A stretch of DNA of 64,000 nucleotides, from contig JAVIAB010000025.1 of assembly GCA_032433765.1 (NCBI GenBank), positions 37,861,756 to 37,925,755 on the forward strand, given 5' to 3'. Within the stretch, counting starts at the first letter, position 1. Each line of letters opens with the position of its first letter. Both the position numbers and the translations under genes were made by a program. Positions 1 through 64,000 of this stretch are shown here, in pieces. The notes beneath the pieces are model-generated. The model ran no database searches. It was not told the origin of the DNA and worked only from the letters and a program-made list of their open reading frames with translations. The stretch comes from Megaustenia siamemsis. Its lineage: Eukaryota > Mollusca > Gastropoda > Stylommatophora > Ariophantidae.

Positions 1-447
1 TAACAATAACAACAATAACAACAACAGTAATAACAATAACAACAATAACAACAATAACAACAACAGTAATAACAATAACAACAACAAAAGTAATAACAAT
101 TGCAACAACAGTAATAACAATAACAACAACAGTAACAATAATAACAACAGTAATAACAATAATAACAACAGTAATAACAACAGTAATAACAACAACAACA
201 ACAGTAACAATAATAACAACAATAACAACAATAACAACAACAACAGTAATAACAAACACAATAGCAACAACAACAACAGTAATAACAATAATAACAACAG
301 TAATAACAATAATAACAACAGTAATAACAATAACAACAACAATAACAATAACAATAGTAATAACAAAAATAATAACATCAACTGAAATAACAATAATAAT
401 AATAATAACAACAAGAATAACAACAATAAGAACAAAGAATAATAATA
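1..447. repeat. AAC/AAT-rich trinucleotide tract
   Basis: Irregular mixture of AAC, AAT and occasional AGT triplets with no other content. It is cut by the window edge, so its full length is unknown. No gene is visible. Confidence 0.9.
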
Positions 448-459
448 TGACCTTTGTCG

Positions 460-2849
460 TCATGACAGACAGTTGGTAGCCAGCAATCATGTCTTGACAG
501 ACAGTTGGAAGCAAGCTATCGTGTCTTGACAGAGAGTTGGTAGCAAGCAATCATACCTTGACATACATTTGGTAGTCAGCAATCATGTCATGACAGACAG
601 TTGGTAGCCAGCAATCATGTCTTGACAGACAGTTGGTAGCAAGCAATCATGTCTTGACAGACAGTTGGTAGCAAGCAATCATGTCATGACAGACGGTCGG
701 TAGCCAGCAATCATGCCTTAATAGATGGTTGGTAGCCATCAATCATGTCTTGACAGACAGTTGGTAGCAAGCAATCATGTCTTGACAAACAGTTGGTAGC
801 ATATAATCGTGTCTTGACAGACAGTTGGTAGAAAGCAATCATGTCATGTCATACAGTTGGTAGCAAGCAATCATGTCATGACAGACAGTTGGTAGCAAGC
901 AATCATGTCTTGAAAGACAGTTGGTAGCCAGCAATCATGTCTTGACAGACAATTGGTAGCAAGCAATCATGTCATGACAGACAATTGGTAGCAAGCAATC
1001 ATGTCTTGACAGACAGTTGGTAGCAAGCAATCATGTCTTGACAGACAGTTGATAGCCAGCAATCATGTCTTGACAGACAGTTGGTAGCCAACAATGATGT
1101 CTTGACAGACAGTTGGTAGCAAGCAATCATGTCTTGACAAACAGTTGGTAGCCAGCAATCATGTCATGACAAACAGTTGGTAGCCAGCAATCATGTCTTG
1201 ACAGACAGTTGGTAACCAGCAATCATGTCTTGACAGACGATTGGTAGCCAGCAATCTTGTCATGACAGACAGTTGGTAGCCAGCAATCATGTCTTGACAA
1301 ACAGTTGGTAGCCAGCAATCATGTCGTGACAGACAGTTGGTAGCAAGCAATCATGTCTTGACAGACAGTTGGTATCAAGCAATCATGTCATGACAGACAG
1401 TTGGTAGCAAGCAATCATGTCATGACAGACAGTTGGTAGCCAGCAATCATGTCTTGACAGACAGTTGGTAGCAAGCAATCATGTCATAACAGACAGTTGG
1501 TAGCCAGCAATCATGCCATGACAGACAGTTGGTAGCAAGCAATCATGTCATGACAGACAGTTGGTAGCCAGCAATCATGTCTTGACAGACGGTTGGTAGC
1601 AAGCAATCATGTCTTGACAGACGGTTGGTAGCAAGCAATCATGTCTTGACAGACAGTTGGTAGCAAGCAATCATGTCATGACAGACGGTCGGTAGCCAGC
1701 AATCATGCCTTAATAGATGGTTGGTAGCCATCAATCATGTCTTGACAGACAGTTGGTAGCAAGCAATCATGTCTTGACAAACAGTTGGTAGCATATAATC
1801 GTGTCTTGACAGACAGTTGGTAGAAAGCAATCATGTCATGTCATACAGTTGGTAGCAAGCAATCATGTCATTACAGACAGTTGGTAGCAAGCAATCATGT
1901 CTTGAAAGACAGTTGGTAGCCAGCAATCATGTCTTGACAGACAATTGGTAGCAAGCAATCATGTCATGACAGACAATTGGTAGCAAGCAATCATGTCTTG
2001 ACAGACAGTTGGTAGCAAGCAATCATGTCTTGACAGACAGTTGATAGCCAGCAATCATGTCTTGACAGACAGTTGGTAGCCAGCAATGATGTCTTGACAG
2101 ACAGTTGGTAGCAAGCAATCATGTCTTGACAAACAGTTGGTAGCCAGCAATCATGTCATGACAAACAGTTGGTAGCCAGCAATCATGTCTTGACAGACAG
2201 TTGGTAACCAGCAATCATGTCTTGACAGACGATTGGTAGCCAGCAATCTTGTCATGACAGACAGTTGGTAGCCAGCAATCATGTCTTGACAAACAGTTGG
2301 TAGCCAGCAATCATGTCGTGACAGACAGTTGGTAGCAAGCAATCATGTCTTGACAGACAGTTGGTATCAAGCAATCATGTCATGACAGACAGTTGGTAGC
2401 AAGCAATCATGTCATGACAGACAGTTGGTAGCCAGCAATCATGTCTTGACAGACAGTTGGTAGCAAGCAATCATGTCATAACAGACAGTTGGTAGCCAGC
2501 AATCATGCCATGACAGACAGTTGGTAGCAAGCAATCATGTCATGACAGACAGTTGGTAGCCAGCAATCATGTCTTGACAGACGGTTGGTAGCAAGCAATC
2601 ATGTCTTGACAGACGGTTGGTAGCAAGCAATCATGTCATGACAGATGGTTGGTAGCCAGCAATCATGTCATGACAGACAATTTGGTAGCCAGCAATCATG
2701 TCATGACAGACATTTGGTAGCAAGCCAGCAATCATGTCATGACAGACAGTTGGTAGCAAGCAATCATGTCTTGACAGACAGTTAGTAACCAGCAACCATG
2801 TCTTGACAGACAGTTGGTAGCCAGCAATCATGTCATGACAGACAGTTGG
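460..2849. repeat. 32-bp minisatellite array (left copy)
   Basis: About 75 head-to-tail copies of a 32-bp unit containing ttggtagcaagcaatcatgt. The spacing between successive ttggtag motifs is 32 bp (for example 601 and 633). Copies differ at a few positions (caag/ccag, gtctt/gtcat). The array directly abuts the 3' end of a reverse-strand non-LTR remnant at 2850. A related 32-bp array follows the same 3' end in a second copy near 61.5 kb, which suggests the unit belongs to that element's 3' terminal region. Confidence 0.95.
646..2636. repeat. 992-bp higher-order repeat (2 copies) inside the 32-bp array
   Basis: Rare variant units recur exactly 992 bp apart (31 x 32). The agacggtcgg variant is at 691 and 1683, followed in both places by the same odd units (cttaatagatgg, gcatataatcgtg, gaaagcaatc). 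The short frames at 1159-1350 and 2151-2342 translate identically. The two copies differ by only a few substitutions, so this is a recent segmental duplication within the array. Confidence 0.92.
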
Positions 2850-3255
2850 ATGTTGTTTTACTGAACAGCTTCTCTCGTGGCTGAATCTGCCAATATTTAA
2901 TAGACAGATCCGTTCAGAGAATCAACAAGATGTATTTGTGGTGCCTGGCCTCATCTCCTTTCTCCTGTGCCTTTTGTCTTCTGAATTTGATATCAGCGCT
3001 GCCTCGAAAGTTGATGTGCCATTTTTCTTTTTTGTTCTCCATGTGCTACGATCTGCAGTCAGATTTTCCCAGTTTCTTTCACTGATAGAGAATTCCCTCA
3101 AGGAAGCCCTGCAAACATCCTTATATCGCAGAACTAGTCTGCCCTTTGGTCTCTTTCCATCCTTAAGTTCACCAAACAATATTTGTTTGGGAATACGATT
3201 ATTTGCCATTCTTCTTACATGACCCAGCCACCTTAGTCTACGACTCCTAAGTGTT
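2850..3255 (-). pseudogene. Non-LTR retrotransposon 3' end, family K (CR1-like C-terminus)
   Basis: Reverse-strand translation gives the familiar post-RT tail of animal non-LTR elements: LRSRRLRWLGHVRRM, then IPKQILFGELKDGKRPKG, a YKD motif and a RNWENLTADRSTWR segment, ending near 2930. The RT palm is absent, so this is a truncated or internally rearranged remnant. Its 3' side (gttcagtaaaacaacatcca on the reverse strand) runs straight into the 32-bp array. Its upstream coding side runs into a 58-bp array. The CR1-like label is by motif style only. Confidence 0.85.
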
Positions 3256-3780
3256 GCCATGATGGATGGGAGTTTGGCTCGTTGTAAGACATTAGAGTTG
3301 GTTACTTTGTCCTGCCATGATGGATGGGAGTTTGGCTCGTTGTAAGACATTAGAGTTAGTTACTTTGTCCTGCCATGATGGATGGGAGTTTGGCTCGTTG
3401 TAAGACATTAGAGTTAGTTACTTTGTCCTGCCATGATGGATGGGAGTTTGGCTCGTTGTAAGACGTTAGAGTTAGTTACTTTGTCCTGTCATGATGGATG
3501 GGAGTTTGGCTCGTTGTAAGACGTTAGAGTTAATTACTTTGTCCTGCCATGATGGATGGGAGTTTGGCTCGTTGTAAGACGTTAGAGTTAATTACTTTGT
3601 CCTGCCATGATGGATGGGAGTTTGGCTCGTTGTAAGACATTAGAGTTAGTTACTTTGTCCTGCCATGATGGATGGGAGTTTGGCTCGTTGTAAGACATTA
3701 GAGTTAGTTACTTTGTCCTGCCATGATGGATGGGAGTTTGGCTCGTTGTAAGACATTAGAGTTAGTTACTTTGTCCTGCC
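3256..3780 (-). repeat. 58-bp minisatellite derived from retrotransposon coding sequence
   Basis: Nine full copies at 58-bp spacing (unit starts 3256, 3314, 3372, 3430, 3488, 3546, 3604, 3662, 3720), then a partial one. On the reverse strand the unit reads KVTNSNVLQRAKLPSIMA, the segment that normally precedes the RRLRWLGHV block found immediately downstream in the family-K remnant. The period is not a multiple of three, so amplification destroyed the frame. Confidence 0.92.
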
Positions 3781-3815
3781 ATTTGATGTTCATAATCTTT
3801 CGAAGGCAACGTAAT

Positions 3816-4097
3816 GTTACAAAAACAAATATAATAACAATTATGAAAACAATAATGTTACAATAACAAATATAATAACAATTATGAAAACAATAATGTT
3901 ACAATAACAAATATAATAACAATTATGAAAACAATAATGTTACAATAACAAATATAATAACAATTATGAAAACAATGATGTTACAATAACAAATATAATA
4001 ACAATTATGAAAACAATAATGTTACAATAACAAATATAATAACAATTATGAAAACAATAATGTTACAATAACACATATAATAACAATAATATAACAA
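3816..4097. repeat. 41-bp AT-rich array
   Basis: Six to seven copies of an A/T-rich unit containing aatataataacaattatg, with gttacaataac motifs 41 bp apart (3857, 3898, 3939, 3980). Origin not recognised. It continues after the SINE insertion as degenerate ATAACAA repeats to about 4490. Confidence 0.88.
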
Positions 4098-4393
4098 TAC
4101 CAATTATAATATAGGGAGCCACGATAGCTCAGTGGTTAGTGAGCTGGACTACAAAGGACAAAATGTAGGGCTCGATCCCAACCGACGACCTACTGGTTCA
4201 CCCAGCTTTTAATGGGTACCGGGTTTTTTTTCTGGAAAAGTACAGCGACACGGGCGTAATACCGACCACATTACCCCAACAATCATGTGCCGAAGGTCTG
4301 TAAAATTTATGGTCACTAACACCATATTCCCTATACGCCACTTGGCGTGACGGGGGTACTTTACCTTATTTTTTACTTACTACCAATTATAAT
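4098..4393 (+). mobile_element. tRNA-derived SINE, family A, with 13-bp TSD
   Basis: The element occupies 4111-4380, flanked by perfect direct repeats taccaattataat (4098-4110 and 4381-4393), which proves insertion into the AT-rich array. A pol III A-box-like motif tagctcagtgg lies at 4125-4135 and a B-box-like ggctcgatccc at 4169-4179. A body of about 190 bp follows, and the 3' end is T-rich (tactttaccttatttttt) rather than poly(A). A second copy in the opposite orientation is at 20028-20279. Confidence 0.92.
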
Positions 4394-4484
4394 AACAAAT
4401 ATAATAACAATAATATAACAATAACAAACATAATAGTAATAACAACAATAACTAACATAATAATAAGAGAAAGACCAATAATGA
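4394..4484. repeat. Residual ATAACAA repeats
   Basis: Degenerate continuation of the AT-rich array that the family-A SINE interrupted. Confidence 0.6.
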
Positions 4485-4645
4485 TGATAATAACTTCAGG
4501 TTTCATTTCTGCCTGACTGCTGGTAAACCTCTGGCACTCCCAACAGACCGGCAACAAATCTGGCAGGAAAATAGAAACTAGAATGGACGCAAATTTAGCT
4601 TCTCATGGAACAGTCGCTGACAACGACACGGTAGACGTAAGATAT
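4485..4645 (-). mobile_element. 3' terminal segment of a non-LTR element beyond the 61-bp array
   Basis: This sequence lies on the 3' side of the 61-bp array in element orientation. On the reverse strand it ends in an ATT/ATC-rich tail (ttattatcatcattattgg), as expected for a non-LTR 3' terminus. It is interpreted as the distal end of the element whose coding remnant is at 6255-6600. Modest confidence because no second copy is present here. Confidence 0.5.
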
Positions 4646-6254
4646 CTGTCTCTAGTCAGATCTCCCACAGAACGTTACATTCACCACAGCCCATCTGAAA
4701 GAATCTCTGTCTCTAGCCAGATCCCCCACAGAACGATACATTCACCACAGCTCATCTGAAAGAATCTCTGTCTCTAGCCAGAACTCCCACAGAACATTGC
4801 ATTCACCACAGCCTGTCTGAAAGAATCTCTGTCTCTAGTCAGATCTCCCACAGAACGTTACATTCACCACTGCTCATCTGAAAGAATCTTTGTCACTAGT
4901 CAGATCTCTCACAGAACGTTGCATAAACAAAACCCATCTGAAAGAATCTATGTCTCTAATCAGATCTCCCACAGAACGTTGCATTCACCACAACCCGTCT
5001 GAAAGAATCTCTGTCTCTAACCAGATCTCCCACAGAACGTTGCATTCACCACTGCTCCTCTGAAAGAATCTCTGTCTCTAGCCAGATCTCCCACAGAACG
5101 TTACATTCACCACAGCTCATCTGAAAGAATCTCTGTCTCTAGTCAGATTTCTCACAGAACGTTACATTCACCACAGCCAATCTGAAAGAATCTCTGTCTC
5201 TAGTCAGATCTCCCACAGAACGTTACATTCACCACAGCCCGTCTGAAAGAATCTCTGTCTCTAGCCAGATCTCCCACAGAACGTTACATTCACCACAGCT
5301 CATCTGAAAGAATCTCTGTCTCTAGTCAGATCTCCCACAGAACGGAACGTTGCATTCACCACAACCCGTCTGAAAGAATCTCTGTCTCTAGCCAGATCTC
5401 CCACAGAACGTTACATTCACCACAGCTCATCTGAAAGAATCTCTGTCTCTAGCCAGATCTCCCACAGAACGTTACATTCACCACAGCTCATCTGAAAGAA
5501 TCTCTGTCTCTAGCCACATCTCCCACAGAACGTTACATTCACCACAGCCAATCTGAAAGAATCTCTGTCTCTAGCCAGATCTCCCACAGAACGTTGCATT
5601 CACCACAGCTCATCTGAAAGAATCTCTGTCTCTAGCCACATCTCCCACAGAACGTTACATTCACCACAGCTCATCTGAAAGAATCTCTGTCTCTAGCCAG
5701 ATCTCCCACAGAACGTTACATTCACCACAGCTCATCTGAAAGAATCTCTGTCTCTAGCCAGATCTCCCACAGAACGTTACATTCACCACAGCTCATCTGA
5801 AAGAATCTCTGTCTCTAGCCACATCTCCCACAGAACGTTACATTCACCACAGCTCATCTGAAAGAATCTCTGTCTCTAGCCAGATCTCCCACAGAACGTT
5901 ACATTCACCACAGCTCATCTGAAAGAATCTCTGTCTCTAGCCACATCTCCCACAGAACGTTACATTCACCACAGCTCATCTGAAAGAATCTCTGTCTCTA
6001 GCCAGATCTCCCACAGAACGTTACATTCACCACAGCTCATCTGAAAGAATCTCTGTCTCTAGCCACATCTCCCACAGAACGTTACATTCACCACAGCTCA
6101 TCTGAAAGAATCTCTGTCTCTAGTCAGATCTCCCACAGAACGTTACATTCACCACAGCTCATCTGAAAGAATCTCTGTCTCTAGCCACATCTCCCAGAGA
6201 ACGTTACATTCACCACAGCTCATCTGAAAGAATCTCTGTCTCTAGCCACATCTC
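4646..6254 (-). repeat. 61-bp minisatellite derived from a retrotransposon C-terminus
   Basis: About 26 copies at 61-bp spacing (tcatctgaaag at 5671 and 5732). On the reverse strand each unit reads LARDRDSFR-stop-AVVNVT, the common LA(R/Q)DRDxWR block near the C-terminus of non-LTR proteins. The neighbouring remnant at 6255 runs in frame into the first unit. From about 5820 to 6190 units with cagatct and cacatct alternate, giving a 122-bp dimer pattern. Confidence 0.9.
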
Positions 6255-6600
6255 CAACTACTTCGATTGTCACATTCAATGTCTCATCGATGCTTTGAAA
6301 CCACCTTCTTAGTCTGTCCAAAATGCATCGCCCAGGAACCATACCTTCCATTATTGATCTTTCCAGCCGGCTGTTTCTTTTAACGTAGGCATAGTATTTT
6401 ATTGTCTTCTGTAGAATGGTGTTTATAAACCAGTTCTTTTAAATATTTAAATCCTTTAATATGTCTTTATTGCTCATTTTCATTATGAAAGGTATGTTAA
6501 GGATTTTTATGTAGCATTTTATTGCGAATTGATCCATTTTCTTCCTTGGTATTTGCGAGATTATACATGATTCACAACCATATGTTGATACTGGGATGAT
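6255..6600 (-). pseudogene. Degenerate non-LTR C-terminal region
   Basis: Reverse-strand translation contains STYGCESCIISQ, IKCYIKILNIPFIMKMSNKD, a short YAYVKRNSRLERSIMEG block and GRCILDRLRRWFQSIDETL, matching in order the YGxESW, MWxxRRMLRIxW, GHVxR and GRGRRR blocks of non-LTR elements. It carries an in-frame stop. The reading continues into the 61-bp array as DVARDRDSFR. Family not assigned. Confidence 0.75.
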
Positions 6601-7119
6601 GCGTGGGATATATTTTTCATGAACATGAGATTTTCTCCAAGTTGATTTCTATATTAAAAATAAAATGTTTCCCAATAAATATTGGATTAGCTTTTAAGAG
6701 GAGTTTTGTATAAATATTGGATTGGATTGAGAAATGAGCTTTCCCCATATACAATCGTTGCAGATTTACTTTAAGACATTTCGGATTAACCTCAACCAGA
6801 CAGATTTTCCGAGCTCGCTAGACATGATGAATCGGTTTGCGCGCATTTGAGATTACATTCAGAATCCGGGCTCCTAGAGAAAGGAATGTTTCAAAAGGAA
6901 GTTTCGGTTTGAGGTGAAAAAAAAATCTTTCTTTTACAGTGATATTACATTTCTTCTGCGCTTGAATACAGGAAGAGGTGAGAGGGAGCGGGAATGGGGT
7001 GGGGTGGGTGGGGGGTGGTTATTGAGTAGGTAGCACTCAAGGCCGCTGTTTAATGCAGTCACCACGTAGCGAACATGTCAGGGTTGTTTTAAATCATTAA
7101 AATAAACCAATGTGCAACA
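6601..7119. other. No recognisable feature
   Basis: Ordinary mixed sequence with a short G-rich patch near 7000. No gene, RNA or repeat family is recognised. Confidence 0.5.
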
Positions 7120-7120
7120 A

Positions 7121-7146
7121 TGACAGAGAGAAAGAGAGAGAGAGAG

Positions 7147-7184
<38 letters not shown>
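7121..7184. repeat. (GA)n microsatellite
   Basis: Almost pure GA dinucleotide tract with a few interruptions. Confidence 0.95.
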
Positions 7185-7188
<4 letters not shown>

Positions 7189-7206
7189 CTTTGATATTAA
7201 CAAATA

Positions 7207-8236
7207 TGAGTTAAAATTACAATTAAAATTATAAAGTTACAATTAAAGTTACAATTAACGTTAAAATCAAAATTACAATTAAATTTAAAAAGTTACATTT
7301 TTTACAATCAAAGTTAAAATCAAAGTTACAATTAAAGTCACAGTTAAAGTTTCAATTAAAGTTACATTTAAAGTTACATATAGTTACAATTACAGTTACA
7401 ATTAAAGTTACAATTAAAGTTACAATCAAAGTTACAATTAAAGTCACGATTAAAGTTACAATTAAAGTTACAATCAAAGTTACAATTAAAGTTATAATTA
7501 AAGTTATAATCAAAGTTACAATTAAAGTTACAATTAAAGTTATAATTAAAGTTACAATGAAAGTTACAATTAAAGTTATAATTAAAGTTATAATCAAAGT
7601 TACAATTACACTTATAATCAAAGTTACAATTAAAGTTACAATTAAAGTTATAATCAAAGTTACAATTAAAGTTACAATTAAAGTTACAATTAAAGTTATA
7701 ATCAAAGTTACAATGAAAGTTATAATCAAAGTTACAATTAAAGTTACAATTAAAGTTATAATTAAAGTTACAATGAAAGTTATAATCAAAGTTACAATTA
7801 AAGTTACAATTAAAGTTATAATCAAAGTTACAATTAAAGTTATAATCAAAGTTACAATTAAAGTTACAATTAAAGTTATAATCAAAGTTACAATTAAAGT
7901 CACGATTAAAGTTGCAATCAAATTTACAATTAAAGTTACAATTAAAGTTATAATATAAGTTACAATTGCAGTTAGAATGAAAGTTATAATCAAAGTTGCA
8001 ATTAAAGTTCCTATTAAAGTTACAATTACAGTTACGATTGCAGTTACAGTTAAAGTTCTTATTACAGTTCCTATTAAAGTTACAATTACAGTTACAATTG
8101 CAGTTACAATTACAGTTAGAGTTAAAGTTCCTATTAAAGTTACAATTACAGTTACAATTAAAGTTACAATAACAGTTACAATTAAAGTTACAATCACAGT
8201 TACAATTAAAGTTCCTATTAAAGTTACAATGAAAAC
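7207..8236. repeat. 12-bp AT-rich array
   Basis: About 85 copies of aaagttacaatt and close variants (gttataatcaaa, gttcctattaaa). The period is four codons and no frame contains frequent stops, so both strands carry long spurious frames (reverse 7352-8326, an ILVT-rich string of 324 residues; forward 7557-7958 rich in KVTI). Not a gene. Confidence 0.95.
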
Positions 8237-8900
8237 ATTAAAATTTAAGACACAAATAACAAGAGAAATCAGTAAAAACAGTAGGAACGGAAATGAGATT
8301 CCTAAGAATGATCCAGAATGAGACAAGAAGAGACAGAATCAGAGGATATAAGGCAAGGGTGGGATTTCAAGAGTCAGATATGAAAACTGTGAAGACGCCA
8401 AGGACCCAGACACCATCACCTAATGAAGCCATTATATAAATGACCTAATCTGCATTCACAAGTGATTGTAATGTAAACATTGTATTGGTGAAGGAGAGTA
8501 AAGACAGAAACGAGAGTGGAATGAAAGTGACAGAGGTGAGACTGAAAAAAATGGGCCCGGGGGGGGGGGGGGGGAAGAGAAAATTCAGCAATAAGTTATG
8601 AATAGAATGCTTACCGGTTAGTGTGTGAGCATTTATATTTTATGTTTTACTTTTTTTTGTGAAGTGAAATTAAATGAAGTGAAGTGAAAAGAAGTAAAAG
8701 TTTAGTGAAGTTTAGTACACTTAAATGAAGTGAAGTAATTAGAATTAAACTCTTGAAAAGTGAAGTGAAGGATAATAAACTGAAGTGAAGTAAAAGTGAA
8801 GTGAATGATGTTTAAAATATGTTTTCTACACAATCTTCTTTCTTTTGAAAGAAGTTCACTCCCAGACATTAGTTGTTCTACTTCCAGCCGTCACTTTGTC
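8237..8900. other. Low-complexity spacer with G16 run and GAAGT-rich tract
   Basis: Contains a run of 16 G at 8559-8574 and a GAAGT/GTGAA-rich stretch from about 8655 to 8805. No gene is recognised. Confidence 0.6.
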
Positions 8901-8904
8901 TCAA

Positions 8905-9441
8905 AGTTCTTTTCTTTACTCTATTTATTTTAGGAAACTGTATTTACAAAGTTCTTTTTTTTTTACTCTTTTTATTTTAGGTGCATCCACAAAATTCTTT
9001 TTTTTTTACTCTTTTTATTTTAGGTGCATCCACAAAATTCTTTTATTTACTCTTTTCATTTTAGGTGCATCCACAAAATTCTTTTTTTTTTTTACTCTTT
9101 TTATTTTAGGTGCATCCACAAAATTCTTTTTTTTTTTACTCTTTTTATTTTAGGTGCATCCACAAAATTCTTTTTTTTTACTCTTTTTATTTTAGGAAAT
9201 TGCATTTACAAAATTCTTTTTTTTTGCTCTTTTTGTTTTAGGAAATTGCATTTACAAAGTTCTTTTTTTTTGCTCTTTTTATTTTAGGAAATTGCATTTA
9301 CAAAGTTCTTTTTTTACTATTTTTATTTTAGGAAATTGCATTTACAAAGTTCTTTTTTTACTATTTTTATTTTAGGAAATTGCATTTACAAAATTCTTTT
9401 TTTTTTTTGCTCTTTTTATTTTAGGAAACTGCATCCACAAA
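8905..9441 (+). repeat. ~43-bp array of polypyrimidine-plus-TTTTAG units
   Basis: About 12 copies with spacing of 41-45 bp (gtgcatcc at 8981, 9024, 9065, 9110, 9154). Each unit contains a long T run, ctctttttattttag, then gtgcatcc or gaaattgcat. Unit length varies with T-run length. Each unit resembles a 3' splice acceptor (pyrimidine tract followed by TAG/G), although no exon is seen. Confidence 0.88.
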
Positions 9442-9529
9442 GTTCGACTGGTAGAAATAGTTTTTTATATTTACTCTTTCTCCAGTATAAGTTGAACATT
9501 TGTATATGGTTATGGTGTCAATTTTGGAA

Positions 9530-9532
<3 letters not shown>

Positions 9533-9567
<35 letters not shown>
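9533..9567. repeat. (GA)n microsatellite
   Basis: Pure GA dinucleotide run followed by a G-rich patch. Confidence 0.95.
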
Positions 9568-9570
<3 letters not shown>

Positions 9571-9728
9571 AGAGGGGGTGTGGGGAAGGGGAGACGATGA
9601 TGAAGCGTAATTTGTTCTCAAGAATGATTGAACGTGCATTCCTTCCCTGACAGGAGAGTTATGTGCTAACTGTCGACAAGGAATTCCTCAACAAAAACTG
9701 CTCCATCTTGAACAAAAGGTGACGTAAT

Positions 9729-11132
9729 TGTTGCCCTCATACAATCTGTTGCTCTCATACAATATGTTGCTTTCATACAATCTGTTGCCTTCATACAATC
9801 TGTTGCCTACATACAATCTTTTGCCTTCATACAATCTGTTGCCCTCATACAATCTGTTGCTCTCATACAATCTGTTGCCCTCATACAATCTATTACTCTC
9901 ATACAATCTGTTGCCCTCATACAATCTGTTGCCCTCATACAATCTGTCGCCCACAAACAATCTGTTGCCCTCATACAATCTGTTGCCCTCATACAATCTG
10001 TTGCTCTCATACAATTTGTTGGCCTCATACAATATGTTGCCCTCATGCAATCTGTTGTCTTCAAACAATCTGTTGCCCTCATACAATCTGTCGCCCACAA
10101 ACAATCTGTTGCCCTCATACAATCTGTCGCCCACAAACAACCTGTCGCCCACAAACAATCTGTTGCCCTCATACAATCTGTCGCCCACAAACAATCTGTT
10201 GCCCTCATACAATCTGTTGCCCTCATACAATCTGTTGCTCTCATACAATCTGTTGCTCTCATACAATCTGTTGCCCTCATACAATCTGTCGCCCACAAAC
10301 AATCTGTTGCCCTCATACAATCTGTTGCCCTCATACAATCTGTTGCTCTCATACAATTTGTTGGCCTCATACAATATGTTGCCCTCATGCAATCTGTTGT
10401 CTTCAAACAATCTGTTGCACTCATACAATCTGTTGCACTCATACAATCTGTTGCACTCATACAATCTGTTGCCCCAATACAATTTGTTGCTCTCATGCAA
10501 TATGTTGCCTTCATACAATCTGTTGCCCTCATATAATCTGTTGCTCTCATACAATATGTTGCTCTCTTACAATCTGTCGCCCACAAACAATCTGTCGCCC
10601 ACAAACAATCTGTTGCCCTCATACAATCTGTCGCCCACAAACAATCTGTTGCCCTCATACAATCTGTCGCCCACAAACAATCTGTCGCCCACAAACAATC
10701 TGTTGCCCTCATACAATCTGTCGCCCACAAACAATCTGTTGCCCTCATACAATCTGTCGCCCACAAGCAATCTGTTGCCCTCATGCAATCTGTTGCTCTC
10801 ATGCAGTCTATTGCCTTCATACAATGTGTTGCTCTCATACAATATTTTGCCCTCATACAATCTGTTGCCCTCATAAAATATGTTGCTCTTATACAATAGG
10901 TTGCTCTCTTACAATAGGTTGCTCTCTTACAATCTGTTGCCCTAAAACAATCTGTTGCCCTTATACAATCTGTTGCCCTCATACAATCTGTTGCCCTCAT
11001 ACAATTTGTTGCCCTCATACAATCTGTTGCCCTCATATAATTTGTTGCCCTAATACAATCTGTTGCCCTTATACAATCTGTCGCCCTCATACAATCTGTT
11101 GCCCTCATACAATCTGTTGCCCTCATACAACA
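9729..11132. repeat. 18-bp minisatellite with 342-bp higher-order repeat
   Basis: About 78 copies of gttgccctcatacaatct, with a recurring variant gtcgcccacaaacaatct. The rare pair ctcatgcaatctgttgtctt recurs 342 bp apart (19 units; near 10045 and 10387) together with its neighbours. Because 18 is a multiple of three, all frames of both strands stay open (for example reverse 9807-11126, forward 9728-10876). These frames are not genes. Confidence 0.95.
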
Positions 11133-11387
11133 CCGATCATATACAACACGGTGTATTTATCAACGTTGTCAGTATCCCACTCAGCTCATAATTTCCAAGA
11201 GAAACAAAGACCTAGTACATATTTTCAAAGACTGAATGAATTCGCTATTTGTGGTGAAAAAATGACATCGTGGAATCAAGCTCTATCATTTTTGTTCAAG
11301 ATTGGGTGTTCTTTCCACTCGGTCACTAGGGATGTCATTGTGAAATAAGGACTAAGTAGATTAGGAAGAAGATCGTAGCACAATGAG
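11133..11387. other. Spacer, no recognisable feature
   Basis: Mixed single-copy-looking sequence between two arrays. No gene is recognised. Confidence 0.4.
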
Positions 11388-12092
11388 AGGAAACAAAAGA
11401 ATGTAGTACAAATAGAGGAAACAGTAGAATGTATCACAAATGGAGGAAACAGTAGAATATAGTATAAATAGAGGAAACAGTAGAATGTATTACAAATAGA
11501 GGAAACAGTAGAATATAGTATAAATAGAGGAAACAGTAGAATGTATTACAAATAGAGGAAACAGTAGAATATAGTATAAATAGAGGAAACAGTAGAATGT
11601 ATTATAAATAGAGGAAACAGTAGAATGTAGTACAAATAGAGGAAACAGAAGAATGTAGTACAAATAGAGATAACAGAATATAACAGTACAGATAGAGGAA
11701 ACAGTAGACGGTAGCAGGAATAGTGATATCATAATATAGCAGTACAAATAAAAGAAACAGTAGAATGTAGCACAGATAGAGGAAACAGTAGAATGTAGCA
11801 CAAACAGTGATAACATAATAAAGTAGCACAGATAGAGGAAACAGTAGAATGTAGCACAAATAGAGGAAACAGTAGAATGTAGCACAAAAAGAGGAAACAG
11901 TGGAATGTAGCACAAACAGTGATAACAGAATAAAGCAGTACAGATAGAGAAAACAGTAGAATGTACCACAAGTAGTGATAACATAATAATGTAGCACAAA
12001 TAGAGGAAACAGTAGAATGTAGCACAAGTAGTGATAACATAATAAAGTAGTACAGATAGAGAAAACAGTAGTATGTAGCACAAATAGAGATA
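11388..12092. repeat. 28-bp minisatellite M
   Basis: About 25 copies with gaggaaacagtag motifs 28 bp apart (11471, 11499, 11527). The second half of the unit is aatgtagcacaaata. It is similar in layout to the 28-bp array that begins 170 bp further on. Confidence 0.93.
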
Positions 12093-12257
12093 GCAGAAGC
12101 CAGGAAGAAGCCTAATGAGCCGCTCGAGTTTATGTTCTCAATTACATACGTAAAGCTGTCAACATATAATTCTTTTCTTTTCTCCCCATCCATTTCTCCT
12201 TAACAATCAACTTTACTGCAGATTTACACATTGATCAATTTATTTGTCTTGACCCGA

Positions 12258-12657
12258 AACAGAAGATAGTAGCACAAAGAGGTGTAACAGAAGATAGTAG
12301 CACAAAGAGGGGTAACAGAAGATAGTAGCACAAAGAGGGGTAACAGAAGATAGTAGAACAAAGAGGTGTACAGAAGATAGTAGCACAAAGAGGGGTAACA
12401 GAAGATAGTAGAACAAAGAGGGGTAACAGAAGATAGTAGCACAAAGAGGGGTAACAGAGGATAGTAGCACAAAGAGGGATAACAGAAGATAGTAGCACAA
12501 AGAGGGGTAACAGAAGATGGTAGCACAAAGAGGGGTAACAGAAGATGGTAGCACAAAGAGGGGTAACAGAAGATAGTAGCACAAAGAGGGGTAACAGAAG
12601 ATAGTAGCACAAAGAGGGGTAACAGAAGATAGTAGCACAAAGAGGGGTAACAGAAGA
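12258..12657. repeat. 28-bp minisatellite N
   Basis: About 14 copies containing gaggggtaacagaagata followed by gtagcacaaa. Period 28 bp (cacaaag at 12301 and 12329). It shares gagg, aacag and tagcacaaa with array M in the same order, so the two arrays are probably diverged relatives. Confidence 0.93.
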
Positions 12658-12795
12658 TGAAACAGTAGAGATTGCTACAGTGTAGCACTATGAGAGAATA
12701 GAGATTATTACAGTGTAGCACTATGAGAGAATAGAGATTATTACAGTGTAGCACTATTGGAGGGTATAGATTATTACAGTGTAGCACTATGTAAG
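12658..12795. repeat. 33-bp array
   Basis: About four copies of a unit with gattattacagtgtagcac, 33 bp apart (gtagcac at 12682 and 12715). It shares the gtagcac motif with the preceding 28-bp array and probably grew from its edge. Confidence 0.8.
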
Positions 12796-13238
12796 TGTAG
12801 AGACGGTAGCTTTACATCCACAACTTCAAGATATGGAAATATAACAACCTGTCGGAATGTACGACCAATCAACGACGCGGTTCAAGGACTAATAACAAGA
12901 AAAATAAAAGAATAACAAAAGTTAGCCTACATTAGAGAATAACGAGTTATTTCAAACAAAGTGTAGCCTGAAAGCTGGTAACCCACAGCGCCAAACTCTT
13001 TAGACGTGAATGAGTGTATGTTGAGAGTGTGTTACGACGCGTCACCAAACCCAAAGGTCAATAGCGTCATTATCAAAAGGGTAACTACACAAGATGGATG
13101 GATAACTGTCAGAACGAAACAAACAAACAAATAGAGTTCTTAAAACAACACTCGGACATACTGACACATTACAACAGGATAGGTCGCCAAACGAAAGAAC
13201 CAAACACTTACTCTACAGCGAAGGAAGCGTGCTAACGT
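12796..13238. other. No recognisable feature
   Basis: Mixed sequence without a convincing frame or repeat. Confidence 0.45.
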
Positions 13239-13239
13239 A

Positions 13240-13527
13240 AACTAGCAACGCATTCATTCATTTTTTCTTTCAGGACGAAGACCACACATAGGGCTGAAGT
13301 CATAGTTCTCCATGATTGACGATTTGCTGCTAGTTCTTGGTTGTTACTTAGTCCCTTGTTTGAACCTTCCCTAGTAATTGTTCTGCGGAGCGATTCTCTT
13401 AGTCTGCCTTGTTTTCTGTTACCAGATGGTTTCCACATGAATGCCTGACGGGGAAGTCTTTCTTCATTCATTCTCAGCACATGACCGATGTATTTCCTTC
13501 TTCTTATAAAGCTCGACACGTATTCTA
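13240..13527 (-). pseudogene. Non-LTR C-terminal remnant (RRRKYIGHVLR type), 3' part
   Basis: Reverse strand encodes FIRRRKYIGHVLRMNEERL, then RQAFMWKPSGNRKQGR, LRESLRRT and LAANRQSWRTM. This is the usual C-terminal order (basic GHVLR block, WxPxGxRxxGR block, DRxxWR block). The element is split by the SINE at 13528-13878; its upstream part continues at 13879-14010. At its 3' end the forward strand carries tttcaggacgaagaccacac, similar to a motif at about 33200. Confidence 0.8.
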
Positions 13528-13878
13528 ACGTATTCTTTGGGGGCCTCGGTAGCCGAGTTGGGAAAACCACCCGACTGGACTACCGACGTTCGGACAACCC
13601 GTGTTCGATTCCCGCTGGGAGCAGTGTGAATTGTACTCGTGGTTGGAAAAAAAAATACCCCCACGGTTGACCCAGCCGTTGGCAGAAATGGGTACCAGGG
13701 TATTACCCTAGGAAGGTGAGGAATGTCGCTTCGCATCTGAGTTTAGATGCTTGAGGCGACACTATACAGAAATCTCCGAACATTTCTGGATAGGCGGCCG
13801 AGCACATATGGGTGGAAACTCGCGTGCTAAGACGCCGGTTCAAGTCTCGTACTTTACCTTGACCTTTTACGTATTCTT
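13528..13878 (+). mobile_element. tRNA-derived SINE, family B, copy 1 (TSD acgtattctt)
   Basis: The body at 13538-13868 is flanked by acgtattctt (13528-13537 and 13869-13878). It begins gggggcctcggtagccgagt, with an A-box-like start and a B-box-like tgttcgattccc about 60 bp later. The 3' half carries gaggcgacactatacagaa and ends in a gacctt-type tail. Four copies lie in the window (also 23846, 29923 and 38894, all reverse). This copy interrupts a non-LTR remnant. Confidence 0.9.
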
Positions 13879-14010
13879 GTTTTGATTCGTCTCTTATCTG
13901 ATCATGTGAAATGTATTATACTCACCAGATTATGTTTGAGATCCTACGTTGACATTTGTTTTCAAAGATATTTAATTTCCTATCTAAAGTCTGATTGGAT
14001 TTCCAACTTT
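13879..14010 (-). pseudogene. Non-LTR C-terminal remnant, upstream part
   Basis: Continuation of the remnant beyond the family-B SINE. Reading the reverse strand from about 14010 it encodes SWKSNQ-like residues and then KCQRRISNII, directly preceded in the adjacent array by PVLTYGCE. In family members this block is PVLTYGCESW followed by a QRR(I/L) segment, so the array starts exactly within the YGCES codons. Confidence 0.7.
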
Positions 14011-17000
14011 CACATCCATATGTTAGCACTGGTATCACATCCATATGTTAGTACTGGTATCACATCCATATGTTAGCACTGGTATCACATCCATATGTTA
14101 GCACTGGTATCACATCCATATGTTAGTACTGGTATCACATCCATATGTTAACACTGGTATCACATCCATATGTTAGCACTGGTATCACATCCATATGGTA
14201 GCACTGGTATCACATCCATATGTTAGCACTGGTATCACATCCATATGTTAGCACTGGTATCACATCCATATATTAGCACTGGTTTCACATCCATATGTTA
14301 GCACTGGTATAAAATCCATATGTTAGCACTGGTATCACATCCATATGTTAGCACTGGTTTCACATCCATATGTTAGCACTGGTATAAAATCCATATGTTT
14401 GCACTGGTATCACACCCATATGTTAGCACTAGTATCATATCCTTATGTTAGCACTGGTATCACACCCATATGTTAGCACTGGTACCACACCCATATGTTA
14501 GCACTGGTACCACACCCATATGTTAGCATTGGTATCACATCCATATGTTAGCACTGGTATCACATCTATATGTTAGCACTGGTATCACATCCATATGTTA
14601 GCACTGATATCACATCCATATGTTAGCACTGGTATCACATCCATATGTTAGCACAGGTATCACATCCATATGTTAGCACTGGTATCACATTCATATGTTA
14701 GCACTGGTATCACATCTATATGTTAGCACTGGTATCACATCCATATGTTAGCACTGGTATCCCATTCATATGTTAGCACTGGTATCACATCCATATGTTA
14801 GCACTGGTATCACATCTATATGTTAGCACTGGTATCATATCCACATGTTAGCACTGGTATCACATCCATTTGTTAGCACTGGTATCATATCCATATGTTA
14901 GCACTGGTACCACACCCATATGTTAGCACTGGTATCATATCCTTATGTTAGCACTGGTACCACACCCATATGTTAGCACTGGTATCATATCCACATTTTA
15001 GCACTGGTATCACATCCATATGTTAGCACTGGTATCATATCCACATGTTAGCTCTGGCATCACACCCATATGTTAGCACTGGTATCATATCCTTATGTTA
15101 GCACTGGTATCATATCCTTATGTTAGCACTGGTATCACATTCATATGTTATCACTAGTATCACACCCATATGTTAGCACTGGTATCACATCCATATGTTA
15201 GCACTGGTATCACATCCATATATTAGCACTGGTTTCACATCCATATGTTAGCACTGGTATAAAATCCATATGTTAGCACTGGCATCACATCCATATGTTA
15301 GCACTGGTTTCACATCCATATGTTAGCACTGGTATCACATCCATATGTTAGCACTGGTATCACATCCATATGTTAGTACTGGTATCACATCCATATGTTA
15401 GCACTGGTATCACATCCATATGTTAGCACTGGTATCACATCCATATGGTAGCACTGGTATCACATCCATATGTTAGCACTGGTATCACATCCATATGTTA
15501 GCACTGGTATCACATCCATATATTAGCACTGGTTTCACATCCATATGTTAGCACTGGTATCACATCCATATATTAGCACTGGTTTCACATCCATATGTTA
15601 GCACTGGTATAAAATCCATATGTTAGCACTGGTATCACATCCATATGTTAGCACTAGTTTCACATCCATATGTTAGCACTGGTATAAAATCCATATGTTT
15701 GCACTGGTATCACACCCATATGTTAGCACTAGTATCATATCCTTATGTTAGCACTGGTATCATATCCTTATGTTAGCATTGGTATCACATCCATATGTTA
15801 GCACTGGTATCACATCTATATGTTAGCACTGGTATCACATCCATATGTTAGCACTGGTATCACATCCATATGTTAGCACTGGAATCACATCCATATGTTA
15901 GCACTGGTATCACATCCATATGTTAGTACTGGTATCACATTCATATGTTAGCACTGGTATCACATCTATATGTAAGCACTGGTATCACATCCATATGTTA
16001 GCACTGGTATCCCATTCATATGTTAGCACTGGTATCACATCCATATGTTAGCACTGGTATCACATCTATATGTTAGCACTGGTATCATATCCACATGTTA
16101 GCACTGGTATCACATCCATTTGTTAGCACTGGTATCATATCCATATGTTAGCACTGGTACCACACCCATATGTTAGCACTGGTATCATATCCTTATGTTA
16201 GCACTGGTACCACACCCATATGTTAGCACTGGTATCATATCCACATGTTAGCACTGGTATCACATCCATATGTTAGCACTGGTATCATATCCACATGTTA
16301 ACACTGGCATCACATCCATATGTTAGCACTGGTATCACATCCATATGGTAGCACTGGTATCACATCCATATGTTAGCACTGGTATCACATCCATATGTTA
16401 GCACTGGTATCACATCCATATATTAGCACTGGTTTCACATCCATATGTTAGCACTGGTATAAAATCCATATGTTAGCACTGGTATCACATCCATATGTTA
16501 GCACTGGTTTCACATCCATATGTTAGCACTGGTATAAAATCCATATGTTTGCACTGGTATCACACCCATATGTTAGCACTAGTATCATATCCTTATGTTA
16601 GCACTGGTTTCACACCCATATGTTAGCACTGGTACCACACCCATATGTTAGCACTGGTACCACACCCATATGTTAGCACTGGTATCATATCCATATGTTA
16701 GCACTGGTACCACACCCATATGTTAGCACTGGTATCATATCCTTATGTTAGCACTGGTACCACACCCATATGTTAGCACTGGTATCATATCCACATGTTA
16801 GCACTGGTATCACATCCATATGTTAGCACTGGTATCATATCCACATGTTAGCACTGGCATCACACCCATATGTTAGCACTGGTATCATATCCTTATGTTA
16901 GCACTGGTATCATATCCTTATGTTAGCACTGGTATCACATTCATATGTTATCACTAGTATCACACCCATATGTTAGCACTGGTATCACATCCATATGTTA

Positions 17001-19173
17001 GCACTGGTATCATATCCATATGTTAGCACTGGTATCACATCCATATGTTAGCACTGGTATCACATCCATATGTTAGCACTGGTATCACATCCATATGTTA
17101 GCACTGGTATCACATCCATATGTTAGCACTGGTATCACATCCATATGTTAGTACTGGTATCACATCCATATGTTAGCACTGGTATCACATCCATATGTTA
17201 GCACGGTATCACATCCATATGGTAGCACTGGTATCACATCCATATGTTAGCACTGGTATCACATCCATATGTTAGCACTGGTATCACATCCATATATTAG
17301 CACTGGTTTCACATCCATATGTTAGCACTGGTATCACATCCATATATTAGCACTGGTTTCACATCCATATGTTAGCACTGGTATAAAATCCATATGTTAG
17401 CACTGGTATCACATCCATATGTTAGCACTAGTTTCACATCCATATGTTAGCACTGGTATAAAATCCATATGTTTGCACTGGTATCACACCCATATGTTAG
17501 CACTAGTATCATATCCTTATGTTAGCACTGGTATCATATCCTTATGTTAGCATTGGTATCACATCCATATGTTAGCACTGGTATCACATCTATATGTTAG
17601 CACTGGTATCACATCCATATGTTAGCACTGGTATCACATCCATATGTTAGCACTGGTATCACATCCATATGTTAGCACTGGTATCACATCCATATGTTAG
17701 CACTGGTATCACATTCATATGTTAGCACTGGTATCACATCTATATGTTAGCACTGGTATCACATCCATATGTTAGCACTGGTATCCCATTCATATGTTAG
17801 CACTGGTATCACATCCATATGTTAGCACTGGTATCACATCTATATGTTAGCACTGGTATCATATCCACATGTTAGCACTGGTATCACATCCATTTGTTAG
17901 CACTGGTATCATATCCATATGTTAGCACTGGTACCACACCCATATGTTAGCACTGGTATCATATCCTTATGTTAGCACTGGTACCACACCCATATGTTAG
18001 CACTGGTATCATATCCACATGTTAGCACTGGTATCACATCCATATGTTAGCACTGGTATCATATCCACATGTTAGCACTGGCATCACACCCATATGTTAG
18101 CACTGGTATCATATCCTTATGTTAGCACTGGTATCATATCCTTATGTTAGCACTGGTATCACATTCATATGTTATCACTAGTATCACACCCATATGTTAG
18201 CACTGGTATCACATCCATATGTTAGCACTGGTATCATATCCATATGTTAGCACTGGTATCACATCCATATGTTAGCACTGGTATCACATCCATATGTTAG
18301 CACTGGTATCACATCCATATGTTAGCACTGGTATCACATCCATATGTTAGCACTGGTACCACACGCATATGTTAGCACTGGTACCACACCCATATGGTAG
18401 CACTGGTATCATGTCCACATGTTAGCACTGGTATCACATCCATATGTTAGCACTGGTATCATATCCACATGTTAGCACTGGTATCACGTCCATTTGTTAG
18501 CACTGGTATCATATCCATATGTTAGCACTGGTACCACACCCATATGTTAGCACTGGTATCATATCCTTATGTTAGCACTGGTACCACACCCATATGTTAG
18601 CACTGGTATCATATCCACATGTTAGCACTGGTATCACATCCATATGTTAGCACTGGTATCATATCCACATGTTAGCACTGGCATCACACCCATATGTTAG
18701 CACTGGTATCATATCCTTATGTTAGCACTGGTATCATATCCTTATGTTAGCACTGGTATCACATTCATATGTTATCACTAGTATCACACCCATATGTTAG
18801 CACTGGTATCACATCCATATGTTAGCACTGGTATCATATCCATATGTTAGCACTGGTATCACATCCATATGTTAGCACTGGTATCACATCCATATGTTAG
18901 CACTGGTATCACATCCATATGTTAGCACTGGTATCACATCCATATGTTAGCACTGGTACCACACGCATATGTTAGCACTGGTACCACACCCATATGGTAG
19001 CACTGGTATCATATCCTTATTTTAGCACTGGTATCACATTCATATGTTATCACTGGTATCACACCCATATGTTAGCACTGGTATCACATCCATATGTTAG
19101 CACTGGTATCATGTCCACATGTTAGCACTGGTATCACATCCATATGTTAGCACTGGTATCACACCCATATGTT
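14011..19173 (-). repeat. 25-bp minisatellite, ~206 copies, from a retrotransposon YGCES block
   Basis: A 5.2-kb array of a 25-bp unit containing catccatatgttagcactgg. On the reverse strand one unit reads PVLTYGCE, continuous with the non-LTR remnant at 13879-14010. Nested higher-order repeats are marked by rare variants: cccattcata at 14761, 16011 and 17785 (spacings 1250 and 1774), and accacacgcatatg near 18358 and 18958 (spacing 600). A single-base deletion (gcacggtatc near 17204) shifts the unit phase. Confidence 0.93.
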
Positions 19174-19179
19174 AACATA

Positions 19180-19336
19180 TGTCAATAGAAATGACAAATA
19201 ACTGTCAAGATTGGGAGTTGTGGAGATACATGAACGCCTACGCCAGCAGACATGGCAATTGATGATGATAATGGTGATGATGATGATGATGATAATGGTG
19301 ATGATGATGATGATGATGATAATAATGATGATGATC
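19180..19336 (+). pseudogene. Non-LTR family 1, terminal codons and (GAT)n tail
   Basis: Forward strand encodes MTNNCQDWELWRYMNAYASR and a stop, the last codons of family 1, followed by a GAT/AAT-rich tail to about 19336. Homologous ends are at 27777-27977 (reverse), 28529-28732 and 43567-43930. Only about 75 bp of coding sequence remains. The 25-bp array lies immediately upstream. Confidence 0.8.
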
Positions 19337-19955
19337 AGTTACAAACACCAGTGACGTTGTAGTAACAGTCACCTTTATCATCTCACACCTGGGTAGCCAG
19401 AAAATCCATAGACTCCCCAGCACCGAATAAAAGTTCAAGGGCAGTAGCCCATACACCACAGGATCAATAACCAATCATTTATTTACTTGTTATCATTTTA
19501 AGAGCTCGATATTTCGCAGATGAAAGAATAACATCTCGTTATAGACAAACAAAAGCGGTATAGCCAGAAAGACTATTTCAACAGGAAACAGAAACAATTG
19601 TTCAACATGGCTACACTACAGATACATGAACAACTTACGCTACAGCGCCTGTACCAATGCAAGCTAGATTTTTATCTGTTTCAATTGCGCATTTTTTTTT
19701 TTGACCAAACAATCGATATGTGCATGAGCAATGTTGACCCGACAGATCGTTAAAACACGATTTATAAAAACACTCGCTTGGCGCTCGGGCAAACTATGCA
19801 TCGCGAGAGGAAAATAAATTTTGGGATTAAATTCATGAAATGGGCTATTTTGTGTATTTTATGCGCTGTTTGTGCACATCTGTCAGTATTTTACCGCTTT
19901 GCTGCAGTAGCAGCATGTTGTTATTATCTGTAAACAGTAAACAGATAAAAATTTC
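19337..19955. other. No recognisable feature
   Basis: Mixed sequence. Nothing matches the repeat families elsewhere in the window, and I see no convincing coding frame. Confidence 0.45.
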
Positions 19956-19959
19956 ATCG

Positions 19960-20475
19960 AAAATCATCATCATCGTGTGCCATACTGGTTGTCGTATGCG
20001 ATCATATACAATTCTCTATCCACAGTAAAAAAGGAAAAAAAAAAAGTAAAGAGCCCCCATATCACGCCAAGTGGCGTATAGGGAATATGGTGTTAGTGAC
20101 CATAAATTGTACAGATCTTCAGCACATGATTTTTGGGGTAAAGTGGTCGGTATTACACCCGTACCGCTTTACTTTCCCAGAAAAAATGCTGGGGGAACCG
20201 GAAGTCGTCGGTTGGGATCAATCCCCTACCTCTTGTCCTTGGTAGTCCAGTTAACTAACCACTGAGCTATCGCGGCTCCCTCTATCCACAGTACATCGCA
20301 CCAATTCTGTTGTTGAAGCAATCTAGCTAATCCTCTTTTTGTCGTCCGTGATTTCTCTTTCCCAGATTTTATTTTTCCAGTTGTAACCAAGTATTCCAAC
20401 TTTCCTCTTTTCATGATGTGCCCGAAAAATGTTGTCTTTTTCTTTTTGGCCTCTTTGAGAATATCCTCGTTGATA

Positions 20476-20477
<2 letters not shown>
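19960..20477 (-). pseudogene. Non-LTR family 1, 3' end, split by a SINE
   Basis: The reverse strand matches other family-1 ends: an ATC-rich tail (tcatcatcatcg), the YTKRY-like terminal codons, and the forward-strand motif ccagttgtaaccaagtattc. A family-A SINE interrupts it at 20028-20279. Upstream coding resumes at 22539-22745 after a 2-kb insertion (element X). Confidence 0.85.
20014..20293 (-). mobile_element. tRNA-derived SINE, family A, copy 2, with 14-bp TSD
   Basis: Reverse-oriented copy of the SINE at 4111-4380, with direct repeats ctctatccacagta at 20014-20027 and 20280-20293. The tRNA-like head lies at the right (ccactgagctatcgcggctc), and the body motif acgccaagtggcgtataggg is shared with copy 1. 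It is inserted in the 3' end of a family-1 non-LTR copy, giving a relative age order. Confidence 0.92.

Positions 20478-20479
<2 letters not shown>

Positions 20480-20529
<50 letters not shown>
20480..20529. repeat. (TC)n tract at the left end of element X
   Basis: Pure TC dinucleotide tract. The same tract precedes the second X copy at 28979-29018. Confidence 0.9.
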
Positions 20530-20531
<2 letters not shown>

Positions 20532-20872
20532 GATCAGGACTCAATCAGAGTAGGATTCCAGACTCTCACATGAAGTCAGCTGTCAGGTTAAGTGTGTTGA
20601 TCGCCCCCCCCCCACACACAGACAGAACATCACAATTAGAGTCTGCCAGATCCACTCTGATTGAACACCCGTTAAAACGTTGCACTGTGTTCTGCGCCAG
20701 TGGCCCAGCACATCCGATTTCAGCCAGCATTTTATTCAGGTTTGCATTCCTTAGCCTTTGGTTGTCCCCAATCTTCCTGCAAGGCAGCAGATGATCTTTT
20801 CTGTAGGGGGATTCTGCCCTTAGATGGTCGGCCCTCCCAGGTTTACGAGCACCATCTGCCCGAGTCACTAGA

Positions 20873-22533
20873 GGTGACTAGCACAGACATGCACACACAA
20901 AGATATGAGATGTAACTAACACAGACATACACACACAAAGATATGAGAGGTGACTAACACAGACATACACACACAAAGATATGAGATGTGACTAACACAG
21001 ACATGCACACACAAAGATATGAGATGTGACTAACACAGACATAACACACAAAGATATGAGATGTGACTAACACAGACATACACACACAAATATATGAGAG
21101 GTGACTAACACAGACATACACACACAAAGATATGAGAGGTGACTAACACAGACATGCACACACAAAGATATGAGATGTGACTAACACAGACATACACACA
21201 CAAAGATATGAGTTGTGACTAACACAGACATGCACACACAAAGATATGAGAGGTGACTAACACAGACATGCACACACAAAGATATGAGAGGTGACTAACA
21301 CAGACATACACACACAAAGATATGAGAGGTGACTAACACAGACATGCACACACAAAGATATGAGATGTGACTAACACAGACATGCACACACAAAGATATG
21401 AGAGGTGACTAACACAGACATGCACACACAAAGATATGAGAGGTGACTAACACAGACATACACACACAAAGATATGAGATGTGACTAACACAGACATGCA
21501 CACACAAAGATATGAGATGTGACTAACACAGACATACACACACAAAGATATGAGATGTGACTAACACAGACATACACACACAAAGATATGAGTTGTGACT
21601 AACACAGACATGCACACACAAAGATATGAGAGGTGACTAACACAGACATACACACACAAAGATATGAGAGGTGACTAACACAGACATGCACACACAAAGA
21701 TATGAGAGGTGACTAACACAGACATGCACACACAAAGATATGAGATGTGACTAACACAGACATACACACACAAAGATATGAGAGGTGACTAACACAGACA
21801 TGCACACACAAAGATATGAGAGGTGACTAACACAGACATACACACACAAAGATATGAGTTGTGACTAACACAGACATGCACACACAAAGATATGAGAGGT
21901 GACTAACACAGACATACACACACAAAGATATGAGATGTGACTAACACAGACATGCACACACAAAGATATGAGAGGTGACTAACACAGACATGCACACACA
22001 AAGATATGAGATGTGACTAACACAGACATACACACACAAAGATATGAGAGGTGACTAACACAGACATGCACACACAAAGATATGAGATGTGACTAACACA
22101 GACATACACACACAAAGATATGAGTTGTGACTAACACAGACATGCACACACAAAGATATGAGAGGTGACTAACACAGACATGCACACACAAAGATATGAG
22201 ATGTGACTAACACAGACATACACACACAAAGATATGAGAGGTGACTAACACAGACATGCACACACAAAGATATGAGAGGTGACTAACACAGACATACACA
22301 CACAAAGATATGAGAGGTGACTAACACAGACATGCACACACAAAGATATGAGAGGTGACTAACACAGACATGCACACACAAAGATATGAGAGGTGACTAA
22401 CACAGACATACACACACAAAGATATGAGAGGTGACTAACACAGACATACACACACAAAGATATGAGAGGTGACTAACACAGACATGCACACACAAAGATA
22501 TGAGAGGTGACTAACACAGACATACACACACAA
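20873..22533 (+). repeat. 38-bp minisatellite of element X, copy 1
   Basis: About 44 copies of a unit with gtgactaacacagacatgca then cacacaaagatatgag. Variable sites are limited (atgc/atac, gagag/gagat/gagtt). The array forms the right end of element X. The second X copy carries only about 11 units, mostly with atgt, so the number of units differs between copies. Confidence 0.95.
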
Positions 22534-22538
22534 ATAAT

Positions 22539-22745
22539 CATTTTAGCTGTCCAAGGAACTCTCAACATTCTTCTGAGAAACTCCATCACTTTGGCCTCCA
22601 ATTGTCTTTTCATTAATTTGTCTTCTGTCCATGATTCACTTCCATGGGTCACAATTATCTCTATATCGCACCGATGAACTCTCTTTCTATTGACATAGAC
22701 ATGTTGCACAAGATGTTTCATTGAATACATTTTGTTTCTTCTTTA
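22539..22745 (-). pseudogene. Non-LTR family 1, upstream part beyond element X
   Basis: Reverse strand encodes THGSESWTEDKLMKRQLEAK and MEFLRRMLRVPWTAKM, the block immediately upstream of the sequence ending at 20477. Together the two pieces are one 5'-truncated family-1 copy split by element X. Confidence 0.85.
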
Positions 22746-22789
22746 TTTGTTTTTTCTTTCTCCAGCTTTCACTTCTGGCGAGGTCCCTA

Positions 22790-23075
22790 GAGACTAGGAA
22801 CTGTATTTTTGGTGTTAGTCCGTTTTTTTCCCTGGCAGCCGTGTACACAGGGGTCCCTCGCCGCGCAGGCAATAACTCCGTCTTCTGAGGTACTCATATT
22901 TTTTTTCCGCCGATGGGTAATTGACGTTTCAAACCGGGCCTCACTGCTGAGACCAGGGGTGGTTGCCGCAGAGAGAAATCATAAATAAAAATCCCAACTG
23001 GTGAGCCGGGATTTGAATCCACAACCACTCTGTCTCGAGACCAGCGTCTTACCTCGAGACCAACCAGTCCCAGAA
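22790..23075 (-). mobile_element. tRNA-derived SINE, family E, copy 1
   Basis: Reverse-oriented relative of the element at 39274-39535. Shared motifs include accaggggtggttgccgcag and agagaaatcat, with the tRNA-like head (gatttgaatccacaac as reversed B-box; gtctcgagaccagcgtctta) at the right. A TSD could not be fixed by eye. Confidence 0.8.
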
Positions 23076-23832
23076 TATTCTTTATATGCCTTTCAGTCGA
23101 AGTCCAAGACGCAAGGAGCGACTGGGCTGGAAGTTTCCAAAGACTCCTCGAGTCAGAGTCATTAAACATAAACTGATCATTTCCCCATCCACTTTCCCAT
23201 GGTCAAGCGGGTTGTGATAGAAAAAGAAAGGCAAACCCGAATTCTAAAATGTTTCGCTGAAGTCGGATATGCTGGGTCAAAAGGCGTTAAATATAGTAGC
23301 TTGCTGCAAAACACAAAACAAAGCCACTACATCAATTTAACGTCCTTTAAGACAGGGTAACTTCATCATCGATATCAGAAAAATACAACAGTCACTACTT
23401 TAAGGCAACACGATGATGATCGAACCCCCGAAACTTTCAAGATCGAAAACTGTAACGTTGCCAATAGCGGCTCGCGGCTCGCGGCGCCGCAGTGCATCCT
23501 GGAAAATACCAGAGGGCATGAGTTGCTACAGGTATTCTTTCATCTTACACACTAGTTCACGATGTTTGGCGCCTGCCATTGTTTCTATTCCTGCCAACTG
23601 TGTGTACACTTGCCTGCCGACCTGGCAAATTAGCGAAAGCAAACGAACCAGATACGTTTGTAGATAAAGCCAAACATTGCTTCAAATTCTCATAATTAAA
23701 GATGAAAAGTGTAAACGCGAAATAACGAACAGGTTCGTTCAGATTTCAAGCGGATTCACAAACAAATCAATGGCCAGGTTTTGGCGCGAGCTAACGCTTT
23801 TGAAATAATTGAGATTTTGTTACTACCATCTC
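23076..23832. other. No recognisable feature
   Basis: Single-copy-looking sequence. Contains a short GC-rich palindromic patch near 23470 (gcggctcgcggctcgcggcg). No gene is recognised. Confidence 0.45.
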
Positions 23833-24185
23833 GGATGAGACGATAAAGGCAAAGGTAAAGTACGAGACTTGATCCGGCGTCTTAGCACGCGAGTTTACAC
23901 CCATATGTGCACGACCGCCTATCCAGAAATGTTCGGAGATTTCTGTATAGTGTCGCCTCAAGCATCGAAACTCAGATGTGAAGCAACATTCCTCACCTTC
24001 CCAGGGTACCCTGGTACCCATTTCTGCCAACGGCTGGGTCGACCGTGGGGGTATTTTTTTTCCCCAACCACGAGTACAATTCACACTGCTCCCAGCGGGA
24101 ATCGAACACGGGTTGACCGAACGTCGGTAGTCCAGTCGGGTGGTTGTCCCAACTCGGCTACCGAGGCCCCCTGGATGAGACGATA
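23833..24185 (-). mobile_element. tRNA-derived SINE, family B, copy 2 (TSD ggatgagacgata)
   Basis: Reverse copy with perfect 13-bp direct repeats at 23833-23845 and 24173-24185, so the body is 23846-24172 (327 bp). It shares gggaatcgaacacgggttg (reversed B-box region) and ctcggctaccgaggcccc with the other copies. Confidence 0.93.
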
Positions 24186-24427
24186 TTTGGCGGGATGCAA
24201 GCCCTGATGAAAGAACATCAGATTGCATTCGATATTCCGGGATGCTTGTGATAATTGAGTGATTAACGTGGAAGAAGAAATGAAAAGAAAGGAAGAAATG
24301 CCGAATGAAGGTAAAGATTACTTTATGGATGTGTATTATGGACAATTGATGCAGAGTACGTGATATTGTTTGCAGGAAGTGTGATACTATTTTTATAAAT
24401 GATGTTGAGTACGTCATCGATTGGGAA
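24186..24427. other. No recognisable feature
   Basis: Mixed sequence between a SINE and a 15-bp array. Confidence 0.4.
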
Positions 24428-24612
24428 GAAATGTTACAAGAATGTTACATCCAGAATGTTACATCCAGAATGTTACATCCAGAATGTTACATCAAGAATG
24501 TTACATCAAGAATGTTACATCATGAACGTTACATCAAGAATGTTACATCAAGAATGTTACATCCAGAATGTTACATCATGAACGTTACATCAAGAATGTT
24601 ACATCAGGAGAG
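24428..24612. repeat. 15-bp array
   Basis: About 12 copies of aatgttacatccaga and variants (catcaag, catcatgaacg). Short open frames here are artefacts of the period being a multiple of three. Confidence 0.93.
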
Positions 24613-24629
24613 ATAGTAGTAGCCTCCCC

Positions 24630-25085
24630 AATCATAGTTAGTTAAAGTAGTCTCCGTCAGTCATAGTTGACTGTAGTAGTCTCCGTCAGTCATAGTTGAC
24701 TGTAGTAGTCTCCGTCAGTCATAGTTGACTGTAGTAACCTCAGTCAGTCACAGTTGACTGTAGCAGCCTCCATCATTCATGGTTGACTGTAGTAGACTTC
24801 GTCAGTCATAGTTGACTATATTAGTCTCCGTCAGTCATAGTTGACTGTAGTAGCCTCTGTCAGTCATAGTTGACTATAGTAGTCTCCGTCAGTCATAGTT
24901 GACTGTAGGAGCCTCCGTTAGCCATAGCTGACAGTAGTAGCCTCAGTCAGTCATAGCTGACTATATTAGCCTCAGTCAGTCATAGCTGACTGTAGTAGCC
25001 TTAGTCAGGCTTAGCTGACTGCAGTAGCCTCCGCCAGTCATAGCTGACTATAATAGCCTCCATCAGTCATAGTTGACTTAGGATT
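24630..25085. repeat. 29-bp palindromic minisatellite
   Basis: About 15 copies at 29-bp spacing (tcatagt at 24661 and 24690). Each unit contains cagtcatagttgactg, a perfect inverted repeat (CAGTCA-tagt-TGACTG) able to form a small hairpin, followed by tagtagcctccgt. The array abuts the 3' coding end of a reverse-strand non-LTR copy at 25086. Confidence 0.92.
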
Positions 25086-25640
25086 TTGCAGCGTCTTTAG
25101 AAATGTTATTTTGTTCTTTCCTTTCTCCGTGTATTCACCTTTTCTATGAACCTGTCTGCTTCTTGTTTGAGTTGGAGCTTTAGAGTGTGTCTCCAAAAAT
25201 TGCGGTCTGTAGCTATGTCTTCCCAGGCTGCAGGGTTTATGTTCAGAGTCTTCACGTTTACACACGTCTACAAATCAAAGTTTTGGGCGTCCACTAGTTC
25301 TTTTGCCATCTGCCAATTGTCCATAAAGTATATCTGTTGGTATGCGGCCATCTTCCACACGGTGTACGTGGCCAGGCCAGCGTAACCTACGTTGTTTGAG
25401 CAGCGTGTAGATGTTCGGGAGACCTGTGGTAGTGAGGACCTCAACGTTTGTCACACTGTCCCTCCAGATGATAGCAAGAATACGGCGCTGGCATCGCATT
25501 TGTAACACATTTAGCCTTCTCTCTTGCTTTTCATGCATTGTCCATGATTCACAGCTATACAAAATGTATTAATGATTCAGGCGTTGTAAACTACAGTCTT
25601 TGTTTTAGTTGTCTGCTGTTTTATAAAACCCGCATAGAGA
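25086..25640 (-). pseudogene. Non-LTR family K C-terminal remnant
   Basis: Reverse strand encodes SCESWTMHEKQERRLNVLQM, RCQRRILAIIWRDSVTNVEV, LLKQRRLRWPGHVHRVEDGR and ILYGQLADGKRTSGRPKL, then a second frame with EHKPCSLGRHSYRPQFLETH. The order is typical of CR1-like C-termini, with a frameshift near 25270. Upstream (25566-25640) it is more degraded, with stops. The matching upstream block is in the 54/63-bp array that follows. Confidence 0.85.
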
Positions 25641-25950
25641 GGATGGCGAAGGTGGTAGCAACTTTACCAATACGAGTGCCACTTATCAGGAGACTAGGGG
25701 TAGCTGTGGTAGCAACTTTACCAATACGAGTGTCACTTATCATGAGACTAGGGGTAGCTGTGGTAGCAACTTTACCAAAACGAGTGTCACTTATCATGAG
25801 ACTAGGGGTAGCTGTGGCGAAGGTGATAGCAACTTTACCAATACGAGTGTCACTTATCAGGAGACTAGGGGTAGCTGTGGCGAAGGTAGTAGCAACTTTA
25901 CCAATACGAGTGTCACTTATCACGAGACTAGGGGTAGCTGAACTCAACTG
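25641..25950 (-). repeat. 54/63-bp array derived from the RIGKVATT block
   Basis: Five copies. On the reverse strand each unit reads SLLISDTRIGKVATT; two units carry an extra 9 bp (63 bp). DxxIGKAATT(M/F)AxL is the block that precedes YGSESWT in this family, and it lies at the correct position upstream of SCESWTM in the adjacent remnant. The open frames on both strands (forward 25538-25951, reverse 25621-25947) result from the period being a multiple of three. Confidence 0.88.
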
Positions 25951-26049
25951 AAGAACCCGGACAAGGGAGTAGCATTAGGAGAGAAGTGGTAACAGAAATG
26001 GGATGAAAGCAGCCACAATTGATGGAACATTTATGGTTTCTAGATGGGT

Positions 26050-26440
26050 ATACTCATCATCATCATTCGCCATACCATTTGGCGTAGGCGATCATGCCCT
26101 TCCACAATCGTCTATCTTCAGTGCATCATATCAGTTCTGTTGTTTGCTGTTTTCCATGCCATGACACCAAGCTATCCAGTATTTTCTCTCTTTGTCGTCC
26201 GCGATCTCTTTCCTTTTATTTTGCCAGTTGTAACCAAGTTTTCCAACTTTCTTCTTCTCATGATATGTTCATAATATTATCATGATAAATGTTGATTGTT
26301 ACTTTCTGATGCTTTTTATGAGCTCCCTATTCGTGCTAACCTTTTTGAGAATGTCCTCTTTGGTTTCTTTTAGCTGTTCAGAGAACTCTCAACATTCTTC
26401 AGGGAAATCCCATCTCTTTGGCTTCTAATCGTCTTTTCAT
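26050..26440 (-). pseudogene. Non-LTR family 1, 3' end
   Basis: Starts with an ATC-rich tail (tcatcatcatcat) at the left. Reverse-strand codons include LWKGMIAYAKWYG, HGKQQTTELICCTEDRRLW and LGYNWQN. Homologous to the copies at 27731, 28345, 43305 and 63296. Frames are broken throughout. Confidence 0.85.
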
Positions 26441-26670
26441 TTGTTTTTCTACTTTCCATAATTCGCTTACATATATCAGACTTGGGTGTATATAGCACTC
26501 TATATGCCTCTTCACGTGTCCCAGAAAAATTCACTTTTCGAATTGTATTAAGTTGTTCTTCTTTTTCATTTTCAGCTGATACAGAACTTCCTTGATTATC
26601 TTCTTTTCATTCGATCATATTCTCCCCCATTGTTCTATAGATCCACGTTCCAAAGGTTTCAATATTGTAG
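26441..26670 (-). pseudogene. Non-LTR remnant, family-2-like block
   Basis: Reverse strand encodes IETFGTWIYRTMGENMIEW, corresponding to EAFEMWIYRRIGRIGW at 30955-31010 in family 2. The element is truncated exactly where the 55-bp array begins. Confidence 0.65.
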
Positions 26671-27651
26671 AACAAAACTGGATCATTGTAAGACATGAAC
26701 CATTGTTGCACGTTGCTAGTTGTAGAACAAAAGTGGATCATTGTAAGACATGAACCATTGTTGCACGTTGCTAGTTGTAGAACAAAAGTGGATCATTCTA
26801 AGACATGAACCATTGTTGCACGTTGCTAGTTGTAGAACTAAAGTGGATCATTGTAAGACATGAACCATTGTTGCACGTTGCTAGTTGTAGAACAAAAGTG
26901 GATCATTGTGAGACATGAACCATTGTTGCACGTTGCTAGTTGTAGAACAAAACTTGATCATTGTAAGACATGAACCATTGTTGCACGTTGCTAGTTGTAG
27001 AACTAAAGTGGATCATTCTAAGACATGAACCATTGTTGCACGTTGCTAGTTGTAGAACAAAAGTGGATCATTGTGAGACATGAACCATTGTTGCACGTTG
27101 CTAGTTGTAGAACAAAAGTGGATCATTGTAAGGCATGAACCATTGTTGCACGTTGCTAGTTGTAGAACTAAAGTGGATCATTCTAAGACATGAACCATTG
27201 TTGCACGTTGCTAGTTGTAGAACAAAAGTGGATCATTGTAAGGCATGAACCATTGTTGCACGTTGCTAGTTGTAGAACAAAAGTGGATCATTCTAAGACA
27301 TGAACCATTGTTGCACGTTGCTAGTTGTAGAACAAAAGTGGATCATTCTAAGACATGAACCATTGTTGCACGTTGCTAGTTGTAGAACAAAACTGGATCA
27401 TTCTAAGACATGAACCATTGTTGCACGTTGCTAATTGTAGAACAAAACTGGATCATTGTAAGACATGAACCATTGTTGCACGTTGCTAATTGTAGAACAA
27501 AACTGGATCATTCTAAGGCATGAACCATTGTTGCACGTTGCTAGTTGTAGAACTAAAGTGGATCATTGTAAGACATGAACCATTGTTGCACGTTGCTAGT
27601 TGTAGAACAAAACTTGATCATTGTAAAACATGAACCATTGTTGCACGTTGC
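26671..27651. repeat. 55-bp minisatellite
   Basis: About 18 copies of a unit with tggatcattgtaagacatga followed by accattgttgcacgttgcta and gttgtagaac. Few variant sites (gtaag/ctaag/gtgag). It abuts the truncated end of a non-LTR copy at 26670. Its own origin is not recognised. Confidence 0.95.
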
Positions 27652-27730
27652 TATAACACAATAGCAGTGAACACCAACCACACATAGGAACCTGCAGTAG
27701 ATTGTTCGCCGACTCACTGACAATCCAAGC

Positions 27731-27736
27731 TACATT

Positions 27737-27779
<43 letters not shown>

Positions 27780-27990
27780 AGTACAAGACCTGCTGGCGTA
27801 GGTGATCATGTCTCTCCACAACTTTCGATCTCGACAGTTATTTATCATTTCTGTTGTTGACCATCTGCCAAGCCATTCTCTTAAGCTGTCTGGTATTTTT
27901 TCTCTTTGCTTCCCTCTATCTCTTCGTCCCTCAATTTTCAAAGTTGTCACAATATATCCCAGCTGTTCCCTTCTCATTACATGGCTACGT
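27731..27990 (-). pseudogene. Non-LTR family 1, terminal codons with (GAT)n tail
   Basis: A perfect TCA repeat (27733-27780) is the reversed (GAT)n tail. Reverse-strand frame 27777-27977 reads MRREQLGYIVTTLKIEGRRD to LWRDMITYASRSCT. Truncated at the GHVMRRE block. Confidence 0.88.
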
Positions 27991-27999
27991 CATCAAATA

Positions 28000-28340
28000 A
28001 AATTAATATACGGGAGGTACATAATCACTCACAAATACCCGTCCCTCGTTTCTGAATTCATTCTGTTACATTCTGTCTTTCTACTCGCGTCTATTCATTC
28101 TATCTTTCCATCCAAATAATTGTTTTCCATTCCTGTATTTATTCAATCATTCTTCTCTCTCTGTCAATCTACTTTCTCCCATTCATTTATTCATTTTATA
28201 TCTGTCTTTCTGCCTCTCTCTCTCGCTCTCTCTCTCCTATATAAATCACTCTTAATTCATTCGTTTTATTATCACTCTCTCTATGATATACCCGACTTCG
28301 ATTGAATTTCCTTTCATTTCTTCACTCTATCATTGGGGTT
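28000..28340. other. Pyrimidine-rich spacer
   Basis: CT-rich sequence with ctctctc patches and attcattcatt-like motifs. The forward frames here are compositional. No gene is recognised. Confidence 0.5.
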
Positions 28341-28344
28341 TCAC

Positions 28345-28738
28345 TCTAAGGAAGCGAATCATGGACAGTAAACAAACAAATGAAAAGACGATAAGAAGGC
28401 ACAGAGATGGGATTTCTCAGAAGAATGTTGAGAGTTCCCTGGACAACAAAAAATACCAGAGGCCAACACAAAAATGCAGCTCCTAAAAAACATCAGAAAA
28501 AAAACAATCAACATTTTTCGGGCACATCATGAGAAGAGGAAAGTTGGAATACTTGGTTACAACTGGCAAAATAAAAAAAAAGAGAGATCGCGGTCGACAA
28601 AGAGAGAAGATACTTGATAGCGTTTTGTCATGGCATGGAAAACAGTCAACACCAGAATTGATGCGATGTACTGTGGGTAGAGAATTGTGGATGGACATGA
28701 TCGCCTGCGCCAACCTGTATGGCACAAGATGATGATGA
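28345..28738 (+). pseudogene. Non-LTR family 1, 3' end
   Basis: Forward strand encodes RRHRDGISQKNVESSLDN and then in another frame MRRGKLEYLVTTGKIKKKRD, RQREKILDSVLSWHGKQSTP and GRELWMDMIACANLYGTR, ending in gatgatgatt. A short A-rich indel zone at 28490-28505 and other frameshifts break the reading. Confidence 0.88.
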
Positions 28739-28744
28739 TTGCAG

Positions 28745-28975
28745 GAGTGGGGGGAATTGTATGAGTGGCCTTGGCTACATGTAAGACAGGAAAGTCCCCG
28801 GTTCGAGTCCCGACTCAGACTGTGCGAACTTTTCCCTCAAATCCAGGCTTTGTCTGGTGGTTTTGTCCTCCCATGGTCTCTGGCTAGTCAGATCCGATAC
28901 CTAGCCCTTTCGGATAATGCTGAAAACATTCCCGTGTTCGCTCTGCGCACTTTAAAGAAACATTTTGAGAGTTCA

Positions 28976-28978
<3 letters not shown>
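28745..28978 (+). mobile_element. tRNA-derived SINE, family D, copy D2
   Basis: B-box-like ggttcgagtcc at 28800-28810, then a core shared with D1 and D3: ctctggctagtcagatccga followed by tacctagccctttcggata and gcactttaaagaaac. It ends against the (TC)n tract of element X copy 2. Confidence 0.8.
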
Positions 28979-29021
<43 letters not shown>

Positions 29022-29760
29022 GATCAAGACTCAATCAGAGCAGGATTCCAGACTCCCACATGAAGTCAGCTGTCCGGTTAAGTGTGTTGATCGCCCCCAC
29101 AGACAGAACATCACAATTGGAGTCTGCCAGATCCACTCTGATTGAACACCCGTTAAGACGATGCACTGTGTTCTGCGCCAGTGGCCCAGTGCATCCGATT
29201 TCAGCCGTCCTTTTATTCAGGTTTACATTCCTTAGCCTTTGATTGTCCCCAATCTTCCTGCAAGGCAGCAGATTGTCTTTTCTGTAGGGGGATTCTGTCC
29301 TTAGATGGTCGGCCCTCCCAGGTTTACGAGCACCGTCTGCCCGAGTCACTAGAGGTGACTAACACAGACATGTACACACAAAGATATGAGATGTGACTAA
29401 CACAGACATGTACACACAAAGATATGAGAGGTGACTAACACAGACATGTACACACAAAGATATGAGATGTGACTAACACAGACATGTACACACAAAGATA
29501 TGAAATGTGACTAACACAGACATGTACACACAAAGATATGAGAGGTGACTAACACAGACATGTACACACAAAGATATGAGATGTGACTAACACAGACATG
29601 CACACACAAAGATATGAGATGTGACTAACACAGACATGTACACACAAAGATATGAGAGGTGACTAACACAGACATGCACACACAAAGATATGAGATGTGA
29701 CTAACACAGACATGTACACACAAAGATATGAGATGTGAATAACACAGACATGCACACAGC
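28979..29760 (+). mobile_element. Repeat element X, copy 2
   Basis: The same three parts as copy 1: (TC)n 28979-29018, a body at 29019-29350 closely similar to 20530-20872, then about 11 units of the 38-bp minisatellite that degenerate to about 29815. It lacks the ccccccccacacaca stretch of copy 1 and has other small indels. Left flank is a family-D SINE and right flank a fragment of family-1 non-LTR. Confidence 0.78.
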
Positions 29761-29819
29761 GATACGAGACATGACTAACACCTACACACATCAAGATATC
29801 TGACACATGACTAACATAG

Positions 29820-29900
29820 ACAATTATCTACCCACAGTACATCGTATCATTTCTATTGTTGACTGTTTTCCGTGCCATGACACCAAGCTGTCTAGAAGAT
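29820..29900 (-). pseudogene. Non-LTR family 1 fragment
   Basis: Forward strand cccacagtacatcgtatca and gactgttttccgtgccatga match the family-1 3' ends at 20281 and 63360. Only about 80 bp. Confidence 0.7.
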
Positions 29901-29922
29901 AGTAAAAGTGTTGGACAATTAC

Positions 29923-30246
29923 AGGTCAAAGGTCAAGTACAAGACTTGAACCGGCGTCTTAGCAAGTGAGTTTCCTCCCATATGTGCTCGACCGCCGATC
30001 CAGAAGTGCTCGGAGACTTCTGGATAGTGCTGCTTCAAGCATCGAAACTCACGATGCGAGGCGGCATTCCTCACCTTCCCAGAGTATGAACCATGGTACC
30101 CATTTCTGCCAGCGGCCGGGTCGACCGCGGGAGTATTATTTTTCCCCGCCACGAGTACAACTCCCACTGATTCCAGCAGGGATCGAAATTGGGTTGTCCG
30201 AACGTCGGCAGCGAGGTGGTTTTCCAAAATATGCTACCCAGACCCC
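29923..30246 (-). mobile_element. tRNA-derived SINE, family B, copy 3
   Basis: Reverse copy with a ggtcaaaggtcaag tail at the left, then gtacaagacttgaaccggcg, and the tRNA-like head at the right (gatcgaaattgggttgtccg). More diverged than copies 1 and 2; no TSD found. Confidence 0.82.
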
Positions 30247-30436
30247 ACCCTCTCCACCCCCAAGAAAAAAACCAATTAATATTCTTCGTAAGCCGGAGAC
30301 AGATGTGTTGAACCGAAAGGCGTAGACATTGCGACACAGAGCGTCTTCTCTCCCTTAACGGGTGGGAGTTGAAGAAGAAATAGAAGGAAAAGAATTATGC
30401 CTTCTTCTCTCACACTCTCCTGCATCTAATTAAGAC
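30247..30436. other. SINE-tail-like fragment
   Basis: The segment gagacagatgtgttgaaccg with aaaggcgtagacattgcgac resembles the distal tail of the family-D SINE at about 35217-35260 (gaagacggatgtgccggtcc, gaaaggcacagttatcgca). Otherwise unremarkable. Confidence 0.5.
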
Positions 30437-30850
30437 AACTCATCATCATCATCATCGAGTGCCATCTCTGCATCGAAGGTTGGCTACCATGGATCCCCAT
30501 TCCGCTCTGTATCTTGCTTTGATAGTGCAAGTTTTCATAGGCTGACTTGTCCATCTTTTGATGTTATCTCTCGATGTTAGTCTTGGTCTGCCTCTTTTAC
30601 CTTGTATTTTTCCTTCCAAGATTACTTTTAGTAGGCTGTTGTGTTTTTTCGCATGGCCCAAAAATCTCATTTGTCTTGTTTGAATTGTGTTTAATAGTTC
30701 TCTTTTTATTTTAGTTGTTTTAAGACTTCATCATTTATTTTCTTTTCTTTCCATCAAATTCTACCTATTCTTCTATAAATCCACTTTTCAAAGGCTTCAA
30801 TTCTCTGTTCTGTTTTATTGTCTAGTGTCCATGTTTCTGCACCATATAGG
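30437..30850 (-). pseudogene. Non-LTR family 2, 3' end (left arm of an inverted pair)
   Basis: Tail catcatcatcatcg at the left. Reverse strand encodes MRFLGHAKKHNSLLKVILEG, KIQGKRGRPRLTSRDNIKRW and MVANLRCRDGTR, with upstream remnants of the EAFEKWIYRR block near 30780. It faces a forward copy starting at about 30930. Confidence 0.88.
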
Positions 30851-30929
30851 AATGTTGAGAAGATGTAACATTTCACTATTCTTAGTTTTAGCCCTGTTAT
30901 GTGTTATCGGTTTTGATGTTAGTATATTT

Positions 30930-31316
30930 TCCATGACAGAACAGAAAATTGAAGCTTTTGAAATGTGGATTTATAGAAGAATAGGTAGAATTGGATGGAA
31001 ACAAAAGATAACAAACGATAACATTTTAAAACAACTGAAAATAAAAAAGAGAACTACTAAATACAATTAAGACAAGACAAATGACATTTTTGGGGCATGT
31101 TAAAAGACACAACAGCCTACTAAAAGTAATATTGGAAGGAAAAATACAAGGTAAAAGAGGCAGAGGCAGACCAAGACTAACATGGACGAGTAACATCAAA
31201 AGATGGTCAAGTCAATCTATGACAGCCTGCACCATCAAAGCAAGAAACAGAGTAGAATGGCGATCCATGGTAGCCAACCTTCGTTGCGGAGAAGGCACAC
31301 GATGATGATGATAATA
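30930..31316 (+). pseudogene. Non-LTR family 2, 3' end (right arm of an inverted pair)
   Basis: Forward strand encodes KIEAFEMWIYRRIGRIGWKQ, then MTFLGHVKRHNSLLKVILEG, KIQGKRGRGRPRLTWTSNIK and MVANLRCGEGTR, a stop and a gatgatgatgat tail. A stop near 31069 breaks the frame. Close counterpart of 30437-30850 in opposite orientation. Confidence 0.88.
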
Positions 31317-31344
31317 TTTTCCATGGCGTTAAAATTACTGTTGA

Positions 31345-31690
31345 CAAATAATAATAAATGAGTATTATCTTAGAGGGAAATGTCCGAGGTGATAGATCAG
31401 CGAATCCTTTCAGGGGAAGAGGTATGTTTACAGCACTCGGAAATAAAACAATTAACCAATAATAAATAACAGAAAAAAACAAATAACAACAGACACCCCA
31501 ATAAAAGATCAAACCCATACTCTTCTAGTTGCTTGGGTTGGCTGTGCGCTTTAGTGTTTCTTTCTTGTGGCAATGCGCTGTGCCAAGGGGTGCGTTTTCA
31601 ATACTTCTTCGGACCACATATTGTTCGTTGTTTTTCTTTTCTGTTGATTATTTGTGATTTTTGCGAATGTTGTAAACATAGGTCTTCATC
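31345..31690. mobile_element. SINE-like family C, two half-copies in inverted orientation
   Basis: 31345-31540 matches the 3' half of family C in reverse (ggaagaggtatgtttacagc, reversed B-box gatcaaacccatactc). From about 31541 a forward half follows (ggcaatgcgctgtgccaagg, ttcggaccacatattgttcg, tgttgtaaacatag). A similar inverted junction occurs at 44770. Confidence 0.7.
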
Positions 31691-31739
31691 TGAAATGATT
31701 CGCGCCTCGGCACGAGAAACAAACGTTAGTGCACACACT

Positions 31740-32595
31740 TCCTCTTCTACCTTTCAACTCCCTGTGGAGCATAGGTCTTCAACAAACACTTTCAGTTTTC
31801 TGTGGAGCATAGGTCTTCAACAAACACTTTCAACTCCATGTGGAGCATAGGTCTTGAACAAACATTTTCAGCTCCCTGTGGAGCATAGGTCTTCAACAAA
31901 CACTTTCAACTCCATGTGGAGCATAGGTCTTCAACAAACATTTTCAGCTCCCTGTGGAGCATAGGTCTTCAACAAACACTTTCAACTCCATGTGGAGCAT
32001 AGGTCTTCAACAAACACTTTCAACTCCATGTGGAGCATAGGTCTTCAACAAACATTTTCAGCTCTCTGTGGAGCATAGGTTTTCAGCAAACACTTTCAGC
32101 TCCCTGTGGAGCATAGGTCTTCAACAAACATTTTCAGCTCCCTGTGGAGCTTAGGCCTTCAACAAACATTTTCAGCTCCCTGTGGAGCATAGGTTTTCAG
32201 CAAACACTTTCAGCTCCCTGTGGAGCATAGGTTTTCAGCAAACACTTTCAGCTCCCTGTGGAGCATAGGTTTTCAGCAAACACTTTCAGCTCCCTGTGGA
32301 GCATAGGTCTTCAACAAACACTTTCAACTCCATGTGGAGCATAGGTCTTCAACAAACATTTTCAGCTCTCTGTGGAGCATAGGTTTTCAGCAAACACTTT
32401 CAGCTCCCTGTGGAGCATAGGTCTTCAACAAACATTTTCAGCTCCCTGTGGAGCTTAGGCCTTCAACAAACATTTTCAGCTCCCTGTGGAGCATAGGTTT
32501 TCAACAAACACTTTCAGCTCCCTGTGGAGCATAGGTTTTCAACAAACACTTTCAGCTCCCTGTGGAGCATAGGTCTTCAACAAACGCTTTCCAAG
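31740..32595 (-). repeat. 38-bp minisatellite from a retrotransposon stop-codon region
   Basis: About 22 copies of a unit with cataggtcttcaacaaacac and tttcagctccctgtggag. On the reverse strand it reads VFVEDLCSTGS-stop, identical to the last codons of the unexpanded family-C non-LTR copy at 38172-38763. The reversed tail (cctcttctacc) lies at the left edge and the upstream coding part at 32596-32855, so the array sits inside one element copy. Confidence 0.93.
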
Positions 32596-32855
32596 CCGTT
32601 CTGTTTTTTGCCATTCTTTTAAGATCATTGCATGTCTTCTCCATCATCTTCATCTCTGCTTCTGTCTGTCTTCTCCAAACATTCCTTGGCCTTCCTGTTT
32701 ATCTTTTCCCCTGGGGATTCCAAAAAGGGCTTATTGTGCTATACTCTCAGTTGGCTTCCCTAGTGTGTGTCCTATCCAGCGCCATCGTCGTCGCTGTATC
32801 TCTTTTTCCACATGTATTTGACCGGTACATTTCTATAATTCTATGTTAGTGACTG
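32596..32855 (-). pseudogene. Non-LTR family C C-terminal remnant
   Basis: Reverse-strand pieces include RRRWRWIGHTL-like codons near 32780, a FWNPQGK-like block near 32720 and an AKNRTAWKA-like block near 32600, matching VDKEIQRRRWRWIGHTLRK, FWNHQGKK and ETERSWKVFVEDL at 38490-38748. Truncated at about 32855. Confidence 0.8.
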
Positions 32856-32869
32856 GACCAACTAAGCAA

Positions 32870-33095
32870 CCTTATAAGTTAGCTATCATTGGCGGTGTCT
32901 TTTATGTTTGCGTACTCATGATGGTTATAGCTTAGGGTTACCATCACAACTCGGGAATAAATTGTGTATCTTTTATTGTCCTATTACGACAAGTATCTGC
33001 CTGATATGGTAGGACTGAAGACTTGCGTTGCAGACAAACGGTTGTAGGATGAAACAATGCAACTTGTTGTTTCCTGTGGTTTATACTGGAGACAG
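32870..33095 (-). mobile_element. SINE-like family C, 5' portion
   Basis: Shares ttagctatcat, gggataaattgtgtatct-like and gacttgcgttgcaga segments with 44430-44640 in the same (reverse) orientation. The tRNA-like part is absent. Confidence 0.7.
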
Positions 33096-33100
33096 ACACC

Positions 33101-33187
33101 AATCTTCCCTCTTGTCATTTCTTTCCACTGTTATGTTCTTTAAACGATATTCTCCCATTTCTGCATTCTATCTATCTCTAATTCTAT
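33101..33187. repeat. 87-bp direct repeat, left copy
   Basis: Begins aatcttccctcttgtcattt and ends tctatctctaattctat. Nearly identical to 33452-33537. The two copies bracket a 264-bp segment. Confidence 0.88.
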
Positions 33188-33451
33188 CTATCTATCTGTA
33201 GTCCTTTCGAGCCGAAGACGGCACATAGGGCAGAACTACAATCTCAGAAACCTTGCGTACCAAAGTGGCACATATTGAAGAGATCACTGCTTCTAAAATC
33301 TATGCCTCTGTTTCCATAACAATACTTTTTACAATGACAGCTTGTCAAGCCATCGATCAACCTCCTTAGTCGTCTCTTACGACATGCCTGGAAGGTCACA
33401 GTGTCATTATTCTTTACTTCCCACATAATAAGGCCCCGGTAACACAAGGGA
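33188..33451 (-). mobile_element. Possible non-LTR or SINE tail between long direct repeats
   Basis: Contains cctttcgagccgaagacggc followed by acatagggc, resembling a non-LTR 3' tail at about 13265 (ctttcaggacgaagaccacac, atagggctgaag). It also holds cttagtcgtctcttacgac. Lies between the 87-bp direct repeats. Identity uncertain. Confidence 0.5.
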
Positions 33452-33537
33452 AATCTTCCCTCTCGTCATTTCTTTCCACTGTCATGTTCTTTAACGATAT
33501 TCTCCCATTTCTGCATTCTATCTATCTCTAATTCTAT
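33452..33537. repeat. 86-bp direct repeat, right copy
   Basis: Second copy of 33101-33187, differing by a one-base indel and a few substitutions. Confidence 0.88.
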
Positions 33538-33730
33538 ACCCATCCACATTTTCCTGCAATAATTTCCCCCCAACTGTCACGTGACACCAGACAGCACGCT
33601 GCGTACTTATTCTTCCCGCAGCCTATTAACCTTCACCTTTATAGGGATAACCTTGAGAACCGCTCTAAGCCTGCACCCTCACACGACCCTCCCAGCATCC
33701 AGCCCTCGCGCAGCCCTCCTGGCGTGCTAT

Positions 33731-33760
33731 ACACACAAACACACACACACACACACACAT
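33731..33760. repeat. (CA)n microsatellite
   Basis: ACACAC run with one interruption. Confidence 0.9.
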
Positions 33761-33835
33761 CTAGTACCTGCTGTTACCTCAATTAATCTCACCCAGACAA
33801 ACACATCCGTCCATCTTATCGTTCTTGGTTACGTT

Positions 33836-34200
33836 TCACTTCACCACATTTATATTCAATACCTCATTCACTTCATCACATTTATATTCAATACCTCATT
33901 CACTTCATCACATTTATATTCAATACCTCATTCACTTCATCACATTTATATTCAATACCTCATTCACTTCATCACATTTATATTCAATACCTCATTCACT
34001 TCATCACATTTATATTCAATACCTCATTCACTTCATCACATTTATATTCAATACCTCATTCACTTCATCACATTTATATTCAATACCTCATTCACTTCAT
34101 CACATTTATATTCAATACCTCATTCACTTCATCACATTTATATTCAATACCTCATTCACTTCATCACATTTATATTCAATACCGCATTCACTTCATTTAT
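33836..34200. repeat. 32-bp array (different family from the edge arrays)
   Basis: About 11 almost identical copies of a unit with cattcacttcatcacattta and tattcaatacct. Virtually no divergence, so expansion looks recent. It grades into the 21-bp array at 34201. Frames across it (33581-34231, 33825-34499) are spurious. Confidence 0.95.
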
Positions 34201-34880
34201 ATTCAATACAGTCAGTCAACACTTATATTAGTACAGTAAACACTTATATCAGTACAGTCAACAATTATATCAGTACAGTCAACACTTATATCAGTAGTCA
34301 ACATTTATATCAGTACAATCAACATTTATATCAGTACAGTCAACATTTATATCAGTACAGTCAACATTTATATCAGTACAATCAACATTTATATCAGTAC
34401 AGTCAACATTTATATCAGTGTAGTCAACATTTATATAAGTACAGTCAACATTTATATCAGTACAGTCAATATTTATATCAGTACAGTCAATATTTATAAC
34501 AGGACAGTCAATATTTATATCAGTACAGTCAATATGTATAACAGGACAGTCAATATTTATATCAGTACAGTCAATATTTATATCAGTACAGTCAATATTT
34601 ATATCAGTACAGTCAATATGTATAACAGTACAGTCAATATTTATAACAGTACAGTCAATATTTATATCAGTACAGTCAATATTTATATCAGTACAGTCAA
34701 TATTTATAACAGTACAGTCAATATTTATATCAGTACAGTCAATTTTTATATCAGTACAGTCAATATTTATATCAGTACAGTCAATTTTTATATCAGTACA
34801 GTCAATATTTATATTAGAACAGTCAATATTTATATCAGTACAGTCAATATGTATAAAAGTAAAGTCAACATTTATAAATT
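34201..34880. repeat. 21-bp array
   Basis: About 32 copies of caatatttatatcagtacagt with caacattta variants at the left. The period is seven codons, so open frames are artefacts. The last unit of the preceding 32-bp array (ttatattcaatacagtcag) looks like the source of this unit. Confidence 0.94.
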
Positions 34881-34907
34881 ACAGGATATCGAACATTAAT
34901 TCAAAAT

Positions 34908-35270
34908 TTGGGGGAGAGATGGCCGGGTGGTTCAGAGATAAGGCATCGGCCTCAGAAGATGAAGAAAATAGGTTCGAATCCCAACACAGTCGATTGTCCA
35001 CTTCCAATCCGTGGCTTCCTAGTGGCTTTACCTTCCCCTGGTCTCTGGCTAGTGAGATCCGATACCTAGCCCTCTCGGATAGCGACGAAAAAGCTGGAGG
35101 CCCCGTGTGCACTTTGCACACGTTAAAGAACCATCAGAAACTTAAAGTTGAAAAAGTAGGCCGAAATGGCCGCTGCCCGGGGAAAAGTTGTTAATTAAGC
35201 AAACCTGCCCATACTGAAGACGGATGTGCCGGTCCGAAAGGCACAGTTATCGCAATCTTGCTGTTAACAA
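34908..35270 (+). mobile_element. tRNA-derived SINE, family D, copy D1
   Basis: A-box-like tggccgggtggttcag from 34920 and a canonical B-box ggttcgaatcc at 34971-34981. The core contains ctctggctagtgagatccga and tacctagccctctcggata, then cacacgttaaagaacc, and the distal part gaagacggatgtgccggtcc. Best preserved D copy; TSD not resolved. Confidence 0.88.
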
Positions 35271-35402
35271 ACAAAAAAAAAAAACACAACGCATAGACAC
35301 CTAATTAATTGTTGGATGCAGTAGAAGAAGAAGAAACAGATTTACTGAAAATAAAAATAAAGAAAAGTCACCGACCCCCACCAGATGCTCAAATAAATGA
35401 AA

Positions 35403-35690
35403 GCTGACTAGTCCAGTGGTACGGCGCCGGCCTCTCTTCAGGATGGACCCGGGTTTAAAGCTCACCACAAAATGTGTTGAGTTTTCAAAAATATACAAAT
35501 AAATTAATCCGTGGTTTCTCTATGACGTTACCCTACCCCCTGATCTCTTGGGTCGTGAGATCCGATGCCTAGCCCTCTCGGATAACGGCAATAAATAAAC
35601 AGGACGTCTCGTGTGCACTCTCGCACGTTAAAGTACCATCGACAGTTAAAATTTAAAAAAAAAAGTAGTCCACAAATATGGTCGATTCTG
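35403..35690 (+). mobile_element. tRNA-derived SINE, family D, copy D3
   Basis: A-box-like tagtccagtggtacggc from 35409 and a degenerate B-box gggtttaaagctc at 35451-35463. Shares gtgagatccgatgcctagcc, ctctcggataacgg and gcacgttaaagtaccat with D1. Its tRNA-like head differs from D1, so different heads carry the same core. Ends near a G-run at 35699-35711. Confidence 0.8.
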
Positions 35691-35884
35691 GGGGTGTGGG
35701 GGGGGGGGGGGTGAATAGAAACCTACCAATGCCGTGGATCACAGGCCGTGCTACGGAATTCGTGCACATCGGCCAGGATTCTTTTTTTACGAATTTTTTC
35801 GAGATTCTCGCGGCGGATATCGGAGCACCTATGGGTTGGTCCGGTGTACAGAGATAAAGATACTAACAACATAAGGAAACAGAG

Positions 35885-36572
35885 AGGGAATTTACCGACA
35901 GAAGGGAGAATCTACATAACAGAAGGGAGAATCTACCTAACAGAAGGGAGAATCTACCGACAGAAGGGAGAATCTACACAACAAAAGGGAGAATCTGCCT
36001 AACAGAAGGGAGAACCTAACAGAAGAGAGAATCTGCCTAACAGGAAGGATAATCTGCATAACAGAAGTGAGAGTCTACCCAATAGAAGGGATAATCTGCC
36101 TTACAGAAGGGAGAATCTACCTAACTGAAGAAAGAATCCACCTAACACAAGGGAAAATCTACCTAACAGAAGGGAGAATCTACCTAACTGAAGGAAGAAT
36201 CTACCTAACAGAAGGGAGAATCTAAATAATAGAATGGAGAATCTACCTTACAGAAGGGAGAATATACCTAACAGAAAGGAGAATCTACTTAACAGAAGGG
36301 AGAATCTACCTAACAGAAGGGAGAATTTACCTTACAGAAGGGAGAATCTACCTAACAGAAGGGATAATTTACCTGACAAAAGGGAGAATCTACATAACAG
36401 AAGGGAGAATCTACCTAACTGAAGGAAGAATCTACCTAACAGAAGTGAGATTCTACATAACAGAATGGAGAATCTACCTAACAGAAGGGAAAATCTACAT
36501 AACAGAAAGGAGAATCTACCTAACAGAAGGGAGAATCTACCTAACAGAAGGGAGAATCTACCTAACAGAAGG
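35885..36572. repeat. 21-bp array (acagaagggagaatctacct)
   Basis: About 33 copies of aacagaagggagaatctacct with scattered substitutions and a few indels. Short open frames are artefacts. Confidence 0.94.
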
Positions 36573-37011
36573 GAACTGAAGCAACCCTTTGGTGACTACC
36601 ACATATTTGAAAACGACTGCTTTTTTTAACAAGACCAAACAAACAAACGTTTCCATTCAAAAGTCTTCAACATGTGACAAACACAAGCTAAACAGAGGTT
36701 TAACAAATTCTCACAGTTGTAGAACAGTTGGTAATCAAAATAATCGTAGGTGGGTCGGAGATGAACGTTCGCTGCTACGTCAGTTCATGGAAAGTAAGAC
36801 GTCACATTATAACGACAGGGCGCTATAGTGGAGAGCTTCTGATCGTTGGTAGAGGTGGAAAGTGAGGTAGATGAACAATGTCACCACATATCATGTCCTC
36901 CAACGATTGACCAAAGTCAAAACGTCTCACGTGATCAATTCATCGCAAGCGACGCTGCTTTTAAAAAGTATACAGCCTAGAGGTGTTTGCTTCTTCGAGA
37001 ACATCTAACAC
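36573..37011. other. No recognisable feature
   Basis: Single-copy-looking sequence. No convincing gene. Confidence 0.45.
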
Positions 37012-37745
37012 AATTAATGACTTATAATAAGGTAATTCTAGATAACGACTTAAAATAAGGTAATTCTAGAGAACGACTTAAAATAAGGTAATTCTAGAGA
37101 ACGACTTAAAATAAGGTAATTCTAGAGAACGACTTAAAATATGGTAATTCTACAGAACGACTTAAAATATGGTAAATCTAGAGGATGACTTAAAATAAGG
37201 TAATTCTAGAGACCGACTTAAAATAAGGTAATTCTACAGAACGACTTAAAATATGGTAAATCTAGAGGATGACTTATAATAAGGTAATTCTAGAGAACGA
37301 CTTAAAATAAGGTAATTCTACAGAACGACTTAAAATATGGTAAATCTAGAGGATGACTTATAATAAGGTAATTCTAGAGAACGACTTAAAATAAGGTAAT
37401 TCTACAGAACGACTTAAAATATGGTAAATCTAGAGGATGACTTAAAATAAGGTAATTCTAGAGAACGACTTAAAATATGGTAATTCTAGAGGAAGACTTA
37501 AAATAAGGTAATTCTAGAGAACGACTTAAAATAAGGTAATTCTAGAGAACGACTTAAAATAAGGTAATTCTAGAGAACGACTTATAATAAGGTAATTCTA
37601 GAGAACGACTTAAAATATGGTAATTCTAGAGGATGACTTAAAATAAGGTAATTCTAGAGAACGACTTAAAATAAGGTAATTCTAGAGAACGACTTAAAAT
37701 AAGGTAATTCTAGAGAACGACTTAAAATAAGGTAATTCTAGAGAA
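37012..37745. repeat. 28-bp array (AT-rich)
   Basis: About 26 copies of a unit with aaaataaggtaattctagag and aacgactt. A variant set (aatatggtaaatctagagga) recurs three or four times at regular spacing between 37140 and 37440, suggesting a small higher-order repeat of about 112 bp. Confidence 0.93.
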
Positions 37746-38161
37746 TGAAATAAGACCACATTGAACAATTTAATTATTGAAAAGAAGAAAAGCGAAAAAA
37801 TAAAAGAGAAAGAGAAACGTTATTAACGTAATAGATGGCAGGATGATGCCACAGAACCGTTGGTCGATGAAAGGGGAAATGGCTTACCGTAACATGCCCG
37901 ATAGACACGTACCTTCTAAGCTAAACAAAATGAAAGTGAATAAAATAAGCAACAAAAACAAAGGATGCGAAGAGAAATAAAAACAGCTACAAGCCCTGGC
38001 AACGAGAGGGCGAGAGGATATAGAGGAATTTGGTTTTGAAAAGATCACAGGTCTATTTGAGATAAATATAGAAGAGGTTATGTTCGGCCTATTGTAGAAC
38101 AATCATTATGATTGTCTTGTGTTAAAGAAGGGCTGCGGAATGCAATGATTTGGTGAAAGTA
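37746..38161. other. No recognisable feature
   Basis: A-rich mixed sequence. No gene or family is recognised. Confidence 0.45.
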
Positions 38162-38773
38162 AACTTTGTGCGCAGAATAAAAAGATGGAAATGGCAGGAC
38201 AAAATCACTAACATAGAATTATGGAAATGTACCAGTCAAAATGAATGAGGTGCGCGTGGCCGTGCGGCTAAAACCACTGTTCCGCTGGTTGAAAAGCCGA
38301 TGTACGGTGTTCGAAGCCCGCGGTAGACAGAAAGGATTTTTTCTATCGGGGGTGAAATAAAAATCCTGAGTCTCACAAGTCGTGGCGACTGCTTGACCAA
38401 GCGGCCTTTATCCCTCTGGTTCTATCGTTGCCCCCCGTCATACATCAGCAATGGTACTATGTGACGTAAAGATAACCAGTCAAATACAAGTGGACAAAGA
38501 GATACAGCGAAGACGATGGCGCTGGATAGGACACACACTGCGGAAGCGATCTGAGAGTATTACACAACAGGCCCTTTTTTGGAATCATCAGGGGAAAAAG
38601 ACAAAGAACACCAAGGAATTCTTGGAGAAGACAGATAGAAGCAGAGATGAAGATGAAGGGGAAGACATAACGATCATAAAAGAATGGCAAGAAACAGAAC
38701 GGTCTTGGAAAGTGTTTGTTGAAGACCTATGCTCCACAGGGAGCTGAAAGGTAGAAGAAGAAGACTTTGTGCG
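38162..38773 (+). mobile_element. 5'-truncated non-LTR family C insertion with TSD actttgtgcg
   Basis: Direct repeats actttgtgcg at 38162-38171 and 38764-38773 bracket the insertion. It encodes KWQDKITNIELWKC, then (after SINE F) VDKEIQRRRWRWIGHTLRKR, ITQQALFWNHQGKK and ERSWKVFVEDLCSTGS plus a stop at about 38746, followed by a gtagaagaagaag tail. It keeps only the C-terminal ~115 codons, with no RT domain. The single-copy VFVEDLCSTGS end is the unexpanded counterpart of the 38-bp array at 31740. Confidence 0.92.
38231..38484 (+). mobile_element. tRNA-derived SINE, family F, nested in non-LTR family C
   Basis: Inserted at accagtcaaa (38231-38240 and 38475-38484), splitting the CTSQ-IQVDKE codons of the host element. 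The tRNA-like head is gcgcgtggccgtgcggctaa, with B-box-like ggtgttcgaagccc at 38306-38319. Only one copy is seen in the window. Confidence 0.85.
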
Positions 38774-38893
38774 AAATAAATTAATGTCTGTCTTCTGTTT
38801 GGGGGAATCCATAAAGTAAACTAATTTGGAGATGGAAATAACCAATAAATAGCAAATCAGTAACAACCGTGTAAAGAAAGTAACTTCCGAAGT

Positions 38894-39228
38894 CAGGTCA
38901 AGGTCAAGGTCAAGTACGAGACTTCAATTGGTGTCTAAGCACGCAAATTTCCACCCATATGTTCTCGGCCGCCCATCCATAAATGTTCGGAGACTTCTGG
39001 ATAGTGTCGCCTCAAGCATCGAAACTCACGATACGAGGCACCATTCCTCACCTTCCCAGAGTGCAACCCTGGTACCCATTTCTGCCAGCGGCTGTGGGCC
39101 GACCGTTGGGGTATTTTTTTTCCAGCCACGAGTACAACTCACACTGCTCCCAGCGGGAATCGAACACGGGTTGTCCGAACGTCGTTAGCCCAGTCGGGTG
39201 GTTTTCCCAACTAGGCTACCGAGACCCA
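38894..39228 (-). mobile_element. tRNA-derived SINE, family B, copy 4
   Basis: Reverse copy with a ggtcaaggtcaaggtcaag tail at the left and a head ctaggctaccgagaccc at the right. Contains gggaatcgaacacgggttg as in copy 2. Confidence 0.88.
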
Positions 39229-39273
39229 CAAGTTTTAAGGTTTAGTTTGGTAATGTTAATAGAGTGTAGCAAT

Positions 39274-39535
39274 AGGAGGACGGGATGGTCTCGAGGCAAG
39301 ACGCCGGTCTCGAGACAGAAAGGTTGTGAGTTCAAATCCAGGCTGCACCAGTCGGGATTTATATTTGTGATTTCTCTCTGTGGCAACCACCCCTGGTCTC
39401 AGCAGCGAGGCCCGGCTTGAAATGTCAATTACTCATTGACGGAAAAAAAAATATGGGTATCTCTGAAAACGGAGTTTTCTGCCTGTGCGGTGAGGGACCC
39501 TTATGACACGGGCTGCCATGAAAAAAAATACTAAT
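39274..39535 (+). mobile_element. tRNA-derived SINE, family E, copy 2
   Basis: A-box-like tggtctcgaggcaagac from 39286 and B-box-like ggttgtgagttcaaatcc at 39322-39339. The body includes gtggcaaccacccctggtct and gtgagggacccttatgacac. Ends in an A-rich tail. Counterpart of 22790-23075. Confidence 0.85.
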
Positions 39536-39739
39536 TAAAAAAAAAGCTATAACAGATAACAACGAAGATGTTGCAAAAATACTAAACAAAGAAAAAACTT
39601 TTCGGACATAAAAGTCTTCTGCAGGTACGAAAGCAAAGTAAACAGAAAATAAATCTTTAAAAAGAAAAATAAATCTGAAATAGCAGCAAGAGACACTGTG
39701 TAGGGCAACACATAATGACATGAAAATATATACTTCTAA

Positions 39740-39930
39740 TACTTGATGACATATTTGTTGTGATGGAAAGTCAAAATAAAGGTCTAAGTCTCAACAGTAA
39801 AAATAAAGAATTCTTGATTGTAAAATAGAAAAAGGTCATCTCTCAAATGAACAACTAAAGTAAATGGACAATATTGAAACATGTCAATGTAGTTAAATAT
39901 CTGGGAACGATGTTAGCTTCAAATGGTAGA
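39740..39930 (+). pseudogene. Non-LTR family 1 remnant, part upstream of the 41-bp array
   Basis: Forward strand encodes MESQNKGLSLNSKNKEFLIV (the region after the RT YADD box) and then VVKYLGTMLASNGRCTTVV, matching the FKYLGSxxxSDGRCTxEIR block of non-LTR RTs. It runs directly into the array and resumes after it at 42916. Confidence 0.8.
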
Positions 39931-42915
39931 TGTACAACAGTGGTGAGGTGTAGCATAGTTCTGATGGTAGATGTACCTCAGAGGTGAGGTGTAGAATAGT
40001 TCAGGTGGTAGATGTACAACAGAGGTGAGGTGTAGAATAGTTCAGTTGGTAGATGTACAACAGAGTTGAGGTGTAGAATAGTTCAGTTGGTAGATGTACA
40101 ACAGAGTTGAGGTGTAGAATAGTTCAGATGGTAGATGTACAGCAGAGGTGAGGTGTAGAATAGTTCAGATGGTAGATGTACAACAGAGGTGAGATGTAGA
40201 ATAGTTCTGATGGTAGATGTACATCAGAGGTGAGGTGTAGAATAGTTCAGATGGTAGATGTACAACAGTGGTGAGGTGTAGAATAGTTCAGATGGTAGAT
40301 GTACAACAGAGGTGAGATGTAGAATAGTTCAGATGGTAGATGTACAACAGAGGTGAGATGTAGAATAGTTCAGATGGTAGATGTACAACAGAGGTGAGAT
40401 GTAGAATAGTTCTGATGGTAGATGTACAACAGAGTTGAGGTGTAGAATAGTTCAGGTGGTAGATGTACAACAGAGGTGAGGTGTAGAATAGTTCAGGTGG
40501 TAGATGTACCTCAGAGGTGAGGTGTAGAATAGTTCAGGTGGTAGATGTACAACAGTGGTGAGGTGTAGAATAGTTCTGATGGTAGATGTACCTCAGAGGT
40601 GAGATGTAGAATAGTTCAGATGGTAGATGTACAACAGTGGTGAGGTGTAGAATAGTTCTGATGGTAGATGTACAACAGAGGTGAGATGTAGAATAGTTCA
40701 GATGGTAGATGTACAACAGTGGTGAGGTGTAGAATAGTTCAGGTGGTAGATGTACAACAGAGGTGAGATGTAGAATAGTTCAGATGGTAGATGTACAACA
40801 GAGGTGAGATGTAGAATAGTTCAGATGGTAGATGTACAACAGAGGTGAGATGTAGAATAGTTCTGATGGTAGATGTACAACAGAGTTGAGGTGTAGAATA
40901 GTTCAGGTGGTAGATGTACAACAGAGGTGAGGTGTAGAATAGTTCAGGTGGTAGATGTACAACAGTGGTGAGGTGTAGAATAGTTCTGATGGTAGATGTA
41001 CCTCAGAGGTGAGGTGTAGAATAGTTCAGGTGGTAGATGTACAACAGTGGTGAGGTGTAGAATAGTTCAGATGGTAGATGTACAACAGAGGTGAGATGTA
41101 GAATAGTTCTGATGGTAGATGTACAACAGAGTTGAGGTGTAGAATAGTTCAGGTGGTAGATGTACAACAGAGGTGAGGTGTAGAATAGTTCAGGTGGTAG
41201 ATGTACCTCAGAGGTGAGGTGTAGAATAGTTCAGGTGGTAGATGTACAACAGTGGTGAGGTGTAGAATAGTTCTGATGGTAGATGTACCTCAGAGGTGAG
41301 ATGTAGAATAGTTCAGATGGTAGATGTACAACAGTGGTGAGGTGTAGAATAGTTCAGATGGTAGATGTACAACAGAGGTGAGATGTAGAATAGTTCAGAT
41401 GGTAGATGTACAACAGTGGTGAGGTGTAGAATAGTTCAGGTGGTAGATGTACAACAGAGGTGAGATGTATAATAGTTCAGATGGTAGATGTACAACAGAG
41501 GTGAGATGTAGAATAGTTCAGATGGTAGATGTACAACAGAGGTGAGATGTAGAATAGTTCTGATGGTAGATGTACAACAGAGTTGAGGTGTAGAATAGTT
41601 CAGGTGGTAGATGTACAACAGAGGTGAGGTGTAGAATAGTTCAGGTGGTAGATGTACAACAGTGGTGAGGTGTTGAATAGTTCAGGTGGTAGATGTACAA
41701 CAGTGGTGAGGTGTAGAATAGTTCTGATGGTAGATGTACCTCAGAGGTGAGGTGTAGAATAGTTCAGGTGGTAGATGTACAACAGAGGTGAGGTGTAGAA
41801 TAGTTCAGGTGGTAGATGTACAACAGTGGTGAGGTGTAGAATAGTTCAGATGGTAGATGTACAGCAGAGGTGAGGTGTAGAATAGTTCAGATGGTAGATG
41901 TACAACAGAGGTGAGATGTAGAATAGTTCAGATGGTAGATGTACAACGGAGGAGAGGTGTAGAATAGTTCAGACGGTAGATGTACAACAGAGGTGAGGTG
42001 TAGAATAGTTCAGACGGTAGATGTACAACAGAGGTGAGGTGTAGAATAGTTCAGACGGTAGATGTACAACAGAGGTGAGGTGTAGAATAGTTCAGACGGT
42101 AGATGTACAACAGAGGTGAGGTGTAGAATAGTTCAGATGGTAGATGTACAACAGAGGTGAGGTGTAGAATAGTTCAGATGGTAGATGTACAACAGAGGTG
42201 AGATGTAGAATAGTTCAGATGGTAGATGTACAACAGAGGTGAGATGTAGAATAGTTCAGATGGTAGATGTACAACAGAGGTGAGATGTAGAATAGTTCAG
42301 ATGGTAGATGTACAACAGTGGTGAGATTTATAATAGTTCTGATGGTAGATGTACAACAGAGGTGAGATGTAGAATAGTTCTGATGGTAGATGTACAACAG
42401 AGGTGAGATGTAGAATAGTTCAGATGGTAGATGTACAACAGAGGTGAGATGTAGAATAGTTCAGATGGTAGATGTACAACAGAGGTGAGATGTAGAATAG
42501 TTCAGATGGTAGATGTACAACAGAGGTGAGATGTAGAATAGTTCTGATGGTAGATGTACAACAGAGGTGAGATGCAGAATAGTTCTGATGGTAGATGTAC
42601 AACAGAGGTGAGATGTAGAATAGTTCTGATGGTAGATGTACAACAGAGGTGAGATGTAGAATAGTTCTGATGGTAGATGTACAACAGAGGTGAGATGTAG
42701 AATAGTTCAGACGGTAGATGTACAACAGTGGTGAGATGTAGAATAGTTCTGATGGTAGATGTACAACAGAGGTGAGATGTAGAATAGTTCTGATGGTAGA
42801 TGTACAACAGAGGTGAGATGTAGAATAGTTCAGACGGTAGATGTACAACAGTGGTGAGATGTAGAATAGTTCTGATGGTAGATGTACAACAGAGGTGAGG
42901 TGTAGAATAGTTCAG
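39931..42915 (+). repeat. 41-bp minisatellite from the DGRCTTEVRCR codons, ~72 copies
   Basis: A 3-kb array of a unit with gatggtagatgtacaacaga and ggtgaggtgtagaatagttc. One unit reads DGRCTTEVRCRIVQ, continuous with family-1 coding sequence on both sides. The period is not a multiple of three, so the frame is lost after one unit. Higher-order duplications are visible as identical reverse frames starting 40288, 40739 and 41436 (spacings 451 = 11 units and 697 = 17 units). An unexpanded copy of the same codons is at 43355-43400. Confidence 0.95.
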
Positions 42916-43185
42916 GAAATGCCAAAATGTATTTCATGTACTCAAATCTTCATCAAAGGCGAAAGAAACATTGTTGTTCATGGTTATGTAGAGCCAGTCT
43001 TCGACTGTAGATGTGAATCATGGACAACAAGGCAACAGACAAGAAAATCGTCGGTGGTCGTTCTGGATGCATGGATTACATACAAAGATTCAAATTTATA
43101 TTCAATATCTGTCAGATCTTTGAATCAAAAGATATCAAAGAGAGCTTCATGGGGGACTGTGGAATCCTTGTATTTCTTAGTTGAT
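42916..43185 (+). pseudogene. Non-LTR family 1 remnant, part downstream of the 41-bp array
   Basis: Forward frame continues EMPKCISCTQIFIKGERN, then VEPVFDCRCESWTTRQQTRK (the YGCESWT block), and degrades after about 43080. Confidence 0.75.
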
Positions 43186-43304
43186 TAACGCTACGGGATT
43201 AGATGAGGAGGTTATCTGAGCCCCTGTAGACTTGTTGTAGGATGTCGATAATCCGTTGACTAAACTAAATTAAACGATCAAATGTTAAGAATACAAGACA
43301 AGTG

Positions 43305-43935
43305 GAACAATATTAAAACAGGAAAGTGTATTTAAATATTTGGGAAGAATGTTACCTTCAGATGGAAGATGTACAAAAGAGGTGAGATGCAGAATGGCTC
43401 AGGCAAAAGCAGATTTTAAAAAATGAGGAAGATACTATGTAATCCATTTTTGACAATAGAAACAAGAAAAAGAGTTCTTAAATGATATGTAGAGCCAGTC
43501 TTAACATATTGATGTGAATTATGGACATTAGGACAACAGACAAGAAAATCACTGGAGTCTGTAGAAATGTGGTTTTACAGAAGAATGTTGAGAATACCAT
43601 GGACAGCTAAGAAGAGTAATGAAAACGTTCTGAAAGAGGCCAAAACAAAAATAGAGCTAATTTCCAATATTAGGAAGAAACAATCATCATTTTTTGGCCA
43701 TGTAATGAGAAGAGAACAACTGGAATATATTGTGACAACTGGGGAAATTGAGGGATGAAGAGATAGAGGGAACCAAAGAGAAAAGATACCAGGCAGATTA
43801 AGAGAATGGCTTGGCAGAAGGTCAACAACAGAAATGATGAATAACTGTCGAGATCGAAAGTTGTAGAGAGACATGATCACCTACACCAGCAGGCATGTCA
43901 CTTGATGATGATGATGATGATAATAATAATAATGA
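43305..43935 (+). pseudogene. Non-LTR family 1, longest 3' end copy, unexpanded
   Basis: Blocks in order: KYLGRMLPSDGRCTKEVRCR near 43335, a CELWTL-like block near 43515, MWFYRRMLRIPWTAKKSNEN at 43567, SSFFGHVMRREQLEYIVTTG, and DMITYTSRHVT plus a stop before a (GAT)n tail from about 43903. Several stops (43753, 43865 region) and frameshifts. Serves as reference for the swollen copies. Confidence 0.9.
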
Positions 43936-44261
43936 AATGAATAATCACACGAGATAACACATTTACCCCGAACCTACTGAAACTAAAATCGCCAAACCGT
44001 AAAGTTGATGTTCCTACTATTCCTGCCGCCATTTTCCATAGCAATTTGCATATTGATGAGTCACGTGGTCCATGTAAGGCTGGCCTGTTTAGTCAACAGA
44101 AAACCTTCATTGTACAAAGGACAACCCCAGTGCTCGCATCTGCTCAGTACGTTCCTGGTAGGAAGCACGTGTGCTATATGATAGCGAAAGCAATGAAGAT
44201 GGTTTCAACCGGCTAAGAACTTGACCCAAAGCTTGCCTACTTTCTCGAAAAGTATCAATTG
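43936..44261. other. No recognisable feature
   Basis: Mixed sequence after the family-1 tail. No gene is recognised. Confidence 0.45.
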
Positions 44262-44640
44262 AGAGGAAGAGGTATGTTTACAGCACTCGGGGAAAAAATG
44301 ACAAATAATCAACAACAGAAAAAAAGAACAATATATGGTCCGAAGCAGGATCGAACCCGTACTCCTAGCCATAGCGCCTTGCCACGAGAAGCCAAACGTT
44401 AGGGAACACTGCCAACTCAGCTAACTAAAAAATTAGCTATCATCGGCGATGTCTTTCACGCAGGTGTTCTCAGGGCTATAGCATGGGGCTGCGATCACAA
44501 CTCGGGGATAAATTGTGTATCTGTACTTTCCTATTAAGGCAAACATCTCCGGATAGGGTAGGGCTGAATACTTGCGTTGCAGATAAACATTTATAGGACT
44601 AAACAGCACGAATAGTAGTTTCCAGTGGTTTAGACCGGAT
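44262..44640 (-). mobile_element. SINE-like family C, reverse copy
   Basis: Contains a reversed B-box (ggatcgaaccc, 44348-44358) in a tRNA-like stretch with ggcaaggcgctatggc on the reverse strand. The left side carries ggaagaggtatgtttacagc and the right side a 200-bp arm shared with 32870-33095 and 44771-44935. The tRNA-like part lies in the middle of the element rather than at its 5' end, which is unusual for a SINE. Confidence 0.75.
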
Positions 44641-44770
44641 ACATATAATAATAAATGAATATTATTATAGAGGGGAACTTTCGAGGCGATAATCTGCGAA
44701 TTATTCAGAGGAAGAGGTATGTTTACAGCACTCTGAAAAAATGACAAAGCAACAACAGAAAAAGAACAAT
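44641..44770 (-). mobile_element. SINE-like family C, reverse half-copy
   Basis: A second reverse copy of the family-C distal arm (aataataaatgaatattatt to caatatatggtccg). It stops where a forward family-C copy begins at 44771, forming an inverted junction. Confidence 0.7.
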
Positions 44771-45013
44771 ATATGGTCCGACGTATTCAGCCTTACCCTA
44801 TCCGGGAGATACTTGTCTTAGGAAAAATACAGATACACAATTTATTCCCAAGCTATGATTGTAACCCTATGCTATAGTCATGAGAACACCTGCGAGAAAG
44901 ACATAGTCCACGATGGCTAATTTTTTTAGTTAGCTGAGTGGCAGTGTTCCCTAGCGTTCGGCTTCTCGTAGCAAGGCGCTGTGCCAAGGAGTACGGGTTT
45001 GATCCTGCTTCGG
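44771..45013 (+). mobile_element. SINE-like family C, forward copy, left part (host of the 4-kb retrotransposon)
   Basis: Begins cgtattcagccttaccctat and carries the tRNA-like head (tagctgagtggcag A-box; gtacgggtttgatcctg B-box). It is interrupted at gatcctgcttcgg (45001-45013) by the retrotransposon and resumes at 49064. Confidence 0.82.
45001..45013 (+). repeat. Left target-site duplication, gatcctgcttcgg
   Basis: Identical to 49064-49076. Lies within the family-C SINE-like sequence. Confidence 0.93.
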
Positions 45014-45203
45014 CCCCATCAAGGCCAGCTCCTTGTCGTGGGGATGGGGCTTAACAGTCACCAGGGACTGAAAACCAAGACTGGCCAGGCCTTCCTACAC
45101 CCGTGCAAGACCACAGTCTGCTCTAGCAATTTTAAGTGCTGAAGTCGGAGGCAACCAGCCAAAAGGCGCACTACAAAAATCAGGATGCCACGCACTCACG
45201 CCA
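45014..45203 (+). promoter_or_regulatory. 5' untranslated region / presumed internal promoter region
   Basis: GC-rich leader (ccttgtcgtggggatgggg, cagtcaccagggactgaaa) between the TSD and the first good in-frame ATG at 45204. Non-LTR elements usually carry their promoter here; that role is inferred from position only. Confidence 0.45.
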
Positions 45204-45392
45204 ATGGGAAGCATGCCTATAACTGCAAATCGATATGGCACTCGCCCTGTGATGGACACTCAGGCAGGTGCAGCGCCGGGCCCTCAGCCTCGAAAGGGCC
45301 CAACCTATATTACTGGATGTCCTTCTCAATCGCTCTGTGGAGTCAGGGGGCGAGAGAATAGAGTTACTGGCCAACCCAAAATAAGACCACTC

Positions 45393-46110
45393 AAAATAAT
45401 GCACTGGAATGCTGAAGGCATCAACAGCAAAAGAGATGGGTACAGTAAAAAGATAGAATTAGAAAATATCCTGCATGAAGAACAAGTAAGCATATGCTGT
45501 TTGCAGGAAACCCATCTAAACAACGACATAGCCTTGAAGATTAGGGGATACCAGTGCTACCGATCTGACAGGAAAAACAGACAAAAGGGCGGAATACTGA
45601 CTCTTGTAAGGAACAACATTAATGCATGTCAGATTGAAGTGTATATGGATGGGGCGGAATATCAAATACTGCACCTCAGGACAGGAAATACAGACTTCCA
45701 TCTACTTAACTATTACTGTCCGAGTGACCGCCCACTAGCACTAGACACAATTACATTAAAAGAAAGAATAATTGTATGTGGAGACTTTAACAGCCATTCA
45801 CAGAGCTGGGGCTATGAAGATATGGACAAGAGAGGTGAAGAACTTGAAATTGGCAGGATGACAATGGGCTTATACTATTAAACCAGGCAACAGATCCACC
45901 AACATTCTATTCCAGATCATGGCATACCACATCTACACCAGACCTTGCTTTCCATTCACCAGACCTGGATTGGAATATCACACGTATTGTTGGGAAACAA
46001 CTTGGAGGCAGCGACCACCGGCCTGTCTTTTTAGTGGTGCAAAATGAGGCCGTCAGGGAGAGCAGCACTCTCTCCAGATGGAATTACAAAAAGGCAGACT
46101 GGAAAATGTA
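45393..46110 (+). pseudogene. APE-type endonuclease domain
   Basis: Motifs in order, numbered from the ATG at 45204: KIMHWNAEG (N69), CCLQETHL (E102), YYCPSD, and VCGDFNSHS (D194, N196, H198). After a frameshift near 45855 come WQDDNGLILLNQATDP, TSTPDLAF and GGSDHRP (SDHRP at 46010-46024). These are the metal-binding and catalytic residues of the apurinic-like endonucleases that nick the target in non-LTR elements. No key residue is missing. Confidence 0.92.
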
Positions 46111-46399
46111 TCAACATTACACCAGTGTACTGACTAAAGATCTAATACAGACAGAGACATCAACAAAATAGTTGATGAATTCAGTAGACTAATAATACAA
46201 GCTGCCAGTGAAACAATACCAGAGGGGCACGGAAACACTACAAACCATACTGGAATAGTGAACTAGAGCAACTGCACAATGACATGGAAACATCTCGAAA
46301 ACAAGCAGAAAATAACCCCTGCCAGGAACACCACAATACTATCAGCATGCTAAAGCCAAATTTCAATGGGCTAAACTACAAGCCAGACGGAGAAGTTGG

Positions 46400-47690
46400 A
46401 AAGAGAAAACAGAGTACATGAATCTAGAACGAGACACAAGAAAAGTGTGGAAGCTTGTAAAACAGCTGAATGATGAGGGTACAGAAGGGAACACAAAAAT
46501 TACACTGAAGAAGGATGGAAACATTCTAACAGGTAAACATGCAGCAAATCACTTTGCAGACTCCTTTGCAAATGACAACAATATTGAAATTAGCCTAGAG
46601 AAACGTCAAGAGACCCGTCTAAAACAACAAAATGCAAGACAAGAAGAGACTGCACATGAAGTCATGGAAATACCCATTACACAAAGAGAGCTAGAGCTGG
46701 CAATATCCAAATTAAAAATGAAAAAGTCACCAGGTAGTGATGGAGTGTCTAATGAAATGATTAAGAACTTGGGAACTGCAGCTAAAGCAAAACTACTGCA
46801 GATCTACAACATTTGCTGGATCACAGGTAAAGTGCCACAGGCATGGAGAGAAGCAATTATGATACCATTACTAAAGCCAGGAAAAGATGGTTCAATGACA
46901 TCCAGCTATAGACCAATCAGCCTTACAAGCTGTTTGTGTAAAACAATGGAACGTATAATCAATCTCAGACTGCAGTGGTACCTGGAAAGTGAAAATCTCC
47001 TTGTCCCACAACAAGCAGGCTTTAGACAGTGTTACTCTACCGAAGATCAGGCAACCTATCTTTCCCAGGAAATTGAGGATGCGTTTCAAGAAAAGAAACT
47101 GGTACTAGCAGCATGGATAGACCTAAAGAAAGCATTGATAAGGTATGGAAGGAAGGGCTTTTGAAGAAACTGAGAAATTATGGAGTAAATGGCAGGATGT
47201 ACAAATGGGTCAAAGCATACCTGCATAACAGGAGAGCCAGAGTGCAACTGGATGGTCTTAAGAGTAAGAAGGTCTTACTGCGCCAGGGCGTTCCACAGGG
47301 AGGGGTACTATCTCCAACACTTTTTCTGATCTACATCAATGACCTAGTTACTGAACTACCACATGGTATCAAAGTGGCAATGTATGCAGATGACTTGGTA
47401 ATGTGGTGCACAGAGGAGTATGCAACAGTGGCCTCCAAATTGTTACAAAGAGCTATGAATGCACTGAATTCATGGACAAATAGATGGTGTATCAGCATCA
47501 ATACAGACAAATGCAGTACTACACTTTTCACTCTTTCCCCAAAACAAAAAGCAGGAGCCATCTATATAAACAATGAGCCTGTGAAAGAAGACATACAGGC
47601 TACGTATCTCGGAGTTACATTTGATAACAAACTATCTTGGAAACAGCAGATAAATAAGGCAACCCAAAAGCAAGGAGAAAATTGGCTATT
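46400..47690 (+). pseudogene. Reverse transcriptase domain
   Basis: The frame starting 46418 carries KSPGSDGVSNEMIK, PLLKPGKDG, SYRPISLTSCLCKTMERI, VPQQAGFRQ and WIDLKKA (motif A Asp). After a frameshift near 47135 the frame from 47113 gives RQGVPQGGVLSPTLFLIYIN (motif B) and YADDLVMW (motif C, 47383-47394), then KCSTTLFTL and ATYLGVTFDNKLSWK. All RT motifs are intact. Confidence 0.95.
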
Positions 47691-48269
47691 CTAAGAAAGC
47701 TGTGTGGAACTACGTGGGGTGCGAGTGGGAAAATACTCAGTAAAGTTTACCAACAGAGTATACGCCCACATTTAGAATATGGATCATCTGCATGGTGTTC
47801 AGCATCAAACACCACACTTCAAGAACTGGATAAAGTACAAAACCAGGCACTTAGGGTCATCACAGGAGCAATGAAATCAACACCAATATTAGAGATGGAG
47901 AAATTGTGGAGGATACCAGCACTGAGAGAACGAAGGGACACAAAGGTGCTGATACAGGCAGAAAAATTTGCTTGCATGCCGAGACATCCAATGAAGGACC
48001 GATTCCAAAATCTTGCATTGGGACGACTTAAGAGAAGCAGTTTTATCCACCAAGCCAAGCGTATTAGTAGACAAACACCAGACATGCCAAGAGCTGTTAA
48101 CCCCCTACTGCCCATACCAGAACAGACTCCCTGGACAGAGGAATCTGGATTATCAGTTCAAATACGGACAGAAGTGAAAGGAATAGTTGATAAAGAGGAA
48201 CAGAATAGTCTACAGCGAAAAACAATAACTCTCAGTTTCCTGGATGAAGAATACCCACAAGACCTATGG

Positions 48270-48660
48270 ATTCGTGTGTATACAGATGGATCAGCACAGA
48301 ATGCAGTAAAAAATGGGGGAGCAGGTGCATATATAGAATACCCAAATAACACTAGGGATATGAATAAAATAGCAACAGGGAAATATTGTCACAATTATGA
48401 TGCAGAAATACAAGCAATAAAGTTAGCAATAGAAAAACTGCTGAACATTAATCTTAGCCCGCAGCCTGTAGTGTTTTTGACAGATGCAAGATCAGTACTC
48501 CAGGCACTACAATCCAGAAAATTACCACATCTGCAGACCTATTGACTGAACTCTGCAAGCACCACAGGGTTGCCCTGCAGTGGATCCCATCTCACTGTGG
48601 AATACCAGGAAATGAGAAAGCAGATCAGTTGGCAAAGGAAGGTTCAACAGGCACACAACT
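48270..48660 (+). pseudogene. RNase H domain
   Basis: The frame from 47682 contains RVYTDGSAQN (first Asp), NYDAEIQAIKLAI (Glu) and VFLTDARSVLQAL (Asp). After a one-frame shift at about 48540 the frame from 48542 gives ALQWIPSHCGIPGNEKADQL (His and fourth Asp). The complete D-E-D-D set is present. Such domains degrade the RNA strand of the RNA-DNA hybrid and mark I-group non-LTR elements. Confidence 0.93.
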
Positions 48661-48829
48661 AGATACACCTGTTACATACCATCATAAGAAACAGATAATC
48701 AAATCAATCAGAGGACCACAAGCCCCAAATCAGGATGCCTTTTATAATATGAATAGATATGAACAAGTTATCATTATACGTCTCAGAACAGGACACAATC
48801 GACTCCATAGTCACATGTATACAAAATTC

Positions 48830-49029
48830 AAGATCGGCACCTCAACTACTTGTACATGTGGACAGGCGCCCAGACTGCTGAACACATACTTCAAGACTGC
48901 ACTGAATATAGTAGACTGAGGAAAATCCATTGGCCCATAGATACAACACTACAGACAAAACTATATGGGCCACTGCAAGAATTACAAAAGACAGTAACAT
49001 TTATACAGGAAACGACATTGCAGATATAG
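48830..49029 (+). pseudogene. C-terminal CCHC-type zinc knuckle region
   Basis: CTCGQ in the frame from 48542 and, one frame later, TAEHILQDCTEY together give the C-x-C-x(~8)-H-x(4)-C pattern found at the C-terminus of many I and Jockey-type proteins. The last frame ends KTVTFIQETTLQI at TAG 49027. One frameshift lies between the Cys pair and the His. Confidence 0.85.
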
Positions 49030-49063
49030 ACAATGCTTCAGGCGAACGAAAGATAGATAGATA
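49030..49063 (+). repeat. 3' UTR and (GATA)n tail of the retrotransposon
   Basis: A very short 3' end after the stop codon, finishing agatagatagata before the TSD. A simple-repeat tail instead of poly(A) is a known feature of several non-LTR clades. Confidence 0.85.
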
Positions 49064-49147
49064 GATCCTGCTTCGGGCCATATATTGTTCTTTGTTTTTT
49101 TTTTCTGTTGTTGATTATTTGTCATTTTTTCCGAGTGTTATAAACAT
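49064..49147 (+). mobile_element. SINE-like family C, forward copy, middle part
   Basis: Begins with the right TSD (49064-49076), then ccatatattgttctttg, ctgttgttgattatttgtca and gtgttataaacata, matching the distal arm seen at 31600-31690 and, reversed, at 44262-44345. Confidence 0.85.
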
Positions 49148-49508
49148 AGGACAAAAAAAAAAATTTAAAAAAATGGTATGTAAGAAGCTTTACGTGATAA
49201 GTGGACGACACAGACTAAACGATGTTTCGGCCCAACAGGCCTTCATCAGGAACAAACAAAAAAAACACACACACAAAACGAATAACGAAACAACCAAAAC
49301 GAAAACAATCGAAATGTGTTAAAGAAAACAAAATTAACTATCCTGTCAAAACAAAAGGAAATAGCAACCAAGTGCGGCTGTCTTGAACGTAGAGAAACGT
49401 GCAGAAATGTGCGCAAATGCACACAGAACCAGAGGAGTTCACACAGGGGTCAGTGTGCAAACACAAAGGAGAAAGAATAGAATAGTAGACTAACAGGTGC
49501 TCAAAAAG
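49148..49508. mobile_element. ~360-bp insertion with a hammerhead-like motif
   Basis: Interrupts the family-C distal arm, which resumes as ctgtaaacatacctcttcc at 49510; taaacata occurs on both sides (possible short TSD). On the reverse strand the insert contains ctgatgaaggcctgttgggc then cgaaac (49223-49249): CTGATGA, a GGCC/GGCC stem and GAAA, as in a hammerhead ribozyme core. Stem III would be only about 2 bp and stem I is not obvious. Penelope-like elements are known to carry such motifs; identity here is uncertain. Confidence 0.5.
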
Positions 49509-49605
49509 CTGTAAACATACCTCTTCCTCTGCAATGATTCCCTGATATCGCCTCGGAAGTTTCCCTCTAGAATAATATTCATTTATTATATAGTATTTGT
49601 CTCCT
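49509..49605 (+). mobile_element. SINE-like family C, forward copy, distal end
   Basis: gtaaacatacctcttcctct, gatatcgcctcgg and aataatattcatttattata match the reversed end at 44641-44720. It completes the copy begun at 44771. Confidence 0.8.
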
Positions 49606-49735
49606 TTCTCGAATATCTATTTTTAGAAGTCAGGGAAATCCCAACAACTAAGAGAGATGGGAAATCTTCTAAGTTGAGGGAAACAAAAGACACATCCAGC
49701 AGATACTTGTAAACTATGGACAATGAGCTTTAGTT

Positions 49736-49772
49736 TTGTTGTTGTTGTTGTTTGTTGTTGTTGTTGTTGTTG
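49736..49772. repeat. (TTG)n microsatellite
   Basis: TTG repeats with one interruption. Confidence 0.9.
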
Positions 49773-49977
49773 TAGACTTCCACGTCAGGCACTCATGTGG
49801 TAACCAGCTGGTCAAAGAAAACAAGGTAGACCAAGGCAATCGCTACGCGGAACAATTACATGGGAAGGCTCAACCATGGAACTAAGATACAAGATGAACT
49901 ACAAGAACTAGCAAGAGATTGTCAGTCGTGGAGAACTATGACTTTAGGCATATCTGCCATCTTCAGCTAGAGATAAC

Positions 49978-50262
49978 AATGAATGAACGAATGAATGAAA
50001 GAATGAATGAATGAATGAAAGAATGAATGAAAGAATGAATGAATGAATGAATGAATGAATGAATGAATGAAAGAATGAATGAATGAAAGAATGAATGAAT
50101 GAAAGAATGAAAGAATGAATGAATGAATGAATGAAAGAATGAATGATTGAATGAATGAATGAAAGAATAAATGAATGAAAGAATGAATGAATGAAAGAAT
50201 GAATGAATGAAAGAATGAATGAAGAAAGAATGACTGAAAGAATTAATGAATGAAAAGAAAAC
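49978..50262. repeat. (GAAT)n tract with GAAA interruptions
   Basis: About 70 tetranucleotides, mostly gaat with interspersed gaaa. Ser/His/Phe-rich reverse frames here are artefacts. Confidence 0.95.
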
Positions 50263-50485
50263 AAATGTGAATATTTTGGCTATTGAGAAGAAACATAGAG
50301 TGAAATGATTTGGCCACGAATCTCTATCGTCTAGCCTGGCACATACCATTCTGTAGGGAACTGTGGGAGGGGGAGAAGGGGATGTGGGCAAAGACAGAGA
50401 TGGGAAGATAATATCAAACATAAATATTGAACAGGCCTTGACTTTACAGAGTACCAATGAATGTCTGAAGATAGAGAGAAGGGGA

Positions 50486-53400
50486 GAAGTTTGACTAAGT
50501 CTATGAGTGGTGCCCCAACAACCTCCAGGTTGACTAAGTCTGTCAGTGGTGCCCCAACAACCTCCAGGTTGACTAAGTCTATCAGTGGTGCCCCAACAAC
50601 CTCCAGGTTGACTAAGTCTGTCAGTGGTGCCCCAACAACCTCCAGGTTGACTAAGTCTGTCAGTGGTGCCCCAACAACCTTAAGGTTGACTAAGTCTGTC
50701 AGTGGTGCCCAACAACCTCCAGGTTGACTAAGTCTATCAGTGGTGCCCCAACAACTCCAGGTTGACTAAGTCTGTCAGTGGTGCCCCAACAACCTCCAGG
50801 TTGACTAAGTCTATCAGTGGTGCCCCAACAACCTCCAGGTTGACTAAGTCTGTCAGTGGTGCCCCAACAACTCCCAGGTTGACAAAGTCTGTCAGTGGTG
50901 CTCCAACAACTCCCAGGTTGACAAAGTCTGTCAGTGGTGCCCCAACAACTCCAAGGTTGACAAAGTCTGTCAGTGGTGCCCCAACAACTCCCAGGTTGAC
51001 AAAGTCTGTCAGTGGTGCCCCAACAACTCCAAGGTTGACAAAGTCTGTCAGTGGTGCCCCAACAACTACCAGGTTGACAGAGTCTGTCAGTGGTGCCCCA
51101 ACAACTCCCAGGTTGACAAAGTCTGTCAGTGGTGCCCAAACAACCTCCAGGTTGACAAAGTCTGTCAGTGGTGCCCCAATAACTCCAGGTTGACAAAGTC
51201 TGTCAGTGGTGCTCCAACAACCTCCAGGTTCACAAAGTCTGTCAGTGGTGCCCCAACAACCTCCAGGTTGACTAAGTCTATCAGTGGTGCCCCAACAACC
51301 TCCAGGTTGACAAAGTCTGTCAGTGGTGCCCTAACAACCCCCAGGTTGACTAAGTCTATCAGTGGTGCCCCAACAACCCCCAGGTTGACTAAGTCTATCA
51401 GTGGTGCCCCAACATCCTCCAGGTTGACAAAGTCTGTCAGTGGTGCCCCAACAACCTCCAGGTTGACTAAGTCTGTCAGTGGTGCCCCAACAACCTCCAG
51501 GTTGACTAAGTCTGTCAGTGGTGCCCCAACAACCTCCAGGTTGACAAAGTCTATCAGTGGTGCCCCAACAACCCCCAGGTTGACTAAGTCTGTCAGTGGT
51601 GCCCCAACAACCTCCAGGTTGACAAAGTCTGTCAGTGGTGCCCCAACAACCCCCAGGTTGACTAAGTCTATGAGTGGTGCCCCAACAACCTCCAGGTTGA
51701 CTAAGTCTGTCAGTGGTGCCCCAACAACCTCCAGGTTGACTAAGTCTATCAGTGGTGCCCCAACAACCTCCAGGTTGACTAAGTCTGTCAGTGGTGCCCC
51801 AACAACCTCCAGGTTGACTAAGTCTGTCAGTGGTGCCCCAACAACCTCCAGGTTGACTAAGTCTGTCAGTGGTGCCCCAACAACCTCCAGGTTGACTAAG
51901 TCTATCAGTGGTGCCCCAACAACCTCCAGGTTGACTAAGTCTGTCAGTGGTGCCCCAACAACCTCCAGGTTGACTAAGTCTATCAGTGGTGCCCCAACAA
52001 CCTCCAGTTGACTAAGTCTGTCAGTGGTGCCCCAACACCTCCCAGGTTGACAAAGTCTGTCAGTGGTGCTCCAACAACTCCCAGGTTGACAAAGTCTGTC
52101 AGTGGTGCCCCAACAACTCCAAGGTTGACAAAGTCTGTCAGTGGTGCCCCAACAACTCCCAGGTTGACAAAGTCTGTCAGTGGTGCCCCAACAACTCCAA
52201 GGTTGACAAAGTCTGTCAGTGGTGCCCCAACAACTACCAGGTTGACAGAGTCTGTCAGTGGTGCCCCAACAACTCCCAGGTTTGACAAAGTCCTGTCAGT
52301 GGTGCCCAAACAACCTCCAGTTTGATAAAGTCTGTCAGTGGTGCCCAATAACCTCCAGGTTGACAAAGTCTGTCAGTGGTGCTCCAACAACCTCCAGGTT
52401 CACAAAGTCTGTCAGTGGTGCCCCAACAACCTCCAGGTTGACTAAGTCTATCAGTGGTGCCCCAACAACCTCCAGGTTGACAAAGTCTGTCAGTGGTGCC
52501 CTAACAACCCCCAGGTTGACTAAGTCTATCAGTGGTGCCCCAACAACCCCCAGGTTGACTAAGTCTATCAGTGGTGCCCCAACATCCTCCAGGTTGACAA
52601 AGTCTGTCAGTGGTGCCCCAACAACCTCCAGGTTGACTAAGTCTGTCAGTGGTGCCCCAACAACCTCCAGGTTGACTAAGTCTGTCAGTGGTGCCCCAAC
52701 AACCTCCAGGTTGACAAAGTCTATCAGTGGTGCCCCAACAACCCCCAGGTTGACTAAGTCTGTCAGTGGTGCCCCAACAACCTCCAGGTTGACAAAGTCT
52801 GTCAGTGGTGCCCCAACAACCCCCAGGTTGACTAAGTCTGTCAGTGGTGCCCCAACAACCTCCAGGTTGACTAAGTCTGTCAGTGGTGCCCCAACAACCC
52901 CCAGGTTGACAAAGTCTGCAGTGGTGCCCCAACAACCTCCAGGTTGACTAAGTCTGTCAGTGGTGCCCCAACAACCTCCAGGTTGACAAAGTCTGTCAGT
53001 GGTGCCCCAACAACCTCCAGGTTGACAAAGTCTGCCAGTGTTGCTCCAACAACCCCAGGTTGACTAAGTCTGTCAGTGGTGCCTCAACAACCTCCAGGTC
53101 GACAAAGTCTGTCAGTGGTGCTCCAACAACTCCCAGGTTGACTAAGTCTGTCAGTGGTGCCCCAACAACCTCCAGGTTGACTAAGTCTGTCATTGATGCT
53201 GTAACAGTCTCGAGGTTGACAGAGTCTGTCAGTGGTGCCCCAACAACTTCCAGGTTGACTAAGTCTGTAAGTGGTGCTCCAACAACTTCCAGGTTGACTA
53301 AGTCTGTCAGTGGTGCCCCAACAACCCCCAGGTTGACAAAGTCTGTCAGTGGTGCCCCAACAACCTTAAGGTTGACTAAGTCTGTCAGTGGTGCCCCAAC

Positions 53401-56400
53401 AACCTCCAGGTTGACTAAGTCTGTCAGTGGTGCCCCAACAACCTCCAGGTTGACTAAGTCTGTCACTGGTGCCCCAACAACCCCCAGGTTGGCAAAGTCT
53501 GCAGTGGTGCCCCAACAACCTCCAGGTTGACTAAGTCTGTCAGTGGTGCCCCAACAACCTCCAGGTTGACTAAGTCTGTCAGTGGTGCCCCAACAACTCC
53601 CAGGTTGACAAAGTCTGTCAGTAGTGCACCAACAACCCCCAGGTTGACAAAGTCTGTCATTGATGCTGTAACAGTCTCGAGGTTGACAGAGTCTGTCAGT
53701 GGTGCCCCAACAACCCCCAGGTTGACAAAGTCTGTCAGTGGTGCCCCACCAACAACCCGAGGTTGACAAAGATTGTCAGTGGTGCCCCAAACAACCCCAG
53801 GTTGACAAAGTCTGTCATTGATGCTGTAACAGTCTCGAGGTTGACAGAGTCTGTCAGTGGTGCCCCAACAACCCCCAGGTTGACAAAGTCTGTCAGTGTG
53901 CCCCAACAACCCCGAGGTTGACAAAGATTGTCAGTGGTGCCCCAACAACCCCCAGGTTGACAAAATCTGTCATTGATGCTGTAACAGTCTCGAGGTTGAC
54001 GGAGTCTGTCAGTGGTGCCCCAACAACCCCCAGGTTGACAATTTCTGTCAGTGGTGCCCCAACAACCCTCAGGTTGACAAAGTCTGTCAGTGGTGCCCCA
54101 ACAACCCCCAGGTTGACAAAGTCTGTCAGTGGTGCCCCAACAACCCCCAGGTTGACAAAGTCTGTCAGTGGTGCACCAACAACCCCCAGGTTGACTAAGT
54201 CTGTCAGTGGTGCCCCAACAACTCCTAGGTTGACTAAGTCTATCAGTGGTGCCCCAACAACCTCCAGGTTGACAAAGTCTGTCAGTGGTGCCCCAACGAC
54301 TCGCATGTTGACAGGGTCTGTCAGTGGTACCCCAACAACCCCCAGGTTGACAAAGTATGTCAGTGGTGCCCCAACAACCCCCAGGTTAACAAAGTCTGTC
54401 AGTGGTGCCCCAACAACCTCCAGGTTGACAAAGTCTGTCAGTGGTGCCCCAACAACCCCCAGGTTGACTAAGTCTGTCAGTGGTGCCCCAACAACCTCCA
54501 GGTTGACTAAGTCTGTCACTGGTGCCCCAACAACCCCCAGGTTGACAAAGTCTGCAGTGGTGCCCCAACAACCTACAGGTTGACTAAGTCTGTCAGTGGT
54601 GCCCAACAACCTCCAGGTTGACAAAGTCTGTCAGTGGTGCCCCAACAACCTCCAGATTGACAAAGTCTGTCAGTGTTGCTCCAACAACCCCCAGGTTGAC
54701 TAAGTCTGTCAGTGGTGCCCCAACAACCTCCAGGTTGACAAAGTCTGTCAGTGGTGCTCCAACAACTCCCAGGTTGACTAAGTCTGTTAGTGGTGCCCCA
54801 ACAACCTCCAGGTTGACTAAGTCTGTCAGTAGTGCTCCAACAACCCCCAGGTTGACTAAGTCTGTCAGTGGTGCCCCAACAACCTTCATGTTGACTAAGT
54901 CTGTCAGTGGTGCCCCAACAACTTCCAGGTTGACTAAGTCTGTCAGTGGTGCTCCAACAACTTCCAGGTTGACTAAGTCTGTCAGTGGTGCCCCAACAAC
55001 CCCCAGGTTGACAAAGTCTGTCAGTGGTGCCCCAACAACCTTAAGTAGACTAAGTCTGTCAGTGGTGCCCCAACAACCTCCAGGTTGACTAAGTCTGTCA
55101 GTGGTGCCCCAACAACCTCCAGGTTGACTAAGTCTGTCACTGGTGCCCCAACAACCCCCAGGTTGACAAAGTCTGCAGTGGTGCCCCAACAACCTCCAGG
55201 TTGACTAAGTCTGTCAGTGGTGCCCCAACAACCTCCAGGTTGACTAAGTCTGTCAGTGGTGCCCCAACAACTCCCAGGTTGACAAAGTCTGTCAGTAGTG
55301 CACCAACAACCCCCAGGTTGACAAAGTCTGTCATTGATGCTGTAACAGTCTCGAGGTTGACAGAGTCTGTCAGTGGTGCCCCAACACCCCCAGGTTGACA
55401 AAGTCTGTCAGTGGTGCCCCAACAACCCCGAGGTTGACAAAGATTGTCAGTGGTGTTCCCCAACAACCCCCAGGTTGACAAAATCTGTCATTGATGCTGT
55501 AACAGTCTCGAGGTTGACGGAGTCTGTCAGTGGTGCCCCAACAACCCCCAGGTTGACAATTTCTGTCAGTGGTGCCCCAACAACCCTCAGGTTGACAAAG
55601 TCTGTCAGTGGTGCCCCAACAACCCCCAGGTTGACAAAGTCTGTCAGTGGTGCCCCAACAACCCCCAGGTTGACAAAGTCTGTCAGTGGTGCACCAACAA
55701 CCCCCAGGTTGACTAAGTCTGTCAGTGGTGCCCCAACAACTCCCAGGTTGACTAAGTCTATCAGTGGTGCCCCAACAACCTCCAGGTTGACAAAGTCTGT
55801 CAGTGGTGCCCCAACGACTCGCATGTTGACAGAGTCTGTCAGTGGTACCCCAACAACCCCCAGGTTGACAAAGTATGTCAGTGGTGCCCCAACAACCCCC
55901 AGGTTAACAAAGTCTGTCAGTGGTGCCCCAACAATACCCAAGGTTGACAAAGTCTGTCAGTGGTGCCCCAACAACCCACAGGTTGACAAAGTCTGTCATT
56001 GGTGCTGTAACAGTCTCGAGGTTGACAGTGTCTGTCAGTGGTGCCCCAACAACCACCAGGTTAACAAAGTCTGTCAGTGGTGCACCAACGACTCCCATGT
56101 TGACAGTCTGTCAGTGGTGTCCCAACAACCCCCATGTTGACAGAGTCTGTCAGTGGTGCCCCAACAACCCCCAGGTTAACAACGTCGGTCATTGGTGCTG
56201 TTACAGTCTCGAGGTTGACAGTCTGTCATTGTTGCCCCAACAACCCCAGGGTAATAAAGTCTTTCAGTGGTGCACCTACGACTTCCAGGTTGACAGAGTC
56301 TGTCAGTGGTGCCCCAACAACCCCCAGGTTGACAAAGTCGGTCATTGGTGCTGTAACAGTCTCGAGGTTGACAGAGTCTGTCAGTGGTGCACCAACAACC

Positions 56401-57345
56401 CCCAGGTTGACAAAATCTGTCAGTTGTGCCCCAACAACCCCAAGAGTTGACAAAGTCTGTCAGTGGGGTCCCAACAACCCCCAGGTTGACAAAGTCTGTC
56501 AGTGGTGCCCCAAGAACCCCCAGGTTGACAGTCTTTCAGTGGTGCCCACAACCCACAGGTTGACAAAATCTGTCAGTGTTGCCCCAACAACCCCAAGGTT
56601 GACAAAATCTGTCAGTGTTGCCCCAACAACCCCCAGGTTGACAAAGTCTTCAGTGGTGTCCCAACAACCCCCAGGTTGACAAAGTCTGTTAGTGGTGCCC
56701 CAACAACCCCCAGTTTGACAAAGTCTGTCAGTGGTACCCCAACAACCCCAGGTTGACAAAGCCTATCAGTGGTGCCCCAACGACCTCCAGGTTGACAAAG
56801 TCTGTAAGTGGTGCCCCAACAACCTCCAGGTTGACAAAGTCTGTCAGTGGTACCCCAACAACGCCCAGGTTGACAAAGTATGTCAGTGGTGCCCCAACAA
56901 CCCTCAGGTTGACTAAGTCTGTCAGTGGTGCCCTAACGACTCCCAGGTTGACAAAGTCTGTCAGTTGTGCCCAAACAACCCCCATGTTGACAAAGGCTGT
57001 CAATGTTGCCCCAACAATTGCCCAGGTTGACAAAGTATGTAAGTGGTGCCCCAACAACCCCCATGTTGACAAAGGCTGTCAATGTTGCCCCAACAACCCC
57101 CAGGTTGACTAAGTCTGTCAGTGGTACTCCAACAACGCTCAGGTTGACAAAGTCTGTCAGTGGTGCCCCAACAACCCCAGGTTGACAAAGTCTGTCAGTG
57201 GTGCCCCAACGACTCCCAGGTTGACAAAGTCTGTCAGTTGTGCCCTAACAACCCCCAGGTTGACAAAGTCTGTCAGTGGTGCACCAACAACCCCCAGGTT
57301 GACAAAGTCTGTCAGTGGTGCCCCAACAATTGCCCTGGTTGTGAC
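50486..57345. repeat. 39-bp minisatellite, ~176 copies, 6.9 kb
   Basis: Unit of 39 bp containing gtctgtcagtggtgccccaa then caacctccaggttgac. Thirteen codons long, so forward frames read LTKSVSGAPTTSR and reverse frames VVGAPLTDLVNLE, both open for up to 273 residues. Single-base indels (near 50707, 50755, 51183, 52000, 52280) repeatedly break the frame. Higher-order repeats: aacatcctcc at 51411 and 52581 (1170 bp = 30 units); tcgcatgttgaca at 54301 and 55819 (~1518 bp). A divergent unit (gtcattgatgctgtaacagt) recurs in the right half. Confidence 0.95.
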
Positions 57346-57945
57346 ATGAAGATGTAGAAGATGGTAATATGTGCAACAATTTGTGGTATAAATGTGAAGA
57401 GAGTCACTGTGGTCAATGATATTTTCAGATAGCTTCAGTTTAATCCTTAAAAGCAGCTTCTAGATTCTCCCAGCCGTATATGGGTAACATAATTTTATTG
57501 ACAGCAAGATGACGATGTCATTCGCTGACTATCTTAGCCCAATGTATGCCGATGGTGGATCTATACAGGCACTATCATCGTGTTCATTGTACTTCACACT
57601 CGAGGGACATGTTTTCTTTCACAGACAAGTCCAGAGAAGGCATGAGCGCAGCCCCACAAGCGTGACGTCACGGGCCTATCACATTAACAAAGAGGTGAAA
57701 ATGAAATAGTCGTCGATGTTTCAAAATAAAAGAAAACAGGAAAGTGACTGGAGTTCATAGAGTTCACAGGAAATGTCACCACTGAAAGTAACAACATGGG
57801 CAGATGGGTGGAGGCAAGACGTGTTGGTGGTTTTCAAGGGATTCACGATATCACTGATTTACGTCACAGGAGATCTCTTTAGTAATAGTCTAGTTGGCGT
57901 TGACAGCATCCATCACGTCATCAACACCATCATAATCGTGACATC
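57346..57945. other. No recognisable feature
   Basis: Single-copy-looking sequence between two large repeats. The small forward frame 57509-57709 shows no recognisable motif. Confidence 0.5.
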
Positions 57946-60900
57946 ACCACCACCATTATTATCACCACAGCATCATTGCATTATTATTATCACCATCATC
58001 ATCAACATTATTAATATCCTCTCAATATCATCACCACCATTATTATCATCTCATTCCATCACAACCGTTATATCATCACCACCATTATATCGTCTCATTA
58101 TCATCACCACTATTATTGTCATCACATTATCATCACCACCATTATATCGTCTCATTATCATCACCACTATTATTATCATCACATTATCATCACCACCATT
58201 ATATAATCACCACCATTATATCGTCTCATTTCATCACCACTATTATTATCATCACATTATCATCACCACCATTACATCATCACCACCATTATATCGTCTC
58301 ATTATCATCACCACTATTATTATCATCACATTATCATCACCACCATTATATAATCACCACCATTATATCGTCTCATTTCATCACCACTATTATTATCATC
58401 TCATTATCATCACCACCATTATTATCATCACATTATCATCACCACCATTATTATCATCACATTATCATCACCACCATTACTATCATCACATTATCATCAC
58501 CACCATTATTATTATCATCACCACCATTATTATCATCTCATTATCATCACCACCAATATTATCATCTCATTATCATCACCACCATTATATCGTCTCATTA
58601 TCATCACCACTATTATTATCATCACATTATCATCACCACCATTATATCATCACCACCATTATATCGTTTCATTATCATCACCACCATTATATCGTCTCAT
58701 TATCATGACCACTATTATATCATCACCACCATTATATCGTCTCATTATCATCACCACCATTATATTGTCACATTATCATCACCACCATTATATCGTCTAA
58801 TTATCATCACCACCATTATATCGTCTCATTATCATCACCACCATTATATCGTCTCATTATCATCACCACTATTATATCATCACCACCATTATATCGTCTC
58901 ATTATCATCACCACCATTATATCGTCACATTATCATCACCACCATTATATCGTCACATTATCATCACCACCATTATATCGTCTAATTATCATCACCACCA
59001 TTATATCATCACATTATCATCACCACCATTATATCATCACCATTATTATATCGTCTCATTATCATCACCACCATTATATCGTCACATTATCATCACCACC
59101 ATTATATCGTCTCATAATGATCACCACCAATATATCGTCTCATTATCATCACCACCATTATTATCATCACATTATCATCATCACCATTATTATCATCAAA
59201 TTATCATCACCACCATTATATCACCACATTATGATCACCACCATTATTATCATCACATTATCATCACCACCATTATTATCATCAAATTATAATCACAACC
59301 ATTATATCATCACCTCCGTTATATCATCAAATATCATAACACCATAATATCATCATTATCATCACCATTATTATCATCACCATTATTATCATCAAATTAT
59401 CATCATCACCATTATATCATCACCACCATTATCATCACATTATCATCACCACTATTATATCACTGCCACCATTATCATCACATTATCATCACATTATCAT
59501 CACCACCATTATATCAACCCCACCAATATATCATCACATTATCATCAACACTATTATATCTTCACATTATCATCACCACCATTGTTATCATCACATTATC
59601 ATCACCACCATTACTATTATCACATTAGCATTACCACAATCATTATCATCACCATCATTATATCGTCTCATTATCATCACCACTATTATATCATCACCAC
59701 CATTATATCGTCTCATTATCATCACCACCATTATTATCATCACATTATCATCACCCCCATTATTATCATCAAATTATCATCACCACCAATATATCACCAC
59801 ATTATGATCACCACCATTATTATTATCACATTATCATCACCACCATTATTATCATCAAATTATAATCACAACCATTATATCATCACCTCCATTATATCAT
59901 CAAATTATCATAACACCATTATATCATCATTATCATCACCATTATTATCATCACATTATCATCTCCACCATTATTATCATCAAATTATCATCATCACCAT
60001 TATATCATCACCACCATTATCATCACATTATCATCACCACCATTATATCATCACCACCATTATCATCACATTATCATCACCACCATTATATCAACCCCAC
60101 CAATATATCATCACATTATCATCAACACTATTATATCATCACATTATCATCACCACCATTGTTATCATCACATTATCATCACAACCATTATTATAATTAA
60201 ATTATCATCACCACCTTTATTATCACCACATTATCATCACCATCAGTATTATCCTCAAATTATAATCACCACCATTACTATTATCACATTACCATTACCA
60301 CAATTATTATCAACACCACCATTATTATCATCACATTATCATGATCACCATTATTATTGTCATCAAATTATCTTTACATCCATTAGTCTTATCACTTTAG
60401 CATTACCACCATTATTATCATCACCAACATTATTATCACATTATCATCATCCCCATTATTATTGTCATCAAATTATAATCACCACCATTACTATTATCAC
60501 ATTAGCTTCTCCATCATTATTGTAATTACCACCATTATTATCATCACCACCAATATATCACCACATTATTATCACCACCATTGTTATCATCACATTATCA
60601 TCACCACCAGTATTATCATCACATTATCATCACCACCAGTATTATCATCACATTACCATCACCTCCATTCTTATCATCACCACCAGTATTATCATCACAT
60701 TATTATCACCACCAGTATTATCATCACATTATCATCACCACCAGTATTATCATCACATTATCATCACCTCCATTCTTATCATCACATTATCATCACCACT
60801 AGTATTATCATCACATTATTATCACCACCAGTATTATCATCACATTATCATCACCACCAGTATTATCATCACATTATCATCACCACCATTATTATCATCA

Positions 60901-61227
60901 CCACCAATATATCACCACATTATTATCACCACCATTGTTATCATCACAATATCATCACCACCATTCTTATCATCACATTATCATCACCACCATTGTTATC
61001 ATCACCACTATTATTATCATCACCACCATTATTAGCATCACCACCATTGTTAGCATCACCACCATTATTAGCATCACCACCATTGTTCTCATCACCACCA
61101 TTGTTATCATCACCACCATTGTTATCATCAACACCATTGTTATCATCAACACCATTGTTATCATCACCATCATTGTTATCATCAACACCATTGTTATCAC
61201 CACCATTGTTATCATCACATTATCATC
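57946..61227. repeat. ATC-type trinucleotide tract, 3.3 kb
   Basis: Built from cattatcatcaccacc and cattatatcgtctcatt-like blocks with trinucleotide phase, trending to ccaccattgttatcatca at the right. Local block duplications are present: the 59,160-59,400 and 59,700-60,000 stretches share long runs. All open frames are artefacts. It stops abruptly at a 5'-truncated non-LTR copy. Confidence 0.95.
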
Positions 61228-61500
61228 AGTTTGAAGGAATTCTCTATCACAGAAAGAAACTGGGAAAATCTGGCTGCAGATCGTAGCACATAGAGAACAG
61301 AAATTTAAATGGCACATCAACTTTCGAGACAGAGCTGATATCAATTCAGAAGACAAAAGGCGAAAGAGAAATGAGATGAGGCCAGGCACCACGAATACAT
61401 CTTGTAGATTCTCTGGACGGATCTGTCTATCCAATATTGGCAGATTCAGCCATGAGAGAAGCTGTTCAGTAAAACAACATCCAACATAAGACACTAATAT
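61228..61500 (+). pseudogene. Non-LTR family K 3' end, second copy
   Basis: Forward strand encodes SLKEFSITERNWENLAADRS, matching SLREFSISERNWENLTADRS of the left copy (2850-3255), and ends with the same gttcagtaaaacaacatcca junction. 5'-truncated within the SLKEF codons. A short extra segment (61480-61523) precedes the 32-bp array, whereas in the left copy the array follows directly. Confidence 0.9.
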
Positions 61501-61523
61501 TTTACCAAAAACTACTGACTTAG

Positions 61524-62155
61524 CATGATTGCTTGCTACCAACTATCTGTCATGACATGATTGATTGCTACCAACTATCTGTCATGACATGATTGATTGC
61601 TACCAACTATCTGTCATGACATGATCGATTGCTACCAACTATCTGTCATGACATGATTGCTTGCTACCAACTATCTGTCATGACATGATTGATTGCTACC
61701 AACTATCTGTCATGACATGATTGATTGCTACCAACTATCACATGATTGATTGCTACCAACTATCTGTCATGACATGATTGCTTGCTACCAACTATCTGTC
61801 ATGACATGATTGATTGCTACCAACTATCTGTCATGACATGATTGATTGCTACCAACTATCTGTCATGACATGATTGCTTGCTACCAACTATCTGTCATGA
61901 CATGATTGCTTGCTACCAACTATCTGTCATGACATGATTGATTGCTACCAACTATCTGTCATGACATGATTGATTGCTACCAACTATCTGTCATGACATG
62001 ATTGCTTGCTACCAACTATCTGTCATGACATGATTGCTTGCTACCAACTATCTGTCATGACATGATTGATTGCTACCAACTATCTGTCATGACATGATTG
62101 ATTGCTACCAACTATCTGTCATGACATGATTGATTGCTACCAACTATCTGTCATG
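61524..62155. repeat. 32-bp minisatellite array (right copy)
   Basis: About 20 copies of a unit with tgattgattgctaccaacta and tctgtcatgaca, alternating with tgattgcttgc. This is the reverse complement of the left array's unit with about three differences. One copy near 61740 has lost 12 bp. It follows the family-K 3' end, as at the left edge. Confidence 0.95.
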
Positions 62156-62289
62156 CTGCCAAAAGCCATATGATTACAATGGACATGTACTTGTCATATC
62201 TTTATTCCGTTGCCTCATCACGTACCCTACCCTGCTCTCGCTGTAGATTCAGAACCCCTGGTGCATCAATGTAAAACTCTTCAATTTTG

Positions 62290-62625
62290 TGAGTTTTGAA
62301 TGCACGTATGTTATTTATTCATGTGCGTATGTTTTTTTTTATGGATGCACATATGTTATTTATGAATGTACGTATGTTATTTATGAATATACGTATGTTA
62401 TTTATCATGTACATATGTTATTATGAATGTACGTATGTTATTTATTAATGCGCGCATGTTTTTATGAATGCACACATGTTATTTACGAATGTGCATATAT
62501 GTTTTTTATTAATGTGCGTATGTTATTTATTAATGTACATTTGATTTGTTATCTATAAATGCACGTATGTTATTTATAAATGTACGTACTTTATTTATGA
62601 AAGTACGTATATTTTATGAAATAAT
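62290..62625. repeat. Degenerate 21-bp array
   Basis: About 15 imperfect copies of tgaatgtacgtatgttattta with many substitutions and indels. Older than the other arrays. Confidence 0.85.
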
Positions 62626-63290
62626 CAACGCTCGATAATGTACGCAAACACTGCATTATCGTTTTGCTGTGTAATTCTATTGACTAGACCAAAGGCCACA
62701 CATACGCGAGGGGAAATAAACTACGAGTTCCAAAAGTTTATTAAATTAACGATTTCAAACGAGTACATTTGATGCATAATAAAGAGCAGTGTATTTGCAA
62801 AATCTGGAATTACATAGTTACTGTGCTGTTAGATATAATACATAGGAGAAAGAGAAATACACAGCTTGAATACAAGTATTCTTAGTCTGCACGAAGGACA
62901 GAATGATTCCTACCTTTGGCATGTCCCGACACGTAGAGGCAGGTATTAAGTGTACATGTGTGACAGGCAACACACACGTGTGCTCGTTTACGAGGGAAAC
63001 CTGGAGCGAGCACACGTTACAACTGGTAGCTCGTATCCCAGTGAAGGAAGGCCCGTGTATTGTTTTACCTGAGGCGCGTGAGGCTGGCAGTACTCAGCAC
63101 TGCTCGTCGTGGCCAGGAACACAGCAGCCAACTTCAGCCAAACTCAGTTACTGGTTATATCGCGTTTGGGTAACTTTGGGGGAGCGTAGGCAGAATTCTT
63201 GCCGAGGAAGATGTTGTGGCGAGCCAGAAGGGACAGACTACTTCCATTAGTAGTGACAAGTGACCTAATCAGGGGAGTCTGAATAATATT
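62626..63290. other. No recognisable feature
   Basis: Mixed sequence of normal composition. The forward frame 62903-63250 has no recognisable domain and I do not call it a gene. Confidence 0.45.
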
Positions 63291-63295
63291 TAATT

Positions 63296-63690
63296 TATTC
63301 ATCATTATCATCTTCATGTATCAGACCGGTTGACGTAGACGATCATGTCCTTCCACAATCTTCTACCCACAGTGCATCGTATCAATTCTGTTGACTGTTT
63401 TCCATGCCACGACAACAAGCTATCCATTACCTCCTCTCTTTGTCGTCCACAATCTCTCTTTCCTGTTATTTTGCCAGTTGTAACTAAGTATTCCAACCTT
63501 CCTCTTCTCATGACGTGCCCGAAAAAATGTTGATTGTTTCTTTCTGTTGTTTTTACGAGCTCCTTTTTTGTGTTGGCCTCTTTGAGAATGTCATCATTGC
63601 TCTTTGTTTAGCTGTCCAGGGAACTCTAAACATTGTTCTGAGAAATTCCATCTCTGTGGCCTCTGTCTTTCATTTGATTAATTTAGTTCA
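63296..63690 (-). pseudogene. Non-LTR family 1, 3' end
   Basis: ATC-rich tail at the left (tcatcattatcatcttcatg). Reverse frame 63314-63511 reads MRRGRLEYLVTTGKITGKRD, HGKQSTELIRCTVGRRLWKD and MIVYVNRSDT. Upstream, a QAKNNDDILKEAN-like block and a RMxRVPWTAK-like block follow in shifted frames. 5'-truncated. Confidence 0.88.
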
Positions 63691-63966
63691 TGATTGAACA
63701 ATACTTTGATAAGATCATTCCTTATCTTATCCTCTAAAATATGCCGGGAAACGTTACATTAAAGCGAAGGGGTAAGTAGTAATGGCGTAGGGAGAATGTT
63801 GTGTTAGTTCCAATGTTATTATATGATTAGCAGCATATTTTGAGAGTAGTGTGGCCTATACCACATCAGGCCGTCCCGCTATCCCATAAGGGGCTGTCCG
63901 ATCCTAGAACGATTTTGGTCACGTGGCAGACTGCGATGGTTTTTTTGGGGCCAAAAGATATTTTAG
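63691..63966. other. No recognisable feature
   Basis: Mixed sequence at the right edge. Confidence 0.4.
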
Positions 63967-63967
63967 A

Positions 63968-64000
63968 ACGTCCTTCCTTCCTTCCTTCCTTCCTTCCTTC
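63968..64000. repeat. (CCTT)n microsatellite
   Basis: Pure CCTT repeat running off the window. Confidence 0.95.

What the first reader, a model, noticed from the sequence alone, without database searches (positions are those of the whole stretch)
2850..43935. Minisatellites repeatedly born inside non-LTR retrotransposon C-terminal codons
Six arrays with unrelated periods (58, 61, 25, 54/63, 38, 41 bp) translate to different conserved blocks of non-LTR proteins (LQRAKLPSI, LARDRDSFR, PVLTYGCE, SDTRIGKVATT, FVEDLCSTGS-stop, DGRCTTEVRCR). Each is joined to the matching flanking codons. This points to a general process in which decaying retrotransposon 3' ends seed tandem arrays, rather than chance adjacency. 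Together with the 32-bp arrays they account for roughly 14 kb of the window.
Basis: partly seen in the sequence, partly recalled or inferred. Interest (0 to 1): 0.9.

Follow-up and report, generated by a model that had tools for sequence, protein, structure and literature searches.

The report
Minisatellites grown from retrotransposon pieces

Summary
All six arrays are tandem amplifications of 25-63 bp pieces of non-LTR retrotransposon copies; so are the two 32-bp arrays, which come from the 3' UTR of the 58-bp array's family. Unexpanded relatives were found for all of them. For the three arrays with element sequence on both sides, the period equals the spacing of a 5-6 bp direct repeat in unexpanded copies (ATGGCA/58, CTCAG/41, GAAAG/38), and the leftover array length is 6, 5 and 5 bases: the signature of slippage or unequal exchange at short direct repeats.

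Birth is recurrent. The 58-bp array is in 21 of 40 scored family copies, which do not form one clade (AU p=0.004), and five different tandem duplications occur near that element's 3' end among the same 40.

The general claim fails in the sample available. Minisatellites fill about a quarter of five random 10-kb stretches. Outside the window 1 of 86 array units matches these elements, against 4.6-7.4% of random non-array pieces. Arrays are seeded in retrotransposons because the genome is full of them; a few families carry hot spots. TE-derived minisatellites with flanking direct repeats are known from human Alu. A new member of a known kind, with an unusually clean recurrent example.

The parts
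459..2849 (-). 32-bp array (74.6 units) from the 3' UTR of the F58 non-LTR family, abutting that element's copy
   Evidence: unit CATGATTGCTTGCTACCAACTGTCTGTCAAGA is the element's 3' UTR segment, present once in most of the 40 copies read
2850..3254 (-). decayed F58 element: C-terminal codons (TLRSRRLRWLGHVRRM...) and start of 3' UTR
   Evidence: 7480 first-look candidates, 40 scored; 44% identical to the F63 tail over 72 residues
3255..3782 (-). 58-bp array (9.1 units), codons DKVTNSNVLQRAKLPSIMA
   Evidence: 21 of 40 copies carry it; single copies have ATGGCA 58 bp apart; length mod period = 6
3783..3811 (-). upstream element codons (LRCLRKIMNIKWQ) on the other side of the 58-bp array; the element copy ends here (5' truncation)
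4645..6255 (-). 61-bp array (26 units), codons RDRDSFR and following 3' end of the F61 family
   Evidence: 26 of 40 scored copies show two or more units; L010 has one
6256..6618 (-). decayed F61 element upstream of the array
   Evidence: related to the F41 tail (34% over 91 residues, E=9e-17)
13915..14009 (-). element codons ESWKSNQTLDRKLNIFENKCQRR joined to the 25-bp array on one side
14010..19174 (-). 25-bp array (206.6 units), motif PVLTYGCE, from the F41 family or a close relative
25182..25651 (-). decayed F63 element downstream of the 63/54-bp array
   Evidence: RVT_1 upstream in copies L090, L091
25652..25940 (-). 63/54-bp array (about 5 units), codons SDTRIGKVATT
   Evidence: the only one of 40 scored copies with a second unit match
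31751..32591 (-). 38-bp array (22 units), FVEDLCSTGS-stop at the very 3' end of the F38 family
   Evidence: further arrays at the same site in L004 and L097
32592..32852 (-). decayed F38 element upstream of the array
38475..38769 (+). unexpanded F38 copy in the window: one unit, then GGTAGAAGAAGAAG element end
39918..42915 (+). 41-bp array (73 units), codons DGRCTTEVRCR, element codons on both sides
   Evidence: length mod period = 5
43290..43902 (+). unexpanded F41 copy in the window (unit at 43357-43402)
61231..61479 (+). second F58 element copy, 3' end
61524..62155 (+). second 32-bp array (20 units) downstream of that F58 3' end

Best explanation
These arrays are 25-63 bp pieces of decayed non-LTR retrotransposon copies that were amplified in tandem, likely started inside individual copies by slippage or unequal exchange between short direct repeats lying one unit apart. 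The unexpanded copies show the starting state. In the F58, F41 and F38 families a 5-6 bp word occurs twice, exactly one period apart; one misalignment between the two words would duplicate the segment, and further misalignment of the duplicate would grow it to tens of units (both steps inferred, not observed). Where the word pair is built into a family, the same array can appear again and again in different copies (F58: 21 of 40 scored). Elsewhere in the element, tandem duplications have joints with 0-4 bp of homology and are private to one copy. Retrotransposon tails are frequent hosts because the genome is full of them, not because they are shown to be special.
For: Unexpanded paralogs: F38 29 of 30 loci without the array; F58 19 of 40; F63 39 of 40 without a second unit match (7 read as sequence); F41 none of 40 scored with a second unit match (8 copies read); F61 L010. 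Direct repeats at unit spacing in unexpanded copies: F41 CTCAG in 8 of 8 (the window's own copy has TTCAG/CTCAG); F38 GAAAG in 18 of 27 loci matched by the pattern; F58 ATGGCA in the consensus of the single copies, exact on both sides in 10 of 19 by my reading. Array length mod period is 6, 5 and 5 for 58, 41 and 38, the lengths of those words. Chance of 5 bp or more at a random joint in these sequences: 0.0087. Recurrence: five different tandem duplications among 40 F58 copies near the 3' end (L037 32 bp, L042 34 bp, L049 32 bp with another joint, L070 42 bp, L040 117 bp); F38 arrays at three places (window, L004, L097). One origin for the F58 array is rejected (AU p=0.0039); label changes 12 against 13.5 when shuffled.
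Against: Three of the six named arrays (61, 25, 63) have element on one side only, so their joints cannot be read. The 3' UTR duplications show only about 0-4 bp of homology, so direct repeats are not needed everywhere; over the 17 arrays the leftover lengths show no common pattern. The F58 tree is star-like (4 of 37 inner branches starred) and holds one array-only group of nine (support 86/77), so some arrays may have been inherited by retrotransposition. F58 array units are slightly closer to the family consensus than single units are (3.9% v 5.6%, p=0.06), and L055's inner units lack two variants of its own clade; plain local birth does not predict either. GAAAG is common in F38, yet only 1 of 30 loci has the array.
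Confidence: 0.72

Rival explanations
1. The active F58 (and F61) elements themselves carry the array, and copies inherit it by retrotransposition with later changes in unit number, as in SVA elements of apes (recalled).
For: 21 of 40 F58 and 26 of 40 F61 scored copies have the repeat at the same place. One all-array group of nine in the tree. Units from different F58 arrays are as alike (0.97) as units within one (0.955-0.998), though one search took the best-scoring units first.
Against: AU test rejects array copies as one clade (p=0.0039); labels are not clustered (128 of 500 shuffles as low); single copies keep the ATGGCA pair; 58 is not a multiple of three, so the array breaks the reading frame; F61 arrays differ from each other (between-array identity 0.91).
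Confidence: 0.25
2. General seeding by retrotransposon 3' ends: decaying 3' ends make arrays more often than other DNA.
For: Six of 26 window units hit the element DNA library against 76 of 1000 random pieces (p=0.014). More element-born arrays exist outside the window: L004, L097, a 51-bp array in RT tail codons in L080 (seen by eye) and a 78-bp array in RT core codons in L091.
Against: Circular in the window. Outside it 0 of 17 and 1 of 69 units against 46 and 74 of 1000 pieces, and 0 of 17 and 1 of 69 against 72 and 90 of 1000 with a wider protein library (flanks p=0.024, arrays lower). In 29 F38 loci, 1 array in 8,749 bases of element against 31 in 87,000 bases of flank. The L091 array lies in the RT core, not the 3' end.
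Confidence: 0.1
3. Reverse transcriptase stutters during target-primed reverse transcription at the word pair, so arrays arise at insertion.
For: Of 6 F58 copies with two or more units whose upstream side was read, 3 (L037, L039, L044) look 5'-truncated within about 45 bp of the array (by eye); array units look early-born.
Against: L041, L043 and L065 extend further upstream; the count is small.
Confidence: 0.08
4. Chance adjacency: elements inserted into pre-existing arrays.
For: It does happen: L016, L021 and L034 have the same or a similar array on both sides of an element.
Against: In the eight window arrays the unit itself is element sequence, with unexpanded relatives elsewhere.
Confidence: 0.02

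Closest known systems
TE-derived minisatellites of the human genome (Ahmed and Liang 2012, PMC3389668; abstract, sections 3.3 and 3.4 and passages read)
   Same: Tandem repeats whose unit is a piece of a TE, most of them thought to start at or after individual insertion; some flanked by 5-20 bp direct repeats; hot spots inside AluS and LTR12
   Different: There 300 of 7,276 are reported with flanking direct repeats and most of those unexplained have only two units; here long arrays from LINE coding tails, and one site expanded in about half the scored copies
Minisatellite birth models: slipped-strand mispairing at non-contiguous repeats (Taylor and Breden 2000) and duplication between 5-10 bp direct repeats (Haber and Louis 1998), both as described in PMC3389668, originals not read
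   Same: Period equals the spacing of a short direct repeat in the unexpanded sequence; residual length equals the word
   Different: Here many unexpanded and expanded copies of one site exist in one genome
Satellites from LINE sequence: HinfI from CR1 (3' UTR and part of ORF2, chicken), PROsat and Pvc 20 from L1 ORF2, cetacean satellite from the L1 3' end (PMC9659126, section 2.2 and table passages read)
   Same: LINE coding or 3' sequence turned into tandem arrays
   Different: Those are named satellite families; here short arrays at many separate loci
TE-borne internal arrays (MITE and Helentron cases in PMC12628747, passages read; SVA VNTR, recalled)
   Same: Array inside an element; short direct repeats proposed as a cause of longer arrays
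   Different: Array-bearing copies here do not form one lineage

Membership tests
TE-derived minisatellite | Unit homologous to a TE beyond chance | tested here: met
   6 of 26 window units hit the element DNA library, 0 of 1000 shuffled pieces; 3 of 26 pass with proteins
TE-derived minisatellite | Array lies inside a TE copy, with TE sequence continuing at the edge | tested here: met
   Both sides for 58, 41, 38; one side for 61, 25, 63
TE-derived minisatellite | Unexpanded paralogs of the same TE site | tested here: met
Direct-repeat slippage (Haber-Louis / Taylor-Breden) | Direct repeat of about 5 bp or more at unit spacing in the unexpanded sequence | tested here: met
   58, 41 and 38; not met for the 3' UTR duplications (about 0-4 bp); not readable for 61, 25, 63
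Direct-repeat slippage (Haber-Louis / Taylor-Breden) | Incomplete terminal unit of the length of the word | tested here: met
   Length mod period 6, 5, 5 for these three; no common pattern over the 17 arrays of that call
Element carrying an inherited array (SVA-like) | Array-bearing copies form a lineage | tested here: not met
   AU p=0.0039; 12 changes v 13.5 shuffled
Retrotransposon 3' ends as preferred seeds | Enrichment over random DNA of the same genome | tested here: not met
   1 of 86 units outside the window v 4.6-7.4% of pieces and v 7.2-9.0%. Modest power
Non-LTR retrotransposon | Reverse transcriptase domain upstream of the tails | tested here: met
   RVT_1 in F63 copies L090, L091, F41 copies L098, L099, and upstream of F38 in L004; not in the L097 piece. 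F58 and F61 only through similarity to F63 and F41 tails. Clade not determined
Non-LTR retrotransposon | Target-site duplications and simple 3' tail | tested here: inconclusive
   F38: GAA-type tail; candidate flanking repeats of 11-20 bp in 11 of 29 loci, but element 5' ends were not located

The most novel reading that the evidence does not exclude
F58 is a retrotransposon family that plants the same primed minisatellite seed, two ATGGCA words 58 bp apart, at thousands of places, and about half of the planted seeds have independently grown into arrays: a natural replicate experiment on how often and how fast minisatellites are born.
Probability: 0.4. Interest if true: 0.62.

Novelty: new member of a known kind. 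Interest (0 to 1): 0.42.

Why it matters
How a minisatellite starts is rarely visible, because the starting sequence is gone once it has expanded. Here many near-identical copies of one sequence, some expanded and some not, sit in one genome, so birth rate, need for homology and growth could be measured against matched controls. It also warns that testing array units against shuffled sequence overstates a link with transposons in a transposon-rich genome.

Tried and rejected
Pfam on the bare C-terminal tails: nothing at the cut-off; the reverse transcriptase had to be found upstream. Pfam on upstream pieces of two F61 loci: no reverse transcriptase. Protein search with the 41-bp flanks: no candidate. 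Plasmid search with a window ORF: no match. Idea that arrays start as long target-site duplications: candidate duplications in F38 loci are 11-20 bp, shorter than the units; L021's 184-bp identical flanks is a single case inside an array. Idea that F58 arrays are in older copies: flank divergence is equal (0.0705 v 0.0704). Genome-wide counts of the F58 array joint by pattern did not complete. The 25-bp family could not be searched. The species was not identified.

Full report
What was checked. The window is C25:37861756-37925755 of a 2.59-Gb genome in 155 contigs (organism not named). TRF gives 58 rows. With the two 32-bp arrays they total 14,455 bases. Arrays of period 20-100 cover 33,430 of 64,000 bases of the window.

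What the arrays are. I name families after their arrays. F38: a DNA search with the unexpanded copy at 38.4-38.8 kb (6313 first-look candidates, 40 scored, 30 loci fetched) shows copies ending FVEDLCSTGS-stop and then GGTAGAAGAAG... In one search, 29 of 30 loci lack the array and L004 has another 38-bp array at the same place; a third turned up by chance in the flank of L097. F58: 7480 candidates, all 40 scored copies fetched. F61: 6733 candidates; 26 of 40 scored copies, the window's included, show a second unit match, and the seven others read as sequence have about three or more units. F63: 6246 candidates; only the window copy of 40 shows more than one unit match. F41: 5461 candidates, no second unit match in 40 scored (one of them the window's own unexpanded copy); the window's array copy is not among them. 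The rankings favour copies like the query; the F61 query held one unit and part of the next, and the F58 query one unit and 8 bases, so their array fractions may be too high. The 25-bp unit matches F41 further downstream. Reverse transcriptase (RVT_1) was found in F63 and F41 copies and upstream of an F38 copy. F58 and F61 were tied to these only by tail similarity: F58 to F63 (44% over 72 residues), F61 to F41 (34% over 91).

The 32-bp arrays. The 3' UTR of F58 ends ...TTATCATGATTGCTTGCTACCAACCGTCTGTCAAGACGCCAAAGGCCATA.... The window's 32-bp unit is this segment. L042 has a 34-bp unit, L049 a 32-bp unit with another joint, L070 a 42-bp dimer, and L040 a 117-bp dimer starting further upstream. 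So among 40 copies this end gave rise to at least five different tandem duplications. Such different joints cannot come from one inherited array.

How they start. For the three arrays with element on both sides the ancestral joint can be read. In F41 all 8 unexpanded copies examined have CTCAG twice, 41 bp apart; the window's own unexpanded copy has TTCAG and CTCAG. In F38, 18 of 27 loci matched by the pattern (L004 left out) have GAAAG exactly twice, 38 bp apart. In F58 the consensus of the single copies has ATGGCA twice, 58 bp apart, exact on both sides in 10 of 19 as I read. Array length mod period is 5, 5 and 6. A random joint in these sequences has 5 bp or more of homology with probability 0.0087. 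The 3' UTR duplications have about 0, 0, 1, 1 and 4 bp by my reading, so homology helps but is not required. Slippage or unequal exchange is inferred from these joints, not observed.

Recurrent or inherited. 21 of the 40 F58 copies carry the 58-bp joint (19 by score, plus L073 and L074 by eye). On a tree of the 404-bp tail the label needs 12 changes, 13.5 on average when shuffled (128 of 500 as low); holding the array copies together costs 56 log-likelihood units (AU p=0.0039). The tree is poorly resolved and holds one all-array group of nine, so part of the arrays may be inherited. Array copies and single copies have equal flank divergence. Array units are somewhat nearer the consensus than single units (3.9 v 5.6%, p=0.06), and in L055 the last unit carries clade variants that the inner units lack; I cannot explain either.

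Is it general? Five random 10-kb stretches have 24% of their bases in arrays of period 20-100 (22% with the stricter count). In one search, 22 of 75 units matched non-array DNA, against 1-3 of 75 shuffled units. But random non-array pieces match even more often: window 11/26 v 279/600, random 3/17 v 266/600 (p=0.044, arrays lower), F38-locus flanks 6/32 v 371/600 (this last set contains F38 by selection). Against a DNA library of the five families' tails, window units score 6/26 v 76/1000 pieces, random stretches 0/17 v 46/1000, locus flanks 1/69 v 74/1000. The window excess is circular, since the library came from its arrays. A wider library of 35 element protein pieces gives 3/26 v 130/1000, 0/17 v 72/1000 and 1/69 v 90/1000 (p=0.024, arrays lower); its one outside hit is a 78-bp array in reverse-transcriptase core codons in the flank of L091. 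It missed a 51-bp array in L080 (21 units) that I read as tail codons (YLGSVVTNNGDCQEEITRRLA), so this test has misses. Element tails (with protein matches) make 20.6% of the window's non-array DNA and 12% of the random stretches' (4,326 of 36,199 bases), so several arrays in them are expected. In 29 F38 loci the element body holds 1 array in 8,749 bases, the flanks 31 in 87,000. The sample is small (86 arrays outside the window) and array units diverge after birth, which lowers their match rate.

Known or new. A review of TE-derived repeats (PMC9659126, section 2.2 and passages) lists satellites from CR1 and L1 ORF2 and 3' ends and finds no conclusive evidence that particular TE parts are preferred. 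Ahmed and Liang (PMC3389668; abstract, sections 3.3 and 3.4, passages) count 7,276 human TE-derived tandem repeats (23% of minisatellites and satellites), 300 of them flanked by 5-20 bp direct repeats, with hot spots in AluS; they cite Jurka and Gentles for Alu minisatellites between direct repeats. PMC12628747 (passages) describes direct repeats proposed to lengthen arrays in MITEs. So the process is known. The five literature searches (listings seen, three papers opened) did not show a case where one LINE site expands in about half its copies, but that is no proof of absence.

Noticed in passing
L032-L036 and window: About a quarter of five random 10-kb stretches, and half of the window, is minisatellite of period 20-100: an array-rich genome whose main source of arrays is not explained by the families studied here.
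   Followed up: partly
window 20870-22534, 29351-29781; L024 2342-2705; L035 1872-2567; L036 481-1037: A different 38-bp array (TGACTAACACAGACATGCACACACAAAGATATGAGA) recurs at five places, the two in the window with the same left flank: a dispersed, probably element-borne array.
   Followed up: no
L021 1323-1506 and 2607-2790; L016; L034 4596-9696: Elements sitting inside arrays, the converse relation; in L021 the element is flanked by 184 identical bases.
   Followed up: partly
L091 downstream flank (flank bases 206-613): A 78-bp array whose unit reads as reverse-transcriptase core codons (LDFADD), so element-born arrays are not confined to the C-terminus.
   Followed up: no
L080 2002-3083: A 51-bp in-frame array (21 units) reading TNNGDCQEEITRRLAVV in a locus that also carries the F61 array.
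   Followed up: no
L055, F58 array: The last unit carries two clade variants (T18, G54) that the inner units lack, while all share a private base: possible conversion or chimerism between copies.
   Followed up: no
L039, L040, L044, L049, L052, L054: F58 array units (other than the last) only 0-1.7% from the family consensus although their flanks are 5-11% diverged.
   Followed up: partly
L015 2539-3294, L029 7-1347; window 28877-28911, 35042-35076, 35544-35579: 31-bp arrays whose unit matches another dispersed sequence in the window, so arrays also arise in other repeats.
   Followed up: no
window 46316-47161: Fragment of another non-LTR element with a reverse transcriptase match (RVT_1).
   Followed up: no
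window 50491-57329 and 57918-61228: A 39-bp array of about 176 units and a long TCA-rich complex array, neither matched to the element library.
   Followed up: no
L037, L039, L044: Three of six F58 copies with two or more units and a readable upstream side look 5'-truncated within about 45 bp of the array (by eye); too few to judge.
   Followed up: partly
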